Part shown: one piece after another, positions 1 through 64,000 of the stretch | Layout: every line of letters starts with the position of its first letter | Position numbering within the stretch: position 1 is the stretch's first letter | Virus record (IMG/VR): IMGVR_UViG_3300032288_004702 | Span: 92,277-156,276 of that record | Length of the DNA stretch: 64,000 nucleotides | DNA from: a virus | Strand: one strand, 5' to 3' | The notes under the pieces: generated by a model | What the model saw: only the letters and a program-made list of their open reading frames with translations | What the model was told of the DNA's origin: nothing | Database searches by the model: none | Made by a program: the position numbers and the translations under genes

Positions 1-195
1 CAATCTCCTTTTTTGCTTTCTTCACCCAAGACCTCCTTTGTTGGCTGGTTGCCTCAGATAGTGCCGGGAATTTCCTCTAGCGCATACTCCACCTACCACA
101 AAAGACACAAAAACTACTAGACACGCACGACACCACACTTATGGTGTAGAAATATAAAAGGAGAGAAAAAAGGGGAGATTTCTCAGGAGACTCAC

Positions 196-546
196 TTGTC
201 AGACGCCGGCAAAAAGCCCACACAAAAATCACCCAATAAAAATGGGCAACCAGATACAGGACTAGATATACCTCGTAAGTCTTGGTTTGACCTTGCTAGT
301 TGCAAAGGGAAAACCGAACTTATGTTTCCCAAACAACATAAGGACATTACATACATTGCGCAGGCGCGAGCCATCTGCAAATCATGCCCAGTGAAGAAGG
401 AGTGTTTGGAGTACGCCCTAGAGTTCCCACCGGCAGATATGCATGGGGTATGGGCTGGTTTGACTAGTAGGCAGCTGGCGGCCGAACAGCGAAGACGCAA
501 GATAAAGCCAACCCGACCAACCCTTGCACAGATGTGGGGGGACTAG
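196..546 (+). CDS. WhiB-family Fe-S transcription regulator
   Basis: WhiB-like proteins bind a 4Fe-4S cluster and usually act through the principal sigma factor of actinobacteria; phage copies can reprogramme host transcription. The 116-residue product has the four cluster cysteines (C36, then C61-x2-C64-x5-C70), the turn GVWAG at about 84-88 (family form GVWGG), and a basic tail RRRKIKP. The TTG start is chosen because AGGAGA lies 5-10 bases upstream. A 27-residue membrane peptide overlaps its stop codon. Family call is firm; target genes are unknown. Confidence 0.93.
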   Translation: MSDAGKKPTQKSPNKNGQPDTGLDIPRKSWFDLASCKGKTELMFPKQHKDITYIAQARAICKSCPVKKECLEYALEFPPADMHGVWAGLTSRQLAAEQRRRKIKPTRPTLAQMWGD

Positions 547-629
547 TGATTGGGACCCTGGTTACATTCGCAGTGGTAATCGCCGGCATTATCTATATGG
601 AGAGAGGGCTCTTCAAAGATAAAGACTAG
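546..629 (+). CDS. 27-aa single-span membrane peptide coupled to WhiB
   Basis: The GTG start shares its G with the WhiB TAG stop (TAGTG), a layout typical of translational coupling. The peptide is one hydrophobic segment (IGTLVTFAVVIAGIIYM) followed by a charged tail ending FKDKD. No known family. It could be a membrane anchor or holin-like micropeptide, but only the coupling and the hydrophobic segment are visible. Confidence 0.5.
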   Translation: MIGTLVTFAVVIAGIIYMERGLFKDKD

Positions 630-704
630 TGGAGCCCTCGGTCAGGATTGAACTGACGACCTACCGCTTACAAGGCGGTTGCTCTACCACTGAGCTACAA
701 GGGC
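630..704 (-). tRNA. tRNA-Thr (TGT)
   Basis: Complete cloverleaf on the minus strand. The acceptor GCCCTTG pairs with CGAGGGC, the anticodon stem ACCGC/GCGGT encloses loop CTTGTAA (anticodon TGT), and CCA is encoded. It lies alone, far from the other tRNA genes. Confidence 0.93.
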
Positions 705-889
705 AAGTGTCAGGCAGAAGCCAAAGGTTCGAACAATGCACCCACCTGACAGGGGAATGGTAGCGCAGGAATAATCAAATCATCAACCGAATAAAGACGC
801 AAAAAGGGCTGGAAAGTTACCGCCCGCGTCGGATTTTCAAATTTTTTAAAATTTTGTAATTGCTAATTACCGATTGTCAAGAGTTGCGG

Positions 890-1234
890 CTACTGAATTC
901 TCAGATTGCAAGTCTCACAAAATTGCATGTCATTTAATTGGGTAATTTTTTTGTCGCACTCTTTTTTGCCGCACGGCTGCAGGATGTGCTCTCCCCGGAT
1001 GTAGGCCAGCACGGTCTCTTCTACTGTGGGGATAGAGAACTGTGCGGAGCCGGCGTTGGGTATCCCCTTGTCAGCCCGGATGAATTCCCAGACGGCGTAC
1101 AAGATGACGTCATTTACTGCTAAACCCTTTTTGCGGGCATAGTCGATTATCTCGTTTTTCTGTTTGCCCTTCATGCGGACATTCAAGACGACGTACTTAT
1201 CTACAAAGCGCGTCTTTTCTGCGCGCCGGCCCAT
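890..1234 (-). CDS. Small protein with helical N-terminus and C-terminal zinc-ribbon-like cysteines
   Basis: 114 residues. The first 55 look like a ribbon-helix-helix or similar small DNA-binding fold (VVLNVRMKGKQKNEIIDYA). Four cysteines near the end (C88, C93, C106, C109) could bind zinc. The ATG overlaps the TGA of the upstream RHH gene (TGATG), so the two are probably co-translated. Function unknown; DNA binding is an inference. Confidence 0.7.
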   Translation of the reverse strand: MGRRAEKTRFVDKYVVLNVRMKGKQKNEIIDYARKKGLAVNDVILYAVWEFIRADKGIPNAGSAQFSIPTVEETVLAYIRGEHILQPCGKKECDKKITQLNDMQFCETCNLRIQ

Positions 1235-1398
1235 CAGCTGTCGCGTTCGACTAGGGCTTTGATGTAGTCAGTGAGGGTGAGGTCTACTGCCTCCGCCTGG
1301 GCAATGAGTTTTTCTTTGAACTCTTTACTTACTCGGAGAGTGAGGGTGACTACCGGTTTTGTTGGTTGTGTAACAGGGCGGCCGGGATTGCGCTTCAT
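1234..1398 (-). CDS. 54-aa ribbon-helix-helix (Arc/MetJ/CopG-type) protein
   Basis: A short beta strand (PVVTLTLRVS) is followed by two helices (KEFKEKLIAQAEA, TLTDYIKALVERD), the layout of RHH repressors that bind DNA as dimers. First gene of a two-gene unit with a 1-base overlap into the next gene. A phage or antitoxin-type repressor is plausible; no partner toxin is evident. Confidence 0.75.
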   Translation of the reverse strand: MKRNPGRPVTQPTKPVVTLTLRVSKEFKEKLIAQAEAVDLTLTDYIKALVERDS

Positions 1399-1570
1399 GC
1401 CCCGAATTTACTGCAATACGAATAGCCTCATTGCAACAACGATGCAAAACACGCATACTAGCCTAAAGAACAAATCAAAAGGGGAGTACATTATTTTCCA
1501 AATCAAAGTTGTGGAACAAATGAGAGCAAGTATTTTGAGAAACAACATTTGGGCAACTCCAATTGGGTAA

Positions 1571-2065
1571 TTATTTTTGGGCAATCTTTTTTGACGGGGG
1601 GTCTGGTACAGCGTACTTATCTCCCTCGAGCTGGGAGACAATCTTTTCGTACATCGAGCAGAATGCTGCCCTGTCTGCATTGGTGTGGAGGTTATAGGCA
1701 GACTGGCCCATTGCCTGAACGGTTTTAGAGAGTGCCTCTGATACCTCTATGGACGGAGGCATACCAGAGTTGACCTCCTGGGATAGGGTAATCCATTTAC
1801 CCCAAGCAATAAGGGGGTCATCGAATGGGGGTATTTTTGTGGTGTTATCAATTGTGGCTTTTCTGAGCTCACCTGGTCGGGGCATAAAGTCTCGAGTTAC
1901 TGCCATATTGCGGAAAGAGCGCTTGACATCTGCGAGCTCGAGGTCGTGCAGGAGCTCGTACCATGCATTGAGGAGAGCCTGAACCTCTTCGTCCTTTGTG
2001 GGCATCTCTAGGCGGTAGGTGGCATAGGCCTGGTCTACTAGCTCTACCAGCTCTGACTTGTTCAT
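1571..2065 (-). CDS. G39P-like helicase loader (candidate)
   Basis: 164 residues. The central pattern (VQALLNAWYELLHDLELADV, later MPRPGELRKA) resembles the N-terminal domain of phage G39P-type proteins, which load or restrain the DnaB replicative helicase. The ATG overlaps the stop of a replisome-organiser-like gene by 4 bases, which supports a replication role. The call rests on a remembered family pattern, so moderate confidence. Confidence 0.6.
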   Translation of the reverse strand: MNKSELVELVDQAYATYRLEMPTKDEEVQALLNAWYELLHDLELADVKRSFRNMAVTRDFMPRPGELRKATIDNTTKIPPFDDPLIAWGKWITLSQEVNSGMPPSIEVSEALSKTVQAMGQSAYNLHTNADRAAFCSMYEKIVSQLEGDKYAVPDPPSKKIAQK

Positions 2066-2436
2066 TCGTTTGCCCAGTTAGATTTAGCTGATTTATTGCC
2101 GGCGTCGTACAGCTCCTGGAACTTCTCTACATGAGCTGCATCTCGGAATATGACGGATATGTCATTGTAGGCAGTCTTCTGTTTGTTCTTCCCCATATGG
2201 AAGTCTGACAGTGCACAGCCGGCGATGGCCTCTTTGCAGCCCTCGACGTTGTATACGGCGATTGCCCATCTGAGGTCTCTCTCGCGCTTGATGTCGAGCT
2301 GGGCGCGCTTCTTGCCCATTGTGTGCTTCCAGTATTCGAAGACTTCCAGCACCAGAGGGAAAGCTACTTTCTTTCCAATCTCTACTTTGTTCTTATTGTG
2401 GGCATTTGGCCCACGCCCCTTCTTTTCAGTACTCAT
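2062..2436 (-). CDS. Replisome-organiser-like phage replication protein
   Basis: 124 residues from ATG (a TTG three codons earlier is also open). The C-terminal block (DFHMGKNKQKTAYNDISVIF, then RDAAHVEKF) matches a segment common at the end of phage replication initiators and DnaD/organiser proteins. The N-terminus is basic. The ATG lies 7 nt after a -10-like TAGATT, so the mRNA may be leaderless. Overlaps the helicase-loader candidate by 4 bases. Confidence 0.65.
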   Translation of the reverse strand: MSTEKKGRGPNAHNKNKVEIGKKVAFPLVLEVFEYWKHTMGKKRAQLDIKRERDLRWAIAVYNVEGCKEAIAGCALSDFHMGKNKQKTAYNDISVIFRDAAHVEKFQELYDAGNKSAKSNWANE

Positions 2437-2443
2437 CTTGTCC

Positions 2444-2473
2444 AATCTAGTTGAAGTCTTCCGCCACCGTCAA
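2444..2473 (-). promoter_or_regulatory. Promoter with TGACGGTGG box, leaderless geometry
   Basis: Minus strand -35 TTGACG, 18 bp, -10 TAGATT, then 7 nt to the ATG at 2436. The -35 is part of the recurring TGACGGTGG(T/C)GGAA box. Confidence 0.55.
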
Positions 2474-2652
2474 ACAAATTCGGGAAAATCTGATTTTGGA
2501 CAGACTTCACCTTAAGTCCCTTTGTCACTTTGGTAGGAGATTTAACTCTCGTTATTTCCGTGAATGGAATCTATTGCCGCTTGGCCAGTAAAGATACTTT
2601 GGAGGGGGGTTCGGGGGGAACCTTTACAAATGTTTTGCAAAAGGGCAACCCG

Positions 2653-2747
2653 AAAAACACCTCCCCTCGAAGGTGTCGAAAAATTCTGTAGGCGTGACGC
2701 TGGCCGGCGTCTGGAAATTTCCAATTTCGCTCTATCGAGCTAGATGG
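2653..2747 (-). ncRNA. Candidate ~95-nt non-coding RNA
   Basis: A promoter at 2754-2782 and an intrinsic-terminator-like hairpin (ACACCT, 8-nt loop, AGGTGT, then TTTTT at 2653-2676) delimit a short transcript. No start codon with a ribosome site is visible between them. It occupies the otherwise gene-free 2446-2998 stretch. Could be a regulatory sRNA or an attenuated leader; untested. Confidence 0.4.
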
Positions 2748-2753
2748 TCGATG

Positions 2754-2782
2754 ACGATAGCAGGCTCTTCCACCACCGTCAA
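2754..2782 (-). promoter_or_regulatory. Sigma70-like promoter of the candidate ncRNA
   Basis: -35 TTGACG (start of the TGACGGTGGTGGAA box at 2768-2781), 17 bp spacer, -10 TATCGT on the minus strand. Confidence 0.5.
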
Positions 2783-2926
2783 CCACTACCCGGGGATTTT
2801 TTATTTTTCTCCACGGCCGCCGGGCCGGCGCGGAAAAATCTGACAAAACTTGCAAGCACGACTAATTACATCGTGGTAAGTTAGCGGGGCTTCTTACGGG
2901 TTCCCCCTTTCGCCCGGAAAGAAGTA

Positions 2927-2985
2927 GCCCCCGGGTTGAGTTCGTTGATGGGTTGGTAGGTGGCCGTCTTCGACTCCCCGGGGGC
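2927..2985. repeat. Inverted repeat with 9-bp GC arms
   Basis: Arms GCCCCCGGG (2927-2935) and CCCGGGGGC (2977-2985) enclose 41 nt. It lies just past the stop of the leftward gene at 2999, so it may be its terminator, although no T-run follows. The acceptor-like ends recall a tRNA, but no T-arm or anticodon arm fits. Confidence 0.45.
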
Positions 2986-2998
2986 ACCTTCGCTTTAT

Positions 2999-3415
2999 CT
3001 ACTCTCCACCCCAGTAGTCTTTGTTCTTTTTCTTGCTGCTGTGCCGCGGGAGGAATTTTGATGATGCTGCTTCCTGCTGCAGCTGCGCCTGCCGCTGAGC
3101 TGCACGTGGGTCTGAGAGTTTGGCAAGAATTTCCTTGGTCTCGCCATCGAGGCCGCCACCGACAGTCTTCGAGTAATTCGACGGGTGCTCCATCCGGTTG
3201 CGTGCTTTTTCTTTTATTTCCTCTTCGAGAAGAAATTGCTGCAGCTCTAGCTCGAGCAGGGTTTGTGCGTTTTTTTCGATATTCCGCGGATTCGTCAGTG
3301 TCCGGTATTTAAATCTATCCAGGTACCTGCCGGCGACGCCGGCCATGGCAGCAATAAAAACGATAATTGTTGCAACTGCTGCCGCGGTGAGAATCATTGA
3401 GATAAATGTGTTCAT
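2999..3415 (-). CDS. Membrane-anchored coiled-coil protein, unknown
   Basis: 138 residues. One N-terminal membrane segment (about 5-28, AAAVATIIVFIAAMAGVAG) is followed by a long charged helix (about 45-75, LLELELQQFLLEEEIKEK) and a Lys/Gln-rich tail. The ATG overlaps the stop of the preceding small membrane protein by 4 bases. Architecture resembles phage spanin or anchor proteins, but there is no lipobox, so function is open. Confidence 0.65.
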   Translation of the reverse strand: MNTFISMILTAAAVATIIVFIAAMAGVAGRYLDRFKYRTLTNPRNIEKNAQTLLELELQQFLLEEEIKEKARNRMEHPSNYSKTVGGGLDGETKEILAKLSDPRAAQRQAQLQQEAASSKFLPRHSSKKKNKDYWGGE

Positions 3416-3540
3416 GATTGTTTTTTCCTTTGTTCAAATTTATTGATTATTTCTTCCAGACGGCCGTCGTTTACTCGAGGGACCAGCCAGAAAAAGAACC
3501 AGAAGACCATGGCCATGTATGAGAAAAATGCAATTTTCAT
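3412..3540 (-). CDS. 42-aa membrane protein, unknown
   Basis: A very aromatic hydrophobic span (FFSYMAMVFWFFFWLV) is followed by a charged helix (NDGRLEEIINKFEQRKK). It overlaps both neighbours by 4 bases (ATGA), so it sits in the middle of a coupled set of three genes. Small size and topology would suit a holin-like or anchor role; not recognised. Confidence 0.6.
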   Translation of the reverse strand: MKIAFFSYMAMVFWFFFWLVPRVNDGRLEEIINKFEQRKKQS

Positions 3541-3686
3541 TCGCCGACCTCGTCGAGGTATGAGTCCCTAAGACCATCGCAATAATCCTGATATTGCGCT
3601 TTTATCTCGGCCTCACGTAGAAGATGGTCATCCCGACGGCTTTCCTCAAAAGCCAGGAATTCTGCATTGATGTTTTCAGGGCCCAT
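3537..3686 (-). CDS. 49-aa acidic helical protein, unknown
   Basis: Predicted all-helical, charge-rich (AEFLAFEESRRDDHLLREAE). Overlaps the downstream membrane-protein gene by 4 bases, indicating one transcript. No family recognised. Confidence 0.6.
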   Translation of the reverse strand: MGPENINAEFLAFEESRRDDHLLREAEIKAQYQDYCDGLRDSYLDEVGE

Positions 3687-3688
3687 GG

Positions 3689-3961
3689 TTACCTGCCGGC
3701 GGCCAGAAGTTCTTCGTGTTTTTCCACAGTTTCTAGATACGTGTCGACTACACGTATGAAAGTCGCAGAGAAAACCATCCGTGTAGCCATCGACATATCG
3801 TCGATTTTTTCGAATATTCCCCCCATGACAAGAAGCTTCTGTCTAACCGCATCCAGATTTTCTGCACGCTCTTCAGGAGCATAGGGATTACCAGTTATCT
3901 CGTCATAGAGAATTGCATCTTGCAACTTTTCGGCGAGGAGCTCTGAGTTAAAGTTTTCCAT
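3689..3961 (-). CDS. 90-aa hypothetical protein
   Basis: Soluble helical protein (NSELLAEKLQDAILYDEIT; later TYLETVEKHEELLA). Separated by 2 bases from the next leftward gene. The first GTAGATAA-type sites of the accessory region appear just upstream (about 3961-3990). Not recognised. Confidence 0.65.
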   Translation of the reverse strand: MENFNSELLAEKLQDAILYDEITGNPYAPEERAENLDAVRQKLLVMGGIFEKIDDMSMATRMVFSATFIRVVDTYLETVEKHEELLAAGR

Positions 3962-3989
3962 TTATCTAGTACCTGTCTTTTGAAGTTAT

Positions 3990-4253
3990 CTACTGGCCGC
4001 GCCGGCCGCGAAAACTTTTCCTTTTTTTGATTTTGTAGCCGGCGAGCTCGAGCTCTTCGATTACATGTGCTGGGATTCCCGCCCAAACGACGACACCTTT
4101 ATGTACCAGTGCACGTGCGATTGCTGCCTGCTTTCCTGGGAGTTCATCAATTCGTTGATGGAGCGCTGCCGGCGTGACGGGGTGTCTTGGAATCGGAGAG
4201 CTATTAAAAACTTCCCAGGGGTCAATGTCTTCGCGGTCTTCCACCACCGTCAA
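3990..4253 (-). CDS. 87-aa hypothetical protein with TTG start inside a conserved box
   Basis: Reading begins at TTG, preceded by AAGGAAAGG, and the first codons (Met-Thr-Val-Val-Glu) are the recurring DNA box TTGACGGTGGTGG. The body is helical (HQRIDELPGKQAAIARALV) with a basic tail (KIKKRKSFRGRRG). Because the box recurs upstream of unrelated genes, the first five residues may be dictated by DNA function. Family unknown. Confidence 0.6.
   Translation of the reverse strand: MTVVEDREDIDPWEVFNSSPIPRHPVTPAALHQRIDELPGKQAAIARALVHKGVVVWAGIPAHVIEELELAGYKIKKRKSFRGRRGQ
4239..4252 (-). promoter_or_regulatory. TGACGGTGGTGGAA box
   Basis: Exact copy on the minus strand, overlapping the TTG start of the 87-residue gene. 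No good -10 follows at 17-18 bp, so promoter function is doubtful here. Confidence 0.4.
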
Positions 4254-4262
4254 TCCCTTTCC

Positions 4263-4952
4263 TTAGATGTCTTTGGTTAAATCTAACAGAAACCAGCCAC
4301 GTTCCCACATCATGCCGATAGCCGAGTATCCGATGATGTCGGTGTATGTATCTGTTAGAGATTCATTGGCCGCCTTGCCGCTGCGCGCCAGATGCAGATT
4401 CTTCAATCTTGCGATTTTGTCATGTGTCCGGACAACCAGGCCTCGACGTCCAAAACGTGCAATATTGTGATGTCCGTAATCTGACTGCTTTCGAATCAGG
4501 GTTTCTGTGATGTCTTCCCGAATCATCCAACTATCGAAGACGCCGGCTGCGGATGCTGAATTATTTGAAATTTCTGGATGGCCGCCAGGGCCGCGGGACG
4601 GAAATAAATTCCCGTTTTTCATCCCAACAGCTGCAGCTATAGAACCGAGAATTCTCCATTCTTCAACCCAGTACATCTCGTCCGCCTGAAACCAGTCCAT
4701 GGTCTGGACCATTCCCTCAAAATGGTTATCTACCATCGAGAGTCCCTCGAGTACAGAATTTAAAAAATCGTCGATTTCTGCCGCCGGGCCGCTCGAGCTG
4801 ATAATTCTCTTTTTTCCGTTTTCTTCAAAGTTCCGGAGGTGCACCAGGGGTGCATCCGCTCTATTGAAAATCTCAGAAACGCAGATTGCTGCAGCTTCTT
4901 GCCAGCTCCTTGGGTGCTCTGGTTCGAGCTCTTCCACCACCGTCAACATCAT
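4263..4952 (-). CDS. DUF1599-like (nucleotide-modification associated) protein
   Basis: 229 residues. The C-terminal third (YGHHNIARFGRRGLVVRTHD, DKIARLKNL, then TDTYTDIIGYSAIGMM) matches a domain found in phages with modified nucleotides or nucleotide metabolism (DUF1599 / nucleotide modification associated domain 1). The N-terminal half is unrecognised. The tandem ATG start is followed at once by the TTGACGGTGGTGG box. Its role, perhaps in nucleotide pool or DNA modification, is inferred from the family only. Confidence 0.7.
   Translation of the reverse strand: MMLTVVEELEPEHPRSWQEAAAICVSEIFNRADAPLVHLRNFEENGKKRIISSSGPAAEIDDFLNSVLEGLSMVDNHFEGMVQTMDWFQADEMYWVEEWRILGSIAAAVGMKNGNLFPSRGPGGHPEISNNSASAAGVFDSWMIREDITETLIRKQSDYGHHNIARFGRRGLVVRTHDKIARLKNLHLARSGKAANESLTDTYTDIIGYSAIGMMWERGWFLLDLTKDI
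4932..4945 (-). promoter_or_regulatory. TGACGGTGGTGGAA box
   Basis: Falls three codons into the DUF1599-like gene, right after a GTAGATAA site at its start. Same orientation as all other copies. Confidence 0.4.
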
Positions 4953-4975
4953 TTATCTACCTTCGGACTTATCTA

Positions 4976-5437
4976 CTACTCCCCCGCCAGCAGGTCATCC
5001 CAGCTAGCAGGAGGGTTCGCCTTCATTTCCACTCTAACCATTTCGGCCAGCTCTTCCAACTGCCCAACCCAGAAAGCGTCGGAAACTCCAGGGAGCCCCG
5101 TCTTTTTTTCCATTGAATCGACGCTGTCGAGGCGCTCTGCAATGAAATCACGGGAAAAGGCAGCGATGATTGATTTGTCCCCAGCTCCACGCATGAGTAC
5201 TGGACCGCTTTGTCCATCCAAGGCCTCGGACGGAACATGTATCCCCGTCACAACATATTTGTTGTCATCTGTGAAAATGAAAATAATGTTGTTGTTCTCT
5301 TCGTCAACCAGGGAAAGCTGGCTAGCCACTTCGGCCGCCACGTCTTTCGAAATATCTGATTTTTCAAGCATCGCAATGAGCTCTTCTTTGTTGAATTTCT
5401 CTGAATTCCCCACTGGGTCCCAGTAGCTGTCTCTCAT
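4976..5437 (-). CDS. 153-aa hypothetical protein
   Basis: Start ATG (MRDSYWDP) has AAAGGA upstream and overlaps the stop of a zinc-ribbon gene by 4 bases. Helical segments (KEELIAMLEKSDISKDVAAE) flank a beta-rich middle (NNNIIFIFTDDNKYVVTGI). It ends in GAG-TAG where the TAG belongs to a GTAGATAA site. Not recognised. Confidence 0.7.
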   Translation of the reverse strand: MRDSYWDPVGNSEKFNKEELIAMLEKSDISKDVAAEVASQLSLVDEENNNIIFIFTDDNKYVVTGIHVPSEALDGQSGPVLMRGAGDKSIIAAFSRDFIAERLDSVDSMEKKTGLPGVSDAFWVGQLEELAEMVRVEMKANPPASWDDLLAGE

Positions 5438-5604
5438 ATTTTTTCCTTTTTTATTTCGTCGATGGCCGACGTCGTTTCGACGAAGCCAGGGATATGTGCT
5501 GGTAAACCACATAAATCGCAAATTGCGTTTGTCGAGCTCTGGGTTGAGTTTTTGATTTTCTCAAAAAGAACAGAGCCGCACTCGAGGCATTCGTGTGCTG
5601 GCAT
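5434..5604 (-). CDS. 56-aa zinc-ribbon mini-protein
   Basis: Two cysteine pairs (C-L-E-C near residue 6-9 and C-D-L-C near 29-32) form a classic zinc ribbon. Coupled by overlaps to genes on both sides (TGATG upstream, ATGA downstream). One of many Cys-rich mini-proteins here; partner unknown. Confidence 0.65.
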   Translation of the reverse strand: MPAHECLECGSVLFEKIKNSTQSSTNAICDLCGLPAHIPGFVETTSAIDEIKKEKI

Positions 5605-5837
5605 CAGGCTGGAGTCGCCGATGTCTCGAAAACCATGTAACCCTCAATGGCTGTGTGTCCCCAGTCGAGTGGGTCGCACTGAACAATGCCAGTAACCCAC
5701 GCTCTTTTAGGCATGGGCGCTAGTGGGTCTTCGCCGATTTCTTTTCGGACTTTTTCTATTGCGTCACCAAGTGCACGCTGCGGTGATTCTGACTCAACAT
5801 CAACACCGACCATTACCTGAACTCTGTAAGTAGGCAT
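5604..5837 (-). CDS. 77-aa hypothetical protein
   Basis: Starts at ATG (MPTYRVQVMVGVDVES) with GAGGAGGGG just upstream. Looks like a small alpha/beta fold with alternating strands (YRVQVMVGVDV) and a helix (ALGDAIEKVRKEI). Overlaps both neighbours by 1 base. Not recognised. Confidence 0.7.
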   Translation of the reverse strand: MPTYRVQVMVGVDVESESPQRALGDAIEKVRKEIGEDPLAPMPKRAWVTGIVQCDPLDWGHTAIEGYMVFETSATPA

Positions 5838-6016
5838 TACCCCTCCTCGTATTCGCATTTTTGACCATCGCAGCTGCCGTACTGTCTGCAAAAAACTGAA
5901 TAATTCAGGCAGTTCGGGTCACGTGAATCTTCCGCCTCAGGCTGGCTGCGCTCAGCTTTACGGCGTCCACGGGATTTACCTAGTTTGTAGACGACTAGGT
6001 GACTGACAAGTCCCAT
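5837..6016 (-). CDS. 59-aa Cys-rich basic protein
   Basis: A basic N-terminal half (KLGKSRGRRKAER) precedes a cluster C-x6-C-x5-C-x4-C that may bind zinc. The start shares bases with the stop of the next gene upstream (TAATG). Possible nucleic-acid binder; inference only. Confidence 0.6.
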   Translation of the reverse strand: MGLVSHLVVYKLGKSRGRRKAERSQPEAEDSRDPNCLNYSVFCRQYGSCDGQKCEYEEG

Positions 6017-6240
6017 TACTTATCTACTGCCTCTTCACTGACAGCCAGCGAGATGCTTTCCCACAGGTCGTTTTCGGGGTGTTCGTCAAACGCTTGACAA
6101 ATCTTCTCCCATGCTTCTTGGGTCAGTTCCACTTCGTCATCCGCTGAGTAGTCAAAGTCGCTCTTCGTGTAGACGACTGCGCAGATTTCCTCTGCGGGAT
6201 TCAGTTTCTGTAAAGCTTTGATGAGTGTTTGGACTTGCAT
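6016..6240 (-). CDS. 74-aa hypothetical acidic protein, leaderless candidate
   Basis: Sequence MQVQTLIKALQKLNPAEEIC is typical of small phage proteins with an N-terminal helix and an acidic middle. The last residues Val-Asp-Lys are encoded by an AGTAGATAAGT motif. The ATG lies 6 nt after the -10 of a near-consensus promoter. Family not assigned. Confidence 0.7.
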   Translation of the reverse strand: MQVQTLIKALQKLNPAEEICAVVYTKSDFDYSADDEVELTQEAWEKICQAFDEHPENDLWESISLAVSEEAVDK

Positions 6241-6246
6241 GACGAC

Positions 6247-6275
6247 ACTCTATCCACCACCGTCGGTTTTGTCAA
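6247..6275 (-). promoter_or_regulatory. Near-consensus leaderless promoter
   Basis: -35 TTGACA, 17 bp, -10 TAGAGT, then 6 nt to the ATG at 6240. Here the GACGGTGGTGGA box lies inside the spacer, where a bound protein would block or aid polymerase. Confidence 0.7.
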
Positions 6276-6355
6276 CCTCTTTTTAAATCTGTCCAGTAAA
6301 TAAAAAATGAGATTCTGCAAGCGGGCGAACATGTGTTCGTACTAATGTCTCATTC

Positions 6356-6730
6356 ATGGACAACAGCACAAAATTCAATATGTATGTGGAAGCCCTCGAG
6401 CTGTACATTTCAAAAAATGGAAATTCTAAAATTCCAGCATCACATGTTGAAATCGTAAATGAAAAAACAATTTCTCTTGGCGCATGGGCCGGATACATCC
6501 GTCAGAGATTTCGCAAAAATCAACTTCCCGCAGCACGTGTAGCCAGACTTGAACAAATCAACGGCTGGCAGTGGGGGCCATTTCAGCCAGGGCCGGCGAC
6601 GGATTCTGCAAGAAATGAATCAATTCGCGAGCTTCGCATTCAGGGCAAGTCTCTTCGGGAAATCGCAGATGAGTTTGATTTGTCGCGGCAGCGCGTACAT
6701 CAAATCATCAAAAAGATGAAAATTTCGTAG
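6356..6730 (+). CDS. Helicase-associated domain fused to sigma-region-4-like HTH
   Basis: 124 residues. Residues about 35-80 (LGAWAGYIRQRFRKNQLPAA, then RLEQINGWQWGP) match the helicase-associated (HA) domain, a small DNA-binding repeat. Residues about 88-122 (SIRELRIQGKSLREIADEF, then SRQRVHQIIKKM) form a helix-turn-helix like sigma region 4. The pairing suggests a DNA-binding regulator. It is among the few rightward genes in this part and lies next to the start of the motif-rich region. Good domain support; function inferred. Confidence 0.75.
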   Translation: MDNSTKFNMYVEALELYISKNGNSKIPASHVEIVNEKTISLGAWAGYIRQRFRKNQLPAARVARLEQINGWQWGPFQPGPATDSARNESIRELRIQGKSLREIADEFDLSRQRVHQIIKKMKIS

Positions 6731-6742
6731 GGCCGTCCGGTC

Positions 6743-6756
6743 TTCCACCACCGTCA
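6743..6756 (-). promoter_or_regulatory. TGACGGTGGTGGAA box
   Basis: Copy between two rightward genes, still in the minus orientation. No leftward gene follows directly. Confidence 0.35.
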
Positions 6757-6780
6757 TTAAGTTTCCGCGAGGGGGAAAAC

Positions 6781-7092
6781 ATGGTTTCTCAAAATTGGAA
6801 AAATACGAACAAAACTTCTGGGTCGTTTCCTCGGGCTTTCCGAGATTCGCCGATTTCGGGCGGGGCTCCCACCCCAAAGAAGGGTGGTCGTGACAGCCGG
6901 CGAGAGGGGAACGCATTTCTTGGATTTCTGTTGCTCGTCGGGATACACACCGTTCTGCTGTGGCTTGCCGTGCGTGTCGCAGAATCGGCAGGAATCGTGA
7001 CATGGAATGTCGGCTGGTGGGATTCACTGAAACTCGCCACGCTGTATGTCGTGTGGAAGGCTGTCGCTCTCATGGCTTGGAATCGCCACTGA
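6781..7092 (+). CDS. Two-span membrane protein, unknown
   Basis: 103 residues; GAGGGGG precedes the ATG. A soluble, basic first 40 residues is followed by two hydrophobic segments (FLGFLLLVGIHTVLLWLAV and LATLYVVWKAVALM). Topology would suit a holin or a membrane anchor. Not recognised. Confidence 0.55.
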   Translation: MVSQNWKNTNKTSGSFPRAFRDSPISGGAPTPKKGGRDSRREGNAFLGFLLLVGIHTVLLWLAVRVAESAGIVTWNVGWWDSLKLATLYVVWKAVALMAWNRH

Positions 7093-7213
7093 CGCACCGA
7101 GAGAGACTTATCTACTCCTAGTACCACTGGCGATACATGCATGCATGACGCATGCACCGAGCATGCCGTGAGCATGCCTGCCAGCACGAACAGGAGCAGA
7201 GTAGATAAGTGGG

Positions 7214-7360
7214 TCACGAGCGGTACTCTGCCCACGGGTCACGCCCTGCGCTCAACTCTGCCTGCTCCCATTCCAGCAACGCATACGCCCATGAATCGCA
7301 CTGTGCGCATGGACACTTGCTCTCATGTCCTTCGGGCTGTTCGGGTCGTGGTGTCCTCAC
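7214..7360 (-). CDS. 48-aa Cys-rich protein
   Basis: A KCPCAQC knot in mid-sequence and an aromatic tail (DSWAYALLEWEQAEL). The GTG start overlaps the TGA of the upstream gene by 4 bases, arguing that it is translated. Downstream (7093-7213) is spacer with GTAGATAA sites and GCATGC repeats. Confidence 0.55.
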   Translation of the reverse strand: MRTPRPEQPEGHESKCPCAQCDSWAYALLEWEQAELSAGRDPWAEYRS

Positions 7361-7596
7361 GATTCGCTCACTTTCTGAAACATGTCTGCGAGAATCGGCA
7401 GAACGCTCATTCCTTCGTTGTATGTGAGGGCAGTCCAGTCACGCTCTGCTTGCTCTCTGCTGTATTCGCCTTTCGCCAACTCTCGCTTCATGCCTTCGTA
7501 GTAGTGGCAGAGATTCGTGAGAGCGTCGTACAACTCGTCCAGCAGTTCCTCTTCGTCCATTGTGTCGTCCCCATGCGTGTCTAGTAGTGATTCCAA
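7357..7596 (-). CDS. 79-aa acidic helical protein
   Basis: Strongly helical and acidic (MDEEELLDELYDALTNLCHY). An internal ATG at that point is an alternative start giving 67 residues. Flanked by GTAGATAA sites upstream at about 7595. No family recognised. Confidence 0.65.
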   Translation of the reverse strand: MESLLDTHGDDTMDEEELLDELYDALTNLCHYYEGMKRELAKGEYSREQAERDWTALTYNEGMSVLPILADMFQKVSES

Positions 7597-7760
7597 GTTA
7601 TCTACTTCCCCCCTTTCCCACTACCCCTTGCGGAGAATCAAAGGAGCGTGACTCTCACGCTCGGGGCAGTGGTGGTACACAGAGTAGATAAGTCTCTGTG
7701 ACCATTCCCCTCGGGCGGTGGTGGGTGTCCAAGCCCACCACCACCCTCTCGGGAAGTTAT

Positions 7761-9329
7761 CTACTCCCTCTCGGGGAGCGGTGTCCCCATGTGCTGATAG
7801 TAGATGTTTCGGAACATGTACGGATACACGCTCTGTGCTTTGCCGTTCACTTTGAGGTTGCGCAACTGCTCAATGGCTTCCTCAATGTGGGGAACCACGA
7901 TGTAGCGGTGCTGTCGTGCGTAGGTAATGCACTGCATGGCAAGCAGGTCGGAGAATCCGTCATTTGCTCCACACACTCCACCGTCTGTGACCCACACAAG
8001 CGGAGTGTTCTTGTATTGACGATTCTGAACGCCCCACTCAATAGCGGGGAAGTCCACGCCGTTGCCGTGTCCGTAGTCAATGTATTCCACATTCTCCACC
8101 ATGCGTCCCTTGTCTGCAACGACCCATGCGTTCGCACGGTCGCCAGTACCACGACCACGGTCGGAGTAGATGAGGACAGTAGCCCCAGGAGCGTTCTCAA
8201 TGATTTCTGCGATTTGCTCCGTAGTGAACGACATGGAACCGCTTGCGTCAATGATGACCATGCCACCACTGCCACGCACCGTCTTGTCAAAGACACGCTT
8301 TGCAGGGTCGGTCATGTAGCGGTGCATGCGCCGTGGGCGAATACCGACATTCGTGGCGATTCGCTTCTTGCCCATTGAGCCGTAGTGGTAGCGAGGCAAC
8401 GGTTCACGACTGACGACAAGTTCTGCCCACCGTGTCGCTCCACCGTGTTCTGCTGGTGTCACCTTGCCGTGTGGGTTTCCGTCCCTGTCGCCGTCCTTGC
8501 TTTCGCCTTCCTCGTACTCGGCAGAGTGTTCCTCTTGCTCGTCACCCGATTCGGACTTATCTACTCCCTTTGCGCCAGCCTTGCCAGCCTTCCCCTTCTT
8601 GGGGTCGTTCTTGCGAGACTTCGGCGGTGGGAATGAGGCGAGCCTGTCCACCCACTCTGCCATGCGCTCGGTGTGAATGAATCCGTATGGAGCGACACCC
8701 TCGTAGGTGTCGGTGCTTGCGAGTGTGCGTGTCTGATGAGCCTTGCGCATTTCCTTCACTGCTCGCTTGCCAATGTCCACAAGTGCGTCACCCCATGCTC
8801 GGTTGTGCCTGCGGATTCCGTTGAGGAATGGCTTGTGTCCAGCCGTGTTCGCCGTGGCGATACACATGGCAACTGCGCCTGCCCAGTCTCCCGACTGTGC
8901 AAGTTTCTCGCCTGTGGCGAGTTCGCTTCCGTCAGAGAGGTGCGTCTTGACATCAAAGCCAGCCTGCTGACAGAGGTAGTTCACTCGCAGTTCCTCAACG
9001 ACTGTCATGGCAGTCTCGGACGCAACAGAGCGACCGACAAAGACTTCCATTTGTTCGGTGGTCGGAGACACCTTCGCATGCATCATTTCGTGCGCACGAA
9101 CGACACGCTCCATTTCACCGTCCACGGACGGAGCGAACATGACACGGTGAGTGACATCAGTGCGAGGCTCGCCACGCACTGCACGGCAGTCCTCAACAGT
9201 CCAACGCTCATGGGCGAGGTCTTTACGACCAAGCATGTTCGGTTCAGGGCGGTGCGCCCCCTTCTCAGACTTATCTACCTGAGAAGGGAACGCCTTGCCC
9301 CTGCTGTTCTGTGCAGGAGAGAACGACAT
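7761..9329 (-). CDS. VWA-domain protein with HEMMH motif, MoxR partner
   Basis: 522 residues. A von Willebrand A domain near residue 355 carries the MIDAS motif DASGSMS. The N-terminal part has HEMMH (about 80), a zincin-like signature often seen in phage VWA proteins. A charged low-complexity linker (about 245-290) separates the halves and contains Val-Asp-Lys-Ser encoded by a GTAGATAA site; a second such site encodes VDKS near residue 19. The AAA+ gene ends 2 bases upstream. MoxR ATPase and VWA proteins pair as metal-dependent chaperone or remodelling systems; the phage substrate is unknown. Confidence 0.85.
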   Translation of the reverse strand: MSFSPAQNSRGKAFPSQVDKSEKGAHRPEPNMLGRKDLAHERWTVEDCRAVRGEPRTDVTHRVMFAPSVDGEMERVVRAHEMMHAKVSPTTEQMEVFVGRSVASETAMTVVEELRVNYLCQQAGFDVKTHLSDGSELATGEKLAQSGDWAGAVAMCIATANTAGHKPFLNGIRRHNRAWGDALVDIGKRAVKEMRKAHQTRTLASTDTYEGVAPYGFIHTERMAEWVDRLASFPPPKSRKNDPKKGKAGKAGAKGVDKSESGDEQEEHSAEYEEGESKDGDRDGNPHGKVTPAEHGGATRWAELVVSREPLPRYHYGSMGKKRIATNVGIRPRRMHRYMTDPAKRVFDKTVRGSGGMVIIDASGSMSFTTEQIAEIIENAPGATVLIYSDRGRGTGDRANAWVVADKGRMVENVEYIDYGHGNGVDFPAIEWGVQNRQYKNTPLVWVTDGGVCGANDGFSDLLAMQCITYARQHRYIVVPHIEEAIEQLRNLKVNGKAQSVYPYMFRNIYYQHMGTPLPERE

Positions 9330-9331
9330 GA

Positions 9332-10057
9332 CTACTTCACTCCGTCCACTGCGAGAGCGTCAAGAATCTGCTTGGCACGGTTGCCGAATGTCAGTTGGCA
9401 GGCTCGCTCCATTCCGACCGACTTGCGCAACTTGTCCAGTGCCATGAAAGCACGGAGAGAGATACGAGCCTCGCCACCGTCAGCCATGCGAACGGCATAG
9501 CCACGCAGGTCGGGAGACAAGCGGAGAAGTGCGTTCGGGTGCGGTTCGTTGATTCGGATACGAATGGGGAAACGGTCTGCGAGAGCCGTGGGCAGTTCGC
9601 TCATGTTCTCAATGTTCGTGGTCATCACGGCAGAGAATCCGTCAAGAGGGCGAACAGTCTCGCCAGTCTCGGGGTGCTGGAAGGAAGCCGATTCGGGAGA
9701 ATCCAGCATGGCGAGGAGTGTTGCGAACACATCGCCACCTGCCTTATCTACTTCGTCCACGATGAGGCGACCGCCCTTCGTGCCGTTGCCCTTCCATGCT
9801 TTGAGAGCCGAGCCGTCAAGCCACTGGAAGCCACCGTTCGCTGACGGCATGAAACCGCCCGTGACATCCATGTTGGTCATGTCCTCTGTGCAGACGAGGC
9901 GGTATGCGCCAGCCTCGGTGTCTCCGAACGACAGACCTGCGTAGGTCTTGCCAGTTCCAGCAGGACCGAACAGAATGATTCGGTCAATGCCTGCGTCAAG
10001 TGCGTCCTTGACATCTTGCCAGCACTGCGGAAGTGCTGTCTCTTGGGTGGTGTCCAT
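9332..10057 (-). CDS. MoxR-type AAA+ ATPase
   Basis: 241 residues from ATG with AAAGGAG upstream; an earlier in-frame TTG would run through the promoter and is rejected. Walker A GPAGTGKT lies near residue 35-42, Walker B IVDEVDK near 97-103, and sensor MTTN (AVMTTNIEN) follows. The Val-Asp-Lys after the catalytic Glu is encoded by a GTAGATAA motif. Likely partner of the downstream VWA protein. Confidence 0.88.
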   Translation of the reverse strand: MDTTQETALPQCWQDVKDALDAGIDRIILFGPAGTGKTYAGLSFGDTEAGAYRLVCTEDMTNMDVTGGFMPSANGGFQWLDGSALKAWKGNGTKGGRLIVDEVDKAGGDVFATLLAMLDSPESASFQHPETGETVRPLDGFSAVMTTNIENMSELPTALADRFPIRIRINEPHPNALLRLSPDLRGYAVRMADGGEARISLRAFMALDKLRKSVGMERACQLTFGNRAKQILDALAVDGVK

Positions 10058-10094
10058 GTTTGCTCCTTTGTAAGCGGTTGGTAGGGACACCCAC

Positions 10095-10124
10095 ACAATA
10101 CCACCTATGGGACAGACTTCCCAA
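10095..10124 (-). promoter_or_regulatory. Phage promoter for AAA+/VWA operon
   Basis: -35 TTGGGA, 18 bp with AGTCTGTCC and GGTGG, -10 TATTGT; leader about 30 nt with AAAGGAG. Confidence 0.8.
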
Positions 10125-10245
10125 ATCGCTTGACACCTTGTGGGGCAAGGGTTTCCGACTTATCTACTCTGTCTGTCTGCCGTGGTGCGCCCGACTTATC
10201 TACTCCTGCTGTGGGGTGGTGCGGTGGGTCTGCGCCGTGCGCCCG

Positions 10246-10354
10246 ACTTATCTACTATCCCCCCGTGCGCCCCTCGCCCACCTCGCCCTCGGGCGTGGAG
10301 CCCCGCTGTCTTTGGGGGTCTATTCGGGCCGGGGCTTCGAGCTACTTATCTACT
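10246..10354. repeat. Composite GC-hairpin element
   Basis: Bordered on both sides by ACTTATCTACT; core arms GGAGCCCCG and CGGGGCTTC. Lies in the 10058-10377 gene-free stretch, which also holds GTAGATAA sites at about 10158, 10193 and 10371. Confidence 0.75.
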
Positions 10355-10377
10355 CTGAAAGATGAAAGGAGACTTAT

Positions 10378-10866
10378 CTACTCTTCTTCGTCTTTGGGGT
10401 CTGAGATTCGCCACAGACCTTTCTTGACCTTGATGTAAAGCGGTGATTCGCTGATGTATTTCAGCGTTGTTTGGTATGAGAAACCAGAAACCTCAACAAG
10501 TTGTTCAGTGGTGTATTCCTCGCCCTTATGTTCGTCTGCCCATGAATCAAACTGGCCGTACTTGTCCTTGCGTCGTTCGGTCTTGATAACTCCAGTATTT
10601 ACTGCGTTCAGGTGCGAGAGGTATGACTTGATAAAGGTTGTTAGTACTTCTTCGCTAACGGAGTAGTAGCGGAGCATTGCTGTCGGGTTCCCATTACACC
10701 CTTCTCTTTGCCACTTCTCCATGACATACAGCGCACGGATAGTTTCCGCTATGCGCCATCTCTCTGCTTGGTTCGCATACCTGTCTTGTGGCTTCTTGTA
10801 CTTCTTGTCAAACTCTCCGTACAGCCGTGCGTTCTCTGCGTGTACGAACTCAATAGTAAAGTTCAT
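10378..10866 (-). CDS. 162-aa protein with winged-helix-like C-terminus
   Basis: The N-terminal half is helical and charged (YGEFDKKYKKPQDRYANQAE). The C-terminal segment (TTEQLVEVSGFSYQTTLKYI) reads as a helix-turn-helix. It ends EEE followed by a TAG supplied by the GTAGATAA motif. Possible phage transcription or replication regulator; weak family support. Confidence 0.65.
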   Translation of the reverse strand: MNFTIEFVHAENARLYGEFDKKYKKPQDRYANQAERWRIAETIRALYVMEKWQREGCNGNPTAMLRYYSVSEEVLTTFIKSYLSHLNAVNTGVIKTERRKDKYGQFDSWADEHKGEEYTTEQLVEVSGFSYQTTLKYISESPLYIKVKKGLWRISDPKDEEE

Positions 10867-10908
10867 AACATTTCTCCTATTCCGACTTATCTACTACTCC
10901 CCCGCGTG

Positions 10909-10938
10909 ACACTATCACCACTCGGACAGGCTTCCCAA
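10909..10938 (-). promoter_or_regulatory. Phage promoter for the 162-aa gene
   Basis: -35 TTGGGA, 18 bp, -10 TAGTGT. Unusual because a GTAGTAGATAAGT motif lies downstream of the -10, in the transcribed leader, rather than upstream of the -35. Confidence 0.75.
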
Positions 10939-11009
10939 AGTTGCAAACAAAAACTGAGAATCTGCAAAAAAGAGAAAAATCCTGCTGCCAGTAAGCCCTA
11001 GGGCTTGCC

Positions 11010-11023
11010 TTCCGCCACCGTCA
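11010..11023 (-). promoter_or_regulatory. TGACGGTGGCGGAA box (T-to-C variant)
   Basis: Lies in the 10867-11234 gene-free stretch, upstream of the promoter for the 162-residue gene. The rest of that stretch holds the hairpin at 11169-11239 and an AGCGGGGCTCC half-arm. Confidence 0.35.
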
Positions 11024-11168
11024 TTCGGATTTATTTGATAAATCTCCGCCGCCAGCTCGAGCGTCCTTCTGCGAAAAAATCAAAAAATCGTCAGAGATTT
11101 AGACAACCAAGAAACCAATACCGCGTTTCAGCGGGGCTCCACCCCAGGGAAACGGACCGATGAAGAAA

Positions 11169-11239
11169 GGGGAGTGCTACCGCCCAACCGAACGGCAACA
11201 CTCCCCGAGTAGATAAGTGAAAGGGGGGACTTATCTACT
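11169..11239. terminator. Double inverted repeat, probable terminator
   Basis: GGGGAGTG (11169-11176) pairs with CACTCCCC (11199-11206). Immediately after, AGTAGATAAGT (11208-11218) pairs with ACTTATCTACT (11229-11239). It follows the stop of the leftward DUF4314 gene. Confidence 0.5.
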
Positions 11240-11444
11240 CTGACCCGATGACCTCAAAGCGGTCGCCCGCTTCCTCTACAAGCCCGAGCCCGCTTCCGCT
11301 ATCCCACTGGACGAACACTGTTCCCCAGTCGTCTACGAAATCCACGGTTCCTTCCTCTCCTGCTTTCAGGAGCGTGTAGGGGTCGGAGCAGTAAATGAGT
11401 CTGACTCTCTGCCCGACTAGGTGTTCGTTTCTTGCCCGTCTCAT
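11235..11444 (-). CDS. DUF4314-like protein
   Basis: 69 residues with the pattern RVRLIYCSDPYTLLKAGEEG then WDSGSGLGLV, characteristic of the small beta-barrel DUF4314 family found in phages and plasmids. Function unknown. The start overlaps the upstream gene stop by 4 bases, and the stop TAG belongs to a GTAGATAA motif. Confidence 0.8.
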   Translation of the reverse strand: MRRARNEHLVGQRVRLIYCSDPYTLLKAGEEGTVDFVDDWGTVFVQWDSGSGLGLVEEAGDRFEVIGSE

Positions 11445-11590
11445 GCTGGAATCTCACTTTCTGTGTTGGTGGTGATGAGAAGTATGCGAATGTCCAAGAG
11501 CAGGTCAGTCATCTCTGCCGATGACACGATGTCCCTGCCCGAACAGTGGGCTATGGCTTTGTCCACTAAGGCGACCAGTTCCTCGTCCAT
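11441..11590 (-). CDS. 49-aa hypothetical protein
   Basis: Helical (MDEELVALVDKAIAHCSGRD; DLLLDIRILLIT). Overlaps the DUF4314 gene by 4 bases, so probably co-translated. Starts 2 bases after a GTAGATAAGT motif. Not recognised. Confidence 0.6.
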   Translation of the reverse strand: MDEELVALVDKAIAHCSGRDIVSSAEMTDLLLDIRILLITTNTESEIPA

Positions 11591-11597
11591 GACTTAT

Positions 11598-12290
11598 CTA
11601 CTCCCCTTTCTTTCGCTTGGGAGCCTTGTCAAGCATTTCCTTGTAGGCAACCGTCTTGGTGGCGAGTTGCATGTAGCCGACCGTTGCCAGCAGTGCGTCA
11701 GGCAACTTTCCGTGCGATTCAGCCTCGGGGTTCACATTCCCGACTGAACACATCGGTTCTTCGTCAAATACGGGAAGTCCGTGGTCGTCATAGCGGTACA
11801 TGCTGGTGATAGACCAAACGCATGTTGCGTTCCAGTCCACGGCGGTCAAGATGATTCCTTCACGGACTGTTGAGAACGGATTCTCCTTGTAGTCCTTCTC
11901 AAAGTCACCCCTGTCGTGGTTCTGTGCTTCCTCGTCAGTCATGTCCTGCTTTGCGTAGCCCTCAACGAGAACCATGATGAAGTCAAACGGACGAATCGGG
12001 AGAGCCTTCACGACATCCTCAAATGCGTCATAGATGTCCTCTTTGTGAATGAGGGGAATCATGGCAAGGTGGTACGGCTTTGAGAGTGAGAACTCCTGCT
12101 GGTAGTCCAAGCATGCGTCATGGTCGGGATTCGTTTCGTTGCTCTCAACGGCAACGAGAAGCAGAGGGGGACTGTCCTGCATGGGCTCGTCCTTGCACAT
12201 TTCCGTCTTGGCAAAGACGGCTCGGTTGAGCAAATCTTCCATGATTTGCTTCATGTCGTGGTCTATGACCTCGTTATCTCGTGGTTTCAT
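11598..12290 (-). CDS. 230-aa hypothetical protein
   Basis: Soluble alpha/beta protein with SPPLLLVAVE and RPFDFIMVLVEGYAKQ strands, an acidic middle and a Lys-rich end (KAPKRKKGE). The final GAG-TAG uses the GTAGATAA motif as stop. Head of a three-gene leftward unit under the promoter at 12327-12356. Not recognised. Confidence 0.75.
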   Translation of the reverse strand: MKPRDNEVIDHDMKQIMEDLLNRAVFAKTEMCKDEPMQDSPPLLLVAVESNETNPDHDACLDYQQEFSLSKPYHLAMIPLIHKEDIYDAFEDVVKALPIRPFDFIMVLVEGYAKQDMTDEEAQNHDRGDFEKDYKENPFSTVREGIILTAVDWNATCVWSITSMYRYDDHGLPVFDEEPMCSVGNVNPEAESHGKLPDALLATVGYMQLATKTVAYKEMLDKAPKRKKGE

Positions 12291-12326
12291 TGGTTGCCCC
12301 TTTCAGGCGGTGTGGTTGGTACTGGA

Positions 12327-12356
12327 AGCATACCATGTCAGGTACAGACTTCCCAA
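12327..12356 (-). promoter_or_regulatory. Phage promoter for 12290-11235 unit
   Basis: -35 TTGGGA, AGTCTGTACC in the spacer, -10 TATGCT; leader contains GAAAGGGG before the ATG. A GTAGATAACT site abuts the -35. Confidence 0.8.
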
Positions 12357-12410
12357 AGTTATCTACTGACAGTAGGGGTCGGTACAAGCCCCTACACGCC
12401 AGCATGATTC

Positions 12411-12632
12411 CTACTTCTCTCCGAGCAGGTTGTTTACCGAAACTCCGAGAGCAGTGCTTACGGCGAGCAGTGTTGTCACGCTCGGTGCGAATCTTCCGTT
12501 CTCAATACGATTCACCGTCTTTCGGTCAAGCCCTGCACGGTTGGCAAGTTCCAACTGTGACCAGCCCTTCTCTGACCTGTGAACTCGTACTGATTCTGAG
12601 ATTTGCTCTGTTGATGTTGCTGATGTTCCCAT
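12411..12632 (-). CDS. Cro/C1-type HTH (XRE) repressor
   Basis: 73 residues, essentially one HTH domain: KGWSQLELANRAGLDRKTVN is helices 2-3, ending LGVSVNNLLGEK. GAAAGGAAT precedes the ATG and a GTAGATAACT site lies upstream. The only clear phage-repressor-type protein in the window, so a candidate to bind the repeated motif or promoters; that link is speculation. Confidence 0.88.
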   Translation of the reverse strand: MGTSATSTEQISESVRVHRSEKGWSQLELANRAGLDRKTVNRIENGRFAPSVTTLLAVSTALGVSVNNLLGEK

Positions 12633-12680
12633 TTGGGATTCCTTTCATTTGGGGGGTTTATGGAGTTATCTACTCCGTTT

Positions 12681-13421
12681 CTAGATGGACGAAATGAATG
12701 TGCGTGGCGTTCTCCCTTCTTTCTTGCAACGGCGAACATAGGCGAGGTGCTTCTTGTATTCCTTCATGCATGTCAGCATGTCGTCATCGCACTGCTCCAT
12801 GAGATAGTTATTCCACTCGGAATGGGCTTCCCACCAAGTCTCCAATGCGTCATCGTCTGCGTCCTCTGCTTCTGCCTTGTCAGACAGTTCTCGCAACTCG
12901 GGGGTGAGGAAGTTTGGGTCACGCTCACCAGCCTCAATGACAGTTCCGTTATGAAACACAGACCAGCAAATGAAGGCTCGGGATTCTTCATCCGAGGAAA
13001 CACCAAAGATGAGGTTCGGATAAATCGCAGAAATCTTCTGAATCAGTCCGTCGCAGGGTGACCATGCTGATTCGTACCGTATGGTAATCATGTTTCCAGC
13101 AGGTGTCGGGTCGTCTATTTCGGGTCGGCATGCTCCCCACTTGCTTCCCCAAGTTTCGCAAGCGTCAAGGTAGCCGTCAAAGCCGTCCTTCTCTTTCGTG
13201 GCAAACACGCCCATAGTGGTCGTGACTTCTTTGCCCTCTGCGTCCTTGTGAGTAGTGGTGATTTCCTTGTGACCCCTCGGGTCAAGTGGAACGAGTTGAT
13301 TCAGTTCGTACTCGGGGTAGGAGCGTTCGTTGCTTTCTGCAACCGTTATGTCCTTGACGAACTTGGCGATTTCTCGCTTTGTCCCCATGACTGTCATGTA
13401 GTTGTAGCACCAGTTCGGCAT
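12681..13421 (-). CDS. DUF1281-like protein (MPNWCYN start)
   Basis: 246 residues. The start MPNWCYNYMTVMG is the hallmark of a family of plasmid and phage proteins whose first residues include a conserved Trp-Cys-Tyr. The middle contains TWGSKWGACRPEI and later ESAWSPCDGLI, also family-typical. An upstream in-frame start that would include the promoter is rejected. Function unknown. Confidence 0.8.
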   Translation of the reverse strand: MPNWCYNYMTVMGTKREIAKFVKDITVAESNERSYPEYELNQLVPLDPRGHKEITTTHKDAEGKEVTTTMGVFATKEKDGFDGYLDACETWGSKWGACRPEIDDPTPAGNMITIRYESAWSPCDGLIQKISAIYPNLIFGVSSDEESRAFICWSVFHNGTVIEAGERDPNFLTPELRELSDKAEAEDADDDALETWWEAHSEWNNYLMEQCDDDMLTCMKEYKKHLAYVRRCKKEGRTPRTFISSI

Positions 13422-13454
13422 TTGTCTTTCCCTTTCGGCTTGGTGGCTATTCGT

Positions 13455-13484
13455 ACTGTACCACCAGTCGGACAGACTTACATA
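13455..13484 (-). promoter_or_regulatory. Phage promoter, divergent -35
   Basis: Spacer AGTCTGTCC-GACTG-GTGG and -10 TACAGT are standard, but the -35 position reads TATGTA. A TGACGGTGGTGGAA box lies 9 bp farther upstream (13494-13507). Confidence 0.7.
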
Positions 13485-13493
13485 ACTTCGCTC

Positions 13494-13507
13494 TTCCACC
13501 ACCGTCA
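13494..13507 (-). promoter_or_regulatory. TGACGGTGGTGGAA box
   Basis: Just upstream of the divergent-35 promoter; may compensate for its weak -35 as an activator site. Confidence 0.4.
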
Positions 13508-13577
13508 TTGAGTTATCTACTCTCGTTCGGGTCTGCGGGATTTATCTACCAGCCCCCCGACCTGCGCCTTCCCCCCA

Positions 13578-13698
13578 ACTTATCTACTACCCCCCCGCTC
13601 CGCGCCCCCACCGCCCCTCGGGACGGAGCCCCGGCTCGGTTGCGCAATGCGGGGCTCCAAGCTGGAACCCAACGAACGAGTGAAAGAAGTTATCTACT
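13578..13698. repeat. Composite GC-hairpin element
   Basis: Left ACTTATCTACTACCCCCCCG; core GGAGCCCCGG with GCGGGGCTCC; right edge AGTTATCTACT, which also gives the TAG stop of the gene at 13694. An extra ATTTATCTACC copy precedes it at about 13541. Confidence 0.75.
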
Positions 13699-13999
13699 CT
13701 GCGATGGATGCGTAGATAAGTGACACGCTGGCGAATGAATGTCCAGCACCACGGCCGTACTTGATGAATCGGAGAATCCCACGGATTCCATCGGGCAGGT
13801 GCGTGAAGGCTTCGTCCGACCAGCCGTAGTCATCAAATGGAGAGTTATCTACTGGTTCAGGGGCAAACGAAACGATACGAATCTGAGGCTCGTACTCCCA
13901 CGCCCAGCGAACATTGCACTCAGCACCGACCAGGAGAAGTTCTTTGTGGAAGAACCGATGACGGAAGTACGAGATGATGAGCGAAATGTAGAGAGCCAT
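13694..13999 (-). CDS. 101-aa hypothetical protein
   Basis: Begins with a hydrophobic aromatic stretch (MALYISLIISYFRHRFF) that may be a signal or membrane-proximal strand. Mid-sequence EPVDNSPF encodes a GTAGATAAC site. Preceded closely by the gene at 14007. Not recognised. Confidence 0.65.
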   Translation of the reverse strand: MALYISLIISYFRHRFFHKELLLVGAECNVRWAWEYEPQIRIVSFAPEPVDNSPFDDYGWSDEAFTHLPDGIRGILRFIKYGRGAGHSFASVSLIYASIAE

Positions 14000-14006
14000 G
14001 AGTTAT

Positions 14007-14279
14007 CTACTTCTCATTCCATTCGGCATAGACACGAATCGCCGACTTTCGCCTGTCATCGGCAGGCATGTTCTTCACGAACTGTGTAAGCGAGGAAAGA
14101 ATGTCCAGAATGTCGTCCTCTGTCATGTCGTGATTCTCCGACATGGATTCGGCAAGCGTCCCATTGGCGTATTCGTCCCAAATAATCGCCATTGCCTCTA
14201 CTGCGTTCGTGGACAGCGTGAAGTAGTTGTCCCACAGCATGTCCATTACTTCTATGCGGTCTTGTTCTGTAATCACCAC
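14007..14279 (-). CDS. 90-aa acidic hypothetical protein
   Basis: Helical with many Glu/Asp (NAVEAMAIIWDEYANGTLAE; MTEDDILDILSSLTQF). GTG start; overlaps the upstream gene by 7 bases. Ends NEK-TAG in a GTAGATAA motif. Not recognised. Confidence 0.65.
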   Translation of the reverse strand: MVITEQDRIEVMDMLWDNYFTLSTNAVEAMAIIWDEYANGTLAESMSENHDMTEDDILDILSSLTQFVKNMPADDRRKSAIRVYAEWNEK

Positions 14280-14512
14280 AGAACCTCTTGGTGCTTCTCG
14301 GTCGTGACTTCCTGAATCTCGGATTCGTCAATGCCGTGCTTTATCGCAATGTGCGCTTCGCTCATGTCCTCGGCGTCCTGAATCTCATCGCCTTCTGCGT
14401 AGGCGTAGGCGGTGAATGTCTCCACCTTCTCGTTGCGCTTCACGATGACCGTTGTGCGGTACAGCACTGGGTCTTTCATGAATGACCGAACCCTGTCGTT
14501 GATGGCTTCCAT
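14273..14512 (-). CDS. 79-aa hypothetical protein
   Basis: ATG start (MEAINDRVRSF) chosen; two in-frame GTG codons lie just upstream, so the N-terminus could be 3 residues longer. Beta-rich first half (TTVIVKRNEKVETFTAYAY) then helix. Overlaps the neighbouring zinc-finger gene end region. Not recognised. Confidence 0.6.
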   Translation of the reverse strand: MEAINDRVRSFMKDPVLYRTTVIVKRNEKVETFTAYAYAEGDEIQDAEDMSEAHIAIKHGIDESEIQEVTTEKHQEVLW

Positions 14513-14514
14513 TC

Positions 14515-14664
14515 TCACCACTGCTCCTTCTTCCAGTTGCGCTTCTCCCGTGTACGGAGAATCCTATGCCACTTCTTGCAGGAATGCTTGCTTCCACGCC
14601 CTTTGACGAAATCGCCACAGCAACCCCACGGGCAGGACTTGGCGTTCCTCTGTGAGTACATCAT
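14515..14664 (-). CDS. 49-aa zinc-finger-like basic protein
   Basis: Pattern C-x3-C-C...H-x2-C (SCPWGCCGDF; KHSCKKWH) in a very basic background suggests a nucleic-acid-binding zinc knuckle. Tandem ATG start lies next to a GTAGATAAGT site. Confidence 0.6.
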   Translation of the reverse strand: MMYSQRNAKSCPWGCCGDFVKGRGSKHSCKKWHRILRTREKRNWKKEQW

Positions 14665-14669
14665 GTTGC

Positions 14670-14858
14670 TCACTTATCTACTCCTTCGCACTGACAGAAA
14701 TCCGAAACATCGCACTGACACCAGTCAGCAGGCATTTCGCAATAGAAGCAATACTTCTCATTGTAGGCGTTCTTGTTTGCCGGAATCATGCCACAAGTAG
14801 GACACATGGGACGGAACATATCGTCCAGCATTTCGGAGATGCGCTTCATTTCACCCAT
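14670..14858 (-). CDS. 62-aa Cys-rich zinc-ribbon protein
   Basis: Three cysteine pairs (CPTC, CFYC, CQC with a further CQC) indicate one or two zinc sites. The last residues GVDK come from a GTAGATAAGT motif and TGA follows. One-base overlap with the upstream gene. Function unknown. Confidence 0.68.
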   Translation of the reverse strand: MGEMKRISEMLDDMFRPMCPTCGMIPANKNAYNEKYCFYCEMPADWCQCDVSDFCQCEGVDK

Positions 14859-15130
14859 CAGAAATCGTCGTCCTCTTCCTCGTCCTCGTCCCAGTCGTCC
14901 TCGTAGTCATCGTCCAACTGCTGGTCCACGGAGAACCAGCGCATGACCGTCAGCAGAAGGTTGTCGTAGTTGCCCGAGGTTGCTTCGGCGTGGAAGGCTT
15001 CCACTTCGTCACGCAGACCATTCTGCTTCATGATTCGCTGGACACGCCCGAGAATGGAGAAGGCGTTGCCGTCCTCTCCAACGAGGGGAATGTTGATGTG
15101 CGGATACTTGGGTGAGGTGATGTTGCTCAT
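14858..15130 (-). CDS. Conserved phage protein, leaderless candidate
   Basis: 90 residues from ATG (MSNITSPKYP). The segment LVGEDGNAFSILGRVQRIMK then FHAEATSGNYDNLLLTVMRW is familiar from many phage and plasmid hypothetical proteins. It ends in a run of Asp/Glu. An upstream TTG would overlap the promoter. The ATG is the predicted transcription start. Confidence 0.75.
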   Translation of the reverse strand: MSNITSPKYPHINIPLVGEDGNAFSILGRVQRIMKQNGLRDEVEAFHAEATSGNYDNLLLTVMRWFSVDQQLDDDYEDDWDEDEEEDDDF

Positions 15131-15136
15131 GCCCTC

Positions 15137-15166
15137 ATCATACCAGCCGTGGTACAGGCTTCCCAA
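15137..15166 (-). promoter_or_regulatory. Leaderless phage promoter
   Basis: -35 TTGGGA, 18 bp, -10 TATGAT, then 6 nt to ATG at 15130. A TTGACGGTGGTTGAA box (15176-15189) lies just upstream. Confidence 0.8.
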
Positions 15167-15175
15167 ATCAGCCCT

Positions 15176-15189
15176 TTCAACCACCGTCA
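15176..15189 (-). promoter_or_regulatory. TGACGGTGGTTGAA box (one-base variant)
   Basis: About 10 bp upstream of the leaderless promoter -35, the same place as the copy at 13494. Confidence 0.4.
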
Positions 15190-15255
15190 ATGTGTTGCGA
15201 GTTATCTACTACCCCCCCCAGCGCGTTCCGATTTCCAAAGATTTCCACAACTCGG

Positions 15256-15390
15256 ATTTATCTACTACACCCCCGACTGCGCCTCGCCCCTGTCCGCAGG
15301 GAGCCCCGGCCGTTGCAGGGTCCAGAATCAGGCGGGGCTCCACCCCCAAACGCCCCCACCTGACTGCCTCGGGGTGGGGACTTATCTACT
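15256..15390. repeat. Composite GC-hairpin element
   Basis: Core GGAGCCCCGGCC and GGCGGGGCTCC; left ATTTATCTACTAC and right ACTTATCTACT. A further copy at 15200 and the pair 15380/15441 fill the 15131-15448 gene-free stretch. Confidence 0.75.
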
Positions 15391-15448
15391 CTGCTAGTTC
15401 TCCCCCCTCGCCCAACCGAAGCGAGAGGAGAGAGACCTAGTAGATAAG

Positions 15449-15760
15449 TCAGAGCGAGTGCCGACCGCCTCGGGTCTCGTATCGGGAGACCGCCTCGGTG
15501 ATGTTCTCGCAGTAGTCGCCACTTCCGAACGACCAGCCATCGGGTCGGTCTATCGCCGTCCATACGGCGAACGGGTGACGGGGGTTGTGGGGCAGGTGGC
15601 ACAGCACAGTCCACATGGCGTATGCGTCCACATCGCTCGGGCGCAGAAGCCAGCAAGCGAGAACGGTCACGGCATTGTCCATGCTGGCAGGGGTGACTAC
15701 CTCTCCCACGCTCAGGGTGCGCATGGGATAGGTGTCGGTGGGGGACTTATCTACTCCCAT
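15449..15760 (-). CDS. 103-aa hypothetical protein starting in a motif
   Basis: Starts MGVDKSPTDTYPMRTLS: codons 3-5 are a GTAGATAAG site. The rest (MDNAVTVLACWLLRPSDVDA; WTAIDRPDGWSFG) is aromatic and probably globular. It follows the DUF3846-like gene by 2 bases. Not recognised. Confidence 0.6.
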   Translation of the reverse strand: MGVDKSPTDTYPMRTLSVGEVVTPASMDNAVTVLACWLLRPSDVDAYAMWTVLCHLPHNPRHPFAVWTAIDRPDGWSFGSGDYCENITEAVSRYETRGGRHSL

Positions 15761-15762
15761 GT

Positions 15763-16215
15763 TCACGCCCCCTCTCCGTTGAGCCATGCGTCAAACTCTT
15801 CATCGGTGAAAGCGGTGATGGTCGGCGGCGTGGAAAGGACTTCCTGAACAGCGAGAGCGAGAGCCTTCATCACATTCTCGTCAGCGAGCAGGGTCTTGGA
15901 GAGTGTCTCCAAGTAGGACGGGTCGTACTGCTCGGGAACATCGTGGTTCTCTCCGTCATAGTCACCTTCCTCGTTGAGTGCGCCAAGAACGACCACATCG
16001 CCCACGAGAGGGCGACCGAACATGAGGCTTGCGAGAGCGTTCGGTGCGAGTCCGATGAGGAGTCCTTCGTCATTCACATACGCAACAAGGTCATCAGTGC
16101 GAACGCAGTCAAGCCAGCCACCACAGAGTTCGTTCAGAACGAGGTGACCGCCTTCCTCGGGAACGGTGGTGACTTCCACCTCTCCCGTGGTCTTGATGAG
16201 TAGTGCTGTTGCCAT
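15763..16215 (-). CDS. DUF3846-like protein
   Basis: 150 residues. The first 90 (ALLIKTTGEVEVTTVPEEGG then YVNDEGLLIGLAPNALASLM, FGRPLVGDVVVLG) match the DUF3846 pattern common in actinophages and plasmids. C-terminal helical region is variable. Function unknown. Confidence 0.82.
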   Translation of the reverse strand: MATALLIKTTGEVEVTTVPEEGGHLVLNELCGGWLDCVRTDDLVAYVNDEGLLIGLAPNALASLMFGRPLVGDVVVLGALNEEGDYDGENHDVPEQYDPSYLETLSKTLLADENVMKALALAVQEVLSTPPTITAFTDEEFDAWLNGEGA

Positions 16216-16255
16216 TGCTAACCCCTTTCAGGTTGTGTGTATCGGTGGCGACCAC

Positions 16256-16285
16256 AGAGTACCACCATTAGGACAGGCTTCCCAA
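16256..16285 (-). promoter_or_regulatory. Phage promoter for DUF3846-like gene
   Basis: -35 TTGGGA, AGCCTGTCC, -10 TACTCT; leader about 35 nt with GAAAGGGG. Confidence 0.82.
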
Positions 16286-16404
16286 ACTTATCTACCACTC
16301 CCCCGCGTTGCCCTCGCCTTGCGTGTGGGGTGGAGCCCCGGGGTGGCTGGGCTTCGGGCGGGGCTCCTGCCCCAGCCCTTGCCCCTCGCTCGGACTTATC
16401 TACT
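16286..16404. repeat. Composite GC-hairpin element
   Basis: Starts one base from the -35: ACTTATCTACCACTCCCCCG; core GGAGCCCCGGGG with GGCGGGGCTCC; right ACTTATCTACT. The 16405-16539 remainder holds a motif pair (16461/16484) and the terminator at 16507. Confidence 0.78.
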
Positions 16405-16506
16405 CTCCCCGAACACGCCTGTTCCCCCGTGCGCCTTGCGGACACTCGGGGGACAGACGGAGTAGATAAGTGTTGGGGTGGGGGACTTATCTACTCCACT
16501 CGGCTC

Positions 16507-16522
16507 GGGGGCTTGCGCCCCC
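16507..16522 (-). terminator. GC tetraloop hairpin after the gene at 16540
   Basis: GGGGGC-GCAA-GCCCCC on the minus strand, 17 bases past the stop; no T-run. Confidence 0.5.
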
Positions 16523-16539
16523 TTGCCTTGCGTGTGGGG

Positions 16540-16941
16540 TCAGACCGCCTCGGACTTGGCGGTGGGCTTGACTGCGCCCTTCGCTGGGCGAACCAGCACT
16601 CGGACTGACGAGGTGACGGACACGACTGCCTTCACGACCTTTGCGGACACCTTGCCTTCCTTCACAGCCCTATCCCATGCGGAAGTGTCCACGGTGGGCT
16701 TGGTGACGGTGCGGAACAGCGGTGCGCTGATGAGTCCACGCAACTTCTCGGTGTCAAACGAACGGCGGTCGCTCGGGCTGACCTTGATGTTGAGTTCGGC
16801 ATAGTCCAGCGTGTCCACGCCGTGCTTGGCGTACACAGCCAGCAAGAGTTCACGAGCCTCGTCGTGAGCCTGCTCTGCCTGCTCTCGGGCGGTGAGTGCG
16901 TTCAGGAACGCCTCTGTCGCTTCCAATACTTCCTTCTCCAT
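16540..16941 (-). CDS. 133-aa coiled protein, unknown
   Basis: Start MEKEVLEATEAF has GAAAGGGG upstream. A long N-terminal helix (LTAREQAEQAHDEARELLLA) precedes a mixed region (LNIKVSPSDRRSFDTEKLRG) and a Lys/Val-rich tail. Similar small phage proteins exist but no function is known to me. Confidence 0.72.
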   Translation of the reverse strand: MEKEVLEATEAFLNALTAREQAEQAHDEARELLLAVYAKHGVDTLDYAELNIKVSPSDRRSFDTEKLRGLISAPLFRTVTKPTVDTSAWDRAVKEGKVSAKVVKAVVSVTSSVRVLVRPAKGAVKPTAKSEAV

Positions 16942-17004
16942 TTGGAACCCCTTTCGGTTTGGTTGGTGGAGAACCACACGCCGTGTTGCTTGTGGCTTGG
17001 CACA

Positions 17005-17034
17005 AGCATACACCCCCTCGGACAGACTTCCCAA
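17005..17034 (-). promoter_or_regulatory. Phage promoter for 133-aa gene
   Basis: -35 TTGGGA, AGTCTGTCC, -10 TATGCT; the usual GTGG before the -10 is GGTG here. Confidence 0.78.
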
Positions 17035-17094
17035 CTTCGCTTGACACTTATCTACTCCCCCTAGTTCCCCTGCCAGCCAGCCCCACAGGAGTAC

Positions 17095-17223
17095 GGTTAT
17101 CTACTACGCCCCCGTGTTGCGCCCACAGCCCCCCTCGGGGGCGGAGCCCCGCTGGTTTGTCGGTCAAGGCCGGGGCTTCTGCCCAGAACTGCCGTCTAGC
17201 CCGAACGGGGGAGTATTAGATAA
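17095..17223. repeat. Composite GC-hairpin element
   Basis: GGTTATCTACTACGCCCCCG left; core GGAGCCCCGC with CCGGGGCTTC; right CGGGGGAGTATTAGATAA, a one-base motif variant. In the 16942-17499 gene-free stretch; sites at 17361 and 17401 pair as a second hairpin. Confidence 0.75.
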
Positions 17224-17409
17224 ATGGAGATTTATGTTTGGGATTACGAGGGTCGGCTGGCTCGGGTTCGGGAACTGACCTGCGAGGCGAACAGGCTGAC
17301 TGCCCTTGTGCGCCGTGCCAACGAGAACACCCGTGCGAGCCTCACTCGTGGCAGTTTCAGAGTTATCTACTCCGACAGTCCTGCCCTTCCCCCGATAGAG
17401 AGTAGATAA
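17224..17409 (+). CDS. Doubtful 61-aa ORF
   Basis: ATG directly abuts a degenerate TAGATAA motif; no ribosome site. The protein is basic and helical (RELTCEANRLTALVRRANEN) and ends within a motif hairpin. Composition is compatible with coding, but no promoter of either class is present. Confidence 0.3.
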   Translation: MEIYVWDYEGRLARVRELTCEANRLTALVRRANENTRASLTRGSFRVIYSDSPALPPIESR

Positions 17410-17425
17410 GTCGTGGAATGGGGAA

Positions 17426-17460
17426 AGGGGCTGGCTCACCTTCTTGGCAAGCCAGCCCCT
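17426..17460 (-). terminator. Hairpin after the gene at 17500
   Basis: Minus strand AGGGGCTGGCT, 13-nt loop, AGCCAGCCCCT, then TTTCCCC; 11-bp perfect stem. Confidence 0.7.
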
Positions 17461-17499
17461 CTCGGGTGAAGTCCTCGGGGGGGGGTGTGAGGAAAGGGG

Positions 17500-17946
17500 T
17501 TAGAGGTACTTCACCACGCTGTGGTAGGTGCTGGTGGACACCACTTCTTGGTCGGACATTTCCAGCACTCGGATAGCGTTCTCCAACGCTTCCTTGTCCT
17601 GACGGTACTCCCACTCCTTGTAGAGGTCAGGTCGCTGTGGCTCTGCCACGAGGATTGCCTTCGGAACTTCCAGCACGAGTTCCACATTGGTTGTCGTGTC
17701 GTTCCTGTCGGAATGGTGACGGTAGTAGTGGGTCTCGGTTGCCTTCTTGGGCTTCGCCTTGCCGTTCTTGACGAGGGCGACAACAGCCTTCGTGAAGTCG
17801 GCTTCCCACTTGGCGTGAGCCTTCTCAAAGTCGGCTTGCGACTTGTCGTTGGTGGCAAAGCGTTCCTCACGCTCTGCGAGTGCCTTACGCAAGGCAGAGA
17901 TGAGAACGCTCACCTTCACCTTGACGCTGATGTTCTTGTTGGACAT
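17500..17946 (-). CDS. 148-aa hypothetical protein
   Basis: Helical N-terminus (VSVLISALRKALAEREERF), basic centre (VKNGKAKPKKATETHYYRHH) and a beta-rich second half (TTTNVELVLEVPKAILVAEP). Single-gene cassette with its own promoter and terminator. Family unknown. Confidence 0.74.
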   Translation of the reverse strand: MSNKNISVKVKVSVLISALRKALAEREERFATNDKSQADFEKAHAKWEADFTKAVVALVKNGKAKPKKATETHYYRHHSDRNDTTTNVELVLEVPKAILVAEPQRPDLYKEWEYRQDKEALENAIRVLEMSDQEVVSTSTYHSVVKYL

Positions 17947-17990
17947 TTGGTTTCTCTCCTACCGACAGGGTTGGTGATGTCGGCACACGC

Positions 17991-18020
17991 ACAGTACCAC
18001 TCGTTGGACAGACTTCCCAA
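17991..18020 (-). promoter_or_regulatory. Phage promoter for 148-aa gene
   Basis: -35 TTGGGA, AGTCTGTCC, -10 TACTGT; GTAGATAACT motif directly abuts the -35. Confidence 0.83.
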
Positions 18021-18147
18021 AGTTATCTACTACTCCCCCGCGTTCGGTTTGCCCGTGTTTGGAGTGGAGCCCCGGCTGTTCGCCGATAGTCGCGGGGCTT
18101 CTGCCCCAAAGTCGGGCTGGCGTGGCGTGGGGGGTTGGTAGATAAGT
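18021..18147. repeat. Composite GC-hairpin element
   Basis: AGTTATCTACTACTCCCCCG left; core GGAGCCCCGGCTG with CGCGGGGCTTC; right GGGGGGTTGGTAGATAAGT. 18148-18249 holds the TTTCCCAC tandem repeat and an overlapping double motif at 18226-18243. Confidence 0.8.
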
Positions 18148-18156
18148 CGGGCAGTT

Positions 18157-18187
18157 TCCCACTTTCCCACTTTCCCACTTTCCCACA
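18157..18187. repeat. Four tandem copies of TTTCCCAC
   Basis: Perfect 8-bp direct repeats between a composite element and a motif; could vary in copy number by slippage. Confidence 0.7.
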
Positions 18188-18249
18188 TTTGGACTTATCT
18201 ACTCTCCCCTGCGCTCGCCTCAATGGAGTAGATAAGTAGATAAATGACG

Positions 18250-18286
18250 AAGCCCCCAACAGTCGGGGGGTGACTGTCGGGGGCTT
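18250..18286 (-). terminator. Hairpin after the gene at 18302
   Basis: AAGCCCCCGACAGTC, 7-nt loop, GACTGTTGGGGGCTT on the minus strand, a 15-bp stem with one G-T pair. Directly followed by a motif pair. Confidence 0.7.
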
Positions 18287-18301
18287 GCGCCGTGCTGGGG
18301 G

Positions 18302-18769
18302 TCAGCGTTCGCTTGCGCCTTGTGAAACGAACTTCTTGATGGCGTCTGCGAGTGAGCCTGTGGCTTCGCCAGGGTCGGTGATAGGTTCGTTCGGCTCGTC
18401 TTGGAAACGGAGAACGCTCGCCACGCTCTGACGGTTCGCCACGACAGCGAGACGGACACGCCTACGGAGTGCGTGTTGCGAAGGTGCGCCTTCCACTTCG
18501 CCGTTGGCATTGAGTGGGGCAGCCCAACCTGTCGTCACGACAAGCGTGTAGGCGAAGCCCGAAGCCACGACTGCGTTCTTGGTGTCAGCCAGCAGGTCGT
18601 ACACATCGGCGTGTGAGGTGATGAAGTCAATGACGACTTCGCCCTTGTCACCGAAGTGAACGCCGTAGAGCCGTGCGCCTTCCAGCGAGTAAGGGTCGTA
18701 CTTGGGTGTCTCCCCAAGCAGGTCGTGGAGTTTGCTCTCCACCTGTTCGGCAATCTGAACCGTGTCCAT
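18302..18769 (-). CDS. 155-aa hypothetical protein
   Basis: Start MDTVQIAEQVESKLHDLL follows GAAAGGGG. Middle is a beta/alpha region (GVHFGDKGEVVIDFITSHAD, TYTLVVTTGW type) and the end is polar. Similar in size to other one-gene cassettes here. Not recognised. Confidence 0.72.
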   Translation of the reverse strand: MDTVQIAEQVESKLHDLLGETPKYDPYSLEGARLYGVHFGDKGEVVIDFITSHADVYDLLADTKNAVVASGFAYTLVVTTGWAAPLNANGEVEGAPSQHALRRRVRLAVVANRQSVASVLRFQDEPNEPITDPGEATGSLADAIKKFVSQGASER

Positions 18770-18806
18770 GTTGTTCCCCTTTCGGAATGGTTGGTAGGAC
18801 ACCGTC

Positions 18807-18836
18807 AGCGTACCACGCTGGGGACAGGCTTCCCAA
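18807..18836 (-). promoter_or_regulatory. Phage promoter for 155-aa gene
   Basis: -35 TTGGGA, AGCCTGTCC, -10 TACGCT; motif directly upstream, then a TGACGGTGGTGGAA box at 18854-18867. Confidence 0.83.
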
Positions 18837-18853
18837 ACTTATCTACTCGGTTC

Positions 18854-18867
18854 TTCCACCACCGTCA
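18854..18867 (-). promoter_or_regulatory. TGACGGTGGTGGAA box
   Basis: Lies 17 bp upstream of the promoter -35, beyond the GTAGATAA motif. Last copy in the window. Confidence 0.4.
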
Positions 18868-18910
18868 TTCATTTGAGAGAGTGGGCAGAGACAGCCCTTG
18901 GGAAATCCCG

Positions 18911-19064
18911 ACTTATCTACCACGCCCCCGTGTGGTGGCTCGCCCCAGCCCCAGCCCCCGTTCGGGGTCGGAGCCCCGGCGTCTCCAAGCGAAGCGGGGC
19001 TCCTGCCCCAACTTTGGGTCAGACGAACAGGTGTTCGGTCTGTGGGGTCGGGGACTTATCTACT
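18911..19064. repeat. Composite GC-hairpin element
   Basis: ACTTATCTACCACGCCCCCG left; core GGAGCCCCGGCG with GCGGGGCTCC; right ACTTATCTACTCCCCC, which itself pairs with GGGGGAGTAGATAAG at 19085-19099 as a 15-bp hairpin. Confidence 0.78.
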
Positions 19065-19108
19065 CCCCCAATGGAAAGGGGGGCAGGGGGAGTAGATAAG
19101 ACCCGAAC

Positions 19109-19138
19109 GCCTAGCCCTACGGTGTGGTAGGGCGAGGC
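19109..19138 (-). terminator. Hairpin after the LysM-like gene
   Basis: GCCTCGCCCTAC, 6-nt loop, GTAGGGCTAGGC on the minus strand; overlaps the last codons of the gene. Confidence 0.55.
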
Positions 19139-19413
19139 GAGGCTATGGGCAGGTGAATGGTCTGCCATGTGTCTATGTCCGTGCCGTACATGGCTACGAG
19201 TGTGTCAATGACGGCAGACACTTCGCCCGAACAATGGGCGTGGGCGATGTCGTAGATAGTGTCCCCACTCTCCACATTCACGGTAGGCGTATCGCACGAG
19301 TAGCGAGGTGGCTCGGTCACTTGACGGACAGACCACAAGGCGACCCACGCTAGGGCGATGATGAGAGGCGAGAACACCACGAAACGGCGCACGATGAACT
19401 TATCTACTCTCAT
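19117..19413 (-). CDS. Membrane-anchored LysM-like protein
   Basis: 98 residues: MRVDKF (codons 3-5 are a GTAGATAAG site), one membrane span (VVFSPLIIALAWVALWSV, about 11-29), then a LysM-like domain (VNVESGDTIYDIAHAHC then MYGTDIDTWQTIHLP). LysM binds peptidoglycan, so the product would sit in the membrane facing the wall. The ATG overlaps the upstream stop by 4 bases. Confidence 0.72.
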   Translation of the reverse strand: MRVDKFIVRRFVVFSPLIIALAWVALWSVRQVTEPPRYSCDTPTVNVESGDTIYDIAHAHCSGEVSAVIDTLVAMYGTDIDTWQTIHLPIASPRPTTP

Positions 19414-19859
19414 GCTTCCACCTCTTTGAGTGCGATGCTCTCCCACGGAAATGCGTTCTCGTACACCGTCACATCGTTGCCGTTCTCGTCTCGCTCAATG
19501 CGCCGAACTTCCAGAATGGTGTCGTGAATGATGTAGAGCCATTCAGCCCATGCGAGGTCTGTGTCGTTCTGTGTGAACGGCTCGGTGTCCTCTATGGTCA
19601 CATCGGTGTGGGCGTATCCGTAGCCCTCAACGAGTGCGTGTTGTTCGTAGAGGTTCGGCACTCCACTCTTTGCGAGTGGCTCTATTTGTGACCATGAAGG
19701 CGTGTCGGTGATGAGTGTCTGAATGACCTTATCTACTCCGTCTCGGGTAACTAGTTCGCCCAAGACATAGACCATGCGCTCGGGATAGTTGTCCCAATGG
19801 GTGTAGCGACCTTCCCACCCCTCGCTAGTTGCTCTCGCAACTATTCCTCGTGTTGCCAT
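19410..19859 (-). CDS. 149-aa hypothetical protein
   Basis: Start MATRGIVARATSEGWEGRYT; the opening (GIVARATSEGWEGRYTHWDN) is a familiar phage/plasmid pattern of unknown function. DGVDKV in mid-sequence encodes a GTAGATAAG site. First gene of a two-gene unit. Confidence 0.75.
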   Translation of the reverse strand: MATRGIVARATSEGWEGRYTHWDNYPERMVYVLGELVTRDGVDKVIQTLITDTPSWSQIEPLAKSGVPNLYEQHALVEGYGYAHTDVTIEDTEPFTQNDTDLAWAEWLYIIHDTILEVRRIERDENGNDVTVYENAFPWESIALKEVEA

Positions 19860-19897
19860 TGTTGTCCCTTTCGTTTCGGTTGGTAGTGGACACCAGA

Positions 19898-19927
19898 ACT
19901 GTACCACGCACGGCACAGGCTTCCCAA
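19898..19927 (-). promoter_or_regulatory. Phage promoter for 149-aa/LysM unit
   Basis: -35 TTGGGA, AGCCTGTGCC, -10 TACAGT; leader about 30 nt with GAAAGGG. Confidence 0.82.
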
Positions 19928-19944
19928 CTTCGCAAGATGTGGAG

Positions 19945-20085
19945 AGTTATCTACTACCCCCCCGTGTTCTCGGCACAGCCAGCCAGCCCGAGTTGTGGCA
20001 AGAAGCCCCGCTTCGCTACCCGAACCGGCCGGGGCTCCTGCCCTAAACTGCCGTGGGCAGGTGAACGGGGGAGTCGTAGATAAGT
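19945..20085. repeat. Composite GC-hairpin element
   Basis: AGTTATCTACTACCCCCCCG left; core GAAGCCCCGC with CCGGGGCTCC; right CGGGGGAGTCGTAGATAAGT. The 20086-20313 remainder has motifs at 20226 and 20292 and no convincing gene. Confidence 0.8.
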
Positions 20086-20313
20086 TGGCAGTTCAGCCCG
20101 ATTCTCTTTGTCCCGATTCGGTGGCGGTTGGCGGTGGCGCACCACACAGCCACGCACACGCCCGACAAGCCTCTCGCATGAGACTCACGCAAGCGCACAC
20201 GCACCCCGACAGCCTCGCCATGAGAGTAGATAAGTGTCGGGGGCAGGCGCACGAACACGGACTCACCCACCCTGCCCGTGCGCTAGGCAGAGTAGATAAG
20301 TCCGTGTCTTGGG

Positions 20314-20583
20314 TCAGTCTTGGCAGGTACAGGCGGGGAACTCGGCGGTGATTCCGTTCAGGTACTTGACATGGGCAACGGCGCAAGCCTTGTCCTTTGC
20401 CAGCCACGGCGTGTAGGGGTCGTCCTCTTTCGTGAGAAACTCGCCGTCAGAGCCTTCCACGCCGATAGCCCACGCCGTACCAACGCCGTCAGGGGTAATG
20501 AGCGTTATCGGCTCAACGAAGTACCACGGAGACGGAACGCTCGGGGTCGGTGCGGAAATGGGATTCAGGGTACTGATGTTCAT
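20314..20583 (-). CDS. 89-aa hypothetical protein, leaderless candidate
   Basis: Pro/Ser-rich start (NPISAPTPSVPSPWYFVEP) then WAIGVEGSDGEFLTKEDDPY and a Cys-rich end (FPACTCQD). ATG is 6 nt after the -10 with no ribosome site. Not recognised. Confidence 0.7.
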   Translation of the reverse strand: MNISTLNPISAPTPSVPSPWYFVEPITLITPDGVGTAWAIGVEGSDGEFLTKEDDPYTPWLAKDKACAVAHVKYLNGITAEFPACTCQD

Positions 20584-20589
20584 GCCATG

Positions 20590-20619
20590 AGTGTACCACT
20601 AGGGGTACAGACTTCCGAA
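20590..20619 (-). promoter_or_regulatory. Leaderless phage promoter
   Basis: -35 TTCGGA, AGTCTGTACC, -10 TACACT, 6 nt, ATG at 20583. GTAGATAACT abuts the -35. Confidence 0.82.
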
Positions 20620-20649
20620 AGTTATCTACTCCCCTAGCGGGGGACTTAT

Positions 20650-21048
20650 CTACTCGGATTCGTCTGCCACCAACGGGCGCACCACGCTTGCGCTACCCGT
20701 AGGTGCGTCATGGTGGGACAGCGAGAACTCAACTCGGTCAGCGAACACTTCGTAGCGGAGAATCCATTCGCTATTGACGGTGATTCCACGCACGAACTCG
20801 GCAACCGTGGTGGCACGGAAGATAGCGTCAAAGTCTCCGTTCCAGAGACGGACAGCCTCAACTCGGAACCATTCGGACTGTGCGAGGATTCCCTTCACGC
20901 ACTCGCCAAAGAACTCCAACTCGGAATCCCAACAGTCTCCGAAACAGTCGGAAGTCGGCAGGAACTCACCCGTCGTTTCGTCAAGTACGGAACAGGTACA
21001 GGTATTCGTCAGTTCGCCGTAGGCGATTCGTGTCTCGGTGGTGGTCAT
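20650..21048 (-). CDS. 132-aa hypothetical protein
   Basis: Start MTTTETRIAYGELTNTCTCS; Cys pairs near 17-19 and 34-39 (CTC; DCFGDC), then helical and beta segments (VKGILAQSEWFRVEAVRLWN; LRYEVFADRVEFSLS). Stop TAG is in a GTAGATAA motif. Not recognised. Confidence 0.72.
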   Translation of the reverse strand: MTTTETRIAYGELTNTCTCSVLDETTGEFLPTSDCFGDCWDSELEFFGECVKGILAQSEWFRVEAVRLWNGDFDAIFRATTVAEFVRGITVNSEWILRYEVFADRVEFSLSHHDAPTGSASVVRPLVADESE

Positions 21049-21084
21049 GTCCAAGCCTTTCGGTTGTGTTGGTGGGACAGCCAC

Positions 21085-21114
21085 AGAGTACCACGCACGG
21101 GACAGACTTCCCAT
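21085..21114 (-). promoter_or_regulatory. Phage promoter for 132-aa gene
   Basis: -35 ATGGGA (one change), AGTCTGTCC, -10 TACTCT. Confidence 0.8.
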
Positions 21115-21120
21115 TCTCGG

Positions 21121-21246
21121 ACTTATCTACTATCCCCCCGTGTTGCGCCTGCCCCCACTTGGGGTGGGAGCCCCGGCCCTGCCGAGCGCAGCGGGGCTTC
21201 TCCCCCGAAGGCAACGCCTCGGCGCACGGGGGAATGGTAGATAACT
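21121..21246. repeat. Composite GC-hairpin element
   Basis: ACTTATCTACTATCCCCCCG left; core GGAGCCCCGGCC with GCGGGGCTTC; right CGGGGGAATGGTAGATAACT. Confidence 0.8.
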
Positions 21247-21275
21247 CCCATCAAAGTTTCTTTCTCGGCGTTTGA

Positions 21276-21308
21276 CATTCGGACACGCAACGCACCTTCT
21301 ACTAAGTG
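21276..21308 (+). promoter_or_regulatory. Second-class conserved upstream element, copy 1
   Basis: 33 nt that match the copy at 22944-22976: CATTC-n-GACAC-n5-GCACCTTCTA-n-TAA-n-TG. Precedes a rightward Cys-rich gene. Probably a different promoter class. Confidence 0.55.
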
Positions 21309-21508
21309 TGAAACGCTACTACTTCCGACATTGTGGTTCTCTCCACCCCGTAGACCGTGACATGGTGTTCGGCAAAGACGGCAAGCCAAAGGACTACCAC
21401 CCACTCGTGGGTTGCCCTGTGTGCCGAAAGATTTGCTGGCTGTCCCATGTGACGGAGATAGGGGAAGACGACACGCCCGACACGGAGACAGACGGCGAGA
21501 CAGAGTAG
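21308..21508 (+). CDS. 66-aa zinc-ribbon protein
   Basis: GTG start (MKRYYFRHCGSL) at the end of the conserved element; an upstream TTG would lie inside it. Cysteines at CGSL...CPVCRKIC may bind zinc. Acidic tail ends GAG-TAG in a motif. Not recognised. Confidence 0.65.
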   Translation: MKRYYFRHCGSLHPVDRDMVFGKDGKPKDYHPLVGCPVCRKICWLSHVTEIGEDDTPDTETDGETE

Positions 21509-21576
21509 ATAACTTCGGGCGCAGACTTATCTACTCCCATTCACGCCACGAACGAGAGTAGATAAGTCGGGCGAGG

Positions 21577-21879
21577 CTATTCGCTCTCGCAACGCCCACA
21601 GAGGTAGTCAGCACCCCAAGCGTCACCAATGTAAGTGCCGTGCTTACAGTAGAGGCTCTTCTCGTACTCACGCTCACGCTCAATGAGAGCCTCGCAACGC
21701 TCGTAGTACGCCTCGTAGTGCTTCTCGCAACGGGGGAACACTACGAACGCACCGTTCCCACGCCAGCGCACGGGGTGGGTCAAGCGGTACTCCACCACGC
21801 CTTCGCACGGGCTGTCCTCGTGGTGGTGGTCAAGGCAGTCCTCGTGCGTGAGTTCGGGAGTCTCGTGGTCAATGCTCAT
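21577..21879 (-). CDS. 100-aa zinc-binding protein
   Basis: Many Cys/His: HEDCLDHHHEDSPC at the start, PRCEKHYEAYYERC, YCKHG and CGRC at the end. Looks like one or two treble-clef or ribbon zinc sites around a charged helix. Starts 2 bases from the upstream acidic gene. Confidence 0.68.
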   Translation of the reverse strand: MSIDHETPELTHEDCLDHHHEDSPCEGVVEYRLTHPVRWRGNGAFVVFPRCEKHYEAYYERCEALIEREREYEKSLYCKHGTYIGDAWGADYLCGRCESE

Positions 21880-21881
21880 GG

Positions 21882-22061
21882 TTATTCTTCCCCTTCTTCG
21901 GTGTCGTCTTCTTCGTACTCGTCTTCTTCGTAGAAGTCAGAGTCGTAGTCAGGCTCGTCTGCGTAGTAATCGGCGTAGCGGTCTTCGTGCGCCTTTATGT
22001 ACGGTGCTTCCTCGTTCCAATGCTCGTAATCAGACGGGCTGGAATGGCGTTCGTTCGGCAT
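21882..22061 (-). CDS. 59-aa extremely acidic protein
   Basis: The second half is nearly all Asp/Glu/Tyr (DYDSDFYEEDEYEEDDTEEG). Such proteins can mimic DNA, but the size is small and no family is recognised. Starts just after a GTAGATAAGT site. Confidence 0.6.
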   Translation of the reverse strand: MPNERHSSPSDYEHWNEEAPYIKAHEDRYADYYADEPDYDSDFYEEDEYEEDDTEEGEE

Positions 22062-22078
22062 GACTTATCTACTCCCTT

Positions 22079-22567
22079 TCAGACTTTCTTCGCACACACT
22101 GGACCGATACCACGCTCAATGCTCGTGGGGTCGGTGAGTTCCGCACCGCACACGACACACACGCCGTGTTGTGCGCCCAACTCAACCGCTTCTGCGAGGG
22201 TAATGCGGTGTTCGGGCGTGAGGCTGTAAATAGCACCACGCTCGTAAGAGAAACGCTCGGACTTGCGCTCTGCGTCAGGCACGAAACGCTCGGCGTAGAA
22301 ACGACCTGCCTTGCTCTGCTTCACACGGAACACGCCCTCGTCATTGCGATAGATACCGCACTCGGTGACGGGGTTCGCTTCGCTCTTGACACGCTGTGCG
22401 TCACGCTCACGGTCACGCTCAATGCCACGCAGAACGGCGAGTATCTGCTTCTCGGACAGAACGCCCTTGCGCTCAAACTGCTGGAACAGGCTCGCATAGA
22501 ACTCGTTGCGAGTGTGGTTCGCTCGCAAGTAGTCATACGCCTTGTCAAAGTCGGCTGGTGTGGTCAT
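22079..22567 (-). CDS. DUF6011-like protein with C-terminal zinc motif
   Basis: 162 residues. The end CVVCGAELTDPTSIERGIGP then VCAKK is the signature of DUF6011, a short zinc-binding domain in actinobacterial mobile-element proteins. The N-terminal helical region (FYASLFQQFERKGVLSEKQI) is typical of the same proteins. Role unknown. Confidence 0.83.
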   Translation of the reverse strand: MTTPADFDKAYDYLRANHTRNEFYASLFQQFERKGVLSEKQILAVLRGIERDRERDAQRVKSEANPVTECGIYRNDEGVFRVKQSKAGRFYAERFVPDAERKSERFSYERGAIYSLTPEHRITLAEAVELGAQHGVCVVCGAELTDPTSIERGIGPVCAKKV

Positions 22568-22594
22568 GGTGTCCCCTTTCGTTGGTACGCCCAA

Positions 22595-22624
22595 ACTGTA
22601 CCACGCACGGGACAGGCTTCCGTG
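22595..22624 (-). promoter_or_regulatory. Phage promoter for DUF6011 unit
   Basis: -35 CACGGA (weak), AGCCTGTCC, GTGG, -10 TACAGT. Confidence 0.75.
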
Positions 22625-22743
22625 AGTTATCTACTCTGCTTGTGGGTCGTTCGGCGGTCGGAGTTATCTACTCCGTCAGGTGGGGGCTGGGGCTGTGTCA
22701 GGGCGTGGGGCTGTGCCGTAGGGCGGTCGCCGTCAGGCGCACG

Positions 22744-22878
22744 ACTTATCTACCACGCCCCCGTTCACCGCCACACCCCGTGTGGGGGTGTGGGGGCGGA
22801 GCCCCGCAGGGTACGGCGCAGCCGGGGCTCCCGCCCCGAACTCGGCGCACCGAGCACACGGGGGATTAGTAGATAACT
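22744..22878. repeat. Composite GC-hairpin element
   Basis: ACTTATCTACCACGCCCCCG left; core GGAGCCCCGC with CCGGGGCTCC; right CGGGGGATTAGTAGATAACT. Lies in the 22568-23015 gene-free stretch with two further motifs at 22625 and 22663. Confidence 0.8.
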
Positions 22879-22943
22879 CTCATCAAACAGCCCTAGCCAA
22901 ACACGCCACAGACACACTCTGCCTAATCGGGAAATAAATGTCC

Positions 22944-22976
22944 CATTCCGACACTTAGAGCACCTTCTAGTAAATG
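22944..22976 (+). promoter_or_regulatory. Second-class conserved upstream element, copy 2
   Basis: Matches the 21276-21308 element except in the variable positions; ends at the ATG of a 13-codon reading frame. Confidence 0.55.
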
Positions 22977-23015
22977 AGACCTTGTATTAGGCGTGAGACA
23001 GAAAGAGAGAAATAA
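22974..23015 (+). CDS. Possible 13-aa leader peptide
   Basis: ATG...TAA frame of 13 codons whose stop is immediately followed by the ATG of the next gene (TAAATG). Its Arg/Glu-rich codons include GAAAGAGAG, the probable ribosome site of the next gene. Could couple or attenuate translation. Confidence 0.35.
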   Translation: MRPCIRRETEREK

Positions 23016-23252
23016 ATGATTCGTGACCGATACGACCAAGAGACCCATGTCGGAGAAGTCTTGTATGACGAGATTCGTGACGGGTTCATTTGCGCCTACT
23101 GCCTAGACGACTTCACCCATTCGCAACTACACGCAACCTACGGTGGCAACATCCTGCCGATTACCGTGCGTCTATCACGCAAGTTTCTCAAAGCATTACG
23201 CAACGAGCCGTGCCTAATCTGCGACCTGCCGTGTTCACGATTCGTGGACTAA
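23016..23252 (+). CDS. 78-aa Cys-rich protein
   Basis: Two cysteine pairs (CAYC, CLICDLPC) flanking a basic strand-helix region (ITVRLSRKFLKALRNE), like a zinc finger with a DNA-binding insert. Shares its upstream element with the gene at 21308. Not recognised. Confidence 0.7.
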   Translation: MIRDRYDQETHVGEVLYDEIRDGFICAYCLDDFTHSQLHATYGGNILPITVRLSRKFLKALRNEPCLICDLPCSRFVD

Positions 23253-23315
23253 CGCCGAGACTTATCTACCCCCAATGGAACGCACCCAAAGAGAGTAGAT
23301 AAGTCTGCGAGAGCG

Positions 23316-23840
23316 TCAGCAGATAGAGAAACCGCCTGATTCTGCGAGGAAGTCTGCGAACTCACGGACATTCTCTTCGGAGAAGGGGTAGGACATCCCG
23401 AACGACTCCCGTGTGCCAATGCCGTTACAGCCATTACACCAGCCGTGTGTGCGACCCGTGAGAATCTGAATCTCCGTCGGGAGTTCTTTCGTGGGTTGCC
23501 CCATGTCCTCGCCAATAGCGTCGGTGCGGATTCCCGTTGCGCCACAGAGGTCACAGTCCTCACGAGGAAGGCTCGCAAGGTACTCACGGTGCTTCTGTTC
23601 GTATTGAGTGGTGCGACCAGACGAGAGTTCCTCACGGAGAATCTCTGCGAGAGCGAGAGCCATGACTCCGTCAAGACCTGCGCCGTCGTTGTAGTGACCA
23701 CTCTCTGCGAGCGATTCGCCAATGACTTCTTCTGCCACTCCACAGCAGTAGTCCCACAGGGGTCGCCACCACCACACATTGTTGCGGAAGTACTCGCCCC
23801 TCTTGCTGGTCGGGTTCTTCCCGTACACATCCATTCCCAT
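23316..23840 (-). CDS. Conserved phage protein with DnaJ-like Cys repeats
   Basis: 174 residues. The start MGMDVYGKNPTSKRGEYFRN then VWWWRPLWDYC is a widespread phage pattern. Two CxxCxGxG-like knuckles (CDLCGATG near 117, CNGCNGIG near 144) resemble the DnaJ zinc domain. Function unknown. Confidence 0.8.
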   Translation of the reverse strand: MGMDVYGKNPTSKRGEYFRNNVWWWRPLWDYCCGVAEEVIGESLAESGHYNDGAGLDGVMALALAEILREELSSGRTTQYEQKHREYLASLPREDCDLCGATGIRTDAIGEDMGQPTKELPTEIQILTGRTHGWCNGCNGIGTRESFGMSYPFSEENVREFADFLAESGGFSIC

Positions 23841-23873
23841 TGTCTTGCCCCTTTCGGCTTGTTGGACACACAG

Positions 23874-23903
23874 AGAGTACCACCAACGGGTCAGGCTTCC
23901 GAA
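23874..23903 (-). promoter_or_regulatory. Phage promoter for 174-aa gene
   Basis: -35 TTCGGA, AGCCTGACC, -10 TACTCT. Confidence 0.82.
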
Positions 23904-24035
23904 AGTTATCTACCACTCCCCCGACACACAGCATGCTGTTGTTTGGGGCAGGAGCCCCGCTGGGGCAAGGCATTGTGCCGGGGCTCCTCAGTTCGGCTCG
24001 CCTCCTCGCGCGCGATGCCGTGAGACTTATCTACT
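23904..24035. repeat. Composite GC-hairpin element
   Basis: AGTTATCTACCACTCCCCCG left, touching the -35; core GGAGCCCCGC with CCGGGGCTCC; right ACTTATCTACT, which holds the stop of the gene at 24031. Confidence 0.8.
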
Positions 24036-24264
24036 CTCGGTCATCGCACCCGTGGGGGCAGGCTCCCGAAATGGGAACCTCTCCGCACTCCCAGCATTGG
24101 ACACGGTTCGCCCAGTCCCTCTCACGAGCCTGCTCTGCGAGGTCGGCAGCGATGACCTGCTGACAGGGCTGGCAACGAATCGCCTGCCCATCGCACGAGC
24201 AGTCATCGGGAATCGGGAACTCTCCCGAATCATCGGGAATCGGGGTGTTGTGAATCGCTCGCAT
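24031..24264 (-). CDS. 77-aa Cys-rich protein
   Basis: Cysteine pairs CSC, CQPC, CWEC and CPHGC suggest two zinc sites. An internal repeat IPDDSGEF/IPDDCSC is visible near the start. One-base overlap with the upstream gene. Not recognised. Confidence 0.68.
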   Translation of the reverse strand: MRAIHNTPIPDDSGEFPIPDDCSCDGQAIRCQPCQQVIAADLAEQARERDWANRVQCWECGEVPISGACPHGCDDRE

Positions 24265-24743
24265 TAGAACGCTCCTTCTTTGTCTGCGAGGAACTCCTCG
24301 TAGCGTTCCTCATCTGTCTTGTGCTCCTCGGACACCCACTCGTGACCGTTGGAGCAACGCCAACCGACATCAACGCCGTCACGAACAATGGGCTCAACTT
24401 CGCCGTGGCATGGAACGATGTTCCACAGGTCTGACGGCTGGTCAGGCTCGGGATTACCCGAAGGGACTTCCACCTGCCAGTCGCAGAGAGGAGTCCAACC
24501 GATAGAGGCACAACGGAACGCTTGTCCATCTACTTCCACGACATCTCCGACAGAGAGTGCTGTGTGTGTGCGGTCTTCCCACAGCAGGGGCTCAATGATG
24601 TCCCACAGCGAACCCTGGTAGCGGTTGGTGTCCGCAAACACTCGGTCGCAAATAGCGAGTGCTGAGTCATGCGTGTCAAGTACGAACTCAACGAATGAGT
24701 CGCCTCCGAATGCGCTCCATGTGACTTTGATGTTCTTCTTCAT
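24264..24743 (-). CDS. 159-aa hypothetical protein
   Basis: Start MKKNIKVTWSAFGGDSF. Beta-rich N-terminus, then a region with LSVGDVVEVDGQAFRCASIG, typical of small barrel domains, and a charged helical tail. First gene of a two-gene unit. Confidence 0.72.
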   Translation of the reverse strand: MKKNIKVTWSAFGGDSFVEFVLDTHDSALAICDRVFADTNRYQGSLWDIIEPLLWEDRTHTALSVGDVVEVDGQAFRCASIGWTPLCDWQVEVPSGNPEPDQPSDLWNIVPCHGEVEPIVRDGVDVGWRCSNGHEWVSEEHKTDEERYEEFLADKEGAF

Positions 24744-24784
24744 TGGTGTTTCCCCTTTCGGGCAGGTGGCTCCTGCCCACCAGA

Positions 24785-24814
24785 AATGTACCACTAAGAG
24801 GACAGGCTTCCGAA
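24785..24814 (-). promoter_or_regulatory. Phage promoter for 159-aa unit
   Basis: -35 TTCGGA, AGCCTGTCC, -10 TACATT. Back to back with the rightward promoter at 24954 across a composite element. Confidence 0.83.
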
Positions 24815-24946
24815 AGTTATCTACTACATCCCCGTGTGGTGTGCTGTCGCGCGGGAGAAAGCCCCGCGTTGCTCGGCGAGATAGCCGGGGCTTCCGCCCA
24901 GAACTGGCGCACGGCCGTGCTGTGAACGGGGGAGTCGTAGATAAGT
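24815..24946. repeat. Composite GC-hairpin element between divergent promoters
   Basis: AGTTATCTACTACATCCCCG left (abuts the leftward -35); core AAAGCCCCGC with CCGGGGCTTC; right CGGGGGAGTCGTAGATAAGT. Symmetric service to both promoters. Confidence 0.82.
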
Positions 24947-24953
24947 CGCACAC

Positions 24954-24983
24954 TTGGGAAGGCTGTACCTATTGAGGTATGCT
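24954..24983 (+). promoter_or_regulatory. Phage promoter for ParA-like gene
   Basis: -35 TTGGGA, AGGCTGTACC, -10 TATGCT; leader with CGAAAGGGG. Confidence 0.82.
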
Positions 24984-25025
24984 TCGGGTGGCCATTCGGC
25001 CGTATCCAACGAAAGGGGATAGCAA

Positions 25026-25628
25026 ATGAAGGTATTGGAAGTCAGCGCACGAAAGGGTGGCGTCGGCACAACGACTGTGGCCTGCGCTCTCGCACTCAAA
25101 CTCGCAGAGCACAACCGAGACAAGGTTCTGCTCATTGACACTTCGGAGAACACCGAAGCGTTCTCTGTTCTTGGCGTCGCAAACCCCATTGGGCGAAACT
25201 CCATCTCGTTCGGTGAGCACAACCTGACAGTCGTGAACATTCCACTCGCAGAAGTGAACAACGGCCTGTCTGTCTCGCAATACGAGTTCGTCGTCATTGA
25301 CGCTGGCAAGAGTGAAGTAGATAAGTCATACTTCGGCCTGACTCCGTTCCGTGTGGCCGTCGTGCGTAACTCGTACCTCTCACTTCGGGCCGAGTCCATA
25401 ACACGAGCGAGCAAAGACGCAGTCGTCTCCATTCACGACGACAAGAATGTCCTGACTGTCGGTGACACCGAGAATGTGCTTCGTGGGTCAGCCGTTACCG
25501 TTCTCCCTCTTGACGAGGCCATCTCTCGTGCCATTGACGCAGGCCTGTTCTCGTCTCGTGCGAACCTGTGGAGCAAGACGGCAGACGAGTTCGTTCGTCG
25601 TCACGAACTCTCCACGGCCTCGGTCTAG
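25026..25628 (+). CDS. ParA/MinD-like ATPase with atypical Walker A
   Basis: 200 residues. The P-loop RKGGVGTTT (9-17) keeps the signature Lys of deviant Walker A but has Thr where the second Lys normally is, as in some TadZ/CpaE-type proteins. LLIDTSE (about 35-41) and FVVIDAG (about 89-95) are the Walker A' and B strands. A GTAGATAAG site encodes VDK right after Walker B. No ParB is visible. Could position phage or plasmid DNA or be a regulatory pseudo-ATPase. Confidence 0.78.
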   Translation: MKVLEVSARKGGVGTTTVACALALKLAEHNRDKVLLIDTSENTEAFSVLGVANPIGRNSISFGEHNLTVVNIPLAEVNNGLSVSQYEFVVIDAGKSEVDKSYFGLTPFRVAVVRNSYLSLRAESITRASKDAVVSIHDDKNVLTVGDTENVLRGSAVTVLPLDEAISRAIDAGLFSSRANLWSKTADEFVRRHELSTASV

Positions 25629-25650
25629 TCCGAAGGCCCACCTACTCAGA

Positions 25651-25775
25651 GTAGATAACTCTCGGTGGGTGGGCCGAAGGGCAGAGAAAGCCCCGCTACG
25701 CTCCCCCGAAGCTGCCGGGGCTCCTGCCCGAAAGTCGGGGGCGACATCCAGCGCACGGGGGAGTGGTAGATAAGT
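25651..25775. repeat. Composite GC-hairpin element
   Basis: Left edge GTAGATAACT; core AAAGCCCCGC with CCGGGGCTCC; right CGGGGGAGTGGTAGATAAGT just before the next -35. Confidence 0.78.
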
Positions 25776-25782
25776 TCGGGAT

Positions 25783-25812
25783 TTGGGAAGGCTGTCCGTG
25801 CTGTGGTACATT
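25783..25812 (+). promoter_or_regulatory. Phage promoter for 142-aa gene
   Basis: -35 TTGGGA, AGGCTGTCC, -10 TACATT; leader about 35 nt with CCAACCGAAAGG. Confidence 0.85.
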
Positions 25813-25851
25813 CGTGTCGCCAGCAACCACCAACCGAAAGGCAGGCACACA

Positions 25852-26280
25852 ATGTCCGAAGTCACCCCACTCCACCCGCTGACCACATCGGTCGAGCGCA
25901 ACTACCCGACCGTCAAGCCCGAAACGCTCTTGGAGCGTGGCGAGTTCCTGTCTGCCATTCTCGGTTCGGCATGGGAGTCATGGGACTGGTGGAAGGCTGT
26001 GGACTACACCGCACCGTTTGACTGGGACAACCACCCCAAGACGAACGACCGCCCATTCCTGACCATCTTGGCAGACGACCCCGATGGTGACGAGGGCGAG
26101 ACCGTGAAGGTCTCTCTCACCGTGGCAGACCTCTACGAGGCATACATCTCGGTCTGCTCTGCCAACAGCGAGGACTTGGGCTACTACGAGAACTACGGAA
26201 TCCACGACCTTGACTTGGACGCCATTGAGGGCGACCACATCATTCAGTTCGCCGTGTTCGGAACGCTCATCTACGGCTGA
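25852..26280 (+). CDS. 142-aa acidic hypothetical protein
   Basis: Start MSEVTPLHPLTTSVERNYPT. Contains a Trp-rich helix (GSAWESWDWWKAVDYTAPFD) and an acidic end (IHDLDLDAIEGDHIIQFAVF). Single-gene cassette. Similar proteins occur in actinophages but I assign no function. Confidence 0.74.
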   Translation: MSEVTPLHPLTTSVERNYPTVKPETLLERGEFLSAILGSAWESWDWWKAVDYTAPFDWDNHPKTNDRPFLTILADDPDGDEGETVKVSLTVADLYEAYISVCSANSEDLGYYENYGIHDLDLDAIEGDHIIQFAVFGTLIYG

Positions 26281-26321
26281 CCGTAGGGGAGTAGATAAGT
26301 CCCCTATCGGAGTAGATAAGT

Positions 26322-26351
26322 TTCGGAAGTCTGTCCTACCCGTGGTACATT
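26322..26351 (+). promoter_or_regulatory. Phage promoter for winged-helix gene
   Basis: -35 TTCGGA, AGTCTGTCC, -10 TACATT. Two direct GTAGATAAGT copies (26291, 26312) precede it with no GC core. Confidence 0.84.
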
Positions 26352-26386
26352 ATGGGTAGCCACCAACCAACCGAAAGGAACGGCAC

Positions 26387-26650
26387 ATGAAACAGCGCAA
26401 AGTGTTCACACACGAGGAAGTCATCGCACTTCTCTGCTCGCCTAGCCCGAAGGCAGAGGCAGTCCTGCTCTATCTGACGACAGTCAAGCAGGCAACGACA
26501 GGCGAGATAGCGAAGGCTCTCTGCTGGGACAAGAGCAACACGGGTCGCAGGCTGGAAGCACTTGCCGAGGACGGATTCGTAGAGTGCGTAGACGACAGCC
26601 ACCACGAGGGCAACAGGGGTCGCCCTGCCCGACTGTGGAGAGTCCTCTAA
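26387..26650 (+). CDS. Winged-helix (MarR/ArsR-like) DNA-binding protein
   Basis: 87 residues. Helices LLYLTTVKQATTGEIAKALC and KSNTGRRLEALAEDGFVECV, then RPARLWRV wing, are a textbook winged helix. Leader carries CCAACCGAAAGG. Likely a phage regulator; binding site unknown. Confidence 0.8.
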   Translation: MKQRKVFTHEEVIALLCSPSPKAEAVLLYLTTVKQATTGEIAKALCWDKSNTGRRLEALAEDGFVECVDDSHHEGNRGRPARLWRVL

Positions 26651-26661
26651 CGAGACCCCCG

Positions 26662-26810
26662 ACTTATCTACTCCCCATGCGCCGACCGTGGTGGAGTAGA
26701 TAAGTCACCCACGGGGCGAGTTCGGGGCGGGAGCCCCGGCTGGACAGCCGAGCGCAGCGGGGCTTCTTCCCGGAACTCGGCCAGAGCACACGGGGGGGTC
26801 GTAGATAAGT
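26662..26810. repeat. Composite GC-hairpin element with extra motif hairpin
   Basis: First a hairpin ACTTATCTACTCC / GGAGTAGATAAGT (26662-26706), then core GGAGCCCCGGC with GCGGGGCTTC and right edge CGGGGGGGTCGTAGATAAGT, which overlaps the -35 by one base. Confidence 0.82.
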
Positions 26811-26839
26811 TGGGAAGTCTGTCCCGACCGTGGTACACT
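26810..26839 (+). promoter_or_regulatory. Phage promoter for 113-aa/112-aa pair
   Basis: -35 TTGGGA, AGTCTGTCC, -10 TACACT; first T is shared with the upstream motif. Leader has CCAACTGAAAGGGG. Confidence 0.86.
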
Positions 26840-26869
26840 TCATGCAAGCCAACTGAAAGGGGCAACGAC

Positions 26870-27211
26870 ATGAGCAAGACGCTCGCCGATTACTGGGACG
26901 ATGTGGAGGACGCGGTGCAGGACGCACACCTCATCGCGTGGGACACCTGCCACAAGATTTACCTCGCGATGGACGAGGCCGAGGCCAACTGGTTCCGCGA
27001 GAACTACGCGCCCGATGTGGTGACGGGAACGCCCGAGGAACTGCTCGCCACTCTCCGCGAGTGGTACGAGAACTCCTGTGGTCTCCGCTTCATTCAGGCC
27101 GTGACGCGTGACGAGGAAGACCCGAACAGGGGATTCACCAACCTGATTCCCCAGGGAGCCGACTGGGAGGACGAGGAAGACGAAGACGACTACGAGGACG
27201 AGGAGGAGTAG
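26870..27211 (+). CDS. 113-aa acidic hypothetical protein
   Basis: Start MSKTLADYWDDVEDAVQDAH; helical, ends in a 17-residue Asp/Glu run (WEDEEDEDDYEDEEE). TAG stop supplied by a GTAGATAACT motif that also separates it from the next ATG by 7 bases. Not recognised. Confidence 0.72.
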   Translation: MSKTLADYWDDVEDAVQDAHLIAWDTCHKIYLAMDEAEANWFRENYAPDVVTGTPEELLATLREWYENSCGLRFIQAVTRDEEDPNRGFTNLIPQGADWEDEEDEDDYEDEEE

Positions 27212-27218
27212 ATAACTC

Positions 27219-27557
27219 ATGGCGACCGAAACAACACCCGATGAGTTCGCCCTCATGGACTCACGCAACGCGTTCGCGTGGAACCTGCTAACCGAACTGC
27301 GCGAGCGTTCCACGAAGCCCGAGGTCGTAGAGGCCTCTGAGATTCTGCTCGCGAACATCGCCGACCCGACCGATTACGCGGTCATCGTGTGGCCGAACGA
27401 GGACGACCTCCGTTCGTTTGACGAGACCGAATGGGGGACGGACGAGAACGGTTATTGGAGCGACTGCTACGAGACCCCTCTCGTGTGGTGCGACCGACAG
27501 GACGAGCACTCGCTCATCGTCTGGTACTCAGCGAAGTACGGCCAGACAGGGGAGTAG
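27219..27557 (+). CDS. 112-aa hypothetical protein
   Basis: Start MATETTPDEFALMDSRNAFA. Helix-rich first half and a beta/aromatic end (TPLVWCDRQDEHSLIVWYSA). Ends GAG-TAG in the 5' arm of the perfect hairpin at 27549. Second gene of the pair. Confidence 0.7.
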   Translation: MATETTPDEFALMDSRNAFAWNLLTELRERSTKPEVVEASEILLANIADPTDYAVIVWPNEDDLRSFDETEWGTDENGYWSDCYETPLVWCDRQDEHSLIVWYSAKYGQTGE

Positions 27558-27585
27558 ATAAGCACCCCCCGCTTATCTACTCCCC
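27549..27585 (+). terminator. Perfect 15-bp motif hairpin with compensatory change
   Basis: GGGGAGTAGATAAGC, 7-nt loop, GCTTATCTACTCCCC, then TTT. Both arms carry AAGC/GCTT instead of the usual AAGT/ACTT, so pairing is conserved although sequence is not. Confidence 0.72.
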
Positions 27586-27606
27586 TTTGGTATACCCCGA
27601 ACCAGA

Positions 27607-27706
27607 GTAGATAAGTGGCAAGAAGCCCCGCCTCTTTACGGGCAATGGAGCGAAGCGGGGCTTACCCCCGTGTAGGTCATTGCACGACGGGGGAGTAGTA
27701 GATAAG
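27607..27706. repeat. Composite GC-hairpin element
   Basis: GTAGATAAGT left; core GAAGCCCCGC with GCGGGGCTTA; right CGGGGGAGTAGTAGATAAG. No TTGGGA-type promoter follows, unlike other copies. Confidence 0.75.
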
Positions 27707-27759
27707 ATTTCGCAATCGGCACAAGCCGAGCTGCCACACAGACTCAAGGAGAGAAGAAC

Positions 27760-28122
27760 ATGGCAACACAAAAGAAGAAGCCCGCGACCAAGAAGGTCGT
27801 AGCAAAGAAGAAGCCAGCAGCCAAGAAGCCGGCGAAGAAAGCACCGGCAAAGAAGGCCGCCGCCAAGAAGGCCGCCGCCAAGAAGGCTGTCACGAAGAAG
27901 GCTCCCGCCAAGAAGACGCCGGCCAAGAAGGCTGTCGCGAAGAAAGCCACCGCCAAGAAGGCGGCTATCCCCAGCAGAAAGGCAAAGACCATCTCAAGCT
28001 CTGCCACCGCAACTTCCACGTCATCCAGCGCTACACGTGTGAAGATTTCCCCAATCACGAAGACCAGCACCACGTCGTCCGTCCCTGGCGCGAAGGTCAC
28101 TTACAAAGTCATCAAAAAGTGA
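27760..28122 (+). CDS. Lys/Ala-rich histone H1-like protein
   Basis: 120 residues. Residues 1-75 are tandem KKAPAKK/KKAAAKK-type repeats as in histone H1 and bacterial HU-tail or Lsr2-like DNA compactors. The Ser/Thr-rich end (SSATATSTSSSATRVKISPI) is different. AAGGAGAG precedes the ATG. Probably binds DNA nonspecifically; a phage nucleoid or anti-silencing role is inference. Confidence 0.82.
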   Translation: MATQKKKPATKKVVAKKKPAAKKPAKKAPAKKAAAKKAAAKKAVTKKAPAKKTPAKKAVAKKATAKKAAIPSRKAKTISSSATATSTSSSATRVKISPITKTSTTSSVPGAKVTYKVIKK

Positions 28123-28373
28123 GCGAGCCCGAGACTGTCAAGGGTCCTTCATTCGAGGAATGGATGGCCTACGGAATCGGACAAGGGTGGTGCGGACCTC
28201 CCGTGTGCTACGTGCACGACGGGTTACCGACCGCCCCCGAAGAGGACGATGAATTTGATGAGGGCGGAGACCCGTGTATTCATGTCATTCGCATGTATGA
28301 AAGCGATGAGCAGAAGAAGTCAATCGAGGATGCCCACTCGCCATCACAGTGGCGAAATCATTACACCAAGTAG
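28119..28373 (+). CDS. 84-aa hypothetical protein
   Basis: GTG start overlaps the previous TGA by 4 bases. Contains WMAYGIGQGWCGPPVCYVHD and an acidic patch, then DPCIHVIRMYE. This Gly-Trp-Cys-Gly-Pro pattern is common in small phage proteins of unknown function. Stop TAG is in a motif. Confidence 0.72.
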   Translation: MSEPETVKGPSFEEWMAYGIGQGWCGPPVCYVHDGLPTAPEEDDEFDEGGDPCIHVIRMYESDEQKKSIEDAHSPSQWRNHYTK

Positions 28374-28437
28374 ATAACTAGGGGCAGCAAGACCGTCGTG
28401 GACCGCGGCGGAGTCTTCGCGAACTAGGAGCTTCGGA

Positions 28438-28500
28438 AACAGGGATGGCCCGGGTTTTAGGTTGCCCGGGTTGTCTCTGTTCATCCGGCTGCTTTTTCTT
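28438..28500 (+). terminator. Long hairpin with T-rich tail
   Basis: Arms around CCCGGG (28449-28454 and 28465-28470) extend outward to AACAGGGA / TCTCTGTT; CTTTTTCTTTC follows. Ends the rightward histone-like unit. Confidence 0.7.
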
Positions 28501-28568
28501 TCTTCCCATATCGCTATTTTCTCATATTTCCGAGAGCGCTATGGGTACGTAGTAGATAAGTCGAGTCG

Positions 28569-28769
28569 CTAAAAAAGTGGGATATCCGTGCTGACCGGCT
28601 TGTCGTTACAGAACTCGTGCTTGTATTCGTGGAGTTCCTCGACGATGCGGTTGACGGTTTTCCCGTTCGCTTTCAGCCAAACGACCGTCTTTCGCTCGAC
28701 GGTATTGTCTCCGGGGCGGAGCGACAGCCCACACACGGTACACGTGAAGAGTGGCGGCAGGGAGCTCAT
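28569..28769 (-). CDS. 66-aa zinc-ribbon protein
   Basis: CTVCGLSLRPGD at the start and a lone Cys later (HEFCNDK); helix-strand body (VVWLKANGKTVNRIVEELHE). ATG directly follows the stop of a membrane micropeptide. Not recognised. Confidence 0.65.
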   Translation of the reverse strand: MSSLPPLFTCTVCGLSLRPGDNTVERKTVVWLKANGKTVNRIVEELHEYKHEFCNDKPVSTDIPLF

Positions 28770-28850
28770 TTAATCCTCAAATCTCTTTGACTGCTTGATG
28801 AGTAGATAAAACAACGATAGGGCCACAACGCCAAGTACGGTGCCGCTCAT
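28770..28850 (-). CDS. 26-aa membrane micropeptide
   Basis: MSGTVLGVVALSLFYLLIKQ followed by SKRFED: one membrane span and a charged tail. It overlaps the upstream gene by 4 bases (ATGA) and abuts the next ATG. The FYLLI codons include a TTATCTACT motif. Coupling supports translation. Confidence 0.5.
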   Translation of the reverse strand: MSGTVLGVVALSLFYLLIKQSKRFED

Positions 28851-29023
28851 TTGCGCCAGTCCGTTACGAACCCGTCCATGTAGTCCTCCATCGCTTCGTC
28901 GGTTCCACAAGAGGAGCAGATTTCTGTCTTGTTATCCAGCCGCGACAGGGCCCCAATGTAGGCCCCAGGGGTGTCGTTATTGGGAATAAATCCCCCACAT
29001 CGGGGGCATACCGGCTTGCTCAT
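28847..29023 (-). CDS. Conserved phage zinc-ribbon protein
   Basis: 58 residues from ATG with GGAGAG upstream: MSKPVCPRCGGFIPNND then GAYIGALSRLDN and ICSSCGTDEAM. The two Cys pairs with this spacing are frequent in actinophages. Function unknown. Confidence 0.8.
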   Translation of the reverse strand: MSKPVCPRCGGFIPNNDTPGAYIGALSRLDNKTEICSSCGTDEAMEDYMDGFVTDWRK

Positions 29024-29060
29024 TTTCTCTCCAAAATGTCTAGTAGTTGGTACTCCCGAC

Positions 29061-29089
29061 ACGATAGCCCATGACGGGGAAATTTGCAA
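29061..29089 (-). promoter_or_regulatory. Sigma70-like promoter
   Basis: -35 TTGCAA, 17 bp, -10 TATCGT; no CTGTCC block, so host-type. Drives the 29023-28569 gene set. Confidence 0.5.
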
Positions 29090-29213
29090 CAGTTTGTTTT
29101 GCCGGCCCTATGTGTGGTTAGTATGTGCCTAGGACCGGTGGGGCTCGCGCAACCTCTCTCCTTTCGGTACATCCCCAGTGCGAGCCTCGCCGGTTTCTAC
29201 TATTCTGTAGACG

Positions 29214-31130
29214 ATGAGGTTGTACCTAGACAAGAACGAGATAGTGCTGGACTTCCCGTATGACCAGCAACAAGTTGCCGAACTCAAACAAATAAGGGGC
29301 GCACGATGGGACAAGAGCTCAAAGCTATGGCGTGTACCAGTAACGTCCCTCGCCGAGGCGCGAGAGTTCGCCATCAAGCATGACTTCGACGTGACAATAG
29401 ACGTGCTGACGTTCAGTGCGCCTCGCCCTCGAACCGGAACAGCAAGCGTATCCCTAGACGATGGGATGATTGCCATCCGTGTCCCGTACGAAAGAGTAAT
29501 CGTCAAAGCGGTGAAGCAGATACCGGCCGTATCGTGGAACGCGAAGAAGCACTACTGGCAAGCGCCAACATCTTCCGTACTAAATGCAATCGAGTGGGCA
29601 GAGAAGTTCGACGTCCCCGTGGAGCCCGATGTGGCGGCTTTATCCGACGAAGTGACCACGCGAATGAACGAGTTCATCGAGGCGTCTCGCTCGGTAGACG
29701 CAGAAGTAGACATCCCTACATTGCAGGGAGAGTTGCTTCCATACCAGCGCGCAGGGGTTATCTACGCATCAAACGCTCGCAGGACATTCATCGCGGATGA
29801 CATGGGTCTAGGAAAGACGCTCCAATCTATCGCAACGCTCGAGTACGTTATGGATTCGTATCCGGCGGTAGTTGTATGTCCGCCAAGCCTTGTTCTCAAC
29901 TGGGTGTCTGAATGGAACCGGTGGCTACCGAACCGACGCGTCGTCCCCGTTACGAATAGAAAAGACTTTCCGGAGCGCGGTTCTTACGATGTTGTCGTCG
30001 TTGGATACAGCAACATTTCGCATTGGGAAAAGCGCCTCGCCGGCCATCGCGCATACGTGTTCGACGAGAGCCACTACGCAAAGACTCCAACGGCGCAGCG
30101 CACAAAGGCGGCTGTGAAGATGGCAAAGTCGGCGCACAAAGACGGACTAGTACTGTGTCTCACTGGGACACCAGTTACAAACCGCCCGAACGAGTACGCG
30201 TCTCAATTGGAGATTCTCGGTCGCCTGAAAGACTTTGGCGGGCTGTGGGGTTTCTACCGGCGCTACTGTGCTGCCTATCAAGACAACTTCGGGCAGTGGA
30301 ACATCAGCGGCCACTCGCACCTAGACGAACTCAATGAGCGTTTACGTGGAACGTGCTACATCAGACGCACCAAAGACCAAGTTCTCTCTGAACTGCCACC
30401 AGTGATTCACAGCAAGCTTCTTGTCGAGGGTGCATCGTCAGTGATGAAAGAATACGCAAAGGCGGAAAAGGACATCTTGTTGTACATTGCCGAGCGTGCG
30501 CGGCAGTTGGCGCTCGAGCAGGGTAAGCCATCGTATGGTGCAGCCATCGCCGCGATGATTAGGGCAGAGGCTAACGAACACCTTGTTCGCTTGTCCGTAC
30601 TCAGGAAGATTGCCGCCAAAGCAAAGATGGACGTAGCAGAGGAGTGGATAAATGCTCGAATCGAGAACGGCAAGAAAGTTGTTGTCGCTGCTCACCATCG
30701 TGACATCGTTGATGAACTCGCTCGCAAATACGGCAATCTTCGCATTCAGGGTGGGATGGCGGTCGAGGAAGTGGAGGAGAACAAGCGCCTCTTCCAAACT
30801 AAGAGCGTTGAGGATGCGCCTGTTATGGTGCTCTCAATACAGGCGGCGAAGACGGGACACACTCTGACTGCATCAGAGGAATGTCTTTTCCTAGAACTCC
30901 CGTGGACACCCGCCGACGTAGACCAAACATACAGTCGGCTTCATAGGCTTGGACAAAAGGGAAGCGTGACGGCGACATACATGCTTACATCGGGGACGAT
31001 AGACGAAGAAATCTATGACATCATCGAGAAGAAGCGTTCGGTTGTCGGTGCGGCAGTCGATGGAGGGGAAGTAGATAACTCCGACCTATCTACGCAGATG
31101 ATTCTGAGCCTGCTCGACAAACTCAGTTAG
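29214..31130 (+). CDS. SNF2-family DNA helicase/translocase
   Basis: 638 residues. After an N-terminal domain (about 1-160) come Walker A DDMGLGKT (195-202), DESH box (284-287), LTGTP (316-320) and a C-terminal helicase domain ending in QTYSRLHRLGQ (about 585-595). This order fits SNF2/SMARCAL1-like ATPases, which remodel or anneal DNA forks; in phages they often aid recombination or replication. VDN near the end is encoded by GTAGATAAC. Confidence 0.92.
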   Translation: MRLYLDKNEIVLDFPYDQQQVAELKQIRGARWDKSSKLWRVPVTSLAEAREFAIKHDFDVTIDVLTFSAPRPRTGTASVSLDDGMIAIRVPYERVIVKAVKQIPAVSWNAKKHYWQAPTSSVLNAIEWAEKFDVPVEPDVAALSDEVTTRMNEFIEASRSVDAEVDIPTLQGELLPYQRAGVIYASNARRTFIADDMGLGKTLQSIATLEYVMDSYPAVVVCPPSLVLNWVSEWNRWLPNRRVVPVTNRKDFPERGSYDVVVVGYSNISHWEKRLAGHRAYVFDESHYAKTPTAQRTKAAVKMAKSAHKDGLVLCLTGTPVTNRPNEYASQLEILGRLKDFGGLWGFYRRYCAAYQDNFGQWNISGHSHLDELNERLRGTCYIRRTKDQVLSELPPVIHSKLLVEGASSVMKEYAKAEKDILLYIAERARQLALEQGKPSYGAAIAAMIRAEANEHLVRLSVLRKIAAKAKMDVAEEWINARIENGKKVVVAAHHRDIVDELARKYGNLRIQGGMAVEEVEENKRLFQTKSVEDAPVMVLSIQAAKTGHTLTASEECLFLELPWTPADVDQTYSRLHRLGQKGSVTATYMLTSGTIDEEIYDIIEKKRSVVGAAVDGGEVDNSDLSTQMILSLLDKLS

Positions 31131-31579
31131 TCGCTCTTTGCTTCTTCGCCTTCGGTGTCGATGCCGGAAATAATTTCCTGAGCAATCAACTTTGCATACT
31201 TGCGACGAAGTCTCCAAATCTTTCGATTCATCTCTACAAGCTCTTTGCTCATTCGCGCTTTGATAATCGCGTCGTCATCGAACACGCCATGAATGTTAAA
31301 CAATGCGTCGTGTAGTTCAGTGTCCTCTATGAGAATGTCAGAAATCCAGCCAGCACGGTTGTCGATGGCCATCATCAACTCGCACATTCCCTCCACACCG
31401 AATTCGTCATAGAGACGGTTTACAACAATGGTGCAAAAGTGTGACCGGTACAAGCGCTTAGCCTTCTGTGATTGCGACATGAACTCAGAGAGCCACACCG
31501 CGAGTTCGCCACTAGAAAAGTCACTAACATCATCTGAGGCGGAGTCAATAAAGTCGTCATCATCGCCGTCTTCTCTCAT
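31127..31579 (-). CDS. 150-aa acidic hypothetical protein
   Basis: Convergent with the helicase gene, overlapping it by 4 bases. Acidic start (MREDGDDDDFIDSASDDVSD), basic amphipathic centre (MSQSQKAKRLYRSHFCTIVV) and helix (KELVEMNRKIWRLRRKYAKL). Not recognised. Confidence 0.7.
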   Translation of the reverse strand: MREDGDDDDFIDSASDDVSDFSSGELAVWLSEFMSQSQKAKRLYRSHFCTIVVNRLYDEFGVEGMCELMMAIDNRAGWISDILIEDTELHDALFNIHGVFDDDAIIKARMSKELVEMNRKIWRLRRKYAKLIAQEIISGIDTEGEEAKSD

Positions 31580-31629
31580 GACGCCTCCCCGTAACTAGAA
31601 CTGTACACAAATGATAACAGCGTCAATCG

Positions 31630-32655
31630 TTACACCGCTGACAAGAGATAATCCTGGGCTTTCATTTTCGCCCGAGTCACCCATGAGTTTGCACTCATTG
31701 ACGCCAGTGCTCGCTCTGTCTGCGTTGCATCACGATAATGGTCGAGGTATTCACCCACAGCGTTTACGAGTGACCAAGCGTTGTAGCCATAGTTCTTTGC
31801 GTTGTTGTCATTTACGTAAATCGCACGAACTAAGCCCATGACATCATCTCGGTTTTTTTTCTGTCTCTCCGTTGCATCTTTCGATGTTGGGAACACAGCG
31901 TCAAGTGTCTTGTCGAGAATCTGCGATGATGCTGGAACGTTTATTGACAGCAATCGCTCTGCCGTTGCTGAGAACTCTCTCGCCCACTCTGTCGAGATGT
32001 TGAGTACTTGATTCGCTTGCTCGATTGCTCTGTCGGCATTTCGGGTGTGTCGTGCAGTGAATACTCGCTTCGCTGATGAAACGCCAGCAATCACTGTGTT
32101 TTTGCACACCGCACGAATGCTGGTATTCGCAAATGTAATCGCCGTCTTCCCGTCATGTCCGTTATGCACGAGTAGATAACGCTCGATGGAGTCATTCACT
32201 CCGTTCGGGTCGATGATGAGTGCGCCCATGTCAATAGACGCAAAGAACTCACGCCCACCGTGCAGAACTCCACAAGTATCCACGACTGCGTCTCCGCCGG
32301 AAGCTCCAACAATGTCGAGTGCGTAGTCAAGACATTCACGATTTTGTTGCACCACGTAGCGCGTGCCGACAGTGGCGAGACCATCGAATGAACCATCTGC
32401 GTTCACCCGTACTGTCGCCCGTGAGTCGGGGACAAGAATCGGAGTTCCATCAGGCTGTCGTATCGGCTCGCCGTTATCGTCACATACCGCAACACGCGTT
32501 GTCACCACGTCGAAATCAGCCTGCGCCGCTTGGAGCATTGCCTCCGCCGTTTGTAGCCCTTTCATTGGTTTTCCGAGTCTGTGCCACGGAATCTCTCGGT
32601 CTGCGTACGCCATGCGCACTGTGCCGTCGTCGTTGATTTCTAGTTGATGAGCCAT
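31630..32655 (-). CDS. DUF932 / TIGR03299-type phage protein
   Basis: 341 residues. Motifs IPWHRLGKPMKGL, QNRECLDYALDIVG, VHNGHDGKTAITFANTSIRA and VCKNT are hallmarks of DUF932 proteins carried by phages and plasmids. Role unknown, sometimes linked to replication. RYLLVHNG is written over a TTATCTACT motif in the opposite orientation. Confidence 0.9.
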   Translation of the reverse strand: MAHQLEINDDGTVRMAYADREIPWHRLGKPMKGLQTAEAMLQAAQADFDVVTTRVAVCDDNGEPIRQPDGTPILVPDSRATVRVNADGSFDGLATVGTRYVVQQNRECLDYALDIVGASGGDAVVDTCGVLHGGREFFASIDMGALIIDPNGVNDSIERYLLVHNGHDGKTAITFANTSIRAVCKNTVIAGVSSAKRVFTARHTRNADRAIEQANQVLNISTEWAREFSATAERLLSINVPASSQILDKTLDAVFPTSKDATERQKKNRDDVMGLVRAIYVNDNNAKNYGYNAWSLVNAVGEYLDHYRDATQTERALASMSANSWVTRAKMKAQDYLLSAV

Positions 32656-32677
32656 GATGTCTCCGTCTCTCTATCGT

Positions 32678-32787
32678 GTAGATAAATCTATCTGAAAGGT
32701 GCGCCTCGTAGGGGAAGGGAAATAATGCGGGGCTCCCGCAGGGAGGGGACACCCCCACCCCACGCAACGGGGATGTAGTAGATAAGT
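32678..32787. repeat. Composite element, partly degraded
   Basis: Left GTAGATAAATCT, right GTAGTAGATAAGT. Only one core arm (GCGGGGCTCC) is clear. Confidence 0.6.
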
Positions 32788-32794
32788 CTCATCT

Positions 32795-32824
32795 TTCGGA
32801 AGCCTGACCCACCCGTGGTACGCT
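32795..32824 (+). promoter_or_regulatory. Phage promoter for 185-aa gene
   Basis: -35 TTCGGA, AGCCTGACC, -10 TACGCT; leader CGAAAGGGGAGCC. Confidence 0.82.
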
Positions 32825-32867
32825 GGCGGTGTCGGGGGGGACGGTCTCCCCCGACGAAAGGGGAGCC

Positions 32868-33425
32868 ATGCTCAGGATTGAGACGGAGTGCGAGTTGAGG
32901 GACGGGCGCGTCCTGTACGAGGGCGAGGTCGTCCTCACGGTGGACAGCGTGGACGGCGACTCCGTCACGGGCTGGTTCCGCCCCGACTGGTGGGACCGCA
33001 ACACCGCCCGTGCGCTGGTGCTGGACACCCCGTGCAAGTACGAGGGCAAGCCCGTGCCGTGCGACGAGAACGGCGAGTGGACGAACACGCTCGCCTGCGA
33101 GTGCGCCACCTGCCTCGTGGACGAGTTCCCGTACGACGACTGGGGCTGGCACGGTGCTGGCGCAGAGGTCACCCTGACCCTCCCCAAGACGGAGGCGAAG
33201 AAGGGCGACCGCATCGTCGTCGGAGTCCTGCTCACCCGAGAGAGGCTCACGGGTGGGTACGACCGCCACGGCATCACCAGCGGACTCTCGTCCACGACCT
33301 ACTGCGGAAGCGTCTCGTGGGACGAGTGGCAGGCGTTGGAGGCGTGCGAGACGACCCGAGGCTGGCTGGCGTACGACGCACAGATTCGGGAGGACGAGAA
33401 CCCGACCGAACACAGGGACTGGTGA
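32868..33425 (+). CDS. 185-aa GC-rich hypothetical protein
   Basis: Start MLRIETECELRDGRVLYEGE; beta-rich with LACECATCLVDEFP (three Cys) near residue 80-90. GC and third-position GC are visibly higher than in neighbours, hinting at recent acquisition. Not recognised. Confidence 0.7.
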   Translation: MLRIETECELRDGRVLYEGEVVLTVDSVDGDSVTGWFRPDWWDRNTARALVLDTPCKYEGKPVPCDENGEWTNTLACECATCLVDEFPYDDWGWHGAGAEVTLTLPKTEAKKGDRIVVGVLLTRERLTGGYDRHGITSGLSSTTYCGSVSWDEWQALEACETTRGWLAYDAQIREDENPTEHRDW

Positions 33426-33433
33426 CGGGGAGA

Positions 33434-33670
33434 GTAGATAACCCCGAACGGAGGGACCGCACACCCACCCCACAGGCGCACACCCACACCCACGCCACAC
33501 GCCCGAACACCCACGGCAACCCACGCCACACAGGCAGAGGGCAAACCGTGCGAAGCACGGTGCGCCAGCCCAACGAGCGAAGCGAGGCGGGAGAAAGCGA
33601 GGAAACGAGCGGGGCTCCACCGGAGCAAGGGCGCACTGGCGCATGGCACACGGGGTGGTAGTAGATAAGT
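33434..33670. repeat. Motif-bordered spacer with GC arms
   Basis: From GTAGATAACCCC to GTAGTAGATAAGT (237 nt). Holds ACCCACAC-type low-complexity sequence and an AGCGGGGCTCC arm that can pair locally (GGCTCC/GGAGC). No gene. Confidence 0.55.
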
Positions 33671-33677
33671 CGGCAGG

Positions 33678-33707
33678 TTGGGAAGGCTGTCCCCACGGTG
33701 GTACAGT
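33678..33707 (+). promoter_or_regulatory. Leaderless phage promoter
   Basis: -35 TTGGGA, AGGCTGTCC, -10 TACAGT, 6 nt, ATG at 33714. Confidence 0.85.
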
Positions 33708-33713
33708 TCAGGC

Positions 33714-34919
33714 ATGAACGAAATCTCGTCCGCCTCACTTGCCTTTGACCTCCACACACAGTTGGTGGAGTACCGCGCCAGTCACCCGACGGCCGACCGA
33801 CTCCTACACCACGGCTACTACCGCGCCTTTGTCGGCGGAGAAACCACCGACACCGTGTCACGCGCAACGCTGGAAGTGGCGATGAAGGAAAGCCACACTT
33901 ACCACGAGGTCGCGCGAACGCTTGACGACGCGATTCTCACCCGTGCTGACACCGTGTTCCTCACCGACGACCTGCGCGAGTTGGTCAAGACGGCAGAGGC
34001 CACAATGCCCGACGAGGTTCTGTTTGACACGGACATTTACACCCCGTGCGGATTCATCGTGATGGAAACGCCACTGCGATACGATGTTCTGTCGCGCACG
34101 AAGGCAAGCGAGTTTGAGAGCCTGCTCGCTCTCGTTCACAAGCACGGCGGAACCGTGACAGGGACGCGCACACATGAAACGCCCGACCAGTTCGGTGATT
34201 ACATCGGCGCGGAACACTGGGAGGTTCGCGCGTTCGCTTGGGCTGATGTAGATAAGGTCAAGCCCGAAGCACTGGCCGACATTGAGAAGCGATTCGGCAC
34301 GAAGTCTCCCGAGTACGCGTTCGCACGGAGCGTGATGCTCGCCCCCAACGGGGACAAGGGACTGTATGTCCGCGTGTTCGGCTCCATGACGGCCACAAGT
34401 GTGGACGGAGTGACCATTGAGGTTCCTGCCATCTCGCGCGAGTTGCGACTGATGGACATCTACGCATTCTTCTACGGGGAGGACGGACTGCGCGAGGAGA
34501 CGGCACTGTACGAGCCGACAGGACGCGTGACGGACGAGATGCTCAAAGCGTCGTGGGAACGCTCACGCTCCATTCGTCGTTTCCTCGTCGCTCTGTTCCG
34601 CTTGATGGAGGAGTATGTGGAAGTAGATAAGTCTCCTCTCCATCGCGCACACGGCCGTCGTGCCTCCCGTGTTGGTCGCGGTGGCGACTTGCGGAATGTC
34701 ACGATTCTCTCACTGCGTCGCGCGCTTGGCGATGACGAAGATGGAGGCGGTGTCGGCCACAAGGTCACGCTCGCCCATCTCGTCCGTGGCCACTGGCGCA
34801 ACCAGTGGTATCCATCGCAAAGGCAACACCGCGCGAAGTGGATACGCGCACACCGTCGCGGTGGGAACGCTGGCGATGTGGTGACCGCCCGTCCGCGAAT
34901 CATCAAGGTAGACCGATAG
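33714..34919 (+). CDS. 401-aa actinobacterial mobile-element protein, unknown
   Basis: Start MNEISSASLAFDLHTQLVEY is set by the leaderless promoter; an earlier in-frame ORF start includes it. The end HLVRGHWRNQWYPSQRQHRA then KWIRAHRRG is a recurrent C-terminal block of uncharacterised actinobacterial phage/plasmid proteins. Two GTAGATAAG sites encode DVDKV and EVDKS. Enzymatic function unknown. Confidence 0.78.
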   Translation: MNEISSASLAFDLHTQLVEYRASHPTADRLLHHGYYRAFVGGETTDTVSRATLEVAMKESHTYHEVARTLDDAILTRADTVFLTDDLRELVKTAEATMPDEVLFDTDIYTPCGFIVMETPLRYDVLSRTKASEFESLLALVHKHGGTVTGTRTHETPDQFGDYIGAEHWEVRAFAWADVDKVKPEALADIEKRFGTKSPEYAFARSVMLAPNGDKGLYVRVFGSMTATSVDGVTIEVPAISRELRLMDIYAFFYGEDGLREETALYEPTGRVTDEMLKASWERSRSIRRFLVALFRLMEEYVEVDKSPLHRAHGRRASRVGRGGDLRNVTILSLRRALGDDEDGGGVGHKVTLAHLVRGHWRNQWYPSQRQHRAKWIRAHRRGGNAGDVVTARPRIIKVDR

Positions 34920-34931
34920 AGCACGCGACAC

Positions 34932-34978
34932 CTTATCTACTCTCACCCGTGGCCAGTGAGTGAGAGTAGATAAGTGTC
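34932..34978. terminator. Motif hairpin between convergent genes
   Basis: CTTATCTACTCTCAC pairs perfectly with GTGAGAGTAGATAAG, extended by GACAC/GTGTC with one bulge. Serves genes ending at 34919 (+) and 34988 (-). Confidence 0.65.
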
Positions 34979-34987
34979 AGAGCGTCG

Positions 34988-35179
34988 CTAGGCGCGCTTG
35001 GCGACGATGGAGTATTCCACCGTGTCCTCTCCGATGTTCGGAGCAGGGAAGTAGAGCGCGAGGCCGAGGTACTTCTCTGCGTCGCGCTTGGTAGCGAACA
35101 CCTCGTTGAGAACGGTTCGGCTGATACGGCCGTCCGTGAGACGCGCGGTGCGCTTGATGATGAATGTTTGTGATGCCAC
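34988..35179 (-). CDS. 63-aa hypothetical protein
   Basis: GTG start after AAAGGGG. Beta-hairpin start (SQTFIIKRTARLTDGRIS) then helix (FATKRDAEKYLGLALYF); resembles small phage proteins with an arm-type DNA contact fold, unproven. Confidence 0.68.
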   Translation of the reverse strand: MASQTFIIKRTARLTDGRISRTVLNEVFATKRDAEKYLGLALYFPAPNIGEDTVEYSIVAKRA

Positions 35180-35209
35180 TGTGAACCCCTTTCGTTCGGC
35201 AACACCAAG

Positions 35210-35239
35210 ACAGTACCACACATCGGACAGACTTCCCAA
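35210..35239 (-). promoter_or_regulatory. Phage promoter for 63-aa gene
   Basis: -35 TTGGGA, AGTCTGTCC, -10 TACTGT. A half core arm GGGAGCCCCGC lies just upstream without motif. Confidence 0.83.
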
Positions 35240-35334
35240 AGTGGTGGTGCGCTCCGGTGGGAGCCCCGCCCCTGACGCCCTCACTTCGTTCGGTTGTCCT
35301 CGCGCTGAACGAGGAGAGTCGCGCGCAACAGTGA

Positions 35335-35378
35335 GAGTAGATAACGGCAGAGACACCGTGCCGACACTTATCTACTCT
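35335..35378. terminator. Motif hairpin with second inner stem
   Basis: TGAGAGTAGATAA pairs with TTATCTACTCTCA; inside, CGGCA pairs with TGCCG. Downstream of the leftward gene ending at 35419. Confidence 0.6.
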
Positions 35379-35418
35379 CATAGACGGTGCCGACACGGTG
35401 CGTGCGCCGTGTACCGAA

Positions 35419-36126
35419 TCAGTACGCGTGCGGTGCGTCCACTGTCATCGGAGCGCGACACGCACGGCAGACGGGAGAGTCTGAATCGCTCTCACCGTAA
35501 AGCGGTGTTTCATCGTCTGCGAGTGAGTACCCGTGAACGAGTGACAGTGCCTCGCCGTAGACAACTTCTACCGAGTGTTCTTCATCGTTCGGACAGTGAA
35601 CCGAATAGTTCGCGTTGTCGTACGGGAACGACTCTGCCATGTCCACCGTGATACGGAACGCGCGCGGTGCCGTGTATCCACCGCGAACATCGCAACCCCC
35701 GTGAATCTGTAAGAGTGTGAACACTTCTCCGTCATGCGAGAATGTCACGCCTTGTAGCGTCTGCGCGAGCGAGTCCTCACCGTTGTAGGTGTTCCATGTG
35801 TGCGCGCTGTCGTCCTTCTCGAACGCGAACGACTCCGCGAGAGAGAGCCAGCCGTCATCGGGATTCTCCGAGCAGAACGCGCGGAACTCTGCGTCAAGCG
35901 TTGGCGCGTACTCCAAGCGTTCCGCGAGATAGTGATAGACCGAGAGCGTCACGCCCCAGCGGTCTGCCCATGCGCGCGGTTGCGCGTCCCACTCTGTGAG
36001 CGTGCGTCCAGCGTTGCGTTCCCAGTGTCGCCCATAGGCACCGCCACTGTCCAAGATGTGCCGTCCCGTAGGCTCCGTGAGTAGTTCCGCGAGAACCTCG
36101 CGCGTGCGTGTGGTGAGTGCGTCCAT
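35419..36126 (-). CDS. 235-aa actinobacterial mobile-element protein
   Basis: Contains LTEPTGRHILDSGGAYGRHW near residue 16-35, a pattern seen in many actinophage and plasmid proteins. Ends with Cys pairs (HCPNDEEH; CRACRAPM). Gene is unusually rich in CGCG words. Function unknown. Confidence 0.76.
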   Translation of the reverse strand: MDALTTRTREVLAELLTEPTGRHILDSGGAYGRHWERNAGRTLTEWDAQPRAWADRWGVTLSVYHYLAERLEYAPTLDAEFRAFCSENPDDGWLSLAESFAFEKDDSAHTWNTYNGEDSLAQTLQGVTFSHDGEVFTLLQIHGGCDVRGGYTAPRAFRITVDMAESFPYDNANYSVHCPNDEEHSVEVVYGEALSLVHGYSLADDETPLYGESDSDSPVCRACRAPMTVDAPHAY

Positions 36127-36133
36127 GACTTAT

Positions 36134-36442
36134 CTACTTCCGCTTGTAGGGGTAGGAGGGGTGCTCGCGTCGCCCCTTGTCACGGAGCGACGCTATTTCG
36201 TTGCGCGCCCACAGTGTGGCGAGCGTTCCGCCGATGGCAGAGCCGACCGTCAGCGCGATTCCGAAGAACAGGTCAAACGCGTTGCGCGTGATGTACGCCT
36301 TAGCGATGGCGAACACACCCGTGAGCAGTGCGAATGTGAACATGCCGACGACGAATCGGTAGATGAAGGTCGGATACTTGTCGTCCAACCAGTTGGTGAC
36401 CCGTGCGTCTGCGCGGTCAAGAGTGTTGATGATGCTTGCCAT
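36134..36442 (-). CDS. 102-aa two-span membrane protein
   Basis: Two membrane segments (FVVGMFTFALLTGVFAIAKA and FGIALTVGSAIGGTLATLWA) between charged ends. Starts MASIINTLDRADARVTNWL after GAAAGGG. Holin-like topology, but location away from lysis genes makes this uncertain. Confidence 0.72.
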   Translation of the reverse strand: MASIINTLDRADARVTNWLDDKYPTFIYRFVVGMFTFALLTGVFAIAKAYITRNAFDLFFGIALTVGSAIGGTLATLWARNEIASLRDKGRREHPSYPYKRK

Positions 36443-36474
36443 TGGATTCCCTTTCCGTTTGAGGTGGCACCATG

Positions 36475-36504
36475 AGCGTACCACGAAGGGGACAGACTTC
36501 CGAA
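36475..36504 (-). promoter_or_regulatory. Phage promoter for membrane protein and 235-aa gene
   Basis: -35 TTCGGA, AGTCTGTCC, -10 TACGCT. Confidence 0.83.
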
Positions 36505-36627
36505 CTTATCTACCACTCCCCCGACACAGGGAGCACCCCCCCTGCCCTCCCTGCGGGAGCCCCGCTTTGAGTTGAGTGACGACAGTCGAAATAGCGTGTT
36601 TCTGAGCGAGGGGGGGACTTATCTACT
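36504..36627. repeat. Composite GC-hairpin element
   Basis: ACTTATCTACCACTCCCCCG left (overlaps the -35 edge); one core arm GGGAGCCCCGC; right ACTTATCTACT, which supplies the stop of the gene at 36626. Last composite copy. Confidence 0.7.
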
Positions 36628-36880
36628 ACTCGGTGTCACCGCGTAGGTAGTTCGCGCGCATGACCTCAACCGTGGCTTCGCCGGTCTGCTCGAATGTCGT
36701 GATGTCGTAGATAGCACCACAGCGGTAGCAGAGATACGAACGGCCGTCCCACGCACCCGTAAGGCTTGGCTCGACCATCTCTCCTGACGACAGACAGGTG
36801 TAGAAACCGTCAATGTCGGGCTCGTTGCCACACTCGCATACCATCCAGTCTGCGACAGTGCGTTCGATGTTTAGTGTCAT
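36626..36880 (-). CDS. 84-aa zinc-ribbon protein
   Basis: VCECGNEPDIDGFYTC and LCYRCGAIYD are the two Cys knuckles of a zinc ribbon. Overlaps the upstream gene by 4 bases. Family unassigned. Confidence 0.7.
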   Translation of the reverse strand: MTLNIERTVADWMVCECGNEPDIDGFYTCLSSGEMVEPSLTGAWDGRSYLCYRCGAIYDITTFEQTGEATVEVMRANYLRGDTE

Positions 36881-37344
36881 TGCGTCTCCTTCGATAGTTC
36901 GTCACGAGCATAGGGGTTGTGTGGCTCGTCGTCATGCCACTGTGCGTCAGGCCATGCGGTACGCGTGTGTACCCCGTAGACGTTCTTGCCAAAGATGGCA
37001 GTTCCCTGCCAAGCGTGGCGACAGCACGGCAGTGCGTCGTCTCGTCCTGCTGGGTGGCAGTTCTGACCAATGTCTTGGGCGAGGAGGGGGAAGACATCGA
37101 GGAACTTCACTACACAGTCGTGACACAGAATCCACTCACGGCTGCGCTGGCTTCCTGTCAGGACACCAACGTTGTCATCGAATCCACCGTAGTAGCCGAA
37201 CGTGTCAAAGGGGAGCACCCAACCATGGTCGGGGTAGTGGGTCTGCTGGGTACACAGGAGACTGCTACGACAGGCTGAGCATGTCGCTGTGTTGTACTGC
37301 CTGATGAGTGGCGTGAACTCGGGTTGCTGTTGTGCTTCGCTCAT
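36877..37344 (-). CDS. 155-aa Cys-rich hypothetical protein, leaderless candidate
   Basis: Start MSEAQQQPEFTPLIRQYNTA, 7 nt after the -10. Cys pairs near CSAC, CHDC and PCC suggest zinc. Aromatic centre (FDTFGYYGGFDDNVGVL). Not recognised. Confidence 0.7.
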   Translation of the reverse strand: MSEAQQQPEFTPLIRQYNTATCSACRSSLLCTQQTHYPDHGWVLPFDTFGYYGGFDDNVGVLTGSQRSREWILCHDCVVKFLDVFPLLAQDIGQNCHPAGRDDALPCCRHAWQGTAIFGKNVYGVHTRTAWPDAQWHDDEPHNPYARDELSKETQ

Positions 37345-37351
37345 GACGATG

Positions 37352-37381
37352 ACTGTACCACGAGATGTACAGGCTTCCACG
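37352..37381 (-). promoter_or_regulatory. Leaderless phage promoter
   Basis: -35 CGTGGA (weak), AGCCTGTACA, GTGG, -10 TACAGT, 7 nt, ATG at 37344. Confidence 0.75.
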
Positions 37382-37457
37382 TTCGCGCACTTATCTACTA
37401 CTCACCCGTAGAGCACCCGTGGCACTTGCGTCGTCCCTGCGTGGTGGCGAACGGAGA

Positions 37458-37832
37458 CTAGGAGACGATTCGTCCTGAGGTCATGCGGAGGAGAACGGCA
37501 TAGCAATACCTCCGGCGTCGCGTCGTCTCCAACTCAACCTCGTACCGTCGCCAACCGCTGAGCAGGTCGAGGTCGGCGGGGGAACGGTAGATGCCGAGCT
37601 CCATCTCCGTCTCTATCATGAGGGAGGGGAGGTTCACCTCAACACCCGTGGCACTTCGCGGTGTCACACCTGCGTCACGGCAGGCCTGAAACACTTTGGT
37701 CATGAACAGAGAGACGGCGAGCATCTGCTCCAACTCGTCCTCGTCTGTCATGTGGGTATTCGTCAGGCGTGCTACGCGGATGCTCTGATACACCTTGCGA
37801 TGAGGTATGTAGATGCCTGACACGAATGACAC
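37458..37832 (-). CDS. 124-aa hypothetical protein
   Basis: GTG start assumed; an internal ATG (MTDEDELEQM) is an alternative. Helical middle (EQMLAVSLFMTKVFQACRDA) and Arg-rich C-terminal strand region (ELETTRRRRYCYAVLLRM). Contains one copy of the ACCCGTGGCAC repeat. Not recognised. Confidence 0.6.
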   Translation of the reverse strand: MSFVSGIYIPHRKVYQSIRVARLTNTHMTDEDELEQMLAVSLFMTKVFQACRDAGVTPRSATGVEVNLPSLMIETEMELGIYRSPADLDLLSGWRRYEVELETTRRRRYCYAVLLRMTSGRIVS

Positions 37833-37860
37833 AGTACACGCTATGTGCGTGTGTGTCCCT

Positions 37861-38034
37861 CTATCCCCACTTCACTTCCTTCGTCTGCTTGTCGTTCGGC
37901 TCGACAGCAAGCACTTCGAGCATGCTTCCCTGCGTGAGTAGCGAGCGCACCATTGACAGTGCTTCGTCGATGTTGGCTGGGGCGTCGAGGTCATTGCGCT
38001 TGCGCACTGCCACGGTGATTCGGTATGTCTCCAT
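37861..38034 (-). CDS. 57-aa hypothetical protein
   Basis: Start METYRITVAVRKRNDLDAPA, alpha/beta, then LSMVRSLLTQGSMLEVLAVE. Follows the next gene by 2 bases as an apparent pair. Confidence 0.62.
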   Translation of the reverse strand: METYRITVAVRKRNDLDAPANIDEALSMVRSLLTQGSMLEVLAVEPNDKQTKEVKWG

Positions 38035-38036
38035 GC

Positions 38037-38246
38037 TCAGTACCATACAGCCTTCCACAGGCGTGCGACACTCTGTGCCTGCTGAGGGGTCTGACATGGG
38101 ATGCGTCTGATGACGTGTCGTGTCCCCTCTGAGGTGGGCACGGACAGCCACACTTCCACGTCATCGCCAATGGCATTGACATGGGTGACTGTCCCTTCTG
38201 ATGAGAGGTCGTTGATGGATGAGGTCAGTAGGTCTGATGCGTTCAT
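38037..38246 (-). CDS. 69-aa hypothetical protein, leaderless candidate
   Basis: Start MNASDLLTSSINDLSSEG. Beta-rich (VTHVNAIGDDVEVWLSVPTS) ending in a helix with RLWKAVWY. The ATG is 7 nt past a -10. Its 5' frame extends further but through the promoter. Confidence 0.65.
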   Translation of the reverse strand: MNASDLLTSSINDLSSEGTVTHVNAIGDDVEVWLSVPTSEGTRHVIRRIPCQTPQQAQSVARLWKAVWY

Positions 38247-38253
38247 GGGTATG

Positions 38254-38281
38254 ACACTACACGAGGGGTGGTACATGTCAA
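38254..38281 (-). promoter_or_regulatory. Leaderless sigma70-like promoter
   Basis: -35 TTGACA, 16 bp, -10 TAGTGT, 7 nt, ATG at 38246. Lacks the CTGTCC block and the GTAGATAA motif. Confidence 0.6.
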
Positions 38282-38327
38282 GGGGTGTCATGATGATGAG
38301 TGATGTCAAGGGGGTAGGGTTACCCGT

Positions 38328-38534
38328 ATGACACCCGTGGCACCTCGCAAACCTTCACGCTCTACCTCTCCCCTCATGCGCCTATGGGTGGGGTGGGCTA
38401 GGTGGTGCGATGCTCAGTGGGTGAGGTGGGTGCGCTGGGTCGATGGCATCGGGCTCGAACCTGTTGCGCTGACCATTGCCATTGTGTGCCTCGTCATGGG
38501 GGTAATGGTGTTGCTCTCTATCGGGCGTGTGTAG
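38328..38534 (+). CDS. 68-aa single-span membrane protein
   Basis: Basic, Trp-rich N-terminus (LWVGWARWCDAQWVRWVRWV) and a C-terminal membrane span (ALTIAIVCLVMGVMVLLSIG). TAGGGT lies 7 nt before the ATG, so possibly leaderless. Coding is plausible, not proven. Confidence 0.5.
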   Translation: MTPVAPRKPSRSTSPLMRLWVGWARWCDAQWVRWVRWVDGIGLEPVALTIAIVCLVMGVMVLLSIGRV

Positions 38535-38658
38535 AACTACCCGTGGCACCTGCGCTCATCGCAAGGCTTGACACACTGCGCCTCGCATGGCGCAACGATG
38601 GGGGTGGGTTATCTACTCGGGTCGGTGCGTGATGCGTGCGTGCCGGCGTGCGTGCGTG

Positions 38659-38823
38659 TCACTCGCTCGTGCCTGCGTGCCATCGCCATGCGCGACACTC
38701 TCGCTTGCTCTGCGCCTTGCGTGCGTCGGGGATAGTGCTTGCCTTCATGCGCACACCATCGGCAAACGAACGACGTTCGTCTGCTGACCACTTCGGTTGT
38801 GCGATGTGCTTGCGCTTACTCAT
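38659..38823 (-). CDS. 54-aa basic protein, leaderless candidate
   Basis: MSKRKHIAQPKWSADERRSF then AQSKRECRAWRWHAGTSE. GGTACACT ends 6 nt before the ATG, the same geometry as other leaderless genes. Very basic; may bind nucleic acid. Confidence 0.5.
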   Translation of the reverse strand: MSKRKHIAQPKWSADERRSFADGVRMKASTIPDARKAQSKRECRAWRWHAGTSE

Positions 38824-38829
38824 GCGTCA

Positions 38830-38835
38830 AGTGTA
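38830..38835 (-). promoter_or_regulatory. Extended -10 of the 54-aa gene
   Basis: TACACT preceded by GG; no clear -35 or CTGTCC block. Confidence 0.4.
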
Positions 38836-39060
38836 CCTGTGATGTCCCTGCGTTCGTGCGTGCTTGCGTGTGCGTCGCACTGCGTGTGCTGACGTGTTGC
38901 GTTCGACTGCGTTGCTCTTGCGTGATGCGTTCGCATGTCGCACTGCGTTGCCTGCTTGCTGTGGGCGTGTCGCATCGCGTTGCCTTCGCACACGCCTGCG
39001 CTCACCCAAGCCCGAGCCCGAGGTGTACGCACCTGCTCTCGCCTTGCGTGATGCCGACTT
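38836..39060. repeat. TGCGT-rich low-complexity spacer
   Basis: Dense TGCGT/GCGTT/CGTGCG words without a convincing gene; similar composition already starts at about 38620. It ends at a GTAGATAA site (39058). The 38824-39301 stretch has no other visible feature apart from an AT-rich run at about 39215-39258. Confidence 0.55.
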
Positions 39061-39301
39061 ATCTACTACTGCCCCACTCGCTCGCGTCGCCTGCTGAGGC
39101 GTGCGCTCACCACTGCGTTGCGCGCTCGGATGAGGGTGCGCATGACGTCGCTGAGAGGGGGTGGTCAGGAGCCCCGCGCGCCTTGACCGCGTGTCCCCAC
39201 AGCAGGGGGGAGCCAAATTTGAAATTTTTGAGTTCAACTTTTTTTATATAAATTTATCCAGCCCCCTTGTGTTTGCCCCCTGTGGGGTGTAGTCTGCCGT
39301 C

Positions 39302-39553
39302 ATGAGTACTATTTACACCTACGACAATTTCCTCATCTTTGTCAGCGAAGAGCTCGAACGGCTCAAGGCCGGCGACGCCACAATTCGTTATGGGCAGGTC
39401 TATTTCAACTGCCTGTACGAATTCCGCCCCAGCATCGCCAACGCCATCCGGGCTACCAAGTTTGACCCTTTCCACCGAGAAGAGGTCCATCCTGAGATTC
39501 ACGTCCACGTACAGGATTTGTGGGATGAGATGAATCGACAGGTTCTGTCTTAA
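39302..39553 (+). CDS. 83-aa hypothetical protein
   Basis: Start MSTIYTYDNFLIFVSEELER. Helical, includes QVYFNCLYEFRPSIANAIRA then HPEIHVHVQDLWDEM. TGTAGT ends 8 nt before the ATG, so nearly leaderless. First gene outside the motif region. Confidence 0.7.
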   Translation: MSTIYTYDNFLIFVSEELERLKAGDATIRYGQVYFNCLYEFRPSIANAIRATKFDPFHREEVHPEIHVHVQDLWDEMNRQVLS

Positions 39554-39581
39554 TAGGCTGTCAGAGAGCTCAGGAGGGCGT

Positions 39582-39797
39582 ATGGATGTATTTATTCTTC
39601 TTTTGTCTTGTGTGGGGGGAGTCTGGGGTCTTTTGACCCTTCTGGGGTTCTGGTTCACTGATAAGAAGTGTGTAGAGTGCAAGTACTATGGTCCGTCTGA
39701 GTACATGCTGCAAGATGTAAAGGGCGGTTATTGGCATATGGGGTGCTATGCGGAGAAGCACGATACTAAGTACGGTTATACAGAACCTATTGAGTAA
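39582..39797 (+). CDS. 71-aa membrane protein with Cys/His end
   Basis: N-terminal span (VFILLLSCVGGVWGLLTLLG) then CVECKYYG and HMGCYAEKH, a possible zinc site on the cytosolic side. CAGGAGGG precedes the ATG. Confidence 0.7.
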   Translation: MDVFILLLSCVGGVWGLLTLLGFWFTDKKCVECKYYGPSEYMLQDVKGGYWHMGCYAEKHDTKYGYTEPIE

Positions 39798-40014
39798 TTC
39801 GTCAATATTGCTGTTTTTGCCATCTCCGTGGAGGAAAAACAGCGGCCCCTAATATTTTTTCTAGCCCAAATATGGGGTACCCCCACAAATTTTGAGCTCT
39901 CAGCCGCCACTGGGATAAATTTATCCAAAAGAGGGGCCTCAAAAAAAAATCGCGTTGGGCTGTCGCTTTTCTGTTTATTGGAGTCCCCGGTGGTGGGGGT
40001 TGCGGGGGGCGCAT

Positions 40015-40044
40015 TTGGAGACTAGGATGTGTAAATGGTAGAAT
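40015..40044 (+). promoter_or_regulatory. Promoter for the lysin gene
   Basis: -35 TTGGAG, 18 bp, -10 TAGAAT; spacer lacks CTGTCC. The remaining 39798-40014 shows only AT-rich and G-rich sequence. Confidence 0.6.
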
Positions 40045-40114
40045 TAATCGCTACCAAATATGAGCCTATTACTAACAGGGCTGTCCGTATCCGCCGAGTA
40101 CAGGAGCACACATA

Positions 40115-41329
40115 GTGAAACCTAACCGACTGATTGCTACTGCATTGTCCATCTTGGTTTTAGGGTCTGTTAACCAGGCCCAAGCCGCCCCAGTTGGGGG
40201 GACAGTAAAGGAGGTGGTCAGTCGGTCAGCGCTTACAGCACAAGCTTCGTTTACACCAGCTTCGCATGCAGTTTTTGACCTTCGACAATCGTCCACACCG
40301 CGCGCTCACGCCTATGCGACAGATTCTTTCTGGGATGAACTAGCCCAATGCGAGACTGCCCAGGACTGGCAGAACGGTGGCCGCTATGCCGGCGGTCTCG
40401 GGATTATGAACAGCAGTTCTTTTCCGAAGTCGTCGATGGGGACGTGGGAGAGGTTCGGCGGGGAGGAGTTTGCTCCGTCCCCTGACAAAGCGACAAGAGA
40501 CGAGCAAATTCTTGTAGCCAACAGAATCTCTGTAGGCGGGTATCAAAAATGGGTTGACCGAGACCCCGACTGGGCTCGCCGCCAGGGGGTTCCAGCAAGA
40601 TACCTGTGGGACCAAAAGCCGGTTGGGTTCACTGGCTGGGGTTGCTACAAGTCGAAATCCACGGGTAAGTACAGAATGGATAAGCCCAAGATGTACTACT
40701 ACGAAAATTACAAGGATGTAGTTTTGTTCTCGTTTAAATTTAACGAAAAGAGCAAGGCTGTCCATGACCTGCAAATGTTCCTCGGCGTGAAGGTCGATAG
40801 CCATTATGGGGCAAAGACCAAAAAAGCACATATCTCGTACTTGAAGAAAAAGAAATTGCCTCTCTCTGGAGTGCCTGGCATGGCTGAAAAGGTCGACATG
40901 TCTCGCGTTAGGGCAATGAGCCTTAGTTCGTCGCCATCAGCCGTCGAAGTAAAACGCTGCCCATCATGGGAAAAGCTGCTTAAAAAATACAAGCTCCCAG
41001 TTAAGGAATTTTCTTACATCATGTGGCGTGAGAGTAGATGCAAGTCCAAAGTGATTGGCTGGAACTACAGGTCTGGGACGAGCCATAGAGATTGCAAACT
41101 CGCTCCGGCTTCTATTTACAGGAAGTGCCCTGCTGTAAGGTCTTACGATAGTGGGTTGCTTCAGATAAATAGCTCGTGGGTAACTGTTACGTCACAGGTA
41201 TGCAGAAGCAAATGGGGCGACATGTCTGTTCTTCTGAAGCCAGAGTGCAACATAGCCGTAGCGCGCTATTTGTACGACAATGGCGGAATGCACCACTGGA
41301 AAGCAACCTCTGGAAGATATTCAGGCTAA
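40115..41329 (+). CDS. Two-domain secreted cell-wall hydrolase (Rpf-like plus lysozyme-like)
   Basis: 404 residues. A signal peptide (LIATALSILVLGSVNQAQA, to about 25) is followed by an Rpf/transglycosylase-like domain (about 70-170): FWDELAQCETAQDW holds the likely catalytic Glu at 80, with YAGGLGIMNSSSF and an end GWGC. A basic linker (about 190-255) may bind wall. A second lysozyme-type domain (about 285-400) has IMWRESRC and DSGLLQINSSW. Cleaves peptidoglycan; endolysin or virion hydrolase. GTG start with AGGAG upstream. The end overlaps rmlD by 9 bases. Confidence 0.83.
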   Translation: MKPNRLIATALSILVLGSVNQAQAAPVGGTVKEVVSRSALTAQASFTPASHAVFDLRQSSTPRAHAYATDSFWDELAQCETAQDWQNGGRYAGGLGIMNSSSFPKSSMGTWERFGGEEFAPSPDKATRDEQILVANRISVGGYQKWVDRDPDWARRQGVPARYLWDQKPVGFTGWGCYKSKSTGKYRMDKPKMYYYENYKDVVLFSFKFNEKSKAVHDLQMFLGVKVDSHYGAKTKKAHISYLKKKKLPLSGVPGMAEKVDMSRVRAMSLSSSPSAVEVKRCPSWEKLLKKYKLPVKEFSYIMWRESRCKSKVIGWNYRSGTSHRDCKLAPASIYRKCPAVRSYDSGLLQINSSWVTVTSQVCRSKWGDMSVLLKPECNIAVARYLYDNGGMHHWKATSGRYSG

Positions 41330-42166
41330 AAGCTGCCTGACAAGTCTCTCCATAGGGACAAGATAATGGTCAAGAAGTTCTATCCCCTCATCTTCCATTC
41401 TCTTGTTTCTCAAAATTGAGTTCATTGGGCGCAGCGCCGGTCTCTGGTTTCGTATTGTCACAGATTTAATGGGTTTTATTGGTACGTCGATGCCGGCGAA
41501 ATCTATAACATTCTTGGCGAAGTCGTACCATGATGTTGAACCCTGATTTGTTACATGCCAAATTCCGGATGCGTTCATTGTCGCTAGCTCAAGTATCCGC
41601 GCAGATGCATCATCGGCAAATGTCGGACTGCTGTGCTGGTCATCGACAAAAGAAAGTTCCGACGATTCCCGAGCAATTCTCAAAATTGTCTTGAGAATGT
41701 TTTTCCCGGTTTTGCCACATACGGAGGAGACGCGTATTACTGCATCTGTTGGACGCATACATGTCTCGCCTTGTAGCTTTGTTAGTCCATATGCGGATAG
41801 CGGCGACGGGGAATCGTGCTCTTCGTATGGCCCTTCCTTTTTCCCATTAAATACATAGTCAGTAGATATGTACGTCACGTGTGCTCCAACATCTGCAGCT
41901 GCGCGGACCACATATCTTGAGCCGTCTGCGTTTATCTTTTCTGCCTTAATTTGGTTGCGCTCGCAACCGTCTACGTCTGTCCAGGCAGCGCAGTGAATAA
42001 TGTGTGTTGGCTCGTATAGATGTATCGCCTCGGTGACGGCTGATTCGTTTGATATATCGAGGAGGTCATGGGTTAATGCAACAACGTCATAGCCGTGTTC
42101 ATCAGCTCTCTCTACGATTTCTGAACCTAATTGGCCGCTCGCCCCCGTAATAAGAAATTTAGGCAT
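41321..42166 (-). CDS. rmlD: dTDP-4-dehydrorhamnose reductase
   Basis: 281 residues. Catalyses the last step to dTDP-L-rhamnose with NAD(P)H. GASGQLG near the start binds the dinucleotide, STDYVFNG follows, and the SDR catalytic pair is in YGLTK (about 149-153). Length is normal. Start overlaps rmlB by 8 bases, so the operon is tightly coupled. Confidence 0.93.
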   Translation of the reverse strand: MPKFLITGASGQLGSEIVERADEHGYDVVALTHDLLDISNESAVTEAIHLYEPTHIIHCAAWTDVDGCERNQIKAEKINADGSRYVVRAAADVGAHVTYISTDYVFNGKKEGPYEEHDSPSPLSAYGLTKLQGETCMRPTDAVIRVSSVCGKTGKNILKTILRIARESSELSFVDDQHSSPTFADDASARILELATMNASGIWHVTNQGSTSWYDFAKNVIDFAGIDVPIKPIKSVTIRNQRPALRPMNSILRNKRMEDEGIELLDHYLVPMERLVRQLLA

Positions 42167-43124
42167 TTTTCAATGGCTCCCACCACCAACGATTAGCACG
42201 GTACCAAGCAATTACGTACCATAGGTCGTCTACGATGTTATGCCGTTTTCGCCAACCAAGATTAGTCATCTTGTCGATATTCACTGAATATCTCCTATCG
42301 TGACCTTTTCTGTCTGGAACATACTCAATCCATTCTTCGTGTTCCAGCTCCATGTGCTCCAGAATCATGTGGACGAGTTCGATGTTTGGCGTTTCGTTTC
42401 CAGCGCCGATGTTATAAATTTCCCCAGCAGTCCCATCCGTCAGAACCTTGTACACGCCAGAGCAGTGGTCCTCAACGTGAATCCAATCTCGCTCGTTCAT
42501 TCCATCTCCGTACAGCGGAATCTTTTTCCCTTGGAACACGTTGGTAATGAATAGCGGTATTGCTTTTTCTGGAAATTGGAAAGGTCCGAAGTTGTTCGTG
42601 CAGCGGGTAACAAGCACTGGAAGACCGTGTGTAGTAAAGTGTGCAAGCGCCAGTAGGTCAGAGCCCGCCTTCGACGCAGAGTATGGCGAGCGTGGTTCTA
42701 GTGGGTCTGTTTCTAGCGACGAGCCAACCTCTACAGAACCGTATACCTCGTCAGTACCTATGTGGACAACTCGCTCTACATCTACATGCCGGGCTACATC
42801 CATTACTGCGTCTGTTCCCAGGCAGTTCGTCCTAACAAAAGTGTCAGATAGCGCTATAGAGCGGTCAACGTGGCTTTCTGCGGCAAAGTGAACAACGTAG
42901 TTGGAACCTTTCATTGATTCGACCAGCTTGTCTTTATCGCAAACGTCGCCTTTTATGAATTTAACCCGCTGTGAGTCAATAAAATCCTGCATTGTCTGCA
43001 TGCGGCCGGCGTATGTAAGCGAGTCATAGATAATTACATTGTCTTCAGTATTTTGGAGCACATACCGTACATAATTAGAGCCTATAAAGCCTGCGCCACC
43101 AGTTATGAATTGCGTTTTGCTCAT
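42159..43124 (-). CDS. rmlB: dTDP-glucose 4,6-dehydratase
   Basis: 321 residues, the usual length. GGAGFIGSNYV binds NAD, TDEVYG carries the catalytic Asp-Glu pair, and YSASK has the Tyr/Lys. Converts dTDP-glucose to the 4-keto-6-deoxy sugar. Overlaps rmlC by 4 bases. Confidence 0.95.
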   Translation of the reverse strand: MSKTQFITGGAGFIGSNYVRYVLQNTEDNVIIYDSLTYAGRMQTMQDFIDSQRVKFIKGDVCDKDKLVESMKGSNYVVHFAAESHVDRSIALSDTFVRTNCLGTDAVMDVARHVDVERVVHIGTDEVYGSVEVGSSLETDPLEPRSPYSASKAGSDLLALAHFTTHGLPVLVTRCTNNFGPFQFPEKAIPLFITNVFQGKKIPLYGDGMNERDWIHVEDHCSGVYKVLTDGTAGEIYNIGAGNETPNIELVHMILEHMELEHEEWIEYVPDRKGHDRRYSVNIDKMTNLGWRKRHNIVDDLWYVIAWYRANRWWWEPLKNA

Positions 43125-43687
43125 GTTCTTAGCCCATATCGTGGTCTTACTGATTCTGGAATGTCAGAGATGAGGGGGTTTAGTTGGTCTCGTTTTGAGA
43201 CTATTTTTTCGCCGTCGCCCCAGTCTGCTTTTATTGCCGGGTCTGACCATAAAACACCCAGCTCGTCGTTTTGGTTGTAATAGCCGTCCACCATGTAGGT
43301 AATCGTCATGTTTGTTATCGCCAAGAATCCGTGCGCCACGCCGGGCGGGATGAATATCCCTCGATGGTCAAAATCGTAGTAACTGGTATCCCCAACATCG
43401 GTCGTATACGTGTTCCCATATGTTGGTGAGCCAACACGAAGGTCGTGAAGAACAATTCTGCATATACCAAATGGCACATACCAGTAGTCGGCTTGATGCA
43501 GGTGGTAGTGGAGTCCAACAAGAGAACCAGCGGCCCTGTCGCCCCTATTCCCCTGTATCATTTCGCGTCCAAGTGGAAGCCATGAGCGACGATAGGTCTC
43601 TATGAAGTTCCCTCTTTCGTCTGCGTGGACGTCTGGATGAATTATCAATACGTCTGTTATTTCATTACATGCTTCAATGCGTGGCAC
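43121..43687 (-). CDS. rmlC: dTDP-4-dehydrorhamnose 3,5-epimerase
   Basis: 188 residues, cupin fold. GNFIETYRRSW and the loop FIPPGVAHGFLAI are RmlC-typical. The stretch GSLVGLHYHLHQADYWYVPF aligns with the family active-site strand carrying the catalytic His. Overlaps rmlB by 4 bases and meets rmlA at its start. Confidence 0.9.
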   Translation of the reverse strand: MPRIEACNEITDVLIIHPDVHADERGNFIETYRRSWLPLGREMIQGNRGDRAAGSLVGLHYHLHQADYWYVPFGICRIVLHDLRVGSPTYGNTYTTDVGDTSYYDFDHRGIFIPPGVAHGFLAITNMTITYMVDGYYNQNDELGVLWSDPAIKADWGDGEKIVSKRDQLNPLISDIPESVRPRYGLRT

Positions 43688-44757
43688 TACTCAACCTCCA
43701 CTACGCTTTGGTCACTGACCATTAATTTCAATGCTGCTGGTTTTTCCGAAGACCGAACAACTCTTGCGCCACGCCCGACGAGCGACTCGCTCATGCGTGG
43801 TATATCTCTAACGATATTATTTCCGAGTAGAACCGAGTTTTGTATTTCGGTATTTTCAACAACGCAGCTGTTCCCTATTGATGTGTATGGTCCAATGAAA
43901 GCGTTACGTATCAAGCAGTTATCGCCAATAACAACAGGGCCAATAATTCGAGAATCATAAATCATCGAATTTCCAATCTGAACTCGCCCATCGGCGGTAA
44001 AAGAGTTGAGTGGTTTTTCGTAAATTTGACGCTCTATCTTGTCAAGGACTAGACGGTTGCATTCCAGTAGCGGGTCTTTTTTCCCAGTATCAATCCACCA
44101 TCCCTCGAGGGTATGGCATGTAACTTCTTTTCCTGAATCAATCAGCCACTGTATTGCGTCGGTTATTTCAAGTTCGCCGCGCTTTGATGCTTTTATGTTT
44201 GAAACAGCCTCGTGAATGTCTTTCGTAAAGTAGTAGACACCGACCATGGCCATGTTTGACTTTGGGTCTGACGGTTTTTCTACGAGACGAACTGGCTTGC
44301 CATTCTCCAGTTCAACTACTCCAAAATTCTCTGGGTTATCAACTTGTTTTACAAGTATTGAAGCAGACGGCTTGTCGCCCAAATAGCCGAACATTTCGTG
44401 AAACTCATGAATGCTTTGCTGGAGCATGTTGTCGCCTAGATACATGACAAAATCATCGTCGGCAAGAAAACTGCGCGAAATTGAGACACAGTGGGCTAAC
44501 CCGAGCGGGTCTGTCTGTTCTATGTACGTTATGCGTGCGCCAAATTTCGAACCGTCACCAACGGCTTTTCGCACCTCATGCCCAGTTGAGCCAATAACGA
44601 TGCCTATATCTGTTATGCCGGCGTCGACCATCGACTCTATGCCGTAGAAAAGAATTGGCTTATTGGCAATTGGGACTAGCTGCTTAGCTCCCGTATATGT
44701 AATTGGGCGAAGTCTTGTCCCGGAGCCACCAGAAAGAATAAGCCCCTTGAGCGTCAT
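43687..44757 (-). CDS. rmlA: Glucose-1-phosphate thymidylyltransferase, long form
   Basis: 356 residues. The nucleotidyltransferase signature LILSGGSGTRLRPITY starts the protein; the C-terminal 100 residues are hexapeptide-like repeats (IGNSMIYDSRIIGPVVIGDN) forming a left-handed beta helix, as in the long RmlA subfamily. Makes dTDP-glucose from dTTP. Overlaps thyX by 4 bases, linking dTTP supply and use. Confidence 0.93.
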   Translation of the reverse strand: MTLKGLILSGGSGTRLRPITYTGAKQLVPIANKPILFYGIESMVDAGITDIGIVIGSTGHEVRKAVGDGSKFGARITYIEQTDPLGLAHCVSISRSFLADDDFVMYLGDNMLQQSIHEFHEMFGYLGDKPSASILVKQVDNPENFGVVELENGKPVRLVEKPSDPKSNMAMVGVYYFTKDIHEAVSNIKASKRGELEITDAIQWLIDSGKEVTCHTLEGWWIDTGKKDPLLECNRLVLDKIERQIYEKPLNSFTADGRVQIGNSMIYDSRIIGPVVIGDNCLIRNAFIGPYTSIGNSCVVENTEIQNSVLLGNNIVRDIPRMSESLVGRGARVVRSSEKPAALKLMVSDQSVVEVE

Positions 44758-45476
44758 GGCGCCTTCATTCCATTTTCAATCCATGCAGAATATGTCACCG
44801 GCATTGCCCCTTTGAATATCTCGGCAACTGCATTCGCGTACTCGCGTATTTCGAGCTGAGCGTTAATGTCCATGCGTAAAGAGAGAAAATTCATGAGAGA
44901 ACGAGCATTCACCGTCCAGTAAAACTGTGTAAACATGGATACAGGGAGAACCATTCTTGCAACTTCTTTTGCTATGCCGGACTCAATCATGTCGCGATAT
45001 AGGCGGTACGAAGCTTCGTTGTTCGAGCTAATAGCAGTTATAGCAAGCTGAACACGGGGGTCCCCGTCTTTCAGCGTTTCAAATGAATATGCTCCCGGTT
45101 TTCCAACCTGAGTGCGGATATCTTCAGCCCGTGGTACATGAAACTCGTCAGGAACTTCTGAGTATCTTGCTGAAAATTCATTAAATGAGCCAATTCTGTG
45201 GCGGAACCATTCGCGTGCAACGAATAGTGGACACTTGACATGAAAGCGCATCGCGTTGTGTTCGAACGGCGTCCCATGCCTCTCTCGCATGAGAAAGTTT
45301 ATGAGGCCCTTGTCTTTCCCAGAAAGTTCATCATGCAGGTCAGACGACTGTTGTGCAAATGAAACTCTTGCGGCGTTGACTACAGACATATCGTCAGCCA
45401 TACAGCCGTCAAGCCTGACAAAACCGCCCACGCCAGGCATTACTTCGATGAGACGAGATGACACTCGTGCCTCCAT
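44754..45476 (-). CDS. thyX: Flavin-dependent thymidylate synthase
   Basis: 240 residues. The ThyX motif RHRIGSFNEFSARY begins near residue 91; HGTPFEHN precedes it. Makes dTMP with FAD and methylene-THF, common in actinobacteria and their phages. First gene of the thyX-rmlA-C-B-D operon; placement would raise dTTP for both DNA and dTDP-rhamnose. Confidence 0.95.
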   Translation of the reverse strand: MEARVSSRLIEVMPGVGGFVRLDGCMADDMSVVNAARVSFAQQSSDLHDELSGKDKGLINFLMRERHGTPFEHNAMRFHVKCPLFVAREWFRHRIGSFNEFSARYSEVPDEFHVPRAEDIRTQVGKPGAYSFETLKDGDPRVQLAITAISSNNEASYRLYRDMIESGIAKEVARMVLPVSMFTQFYWTVNARSLMNFLSLRMDINAQLEIREYANAVAEIFKGAMPVTYSAWIENGMKAP

Positions 45477-45508
45477 TTATTTTTGTTTGCATTCTTACGC
45501 TAGCACGA

Positions 45509-45584
45509 TGGTGCGCCCTCTGGGGCTCGAACCCAGGACCCACGGATTAAAAGTCCGCTGCTCTACCAACTGAGCTAAAGGCGC
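45509..45584 (-). tRNA. tRNA-Lys (TTT)
   Basis: Acceptor GCGCCTT/AGGGCGC, anticodon loop CTTTTAA, T-arm GGGTTCGAGCCC-type, CCA encoded. Confidence 0.95.
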
Positions 45585-45592
45585 GGGGATGT

Positions 45593-45901
45593 TTAAATAA
45601 AATGTTTTATTATTGCAGCAGAAGCAAGAATCACCCACAGAACATTAAAGATGATAATTGTTGGGAGTGTCTTGATTGTTGATGACCAGATGAGAGCAAC
45701 GCTGGAAGCTATTGCAAAAATATAGAGCCACCAGAACTGCTTGCCGAAAAGCAGTCCTGGAAAAATAATTGCAATCTTTGTTGCGAATCCCCACGCCTCG
45801 ACAGAGTTGGCGCGATTCCAGTAGGAGCGCCGAGACATGCTTTTAACAGCATTGACTATCTTGGAACAAAATGTTCTTAATGTGAACAGCATCCGTCGCA
45901 T
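45593..45901 (-). CDS. Multi-span membrane protein, unknown
   Basis: 102 residues. A basic start is followed by about three hydrophobic segments (KIAIIFPGLLFGKQFWWLYI; IASSVALIW; TIIIFNVLWVILASAAIIKH). Overlaps the upstream gene by 25 bases, which makes an internal start possible. Not recognised. Confidence 0.62.
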   Translation of the reverse strand: MRRMLFTLRTFCSKIVNAVKSMSRRSYWNRANSVEAWGFATKIAIIFPGLLFGKQFWWLYIFAIASSVALIWSSTIKTLPTIIIFNVLWVILASAAIIKHFI

Positions 45902-46125
45902 CCATGCACTCTATCATTCGATATCTCGTCTGGGTCTGGGTGGCCGACTCCATGTGGGCAAATTCGCTCCACCATCTGTCTATCGGGACGCCAGTTTTGT
46001 GGCCACTCTTTCATGTGGTGGTTACTTGGGTTGTGTATAACACAGTGCTCTCCGGCACACTTTGACTCGCCATGCACGCCTATGAGTATCTGTCCACCAA
46101 CAAGAGTGTGCGTAATGCTCTCCAT
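45877..46125 (-). CDS. Conserved phage Cys/His protein
   Basis: 82 residues. GEHCVIHNPSNHHMKEWPQN then RICPHGVGHPDPDEI and HGCDGCCSH form a pattern common in actinophages, probably zinc-binding. Function unknown. Confidence 0.8.
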   Translation of the reverse strand: MESITHTLVGGQILIGVHGESKCAGEHCVIHNPSNHHMKEWPQNWRPDRQMVERICPHGVGHPDPDEISNDRVHGCDGCCSH

Positions 46126-46231
46126 TTATCTCCCTTGAAATGCTGGCAGTGCGGCCCGCCTCTTAGCCTTCCCCGCGATGGGTCGTCACCCTGAGGACTT
46201 TTTCACCTCTCGTGGATGGGTACCAGCTTTG

Positions 46232-46305
<74 letters not shown>

Positions 46306-46476
46306 CTATTCAATAGATGAATAGTTTAGCGCGGTAACAATTAGTTGGGCAAAACGCCTATCCACGTTACCGATGCACTCCCAGCCATCTACTTCATTTG
46401 TTGACCTGAGAAGTATGCATTGCGACAAGTCCTCTGCCATTACGGCATAGGCATACTGTGGTTTGTCATTACTCAA
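46306..46476 (-). CDS. 56-aa hypothetical protein
   Basis: TTG start (MSNDKPQYAYAV) inferred from overlap with the upstream stop; track to a more distal TTG is possible. Ends directly at the tRNA-Pro gene. LSQCILLRSTNEVDGWECIG is globular; not recognised. Confidence 0.5.
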   Translation of the reverse strand: MSNDKPQYAYAVMAEDLSQCILLRSTNEVDGWECIGNVDRRFAQLIVTALNYSSIE

Positions 46477-46660
46477 CGTCTTCCCCAAAGGATGTTTCTA
46501 TTAGGGCAATTCTTTCCTCATCTGTCATGTTGAGGGATTTTTGCGTTACTCCCCACAGCCATTCCCCATCTTCACGAACACCTATTACCTCTATTAAGCC
46601 CAACCTACGCAGTGCTTCCATATCGTTGAGCAGGTCATCTTTTGTGTATTCGTCAGCCAC
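46469..46660 (-). CDS. 63-aa winged-helix-like protein
   Basis: GTG start (VADEYTKDDLLND) overlaps the upstream stop by 8 bases; an ATG 38 bases earlier is an alternative. DDLLNDMEALRRLGLIEVIG then REDGEWLWGVTQ reads as half a winged helix. Weak call. Confidence 0.55.
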   Translation of the reverse strand: MADEYTKDDLLNDMEALRRLGLIEVIGVREDGEWLWGVTQKSLNMTDEERIALIETSFGEDVE

Positions 46661-47009
46661 TTGCGTCCCCCGTGTTGTTTGCGTTGGTTGGGTCATTGTA
46701 TTCGCTTTTCGTGATGTAGTCAAATTCCCCGGAATCAATCCTGGCTTTATTTTTGACCGATTCCTCAAACCATACGCAGTCTTCGCAGCCATCTGCAGGG
46801 TGGTCTTCTGGCGGCAGACCAAGTCTTACCCCATCAAGAACCCAGCTCTCGAAGTATGGATAGATTTCCGTTAGGTGGGCAAGTGATGCTTTGTTCTCTT
46901 GTCGCAGGATTGTTATCTCCTCCGCTGCGTCCAGCATTAGCCGCGCAAAGTCAGCGTCTTTTAAGGGAGCGAAATCAAGTAGTCTCATCACGATGTCATT
47001 GTTGTTCAT
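46653..47009 (-). CDS. 118-aa hypothetical protein
   Basis: MNNNDIVMRLLDFAPLKDAD starts a helical region (ARLMLDAAEEITILRQENKA), the latter a coiled segment, then CEDCVW. Common layout in phage accessory proteins. It starts next to tRNA-Leu. Confidence 0.7.
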   Translation of the reverse strand: MNNNDIVMRLLDFAPLKDADFARLMLDAAEEITILRQENKASLAHLTEIYPYFESWVLDGVRLGLPPEDHPADGCEDCVWFEESVKNKARIDSGEFDYITKSEYNDPTNANNTGDASG

Positions 47010-47011
47010 AG

Positions 47012-47091
47012 TGGGCCCGGAGGGACTCGAACCCTCACTCCGTGGAACCAGGACCTAAACCTGGCGCGTCTGCCAATTCCGCCACGAGCCC
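47012..47091 (-). tRNA. tRNA-Leu (TAG)
   Basis: Acceptor GGGCTCG/CGGGCCC, anticodon stem CCAGG/CCTGG around TTTAGGT, short variable arm; CCA not encoded. Confidence 0.93.
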
Positions 47092-47115
47092 GCTGTGATA
47101 TTAGGGGTTATTTCG

Positions 47116-47187
47116 CTGGGGAGCAAGGACTCGAACCCTGAACTACAGGACCAAAACCTGTCGTGTTGCCAATTACACCATTCCCCA
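47116..47187 (-). tRNA. tRNA-Gln (TTG)
   Basis: Anticodon stem ACAGG/CCTGT around TTTTGGT; acceptor TGGGGAA pairs with CTCCCCA, one mismatch at the inner pair. Confidence 0.9.
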
Positions 47188-47188
47188 A

Positions 47189-47264
47189 TGGCTGGCGAGG
47201 CAGGGCTCGAACCTGCGACCCAGGGATTAACAGTCCCTTGCTCTGCCAACTGAGCTACTCGCCA
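47189..47264 (-). tRNA. tRNA-Asn (GTT)
   Basis: Acceptor TGGCGAG/CTCGCCA, anticodon stem AGGGA/TCCCT around CTGTTAA, CCA encoded. Confidence 0.95.
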
Positions 47265-47280
47265 TTGAGATTAAATTTAT

Positions 47281-47365
47281 TGGTAGGGATAGTGGGACTT
47301 GAACCCACAAGTCTTGCGACCAGGGATTTTAAGTCCCCTGCGTATGCCTATTCCGCCATATCCCC
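47281..47365 (-). tRNA. tRNA-Leu (TAA)
   Basis: Acceptor GGGGATA/TATCCCT, long variable arm, loop CTTAAAA, CCA encoded. Confidence 0.95.
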
Positions 47366-47389
47366 TTGATTGGGCGTTTTGGTGTTGTT

Positions 47390-47563
47390 TTATTTCTTTG
47401 TCGCTTTTTTCATGGCATCACAATAAGAACATGGTGCTGCAAACTCGCAGTTTGCGTCGTGGTATTGATTTGCTAGTCGTTGAGCAATGGTAATCCATTC
47501 GTTACGCTCTTTTTCAAGTTGACCGACGCGCTCAATCCACCATCCGTATGTTGGCATGTCCAT
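47390..47563 (-). CDS. 57-aa hypothetical protein
   Basis: MDMPTYGWWIERVGQLEKER, a coiled segment, then CEFAAPCSYC, a likely zinc site. Placed between tRNA-Leu and tRNA-Ser. Confidence 0.6.
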   Translation of the reverse strand: MDMPTYGWWIERVGQLEKERNEWITIAQRLANQYHDANCEFAAPCSYCDAMKKATKK

Positions 47564-47586
47564 TCTTTGGATAATACACCATTTAG

Positions 47587-47673
47587 CGGAAGAGGAGGGA
47601 TTTGAACCCCCGGTGGGCGCAAACCCACTCCTGTTTTCAAGACAGGTGCATTCGGCCGCTCTGCCACTCTTCC
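47587..47673 (-). tRNA. tRNA-Ser (TGA)
   Basis: Acceptor GGAAGAG/CTCTTCC, long variable arm, anticodon stem CCTGT/ACAGG around CTTGAAA; CCA not encoded. Confidence 0.95.
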
Positions 47674-47679
47674 TTTTAT

Positions 47680-48084
47680 TTATGCTCCGCCAGAGTTGAG
47701 GGCGGAGTCGATAAACCATTGATTCTCTGGGCAGAAATTGGCAACAGCTTCTCGAATTAGTGAACCGATAAAGCCTGCGTTTACACCACTAGATTGGGCC
47801 ATATCTACAAAGTCAGCAAGAGTTGAACCCTCGTCAATCGCATCACATGTAAGACGCCCCATTTTGAGTACTCCAACTTTGCCAAGGCGAGTTACTTCTG
47901 CTGGATAATCAGCAGCAATGTTGTTGAGAAACTGCTCTTCTCTATCAATTGCCTTTGGTGCTGCTGTCTGTGGGGTGGCGGCAATGGTGTCCGGCACGGT
48001 TCTCTCCACGACGACGGTGCGCGTTCCGCATGCTGACAGGGATACTGCCGTTAGGACAATTGCGGTGGTCGCTAATTTCTTCAT
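47680..48084 (-). CDS. DUF732-like secreted lipoprotein
   Basis: 134 residues. Signal peptide with lipobox LSAC (Cys19) and a C-terminal DUF732-like region with two spaced cysteines (LTCDAIDEG; VANFCPENQ), typical of actinobacterial surface lipoproteins. Could alter the infected cell surface, for example superinfection exclusion; inference. Confidence 0.8.
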   Translation of the reverse strand: MKKLATTAIVLTAVSLSACGTRTVVVERTVPDTIAATPQTAAPKAIDREEQFLNNIAADYPAEVTRLGKVGVLKMGRLTCDAIDEGSTLADFVDMAQSSGVNAGFIGSLIREAVANFCPENQWFIDSALNSGGA

Positions 48085-48124
48085 TTACTTTGCTTTCTTT
48101 TAAGAGTTGCTTTCGCAACTATAG

Positions 48125-48197
<73 letters not shown>

Positions 48198-48266
48198 CAG
48201 ATTTATTGTGTCAAATATTACCGCGATTATCCACAATGTGAAATTAAATTCTCATTTTGCGAGAAC

Positions 48267-48425
48267 TTAGGCATTGAGGTATTTCCCCTTTTCGCATTCA
48301 TGTTCCAACTCGCAGTAACAGTCATAGTAGGGGAACTTCAGACCGCATTCATCGCATATGGTTACGTTCATGTGGTAGGTGAATCCAGCAGGTCTCGGTG
48401 TATCGCATGACCATTCTTCTTCCAT
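48267..48425 (-). CDS. 52-aa Cys-rich protein
   Basis: MEEEWSCDTPRPAGFTYHMN then CDECGLKFPYYDCYCELEHE: at least six Cys plus His, likely zinc-binding. GGGAAAACAA precedes the ATG. Confidence 0.62.
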   Translation of the reverse strand: MEEEWSCDTPRPAGFTYHMNVTICDECGLKFPYYDCYCELEHECEKGKYLNA

Positions 48426-48442
48426 TTGTTTTCCCTCACTTG

Positions 48443-48514
48443 TGGGCGCTGAGGGTCTCGAACCCCCGACCTACTCGGTGTAAACGAGTTGCTCTACCAC
48501 TGAGCTAAGCGCCC
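48443..48514 (-). tRNA. tRNA-Val (TAC)
   Basis: Acceptor GGGCGCT/AGCGCCC, anticodon stem ACTCG/CGAGT around TTTACAC. Its 5' part overlaps the end of the gene at 48505. Confidence 0.94.
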
Positions 48515-48801
48515 TGGTTTGAATAGACTGTTTTGGGGGGAATTGGAAGTCCTCCGGCGTTCATCCTAAGCCATGTCTTTTCGTCGACTATTTCATACGT
48601 CCATGCGTCCTGGGTGAAACCCAGGTTTGCTGGATGCGGCCTTCTATCTACAAGGCTTTTCAGGATTGCCCGCTCCCTTGTCTCCTCAATTGTCACAAAC
48701 CATCTATTTACTGGGTCTGCCGTATGCCAAATTACATAAACAACGTCATGTTCTTCCCCAGCTTGCGCCAGCTTACCGAGAGTGCCCCTATTGTTTGGCA
48801 T
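48505..48801 (-). CDS. 98-aa hypothetical protein
   Basis: MPNNRGTLGKLAQAGEEHDV start, WHTADPVNRWFVTIEETRER centre. The last three codons overlap tRNA-Val. Not recognised. Confidence 0.65.
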   Translation of the reverse strand: MPNNRGTLGKLAQAGEEHDVVYVIWHTADPVNRWFVTIEETRERAILKSLVDRRPHPANLGFTQDAWTYEIVDEKTWLRMNAGGLPIPPKTVYSNQGA

Positions 48802-48815
48802 CTGCGTATTCCTTT

Positions 48816-48977
48816 CTATTTAGATTTTTTCTCAACGCCTTTTTTCTCCAGATACTCATCTAGCGCTTGCCTGATGATTGAACCCCGAGATAGCTTCAAC
48901 TTTTCTGATGCGTTATTTAGTCGCTCAGCCATTTCAGCGGATAGGTGTATTACGAGTTTTTCAAATTCTTTGTTCAT
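48816..48977 (-). CDS. 53-aa 'RHH_1/CopG'-type repressor
   Basis: KLVIHLSAEMAERLNNASEK then LSRGSIIRQALDEYLEKK: strand-helix-helix, canonical ribbon-helix-helix. Second RHH mini-protein of the window. Confidence 0.78.
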   Translation of the reverse strand: MNKEFEKLVIHLSAEMAERLNNASEKLKLSRGSIIRQALDEYLEKKGVEKKSK

Positions 48978-48980
48978 TGT

Positions 48981-49058
48981 GCTGGAGGCGGGATTTGAAC
49001 CCGCGTGTCACCGCTACGGTTTCTACACTTTATAAGAGTGGGCCGATACTCCAGCCAT
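48981..49058 (-). tRNA. Atypical tRNA-like gene, class II arm, reduced D-arm
   Basis: Perfect acceptor GCTGGAG/CTCCAGC and T-arm GCGGG-TTCAAAT-CCCGC. Between acceptor and anticodon only about 7 bases replace the D-arm. CACT/AGTG encloses CTTATAA (anticodon TAT if functional). A 20-nt variable arm with ACCG/CGGT follows, which is unusual for Ile. Confidence 0.6.
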
Positions 49059-49065
49059 CGCTGCA

Positions 49066-49404
49066 TTAGTTGCTGTCACCAGCGATGGCTATTCGTACGT
49101 TCTCAACTAGTCGCGACTTGCTGAAACCGCCAGATGCAGTAACTCTACCTACATACTCCCCGTCGCGTAAAACTATTAATGCCGGGATTGTGAGGATGTC
49201 GTAGCGTCTTGCAAATTCAGGGAACTCCTCGATGTTCAGTTTTGCGAAAGAAACCTCATCGGACATTTCTGACGCCAACTCATCGATGATTGGGGCTATC
49301 TGTTTGCACGGGCCACACCATGGTGCCCAAAAGTCAACTATTACTGGCGTCGCCGAGCTCTTTACGAATTCATCGTATGTGTCTGCGTTCAGTTCTGTTG
49401 TCAT
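49066..49404 (-). CDS. trxA: Thioredoxin
   Basis: 112 residues, full-length. Active site WCGPC (29-33), PALIV with cis-Pro near 76 and a GGF motif later. Reduces disulfides, for example for phage ribonucleotide reductase or as a polymerase processivity factor as in T7. Confidence 0.95.
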   Translation of the reverse strand: MTTELNADTYDEFVKSSATPVIVDFWAPWCGPCKQIAPIIDELASEMSDEVSFAKLNIEEFPEFARRYDILTIPALIVLRDGEYVGRVTASGGFSKSRLVENVRIAIAGDSN

Positions 49405-49408
49405 GACC

Positions 49409-49831
49409 TCATCCTACCTTTTCTACTGGCCAAATATACGGCATATCGGGGTCTTCTGTCCAGCCAAACTGCGAATAATGTGCAAAGTCTTTGCGTAGGA
49501 GGTTTGCACGATGGGATGAGTGAACGCTCTCTTCCCCCCACCAAAATGGCATGTCGTCAAAGTCGGCTTCTCCGTATGAAAGCATCTTTTCCCTGCAGCT
49601 GTCCCTATATCCACGGGCTATCCACACGTCGCAGATAGTCACCCCATAGGCAATTAGGCCGCCAATGTTGTCTGCCCACATTTTTGCAGCCGGATGATTT
49701 TTCCACCCAAGAGAAACATCGAGATTGCACCTAATTAGCTGAAGCGTCTCGACGCGCTGTTTCCCAAGTCTTGCCCTATCAAGAACCTGTCCGCATTCAA
49801 GAATGTTCGTTGATGGAACGAATGTTTGCAT
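49409..49831 (-). CDS. MSMEG_6728-like / pyrimidine-dimer glycosylase-like protein
   Basis: 140 residues. QVLDRARLGKQRVETLQLIR then GWKNHPAAKMW and IAYGVTICDVWIARGY match a family related to endonuclease V N-terminal fold. A DNA repair role is likely but enzymatic activity is unproven. Starts just after thioredoxin. Confidence 0.75.
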   Translation of the reverse strand: MQTFVPSTNILECGQVLDRARLGKQRVETLQLIRCNLDVSLGWKNHPAAKMWADNIGGLIAYGVTICDVWIARGYRDSCREKMLSYGEADFDDMPFWWGEESVHSSHRANLLRKDFAHYSQFGWTEDPDMPYIWPVEKVG

Positions 49832-49873
49832 TTCCCCTCCTAGTAATAATAAGTAGTGACTAGAACTTTCATT

Positions 49874-50323
49874 CTAGTCATAGTTTGGATTAATTAGCAA
49901 ATCCTTTACATCATCAGCCATGAGCAGGAATCCGCGAGCTGGATTGTCCGCACCGCCGAGCGATATTTTTGAGACCTCATTAAATTTGTCTCTGTTTAAA
50001 CGAAGGTAACGCTTAAGTCTGGCGACTTCGATGACAACAAAGGCGCTTCCGGTCGAGAATACATAGACCCACCATTTCGCCGTTGTTACGTTTATTCCAC
50101 TAGGGACCCAGATGCGATTCCCGTCTGAATCGGTACTTCCACGGGGATTCTGGTTCGTTTCAACAACCATTCTCCCGTTTCGATACCTATCTGTTTTTAC
50201 TTCAAATGCCCCGTCAGACAAGTCGTCAAGAAACATTTCTATATCTTTTTCGCTTTTCTGACCGAAGGCTAAATCGGCCTTAAAATCAAAAGAGCGACTT
50301 GGGATATCAAATGCCGAAGTCAT
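49874..50323 (-). CDS. PD-(D/E)XK-like nuclease candidate
   Basis: 149 residues from ATG (MTSAFDIPSRSFDFKADLAF). FGQKSEKDIEMFLDD and GAFEVKTDRYRNGRMVVET resemble the E-x-K core of PD-(D/E)XK nucleases in phage. The start overlaps the upstream gene by 17 bases. Active-site assignment is by eye. Confidence 0.6.
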   Translation of the reverse strand: MTSAFDIPSRSFDFKADLAFGQKSEKDIEMFLDDLSDGAFEVKTDRYRNGRMVVETNQNPRGSTDSDGNRIWVPSGINVTTAKWWVYVFSTGSAFVVIEVARLKRYLRLNRDKFNEVSKISLGGADNPARGFLLMADDVKDLLINPNYD

Positions 50324-50552
50324 CTGGAATGTCTCTAGAAATGAGCGCCTCAATCCCGGACTGCACATCCTGGTTTTCTTTTATGACAAGACCTAGAACA
50401 TTGAGGATATCGTCAGCAGTATCTTGGGTTGCCAGGCGGCGCTCGCGCTCTTCCTCTGGGGAATTATCAGAATTATCTAAAAATGAATAAATTGTGTTAG
50501 CAATTAAATCACTAAGTGTTAGGCGTATTTCGGCACTGCTCTGTGTAGACAT
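50307..50552 (-). CDS. 81-aa hypothetical protein, leaderless candidate
   Basis: MSTQSSAEIRLTLSDLIANT then EERERRLATQDTADDILNVL; all-helical, acidic. ATG is 7 nt from a TACTGT -10. Divergent from SSB. Confidence 0.65.
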   Translation of the reverse strand: MSTQSSAEIRLTLSDLIANTIYSFLDNSDNSPEEERERRLATQDTADDILNVLGLVIKENQDVQSGIEALISRDIPDDFGI

Positions 50553-50559
50553 GCTTGAC

Positions 50560-50588
50560 ACAGTACCACCCTGGGTGTAGGGTGTAAA
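50560..50588 (-). promoter_or_regulatory. Leaderless sigma70-like promoter
   Basis: -35 TTTACA, 17 bp, extended -10 GGTGGTACTGT, 7 nt, ATG at 50552. Confidence 0.6.
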
Positions 50589-50625
50589 TGCCCTAGGGCA
50601 TCGATTAGAGAAAAGAGATAAACCA

Positions 50626-51111
50626 GTGAATTTGTCACCAGTAACGATTATCGGGAATCTGACAGCAGACCCGGAACTCACCTTCACCACCTCGGGACAG
50701 GCGAAGCTCAGCTTCTCCGTCGCGAATACCCACGTCTGGTATGACGCCTCGAATGAGAAGCAGGAAAAGACCAGCTACTTCAATGTCACGGCATGGCGTT
50801 ACCTCGCAGAGAACTCGGCTCGCACCCTCGAAAAGGGAATCGGAGTCGTCGTTTATGGGCGGCTCGAGCAGCGCAGCTACGAGGACAAGGAAGGCAACAA
50901 GCGTTCAATCGTGGAAGTCGTTGCGGAAGAGATTGCCATTTCCACCAAGTCGCTAGAGACCATTGAGCGTCGCCAGCGCAGCGAAAATCAGGATTCGTCC
51001 GGACAGCGTTCTGGCGCCTCTTCGCAGGCTCGCCGTAGCCGCCCCAGCACTGCCAAGGTCCCAGCAGGGGCAGGGCTGATGGACGACGTCGAGGCAGACG
51101 AGCCTTTCTGA
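50626..51111 (+). CDS. ssb: Single-stranded DNA-binding protein
   Basis: 161 residues. OB-fold with ITIIGNLTADPELTFT-type start, SYFNVTAWRYLAEN and GVVVYGRLEQRSY; a Ser/Arg-rich linker and acidic tip DVEADEPF as in SSB C-terminal tails. GTG start. Binds ssDNA in replication and repair. Confidence 0.95.
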   Translation: MNLSPVTIIGNLTADPELTFTTSGQAKLSFSVANTHVWYDASNEKQEKTSYFNVTAWRYLAENSARTLEKGIGVVVYGRLEQRSYEDKEGNKRSIVEVVAEEIAISTKSLETIERRQRSENQDSSGQRSGASSQARRSRPSTAKVPAGAGLMDDVEADEPF

Positions 51112-51125
51112 AATATTCGGATTAA

Positions 51126-51158
51126 GTCGTTAAATAGGCCCAGAGAGGCCTAAACGAC
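51126..51158. repeat. Palindromic hairpin
   Basis: GTCGTT...AACGAC with TAGGCC/GGCCTA inside. Close to the SSB stop. Confidence 0.55.
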
Positions 51159-51168
51159 AGCATTTTGG

Positions 51169-51208
51169 GGCCCGGTCATGGCGGAAAAACCGTCAGGCCG
51201 GGCCTTTT
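51169..51208 (+). terminator. Intrinsic terminator after ssb
   Basis: GGCCCGG and ATGGCGG pair with CCGTCA and CCGGGCC, loop AAAAA, then TTTT. Confidence 0.88.
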
Positions 51209-51332
51209 GCTTGCCAAAATGTTTCCAATAAATTGCTCCAAAAAAATCCCGAGAAAGTGTTGTCAAACTTAAAACAGTTGCTTATGATGTGCTCATCCCA
51301 ATACACCTACTTAGACACAGGGAGATACAGCA

Positions 51333-51581
51333 ATGTCGGAATACAGCAAGCTCAAGGAAAAGGGAATTAACCGCGGCAGACCGCGCCACAGCCCTGAACA
51401 AAAAGCTGCATCACAGTTGCGCAACTCGTTGCGCCAGGAGGCGCGCCGTCGTGCTCACCTCGTCCTCAAGGCGCGCCATGCAGACGAGTTCAATGAAATC
51501 TACGAAAACGAGATGAATGACCTCATCAAGGATGCAACATCATCGGAAAAGGCTAAGCCGAAGAGGACTCGCAAGTCCTAG
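51333..51581 (+). CDS. 82-aa basic conserved phage protein
   Basis: MSEYSKLKEKGINRGRPRHS then SLRQEARRRAHLVLKARHAD: basic helical protein found in many actinophages, possibly nucleic-acid binding. AGGGAGA precedes the ATG. Stop overlaps the opposite gene. Confidence 0.75.
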   Translation: MSEYSKLKEKGINRGRPRHSPEQKAASQLRNSLRQEARRRAHLVLKARHADEFNEIYENEMNDLIKDATSSEKAKPKRTRKS

Positions 51582-51727
51582 TCGTCATCTTCGTTGTCAG
51601 CCTGGGGTGATTCCCCTGGGCGCACGAAATCCTTTAAGAACTTCTTGGCCCATTCCCGGCGCTCTTCTTCTTTCATGTTGAAGAAGTCGTCGGGGATGGG
51701 TCTTACTCGCGGGAGTCGACTATTCAT
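51578..51727 (-). CDS. 49-aa conserved phage protein
   Basis: MNSRLPRVRPIPDDFFNMKE then EERREWAKKFLKDF: a short pattern repeated in many actinophage genomes. Overlaps the upstream stop by 8 bases (ATGAATAG). Function unknown. Confidence 0.72.
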   Translation of the reverse strand: MNSRLPRVRPIPDDFFNMKEEERREWAKKFLKDFVRPGESPQADNEDDD

Positions 51728-51911
51728 CATTCTCTGCTTCCGAATCGTCAAAAACCTTTTCGCCAGTTTTGAACTTCATGTTTCTGCGCATGTGCTCAAA
51801 GGTGGCAATTAGGTCCATCGCCCTATCTTCACCGCGCGTATTCCGCTTTGCATCAATTGCAGCGATGTCGGCGAGTAGCTTTATGTCTCCATCAAATCCT
51901 GGAAATGTCAT
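51720..51911 (-). CDS. 63-aa hypothetical protein
   Basis: FDGDIKLLADIAAIDAKRNT start, then DLIATFEHMRRNMKFKTGEK; helical. In a row of five overlapping leftward genes. Not recognised. Confidence 0.66.
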   Translation of the reverse strand: MTFPGFDGDIKLLADIAAIDAKRNTRGEDRAMDLIATFEHMRRNMKFKTGEKVFDDSEAENDE

Positions 51912-51913
51912 TT

Positions 51914-52099
51914 TTAAAAATCCTTATCTTTATGACGCCTGACATTTCTTTTCAGAGCCTTGCGTCTTGAGTTTCCGTACTCTACCTCGAGCCAGTCGTC
52001 AAAGTCTTCATACGCTCCTGGACTTTTCTGAATATATCTTTCGTACTCTGCCAGTAGCTCAAGGTACTCATCGTCATCTTCGTCAAACCGTGATGGCAT
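51914..52099 (-). CDS. 61-aa acidic-then-basic protein
   Basis: DEDDDEYLELLAEYERYIQK followed by SRRKALKRNVRRHKDK; charge-segregated. Not recognised. Confidence 0.65.
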   Translation of the reverse strand: MPSRFDEDDDEYLELLAEYERYIQKSPGAYEDFDDWLEVEYGNSRRKALKRNVRRHKDKDF

Positions 52100-52114
52100 A
52101 ACACTAACGTCTTT

Positions 52115-52612
52115 CTATCCTTTTCTGACCTGTCTGCCGGCAGACTCAGCAGCCTCCGTGTTGGAGACAAACTGTCTACCCTTCCTGCTGCCCAGTATTT
52201 TTTTCCTGTTAGTTGCAGCCCTTTGGGCCGGCGTAAGCTTTGTCCACGCTTTTGCTGGCAGATACCGCCGTGTTCCGCCCTTGCGGATTGCTGGTTTGCC
52301 ATCGGAAGTCGTCCACTTCTCGCGAGTCCACTTCTTTAGCGAACGTTGTGACGCCTTTGGCTTCCCCCTGTAGCCGCCACCAGCCTTGCGGTATTCAAGG
52401 GCTAATAGTTGAGCTTTTCTTGCACTCCATTGGCCAGGTTTACCGCCGCGCGAACCCGCCATGATGCGATTTTTAATTCTCTCGCGCAGCTCTGGCTTCG
52501 TATAAGACATTTTTGCTGTCTTCTCAAGCGTTCCTGGGGCGCCTTCGACAAACTTAATGATTGAATCTTCCACCCATGCCGGGGGCTCTGTGGAGTTTTT
52601 GTGTTCTCTCAT
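52115..52612 (-). CDS. DUF5872-containing protein
   Basis: 165 residues. KWTREKWTTSDGKPAIRKGG then RRYLPAKAWTKLTPAQRAAT and RKKILGSRKGRQFV is a DUF5872 domain. An N-terminal YTKPELRERIKNRIMAGSRG helix region precedes. Very basic, likely DNA or RNA binding; function unknown. Confidence 0.85.
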   Translation of the reverse strand: MREHKNSTEPPAWVEDSIIKFVEGAPGTLEKTAKMSYTKPELRERIKNRIMAGSRGGKPGQWSARKAQLLALEYRKAGGGYRGKPKASQRSLKKWTREKWTTSDGKPAIRKGGTRRYLPAKAWTKLTPAQRAATNRKKILGSRKGRQFVSNTEAAESAGRQVRKG

Positions 52613-52863
52613 GGCTTATTTTTCTTTTTGACTCTTTCGCGAGCTCTATTAATTATCCATGCTGCCTCAAGCCCCATGCCGTCAACCCATGGATGAGATT
52701 CAGCAAAACGCACTATCTGCTCGTCTCCGTCACTCGCCTGGTGCTCTACGCCAGCACGTTCCATAAGCTGATAAATATCCTGAACCCCTGGTATATCCAA
52801 TTGTCTAAATTTTGTAAAATCACAGTTTTCCTGCGAATTGTCAACAATTATTGGCTCATTCAT
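52609..52863 (-). CDS. 84-aa hypothetical protein
   Basis: FTKFRQLDIPGVQDIYQLME then GLEAAWIINRARERVKKKNK; soluble, helical. Overlaps DUF5872 gene by 4 bases. Confidence 0.65.
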   Translation of the reverse strand: MNEPIIVDNSQENCDFTKFRQLDIPGVQDIYQLMERAGVEHQASDGDEQIVRFAESHPWVDGMGLEAAWIINRARERVKKKNKP

Positions 52864-52872
52864 TTTTGCACC

Positions 52873-55800
52873 TTACGCCATCGCGGCGACAACTTTGTCG
52901 CCCATTTGTACTCCAACATTGTTTAAGTCATTCGCAAATCCGTACAGATTTGCCATTGCTGCCGCCAAGCCACGACCTTTATGGTCTTTGGATATTTTTG
53001 GCCTGCCAACATTGCGTCCACCGCTAAACGACATCGTGGCAGATGGCTTAAGATTCTTTGACTCAAACATGCTTTTTAGAACATCTGATGGGCTTGACAT
53101 TTTGTCAAAAAGACCCTGTATTTTCCTGTCCCTAACCTTTATGTATTGGTCATGCGTAAAAACTTTTACTAAACCATTAGCGCCCGAAATTACCCAGTAA
53201 TCGCGGCTTTCGCCGGTTGCAAAATCTGTGTTTCTTACTCTGCGAGCTGCAGTTATGGGCCCGTTGGTAAATTTTCTAGTATTACCAATTCGTTTTAGAT
53301 GTGATGAGCCTGTATTGAACTTATTAGACTTAAGTTCGCTAATTGCAGCACTAACTTTTCTTACAGATTCATCATCGAGCGTAAATCCTCCGGTTCCTCC
53401 AGAGTCAATAAATGCAGGGCTTGGGTCTTCGCCACGTCCTAGTAAATCCCATAGCCTATTTAGGTCTGTTACGGCTATCTGGTCTTCCTTGAGACCCATG
53501 TCTGCAGCCCTTGAAAGGTTGTCTTCATTGTTAGGATAAACATCGACAACATCTAGGTAAACAGTTCCATCCGAAACCCATCCGCCTATTGTTGTTTTGT
53601 CAGCTCCAGGTTGTGGATTTGCAAAAGTTTTTGGTCCGTGGAAATCCATCCATGCCAAGAATGTCTCTACTAGTTCATCAGACGGATTTCCTTCAGCGTC
53701 AAAATCCGCTACGGCATCGACTTTCATGCCATGCCTATTTCTTGCAATGGCGATTCCTTCTTTTACGTCATCCATCTTGTCGACCTCGACGGTAAAGCCA
53801 CCCATAAACCCCTTGGTTAGCGTGGCTTTTACTGCGGCAACTCTTTCCGGGTCGCGATTGAAGGTGACCCTCATGTCGCTGGCTTTCATGCGTGCTTCAA
53901 TAAGATTGTATTTAATTACCTTTCCAGAAGAAAGACGATTTGATTTACTCGACTTGAATCGTCTGGCTCGCGATTTACTACGGCCAATAATGTCTTGGGC
54001 TAGAGCCAGCTCGATATCTTCTTTTGGCGCATCTTGAATTTTCTTTCTGCCAGATGACAGCTTGTTATTGATGGAGATTTTCTCCATCTCGTCAACCGCC
54101 TCCCGGAAGTTTCCTGCATAAACTAGCGAAACTCGTCTACCCTTGAGTTCACCCTCTCTAATGCCGAACAGCTCGGCCGGCGCATTTACGAAGCCGGGGT
54201 CGCCGGAATCATCTCGTCTGGAGTGCCCAAGCCTTCTCGCTGCGTATATCTGGAAATGCAAATGCCTTACAGCAAGCTTTTCCAGGTCTGATAGCGGAGA
54301 GTCTGGATGGTCGGCCATTGACATCATCGCAATGTCATTTGCCCATTCTCCATGCCTATCAAATGCACGGCCTGTACCAAGGTGGCCGAACAGGTCGTGG
54401 AGGGCCTGAAGAGCCTTGCCGGATAGTCCCATATTAAAGTAGAGAGGGTTCTCTATTCCACCAATATAAGACTCAAGGAAAGAACCTAAATCTTGACCCT
54501 TTGTTCCCATAAATAGGGAATCGTCTCCCAGTGCTGCGCCGGCCTTCGCTGCTAACCCCATCATAAATTCACTGTGTTTACGCCACGCTTCGCCATATAT
54601 GCCGGGCAGCGCATCGCGCGATAGGGCGCCATTCCCTATTGCGTCTGAGGGCAATACGTAACCCTTTGGCGCTATCGCTTCTAGGAGTGGGAATTTAGCT
54701 TTTGCTGCGTCGTCAGTATATTTTAGAACTGATTCACCATTGACTGAAACCTGTTTTGCAACCACGTTGCCAAGAACGTCTACCCATTCCTTATTTTCGT
54801 CGTCAAAACGTAATGAATTAGCCACTGCCTTATCTAGAACTGGGAGCAGCGAACCGCGTGATGGAAGTTCTATTTTTCTCCAGTCAATCCTCTTTGGCAT
54901 TTGTTCTGCTATTTGTGGGATTGGGTCAGCTGATACGAACGGTATCCCGTCTGTGGCAATGCTTATGGATATTGAGTCTAACAATTTTCGCCCTGTATCA
55001 CTGAACACGCTGTGTGGCGTCACTTCTTGGAGCCGTTTTTTATTCAAAACCCTAAGAAGGTTTGGCAGTACAGATTCAATAGTTGACCGCTGATAGTCAT
55101 CGATTGTTATTCCAAGCTTATTTTCTAGTATTGCGGCAATTCTTTTTCCGAATGCAATCTTTGGTATGTTTCCTTCTGATACTCCGGTCGTTTCAGCTAC
55201 GCTGAGCTCGCCTTCCAGCGGTAGGTCTTCTGTGACCGGGTATAGTCTGGCACCAGACGAAAGTCGTGATGAAGAATTCTGCGTATCGGCACTATTGAAA
55301 TCGTCAAATCCAAGATTACGTAATTTTCTATATGCAACATTTGTAACCTTGTCCCTGCCTGTAGCCATATCAAGCGTTTGTTGCACTATTTGACGAGCTT
55401 CTTCCGTCGCCTCGCCGTCTGATGGCATTTCTAAGAGCAAATTGGCCGGAGGAGTAATCATCCTCGTGTCTGTTAGACGACCGAGTAGAACAACCTCATC
55501 CTCTCCTAGACATCCAAAACCGGTTAATGGGTTTGAAAATATTTGCTCCACGGGGACATATGCCTTCATGAGGATATTTGCGTCAAATACTGCCTGAGCT
55601 TCCTCTAGCGCGTCTATGCCGGGTTTTTTTGAAGCGGCAAGCGACGTTGAAAAAGCTTGAGCCATGGTGCTGCTCGTTGTCCATGATGAAAGCGGGCGCA
55701 TGGCTACCTGTCTTTCAGCAATTTCACCCCTTTCGACTGCCATTTTTGGCGTGGCCTTCATGCCTCTCCATACGCCGATATGTGTAATTCCTTTTGACTT

Positions 55801-58800
55801 GTAGTAATGCTGCGTTGCGTCGTATATTGCCTTTACTACAGAACGAATTATTTCTGACTGTTTTTCACTAAGTTCTGGCGCATCGTCAAAAGCAAGGTCT
55901 CCAAGTTCTGAGCGCAGTTCAACCGGAACGGCAGAATCATAGAGAATATCGTCGCGCTTTCCGCGCACTCCTCCGTACCATCCGACGGCGTCATCTAGCC
56001 CAAACATTTTTCGCGCCTCGTGCTGTATCGCCAGGGCTACTGGGTTTGAGTTGTTGGAAGAAATAGCCCATGTATGGATGATGTCGGAAACTATTGCCAA
56101 TCGCGCTTCTCTAATCCCATCAGGTGTGTTTATATCGAAAAATGAAACACCACTCTTCTGTTCGTAACGAGCTTTGTAATCTTCAGCATTCCCGGATATG
56201 AAGCGCAACCTATTTATCAAGAAGTTTTTGAGTAAGTCTTTGGTTTCAGGTGAATCGACATTTGTTTCGTTTATGTCTACTATTCCTGCAGCGGCTATTT
56301 TGTTTAAAAAGTCATCTTTTGCACCAAATGTTACGTAGAGGCGGTCATAGGCTCTATGTTGTTCGTCTGTACGCTCTAGCTCTGGAACAATTTTCCCGTC
56401 CCTAATCAAAAGTTTAAAATCTTTTGCGAATTGGTCGCTTATAGAGCCAGTTGTAGAAATTAAAGCCATGCCGGGCTTTCCGGTGCGCGGGTCAATTTCG
56501 CCAACGGGGGAGAAAATTATGGCTAAACCCTCTCCATCTTTCAACGGTCGACCCGTCATTGGGTTTGTTCTGGTCTTGCCATTTGTGCCGCGTATTTCAG
56601 AAAGTAGGTCGCCAAACATTGTCCTAAGCTGGATACCGAAACTGACTAGTTCTCTCTTAATTTCGTCTCCCCCAAGACGGGAACCCAGGTATGGGGTAAG
56701 TACAGACTTCTCGTCTCCGAATGCAACTTTTGTTAATTCATCCCACTTGTCGCCAAACAAGTCATCGTATGAGTATTTTTCCAGCTCGTCTATTATTTCA
56801 TCGAACCAGAATCTCTTTTGGATTAGTTTGTCGTGCTTCTCCACGGACACCAATGAGCCTGTTGACCTATCGATGGCAAATCTTCCAGCGGCACTCTTTT
56901 CTTCTTCCGTTGCGTTTTCCGGCAGATTATCAATGGCGTCAAACAGAGCTTTCAGTGCTTTGAAATTCGGAGCTGAACGGAAAAATCTGCTTTGAGCCAA
57001 TGAATCCATTCCGCTTGCTGCCACTGACTCCTGAGAGAACGATTCAATAAATTCACGCGGGTCAATCTGGGTAGTTTCTGCGATGTTTGACGCAATCATT
57101 CGTTTCGCCGAGGAGCTAGCTTTTCTGTCCTCCTCTGATGAAAACATACTCACGCCAAATCCAGTTACGTCAAGCGGAGATAGGCCCCCGATTACTGGGT
57201 CAAGAACCATTGCCCTCACGTCATGTTCTAGTTCCGCAGTCAAATCGTCTTCGGAGGGGATAGGGAGAGCGGCGCGCAGACGCTCAGATGGCTCTACGGA
57301 AAAGGAGACTAGTCCCTCTGGTCTTTTAGGTGCTTCAAATGTGTATGGTTCCGGAGTTTGTTCAGGCTGTTCGGCGGCCTGGTCTGCCCCTATGAGCTGC
57401 CTTAGTGCCCTGGCCATGCGCCCCCTGCGCTTTTCCCTCTCTGGCCTTTGCTTCGCGCCAGAGGAAAGCCTTATTATCGGTCTTCCGTCAGCAGTTTTCT
57501 CCCACGGCAAGTCATCTGGGTCTACTCCGGCAAGTGTATATATGTCTTCGCGCAGCTTTTTGCTTAATGCAATTTTGGGCATGTCTTTATTCGGGTGCAT
57601 TATCGCAACAAAGGCTTCTGCTATGGCTTCTCTTTTGTTTACATTGCCATATGACGTTGCAGTCAAAGCCTTGTCGGGGTGAGCTGAAAACATCTCAGTG
57701 GCATCGCGGCCGGTGAGGTCTACAAATTCTGTATAAATACCTATCGCTTCTTCATCTGTTTCCGGGTTCGCGTACTCTTCTGCGACATCTAATGCAGCAA
57801 GGTATCTCGGGTCATCCATCTTCCCGCTTCCGTAATAGGAGCGAGCCTTGCCGTTTTTCCCATTTGTCTCTGTGTCCCATATTGCCCTGTAATGGAGCCA
57901 GTGACCATATTCATGTATGACAGTGCCATATAGTGACCTGTCGATATGCGCATCGCGCGGTTCTGGAACTCTGTTTGGAGTTAGCTCTAGTGGATAAACA
58001 CCCTTTTCATCGCTTGTTAGCGACTCCCTGTCAATAAGGGCGCGCGGGGTAAGACCAACGAGCCCAAATTCCCTGGATGCTAGTCCGCTGACAAAGGGAG
58101 TTTTGTCAACGCCCCGTTGCTTCCGAAGAAGCTCCATTCTCTCTTTGACGTCAGGGCTATTTTCATACCCATCTATTGCTTCACGCGTGAATGCAACAAT
58201 CATCGGAGAGCCGAAATTTTGGAACATCCATAGCATTTGCGGTGATGATTCGAGCATCCCACGAACAAGGTCCTGAGTTGCCTTTACCGCTTCCGGAGAG
58301 TAATCGGGAGCGAGATTATTCTTATCCTTACTTAACTCGTCATAATATTTTTTTAAGAACTTTCGCCATTTCCTATTTGTGCGCCAGTTATCTCCGGCTA
58401 TGTCGTCTGCCCACATTTCAAAGTGTTGTTCTGGCGTAGTTGGTACAACAACACGCGATATTTCGTCTGGGGTCATTCCAGACAGCCATGTTGAAGAATT
58501 TTTGCGCACTTCTTTTCCAGAAGCGTCCGGCTGACCGTAGCCCTTGACATTGCGTCTACCGGGCTGAACTGGCTCCCGCCCTTGTGTTGGCTTCATGGCG
58601 ATAGTCGGCCTCTCCCCACCAGAGGCAAGCCTGTCATAAACACGAACTTCGTAGCCGTTTCGCTTTTCCTTCACCCAATCATTAAACCCTGACTGGCTCA
58701 TATCGTTCGTGTCAGAAAAATCTGTGTCCTCTGGAAAGCTGTTTAGTACTTCAACCTCTAGCTGCCTAGATTCAGCCCACGACTCCAGCTTTCTTAAGAA

Positions 58801-61800
58801 ATTGTCTATCGCGTCGATACTTTCGTTTTTTTCAAATTCTAAGTTGAAACTAACCTGACCATCATTGTCCTGGTTTACGTTCGACGCTTTGATTTTTTCC
58901 TGGTTTAGTAAGGTATTTATTTTTCTTACGGTTGGCGGGCCCGACCATTTGCCGGAAGAAAGCTTGTCTATGTACTCTTTCTTAAGGGCCCTGAACTCTT
59001 CAACTTCAGCATCGAACTGGTCAAGCTTTTCTTTCCATATTGCGTCACGCTTTTCTTTGCTTAGAACGTCTTTTGACCAATCGTTTTTTATTGCCCCGTC
59101 AATTGTCTTTAAAAGGACCTCATTGAGGACTTCTGCGTCCGCGTCTGCGTTATGGTGCTTATCTCCGAGGTCAACATCCAGGTATTCCGTGATTGCCTTA
59201 AGGCTGCTGGACGGAACGTTTTGGTTCTTGCGCTTGTCGAATATGTGCGGTCCATCTGGGGAATCTTCTGACCATTTTGGAAGAGCAAGAGATGCAATCG
59301 CCCTAGTATCCACCCACCCAGACGGTCTCCAGTCGGTTCCCATTGATTCAAGTGCGGTATCCAGAACCTGCTTGTCGAATACGGCATTTTGGGCCCCAAA
59401 CAAAGCATCTGGGCCAGCAAAGTCCATCAACATTTGATGTGCCTGCTCTATAGATGGCTTGTCGTTAAAAAACTCATCAGTGAGAAGTTCGCCGTTTGGT
59501 CCCTTGAGGTTATCCCTAGACCAACCCTCCCATTCGTCCTTCTTCATCCCTGGGTCTACGTAAACATTAAAACGGTCTACTATTTCTCCGTTTTTTACCT
59601 TTACTGCACCGATTTGTACTGGAGCGCCATTACCGGACGGCTCATTGAAGTCGTCAAAAACAAGCCCTGTTGTTTCATAATCAAGAAATACAAGTTCCGC
59701 GTCATAGTATTTCTCTTTGAACTCTTCCCACGAGTCAGCCTGAAACAACTCGTCTGCCTTGCCGAGAAATGGCCCATAGGTAGGTTGACGTGGATACTGC
59801 GGTGGTTTTCCGCTGCTCAGCGTAGTATCGGAATCAATATTGTCTAGCGCTACTTCTTTCGCCCCAGAACTGAGTTTGCCCTGACCGGAAAGTTTGACGT
59901 CCCAGATTTCACGTCCATCATCCGTCTGCGTCTTCTTAACCAGCTTGTATGTTGCACCAGCGGGCAGTAATACTTCGTGTTCATTTATTCCGAAATATCT
60001 TTCGTCGAGAGGCTTCCGGGTATCAAAGTTTTCCAGGTTATAGTCATTTGGGCGTTTAGATATGTATCTGCCACGTGTGTTCTTTGTTGTCAATAAGCGA
60101 AGAACTATTGGCCTTTTGTCTCCCATTCCAGAGTATTGGCCTGGGGCCATAACTGTAAAGCTCTGGAAGCCCCTATCGCCAAATGTATCACCCTCTTTAA
60201 GTGATGCAATTTCTGGCGTATTCCCGATTGACCTATACAACGTTATGCCGGCGGTTATTCTGTTGTCCATTAGGAGCCGCTGCGTAGACGCATATTCGTC
60301 CAGGTTGGGGGACCGCGGGTCATCAAATGTGTAACCCAGCCTTAGTGAGTCATTAATTACTGACCCAAAATCTTTATACTCAGTTATTTTTTCAAGAGCT
60401 CCATCGTATTTAGGCAAAGACGCATCTATATCGTTTTTTTCAAACACTCTAGATATGAGTCTGTATAGTGATTCTGGAGTGAGCAATGCTCCCTCTTCCC
60501 ACGTGTCATAGTCGCCGTCGTACAGCTCGGATACGTGGACTCCACGAGAGCTACGCTTAGTTGAGCCGGACGATAGGCGTCCAGTGGATGCCCCAACAAG
60601 CTGTTTTAGGGGTCGTGTATAGAAAAATTGGGACTTGGCGTTAGAGAACACCTTATATGCGCCGGGGAAATCAACTAGCTCTTCCGCCGTTGCTTCGGTC
60701 TCAAAAAGTCCGGTGCCTTCATTTTTTACATACAGAGAAGATATTCTCTTTCTGTCTTCATCCGAAAAAAGTTCTGGACTGGATTTAATTGCTTCGTCGA
60801 TTATTCCTATGAACTTTTGTTTATCAGTTTCTCCGCCCCATGAGAATCCGTTTTTGGGCCAATGAACTGCCCCAATCGAAGAGACATCAGAAGAGCCATA
60901 TGTAATAATTGAACTTACGCCAAGTTCGTTATATATTTGCTCATTTCTCGCATTAAAAGCAGAACCCAACCCCTGCCCCTGTGCATTTTTGTTTATATAG
61001 AACGAATCGTGAGACATTACTTTGATGTCTTTGTCATCGTTGGTTATATGAAGAAGCCCCCTATATGCGGTTGCAAGGGCTGGCATATCGTATTCACTGG
61101 ACGCAAATCGCTGCTTATCGCTATCATCAAGCGCGCTGAGCACATCGTCTTTGTATTGAGGCAGCGGTGTAATTCTTAATTGAAGCGATACTTCTGCAAG
61201 CAAATCCCCTTCGTCCAGGAGTTTGTCAAACACCTGCATCTCATCCTGCTCGGCAACGTCCTTATCCGTGATTTTGTCTATTTTAAAAACTGGGCTATAT
61301 TTGGATGGGGTACGACCCGGGTGTACTTCTATCAATACCCTATTGCCGATGTTGAGCTTCTTCCCGTCCGCTGTTGTAAGAATGATGTCTCTGTCTAGCT
61401 CCATTTCACCGCGGAAGGCATCGGCCAAAAGATTAAGTAGCTTTTGTTTTTTCGAGGACCTGTCATCGTCTTCTTGTAGAAGCTTTAAGGGAAGTGGTTC
61501 CGGCATCCCCGGCGGACGTGGCGGACGCGGTGCATTGCCATCAATTATGTAAGTGTCTTCTGTTTTAAACTCATCTGAATCTAAATCATCCAAAAATTTA
61601 GATATTATTTCTTTGATTTTCTCATCAACTGGCGGCTGTGAGTCGACTATCTCCTGATACTTTTTTCCGGAAGATAGCCTGTTGCCCGTGTCGGGATACT
61701 CCGTTCCCCTGTTTGAGTAAATCTTATTACCGCTTGATTTTGGCTTATCGTTATCGCCACCGATTCCGACCCAGACCGGTTTAGTCGTACCCTCGTCAGC

Positions 61801-62058
61801 CCAGCCATCGCCATCGATGTCTCTTCTAGACCCGGTCGGGGTGCGCGTTCCCGGCTTTCCGCCTGTTGGCAGGTCAAATCCGCCACGCCCCCGTCTGTCT
61901 CTGTTTCTGCGTCCATCGCCTATCGTGGGCCTATCTATAGCCCTAGAGCCCAAATAGCGCCCCAGTCTTCCTAGGGTCGATTTTTCCTCTTGTTCGGCAC
62001 GGGCGGCACGGCGCGACTCATCGAAGGGAATAGGGAACTCTTTGTTATCTGCAGACAT
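52873..62058 (-). CDS. 3061-aa multidomain polyprotein-like protein
   Basis: Ten LSSG-type tetrapeptides (one LASG), mostly R/K/N-x-LSSG-K/R/S/A, at roughly 127, 493, 727, 747, 1031, 1143, 1531, 2264, 2665 and 2707 divide it. Between them: a Gly-rich start with DIDGDGWADEG calcium-type loop; GNAT-like fold (GQGLGSAFNARN, about 360); ADP-ribosyltransferase-like (TLYRSIG about 607, EHEVLLP about 692); DEDDh exonuclease (FLDYETTGL about 791, AVFD, HHNADADAE); zinc peptidase (HEYGH about 1381, with a later NKREAIAEAF Glu); second ADP-ribosyltransferase-like (GVWRGM about 2093, SSWTTS, EDEVVLLG about 2188); and C-terminal regions of unknown fold. I infer a processed polyprotein, perhaps packaged and injected. 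Individual domain calls are by motif. Confidence 0.8.
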   Translation of the reverse strand: MSADNKEFPIPFDESRRAARAEQEEKSTLGRLGRYLGSRAIDRPTIGDGRRNRDRRGRGGFDLPTGGKPGTRTPTGSRRDIDGDGWADEGTTKPVWVGIGGDNDKPKSSGNKIYSNRGTEYPDTGNRLSSGKKYQEIVDSQPPVDEKIKEIISKFLDDLDSDEFKTEDTYIIDGNAPRPPRPPGMPEPLPLKLLQEDDDRSSKKQKLLNLLADAFRGEMELDRDIILTTADGKKLNIGNRVLIEVHPGRTPSKYSPVFKIDKITDKDVAEQDEMQVFDKLLDEGDLLAEVSLQLRITPLPQYKDDVLSALDDSDKQRFASSEYDMPALATAYRGLLHITNDDKDIKVMSHDSFYINKNAQGQGLGSAFNARNEQIYNELGVSSIITYGSSDVSSIGAVHWPKNGFSWGGETDKQKFIGIIDEAIKSSPELFSDEDRKRISSLYVKNEGTGLFETEATAEELVDFPGAYKVFSNAKSQFFYTRPLKQLVGASTGRLSSGSTKRSSRGVHVSELYDGDYDTWEEGALLTPESLYRLISRVFEKNDIDASLPKYDGALEKITEYKDFGSVINDSLRLGYTFDDPRSPNLDEYASTQRLLMDNRITAGITLYRSIGNTPEIASLKEGDTFGDRGFQSFTVMAPGQYSGMGDKRPIVLRLLTTKNTRGRYISKRPNDYNLENFDTRKPLDERYFGINEHEVLLPAGATYKLVKKTQTDDGREIWDVKLSGQGKLSSGAKEVALDNIDSDTTLSSGKPPQYPRQPTYGPFLGKADELFQADSWEEFKEKYYDAELVFLDYETTGLVFDDFNEPSGNGAPVQIGAVKVKNGEIVDRFNVYVDPGMKKDEWEGWSRDNLKGPNGELLTDEFFNDKPSIEQAHQMLMDFAGPDALFGAQNAVFDKQVLDTALESMGTDWRPSGWVDTRAIASLALPKWSEDSPDGPHIFDKRKNQNVPSSSLKAITEYLDVDLGDKHHNADADAEVLNEVLLKTIDGAIKNDWSKDVLSKEKRDAIWKEKLDQFDAEVEEFRALKKEYIDKLSSGKWSGPPTVRKINTLLNQEKIKASNVNQDNDGQVSFNLEFEKNESIDAIDNFLRKLESWAESRQLEVEVLNSFPEDTDFSDTNDMSQSGFNDWVKEKRNGYEVRVYDRLASGGERPTIAMKPTQGREPVQPGRRNVKGYGQPDASGKEVRKNSSTWLSGMTPDEISRVVVPTTPEQHFEMWADDIAGDNWRTNRKWRKFLKKYYDELSKDKNNLAPDYSPEAVKATQDLVRGMLESSPQMLWMFQNFGSPMIVAFTREAIDGYENSPDVKERMELLRKQRGVDKTPFVSGLASREFGLVGLTPRALIDRESLTSDEKGVYPLELTPNRVPEPRDAHIDRSLYGTVIHEYGHWLHYRAIWDTETNGKNGKARSYYGSGKMDDPRYLAALDVAEEYANPETDEEAIGIYTEFVDLTGRDATEMFSAHPDKALTATSYGNVNKREAIAEAFVAIMHPNKDMPKIALSKKLREDIYTLAGVDPDDLPWEKTADGRPIIRLSSGAKQRPEREKRRGRMARALRQLIGADQAAEQPEQTPEPYTFEAPKRPEGLVSFSVEPSERLRAALPIPSEDDLTAELEHDVRAMVLDPVIGGLSPLDVTGFGVSMFSSEEDRKASSSAKRMIASNIAETTQIDPREFIESFSQESVAASGMDSLAQSRFFRSAPNFKALKALFDAIDNLPENATEEEKSAAGRFAIDRSTGSLVSVEKHDKLIQKRFWFDEIIDELEKYSYDDLFGDKWDELTKVAFGDEKSVLTPYLGSRLGGDEIKRELVSFGIQLRTMFGDLLSEIRGTNGKTRTNPMTGRPLKDGEGLAIIFSPVGEIDPRTGKPGMALISTTGSISDQFAKDFKLLIRDGKIVPELERTDEQHRAYDRLYVTFGAKDDFLNKIAAAGIVDINETNVDSPETKDLLKNFLINRLRFISGNAEDYKARYEQKSGVSFFDINTPDGIREARLAIVSDIIHTWAISSNNSNPVALAIQHEARKMFGLDDAVGWYGGVRGKRDDILYDSAVPVELRSELGDLAFDDAPELSEKQSEIIRSVVKAIYDATQHYYKSKGITHIGVWRGMKATPKMAVERGEIAERQVAMRPLSSWTTSSTMAQAFSTSLAASKKPGIDALEEAQAVFDANILMKAYVPVEQIFSNPLTGFGCLGEDEVVLLGRLTDTRMITPPANLLLEMPSDGEATEEARQIVQQTLDMATGRDKVTNVAYRKLRNLGFDDFNSADTQNSSSRLSSGARLYPVTEDLPLEGELSVAETTGVSEGNIPKIAFGKRIAAILENKLGITIDDYQRSTIESVLPNLLRVLNKKRLQEVTPHSVFSDTGRKLLDSISISIATDGIPFVSADPIPQIAEQMPKRIDWRKIELPSRGSLLPVLDKAVANSLRFDDENKEWVDVLGNVVAKQVSVNGESVLKYTDDAAKAKFPLLEAIAPKGYVLPSDAIGNGALSRDALPGIYGEAWRKHSEFMMGLAAKAGAALGDDSLFMGTKGQDLGSFLESYIGGIENPLYFNMGLSGKALQALHDLFGHLGTGRAFDRHGEWANDIAMMSMADHPDSPLSDLEKLAVRHLHFQIYAARRLGHSRRDDSGDPGFVNAPAELFGIREGELKGRRVSLVYAGNFREAVDEMEKISINNKLSSGRKKIQDAPKEDIELALAQDIIGRSKSRARRFKSSKSNRLSSGKVIKYNLIEARMKASDMRVTFNRDPERVAAVKATLTKGFMGGFTVEVDKMDDVKEGIAIARNRHGMKVDAVADFDAEGNPSDELVETFLAWMDFHGPKTFANPQPGADKTTIGGWVSDGTVYLDVVDVYPNNEDNLSRAADMGLKEDQIAVTDLNRLWDLLGRGEDPSPAFIDSGGTGGFTLDDESVRKVSAAISELKSNKFNTGSSHLKRIGNTRKFTNGPITAARRVRNTDFATGESRDYWVISGANGLVKVFTHDQYIKVRDRKIQGLFDKMSSPSDVLKSMFESKNLKPSATMSFSGGRNVGRPKISKDHKGRGLAAAMANLYGFANDLNNVGVQMGDKVVAAMA

Positions 62059-62096
62059 TTAAATAAATAATACCATTGAGCCAATACTGGCTTGGA

Positions 62097-62429
62097 TTAC
62101 AAACGATTTCCGCATTTGGTACATATTTTCGCCCACGGGTAGAACCGCATCATGTTCATTGGATGGTCGCACTCCAGGAGGCGCTTGGCCTCGGCATTTA
62201 ATATGTTTCGAATCCACGCAGAGAGCGTTACATGCTCGAGGGACGCGGCTTCTTTCCATCTGTTTCGTTCATAGTCGTTTGTCCTGATTAGGACTTGCTT
62301 GTCAGCAGGGCCGTCCTCAGCGCTAATTAGCGGGGAAACGGTTGGCGTAATACTCTCCGCCACCCTGTCCATAGCTGAACGAATATTGTCTTGCTCGTCA
62401 GTGCCGTTATTCTGTGTCATCGTTGCCAA
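62097..62429 (-). CDS. RHH-type protein with zinc knuckle
   Basis: 110 residues. QVLIRTNDYERNRWKEAASL then TLSAWIRNILNAEAKRLLE matches the RHH/MobC-like layout; ends CTKCGNRL with an upstream C-D-H. Overlaps the terminase-like gene by 23 bases. Probable DNA-binding packaging or regulatory protein. Confidence 0.72.
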   Translation of the reverse strand: MATMTQNNGTDEQDNIRSAMDRVAESITPTVSPLISAEDGPADKQVLIRTNDYERNRWKEAASLEHVTLSAWIRNILNAEAKRLLECDHPMNMMRFYPWAKICTKCGNRL

Positions 62430-63072
62430 ATGTCCTGTATTCAGATACTTCCTCTGAATCAGATACTACTTCAGCATCGATAATCTCATTGTCAGATTCT
62501 TGCTGTCGCGCAAGAATTGTTGAAACAGTTTCTTCTGGCAAAACACCGGATATGGCCATTAATTCAAGAAGCTTCCTAGCCTCTGATTCTGCGTCAAATC
62601 CAGATGCTGGCATTGTTACGCCGGGCTGACCAGCAATGGTGGCTCTTATTGCCCCGTTGATATTTGCGTCAACATTTACATTAACGTTTGTCTGCTCCAT
62701 GCCGAGCAATTTCGTTCTTCTGTCCATTATTGACAGAACCTGCTGAATTGCTTTTAGGTCTGGCTCTACCTGCATTTCCGTTCCATCGTCCATGACGACC
62801 CTTCTGTGCTGGGTCATTGGCCAAATGGCCTGCTGGAGGTTGTCTAGGCGCTCAAGCTCCATTCTGAGCACTTCTGGGTAAGCGAGAATCGCCTCTTTGT
62901 TCATCTTTTCTAGCTGCCTCTGGATAGACCGCGAGACAGATGACGTGGATATGCCAAAACGACGGGCTATTTCATTGACCGACGTTCCGGCCTGGCGCAT
63001 CTTGAAAATGCGCATATCTCTTTCGTTTAGAAATTCTTTAGTTGTAATTGGTTTTGATTTTTCATCACTCAT
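62407..63072 (-). CDS. Small-terminase-like HTH protein
   Basis: 221 residues. FKMRQAGTSVNEIARRFGIS then TSSVSRSIQRQLEKM is a HTH; a long central coil (PEVLRMELERLDNLQQAIWP) and DLKAIQQVLSIMDRRTKLLG resemble phage small terminase subunits that recognise pac/cos. No large terminase is in the window, so the call is moderate. Confidence 0.65.
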   Translation of the reverse strand: MSDEKSKPITTKEFLNERDMRIFKMRQAGTSVNEIARRFGISTSSVSRSIQRQLEKMNKEAILAYPEVLRMELERLDNLQQAIWPMTQHRRVVMDDGTEMQVEPDLKAIQQVLSIMDRRTKLLGMEQTNVNVNVDANINGAIRATIAGQPGVTMPASGFDAESEARKLLELMAISGVLPEETVSTILARQQESDNEIIDAEVVSDSEEVSEYRTFGNDDTE

Positions 63073-64000
63073 TTGACAGCCTTAGACCACTCGATGACCT
63101 CAAATGGGAATCTGACGCCTCTCTTCATTTTAGTCGGCCATTGGCGCTCGTCACGGGCACCACGGAAATGGCGTACATCGTAGACGTAGGCCCCAAGTGC
63201 AGTTGGGTCAGGCTGAAGCGAAATGCCAAATTCTGGCCACCTAGACCAAACAGCAGAGCCAAATGGACGAAGGTCTCTGCTGGTCATGCTTGTCCCAAGA
63301 GGTGCATGATGCTCAATCCATAGAGCACACTTATAAATGGTCCTGATTGTGTCAAGATATTTTGCAACCTCGAGGGCAATGGATTCAGAAGTTCGTCCGC
63401 CTGGGTCGAGGAATGCTTTATAGAGCGGACCAATGACCAACAGTTCTGGCTTTACCCTGTCTAACGTGTCTTCAAGGATTGCCCTATCCGATGCTTTCAG
63501 TAGGTCCATGCCTGATGGTCGCGTAAGAAGCTCTGCATTTAAGCGTGAAACTCGCGCGTGGGACATTGCCTGCATCGCTATTGAGCGTCCAGTTCGGCGG
63601 ATAATTCTGTCTGGATTTTCTAGGTCAACAGTAAGTGTTTTAATTGGTGCCATTGGCTGGAATGAGAATGGGTGTACCCCAGCTGCTGAAAGCAATGCAA
63701 CCTGACGCGCAAGCATTGTCTTGCCGACACCCTCTGCTGCGACGACAATGACCCTCTCTCCTCTTTCAATCAAGCCAGGGATTGCCCATTCATAAGAGTC
63801 TCCATCTGTTTCCTTGAGGAAATCATTCCAATGGACAAGCCTGCCAGTGTCAAGCGTAAAAGATACGGTTGCTGTCGAAAGTATTAGATTGCTTTTTGCA
63901 ATCTTCTGCTTGGTATTTAGGTCGTCCCTATCGAGAAGCTCTTTCAGTTTGAGGAGAGCAAGCCCCTCTGGAGAAGCTTCTTCGTCTATCTGGTGTTGCT
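63069..64000 (-). CDS. RecA/RepA-fold ATPase, truncated at window edge
   Basis: The frame is open to 64000, so the start lies outside. About 310 codons are present. Walker A AAEGVGKTML, then TVDLENPDRI and LLVIGPLYKAF (Walker B region) and WIEHHAPLG match the AAA_25/RepA-like family used in plasmid and phage replication. C-terminal end overlaps the terminase-like gene by 4 bases. Confidence 0.82.
   Translation of the reverse strand, partial: QHQIDEEASPEGLALLKLKELLDRDDLNTKQKIAKSNLILSTATVSFTLDTGRLVHWNDFLKETDGDSYEWAIPGLIERGERVIVVAAEGVGKTMLARQVALLSAAGVHPFSFQPMAPIKTLTVDLENPDRIIRRTGRSIAMQAMSHARVSRLNAELLTRPSGMDLLKASDRAILEDTLDRVKPELLVIGPLYKAFLDPGGRTSESIALEVAKYLDTIRTIYKCALWIEHHAPLGTSMTSRDLRPFGSAVWSRWPEFGISLQPDPTALGAYVYDVRHFRGARDERQWPTKMKRGVRFPFEVIEWSKAVK

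What the first reader, a model, noticed from the sequence alone, without database searches (positions are those of the whole stretch)
3961..39068. A dispersed 8-11 bp motif (core GTAGATAA) marks gene borders across one 35-kb region only
By hand I count about 110 copies of GTAGATAA or its complement between 3.96 and 39.07 kb; roughly one is expected by chance. I saw none in 0-3.9 kb or 40-64 kb. Most copies read AGTAGATAAGT or GTAGATAACT and sit within a few bases of a stop codon, start codon or -35. Both orientations are common. The density looks like a phage-wide operator, boundary or recombination signal rather than a mobile element: no copy carries an enzyme and flanks differ. Mycobacteriophage stoperators and the start-associated sequences of other actinophages are the closest known ideas, but the sequence is different.
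Basis: partly seen in the sequence, partly recalled or inferred. Interest (0 to 1): 0.93.

Follow-up and report, generated by a model that had tools for sequence, protein, structure and literature searches.

The report
Dense stoperator-like site array in actinophages
One 35-kb stretch of an uncultured bacterial virus carries about 113 exact copies of a short directional DNA word at the borders of its small genes, and related viruses carry the same array spelled differently at every site, which is best read as a dense set of binding sites through which the virus controls a whole block of its genes.

Summary
GTAGATAA occurs 115 times in the window (0.9 expected), 113 of them in 3.96-39.07 kb; only 2 further copies lie outside the ~40-kb block in the 156-kb record. 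One-mismatch copies are at chance level (20 vs 19.5), so the word is kept exact. Copies avoid coding sequence (17 of 117 inside genes, 81 expected), cluster at stop codons, terminators and just upstream of one conserved promoter type, and point with transcription (intragenic 57:12, codirectional intergenic 199:58, stop-overlapping 42:0, promoters 58:0, over five related genomes).

Relatives carry the same array in other spellings (GTGTAGGTAAGT, GGTAGATAAGT, AATAGATAAGT, CTAATAGATAACT, ACTAGATAAGT; a more diverged TGAATAAAGATAGCG). Orthologous positions switch together, even inside genes where this changes amino acids (GVDKS/GVGKS/GIDKS/LIDNS).

Best reading: an asymmetric operator/'stoperator'-like array bound by a phage regulator that controls or silences the early small-gene block. 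It works like Cluster A mycobacteriophage stoperators but is not shown to be a member: no repressor homologue, no integrase, region-limited, about six times the density. The regulator is not identified; best lead: the HA+HTH protein at 6356-6730. New variant of a known kind.

The parts
3961..39068 (.). Motif array: 113 exact copies of GTAGATAA (consensus AGTAGATAA[GC]T) in a block of small genes, GC mostly 0.52-0.61 against 0.46-0.50 elsewhere
7684..7764 (-). Pair of copies facing each other (7757 -, 7684 +) on either side of a terminator-like hairpin after the 522-aa gene; the same pair at 73-76 bp spacing, in the lineage's own spelling, in G001, G002, L019 and L023
8557..8564 (-). Intragenic copy in the sense strand of the 522-aa gene; at the same codons relatives read GVGKS (GTAGGTAAG), GIDKS (ATAGATAAG) and LIDNS/PIDNS (ATAGATAAC)
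10160..10381 (-). Densest cluster: five copies in 222 bp upstream of the AAA ATPase/metallopeptidase genes; G001 and G004 also have clusters beside this gene pair
17991..18030 (-). Typical promoter unit: motif (18023-18030), then TTGGGAAGTCTGTCC-N5-GTGGTACTGT, then the start codon of gene 17500-17946 about 50 nt downstream
26291..26386 (+). Promoter unit on the + strand with two motif copies (26291, 26312) directly upstream of the promoter of gene 26387-26650
26664..26703 (+). Inverted pair (R then F, 32 bp apart) between a stop codon and the AGCCCC...GGGGCT terminator-like hairpin
6356..6730 (+). Candidate regulator A: 124 aa, N-terminal helicase-associated-like domain plus C-terminal HTH (SLREIADEFDLSRQRVHQI), conserved across the family, on the strand opposite to its neighbours
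12411..12632 (-). Candidate regulator B: 73-aa Cro/CI-type (XRE) HTH protein, found in all six lineages with a variant of this word but also in unrelated phages without an array
10378..10866 (-). Candidate regulator C: 162-aa protein with a conserved C-terminal HTH-like segment (assigned by eye), conserved across the family

Best explanation
The copies are asymmetric binding sites for one sequence-specific, probably phage-encoded DNA-binding regulator, used like the operators/stoperators of Cluster A mycobacteriophages. Bound next to the -35 region of the block's promoters it controls initiation; bound at stop codons, around terminators and at a few places inside genes, in the orientation of transcription, it stops or insulates elongating RNA polymerase. 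The result is coordinated control, most likely silencing, of the 35-kb block of small presumably early genes. Shown: the array, its exactness, placement, orientation bias, confinement and coordinated lineage-specific re-spelling. Inferred: that a protein binds DNA at these sites, that it represses rather than activates, and that the regulator is phage-encoded.
For: Exact array confined to one block. Avoidance of coding sequence: 17 of 117 inside genes against 81 expected, p 3e-34, repeated in four relatives. Orientation with transcription: intragenic 57:12, although the sense orientation is open in only one of three frames and the antisense in all three; codirectional intergenic 199:58; stop overlap 42:0; at the conserved promoter 58 forward, 0 reverse. 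Concerted switching: with the motif masked, 49 window sites align across to G001; 20 carry GTAGGTAA, several promoter-type sites carry a GCAGGTAAGT-like form, and only 4 keep GTAGATAA. Codon-aligned intragenic sites follow the lineage's DNA word at the cost of amino acids. Two inherited coincidences, RFVDKY at 1197 and the Walker-B-like DEVDKA at 9744, do not switch. The two arms of inverted pairs vary independently at position 9, as separate protein sites would. Cluster A stoperators have published properties of the same kind: asymmetric, aligned with transcription, in promoters and short intergenic gaps or over gene ends, with phage-specific consensus tracking the repressor (PMC9283540, PMC6550527, PMC13313380).
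Against: No regulator identified and no binding or expression data. No homologue of two Cluster A repressors by tblastn on the record or phmmer on the proteins of the block; only a 35-residue HTH similarity of candidate A (hhalign probability 36.5%). No tyrosine integrase or large serine recombinase, so lysogenic silencing is not supported. About a fifth of codirectional intergenic copies run against transcription. Forward-only copies just upstream of -35 would also suit an activator. The recognition-helix residues of candidates A and B hardly differ between lineages whose words differ.
Confidence: 0.55

Rival explanations
1. Promoter-coupled activator element: a phage activator (comparable to T4 MotA or a class II activator) binds the word next to -35 and turns on the block; the non-promoter copies are secondary or have another use.
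For: 58 of 78 promoters of the conserved type have a forward copy within 60 bp and none a reverse copy; the motif-to-minus-10 distance clusters at 21-22 bp in the window, 13-14 in G003 and 25-28 in G004. More distant relatives have lineage-specific repeats that are themselves promoter elements.
Against: In the window only 18 promoters carry a site while 117 copies exist; most copies lie at stops, terminators or inside genes. Spacing to the promoter varies with no helical phasing.
Confidence: 0.17
2. RNA-level signal: the sense copy is read in mRNA (AGUAGAUAAGU) by an RNA-binding protein or nuclease at gene borders, for example for processing or anti-termination.
For: Orientation bias with transcription, also inside genes; location at stops and, for about 10 copies, 0-4 nt before starts.
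Against: Reverse copies are also conserved and re-spelled (7684, 11209, 17402). Hairpin pairing is not maintained: the two arms vary independently. The promoter-associated copies lie upstream of the start of the transcript they adjoin.
Confidence: 0.12
3. Exchange or uptake signal: a short word promoting recombination of small gene cassettes, kept exact and re-spelled by molecular drive, analogous to dialects of the DNA uptake sequence in Neisseriaceae.
For: Exact copies without degenerate ones, intergenic and terminator-flanking inverted pairs, lineage dialects, and gene content that differs between relatives in units bounded by the motif. DUS share dialects and terminator-associated inverted pairs (PMC3630211).
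Against: Orientation follows transcription, with forward-only copies beside promoters, which exchange signals do not need; D29 stoperator cores are also nearly free of one-mismatch copies (21 exact, 3.7 one-mismatch above expectation), so exactness does not single out this model; no uptake route is known for a phage.
Confidence: 0.1
4. Chance, composition or codon-usage artefact.
For: A few coding copies are plain VDK codons (1197, 9744).
Against: 115 versus 0.9 expected, non-coding location, and concerted switching.
Confidence: 0.01

Closest known systems
Cluster A mycobacteriophage stoperators/operators (L5, Bxb1, D29, Trixie) and Rhodococcus Cluster CA stoperators
   Same: Short asymmetric word, many copies, in promoter regions and short intergenic gaps or over gene ends, one predominant orientation relative to transcription, phage-specific consensus differing between relatives; in D29 the same counting gave 24 of 25 sites in one orientation relative to the arms and only 4 inside genes.
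   Different: Different word; 113 copies in 35 kb (3.2 per kb) against 25 in 49 kb of D29 (0.5 per kb); confined to one block; a minority of reverse copies and inverted pairs around terminators; no homologous repressor and no integrase found.
Start-associated sequences (SAS/ESAS) of Cluster K mycobacteriophages
   Same: Dispersed asymmetric word mostly in one orientation, in non-structural genes (PMC3203893).
   Different: SAS lie 3-7 bp before start codons and contain the ribosome-binding site; here only about 10 copies lie 0-4 nt before a start, and most are at stops, terminators or promoters.
DNA uptake sequence dialects of Neisseriaceae
   Same: Exact short word, inverted pairs near terminators, lineage dialects (PMC3630211).
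   Different: Here in a phage, limited to one block, with orientation tied to transcription and forward-only copies at promoters.
T4 MotA boxes (from memory)
   Same: Repeated element next to promoters of one temporal class.
   Different: Most copies here are not at promoters and the spacing to -10 is variable.

Membership tests
Cluster A-type stoperator system | Many copies of a short asymmetric word, mostly outside coding sequence | tested here: met
Cluster A-type stoperator system | Predominantly one orientation relative to transcription | tested here: met
   intragenic 57:12, intergenic 199:58, stop overlap 42:0, promoters 58:0
Cluster A-type stoperator system | Some copies in promoters (operators), most not promoter-associated | tested here: met
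   18 promoters with a copy, 117 copies in all
Cluster A-type stoperator system | Consensus changes between related phages | tested here: met
   six lineages with spellings of this word, plus a more diverged word in L146
Cluster A-type stoperator system | Homologous immunity repressor (N-terminal HTH plus C-terminal DNA-binding domain) | tested here: not met
   RedRock and Trixie repressors give no credible hit; only the HTH segment of the 6356-6730 product resembles theirs
Cluster A-type stoperator system | Temperate phage with integrase or parABS | tested here: inconclusive
   no PF00589 or PF07508 match; a ParA-like gene (25026-25628) and a ParB-like hit exist but were not shown to form a partition system
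Cluster A-type stoperator system | Bound repressor blocks elongation depending on orientation | not testable with these tools
   needs a reporter assay
Cluster K SAS | Within a few nt of start codons and containing the ribosome-binding site | tested here: not met
   about 10 of 119 copies lie 0-4 nt before a start
Mobile element / transposon array | Copies carry conserved flanks or an enzyme | tested here: not met
   no strong conservation beyond about 4 bp on either side
Uptake/exchange signal (DUS-like) | Exact word with lineage dialects and inverted pairs at terminators | tested here: met
Uptake/exchange signal (DUS-like) | Promotes uptake or recombination | not testable with these tools
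   needs experiment

The most novel reading that the evidence does not exclude
A regulatory system unrelated to known stoperator repressors in a widespread family of large uncultured actinophages, in which a regulator and more than 100 exact sites re-spell together between lineages, with sites also insulating terminators; at the extreme, the sites are kept identical by an active homogenising process (drive or exchange) and not by binding selection alone.
Probability: 0.3. Interest if true: 0.8.

Novelty: new variant of a known kind. Interest (0 to 1): 0.62.

Why it matters
It gives a clean natural case of regulator and binding-site coevolution: about 100 exact sites per genome and several dialects across closely related phages, with protein-constrained coincidences as built-in negative controls. 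It extends stoperator-like control beyond Cluster A-type temperate phages to a family of large uncultured phages, probably of Actinomycetota, and makes testable how a multi-site operator set can change spelling as a whole.

Tried and rejected
RNA hairpin reading of inverted pairs: arms vary independently at position 9 and flank matching is barely above random pairs. Mobile-element reading: no conserved flanks. Known RNA family: Rfam finds only tRNAs. XRE protein as sole marker of the array: it also occurs in phages without a dense motif, and G005/G008 lack it yet have a dense promoter repeat. Finding the regulator by residues specific to lineage II: no candidate stands out. PDB fold search of candidate A: no significant match. 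Near relatives among named phages: none by DNA or by the 522-aa protein; the terminase is about 42% identical to Gordonia phages. The same motif pair elsewhere in viral contigs: two small AT-rich contigs with one palindrome each, not followed. Helical phasing of the promoter distance: none seen by eye; no formal test run. Exactness as proof of a drive mechanism: weakened by the D29 control. Actinobacterial MAG contigs with a distant 522-aa homologue: no dense motif in those examined.
Full report
Observation. GTAGATAA or its complement occurs 115 times in the window; dinucleotide shuffles give 0.88 (maximum 4). 113 copies lie in 3961-39068. The window is bases 92277-156276 of a 156,276-bp virus record; the whole record has 119 copies, only two of them outside 91.6-131.4 kb. 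The block is richer in G+C (mostly 0.52-0.61 against 0.46-0.50). In the block there are 117 exact copies, while all 24 one-mismatch words together occur 20 times, exactly what base composition predicts (19.5). The flanking preference is short: A before (96/117), G or C then T after; beyond about 4 bp there is no strong conservation, so no element is attached.

Placement. Only 17 of 117 copies lie fully inside coding sequence where 81 would be expected (p 3e-34), and the same holds in four relatives. Copies overlap stop codons (16 in the window; 42 in the five genomes, all on the gene's own strand), flank AGCCCC...GGGGCT terminator-like hairpins singly or as inverted pairs, and sit next to a conserved promoter, TTGGGAAG[TC]CTGTCC-N5-GTGGTACNNT, whose start codon is usually 15-55 nt downstream. 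A recurring unit is visible: gene, stop with a copy, one or more copies, terminator, copy plus promoter, next gene.

Orientation. Copies run with transcription: intragenic 57:12, codirectional intergenic 199:58, at the conserved promoter 58:0. The intragenic bias is stronger than it looks: the sense word contains stop codons in two of three frames, while its complement is open in all three.

Relatives. The 522-aa gene at 7761-9329 led to 80 loci in uncultured virus contigs, the Cro-like protein to 80 more. The array exists in several spellings: (A)GTAGATAA[GC]T (window, L019-L025), GTGTAGGTAAGT (G001, G002), GGTAGATAAGT (G003), AATAGATAAGT (G004), CTAATAGATAACT (L034-L038), ACTAGATAAGT (L153-L160) and, more diverged, TGAATAAAGATAGCG (L146). 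In G001 and G004 most copies lie in a comparable ~36-kb block. With the motif masked and the flanks aligned, 49 window sites are spanned by alignment to G001: 20 carry GTAGGTAA, several promoter-type sites carry a GCAGGTAAGT-like form, and 4 retain GTAGATAA. Inside genes the switch is visible codon by codon: at 8557 the same five codons read GVDKS, GVGKS, GIDKS or LIDNS/PIDNS as the DNA word changes; 15747, 19400, 19729 and 31071 behave likewise in the lineages that align. Two copies that protein sequence explains, 1197 (RFVDKY) and 9744 (DEVDKA, Walker-B-like), do not switch. This is selection on the nucleotide word itself, shared by all sites, and calls for a trans-acting reader that changed with it.

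Mechanism. Strong alignment with transcription, promoter adjacency, stop and terminator placement and lineage-specific re-spelling are published properties of Cluster A stoperators, where a monomeric repressor with two DNA-binding domains reads an asymmetric site and blocks initiation or elongation depending on site orientation (PMC9283540, PMC6550527, PMC13313380). As a positive control the same kind of counting in D29 gave 25 sites, 24 in one orientation relative to the arms and 4 inside genes. My best explanation is therefore a stoperator-like array controlling, most likely silencing, the small-gene block. That a protein binds, that it represses and that it is phage-encoded are inferences. 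The reverse copies, several of which are also conserved and re-spelled (7684, 11209, 17402), suggest blocking of polymerase from both sides around terminators. An RNA hairpin role is not supported, because the two arms vary independently at the G/C position.

Regulator. Three DNA-binding candidates are conserved in the block. The product of 6356-6730 has a helicase-associated-like domain and a C-terminal HTH, predicted by AlphaFold as folded parts joined by a lower-confidence linker (mean pLDDT 88, pTM 0.58); it is present across the family and its HTH resembles the N-terminal HTH of the RedRock repressor over 35 residues (hhalign E 3.7e-4, probability 36.5%), a weak lead. The Cro-like 73-aa protein is found in all six lineages with this word but also in phages without an array. 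The 162-aa protein at 10378-10866 is conserved, with an HTH-like C-terminal segment by eye. Recognition-helix residues hardly vary between lineages in the first two, and a search for residues specific to lineage II singled out none. The regulator is unidentified.

Membership. No Cluster A repressor homologue, no tyrosine integrase or large serine recombinase, a region-limited array and a density of about 3.2 per kb against 0.5 in D29: it works like stoperators but I do not file it as a member. Start-associated sequences are excluded as a general description by position. A DUS-like exchange signal shares exactness, dialects and terminator pairs (PMC3630211) but not orientation; exactness alone does not decide, since D29 stoperator cores also have few one-mismatch copies.

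Host. No named phage is close; the terminase is nearest to methanogen-virus and Gordonia phage terminases at about 42-44% identity, WhiB-like genes are present, and distant homologues of the 522-aa protein occur mostly in contigs of Actinomycetota MAGs. The host is probably an actinobacterium; this is inference.

Noticed in passing
L043, L053, L073, L084; records G005 and G007 (relatives of the window): More distant relatives have other lineage-specific dispersed repeats that are themselves near-identical promoters (e.g. G005 TTTGTCGGTTAGGGGTGGG-N6-TAANNT, L084 TTGACA-spacer-TATACT with a conserved spacer), so one-promoter-per-gene early blocks with a lineage-specific element seem general in this family.
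   Followed up: partly
G001, e.g. counterparts of window 16288, 18913, 21123, 33661: Promoter-associated sites form a second subclass: GCAGGTAAGT-like in G001 where other sites read GTGTAGGTAAGT; in the window these sites have a 5' flank like CACGGGGGNGT instead of GA.
   Followed up: partly
window intergenic regions, e.g. 13422-13693 and 18770-19409; many related loci: A second recurrent element, TGACGGTGGTGGAAGA-like, lies in intergenic DNA throughout the family.
   Followed up: no
window 52873-62058 (-): A single ORF of 3061 aa; the rest of the record has two more giant ORFs (2401 and 2977 aa).
   Followed up: no
window 27760-28122 (+): 120-aa lysine/alanine-rich protein like histone H1/HC2 (KKPAKKAPAKKAA repeats) inside the block.
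   Followed up: no
window 6731-7356: About 600 bp with no confident gene between candidate regulator A and the next gene, with two motif copies (7108 -, 7201 +).
   Followed up: no
window 25026-25628 (+): ParA-like ATPase gene, weakly conserved between relatives (37-48% identity) and with the most lineage-II-specific residues of the genes compared.
   Followed up: no
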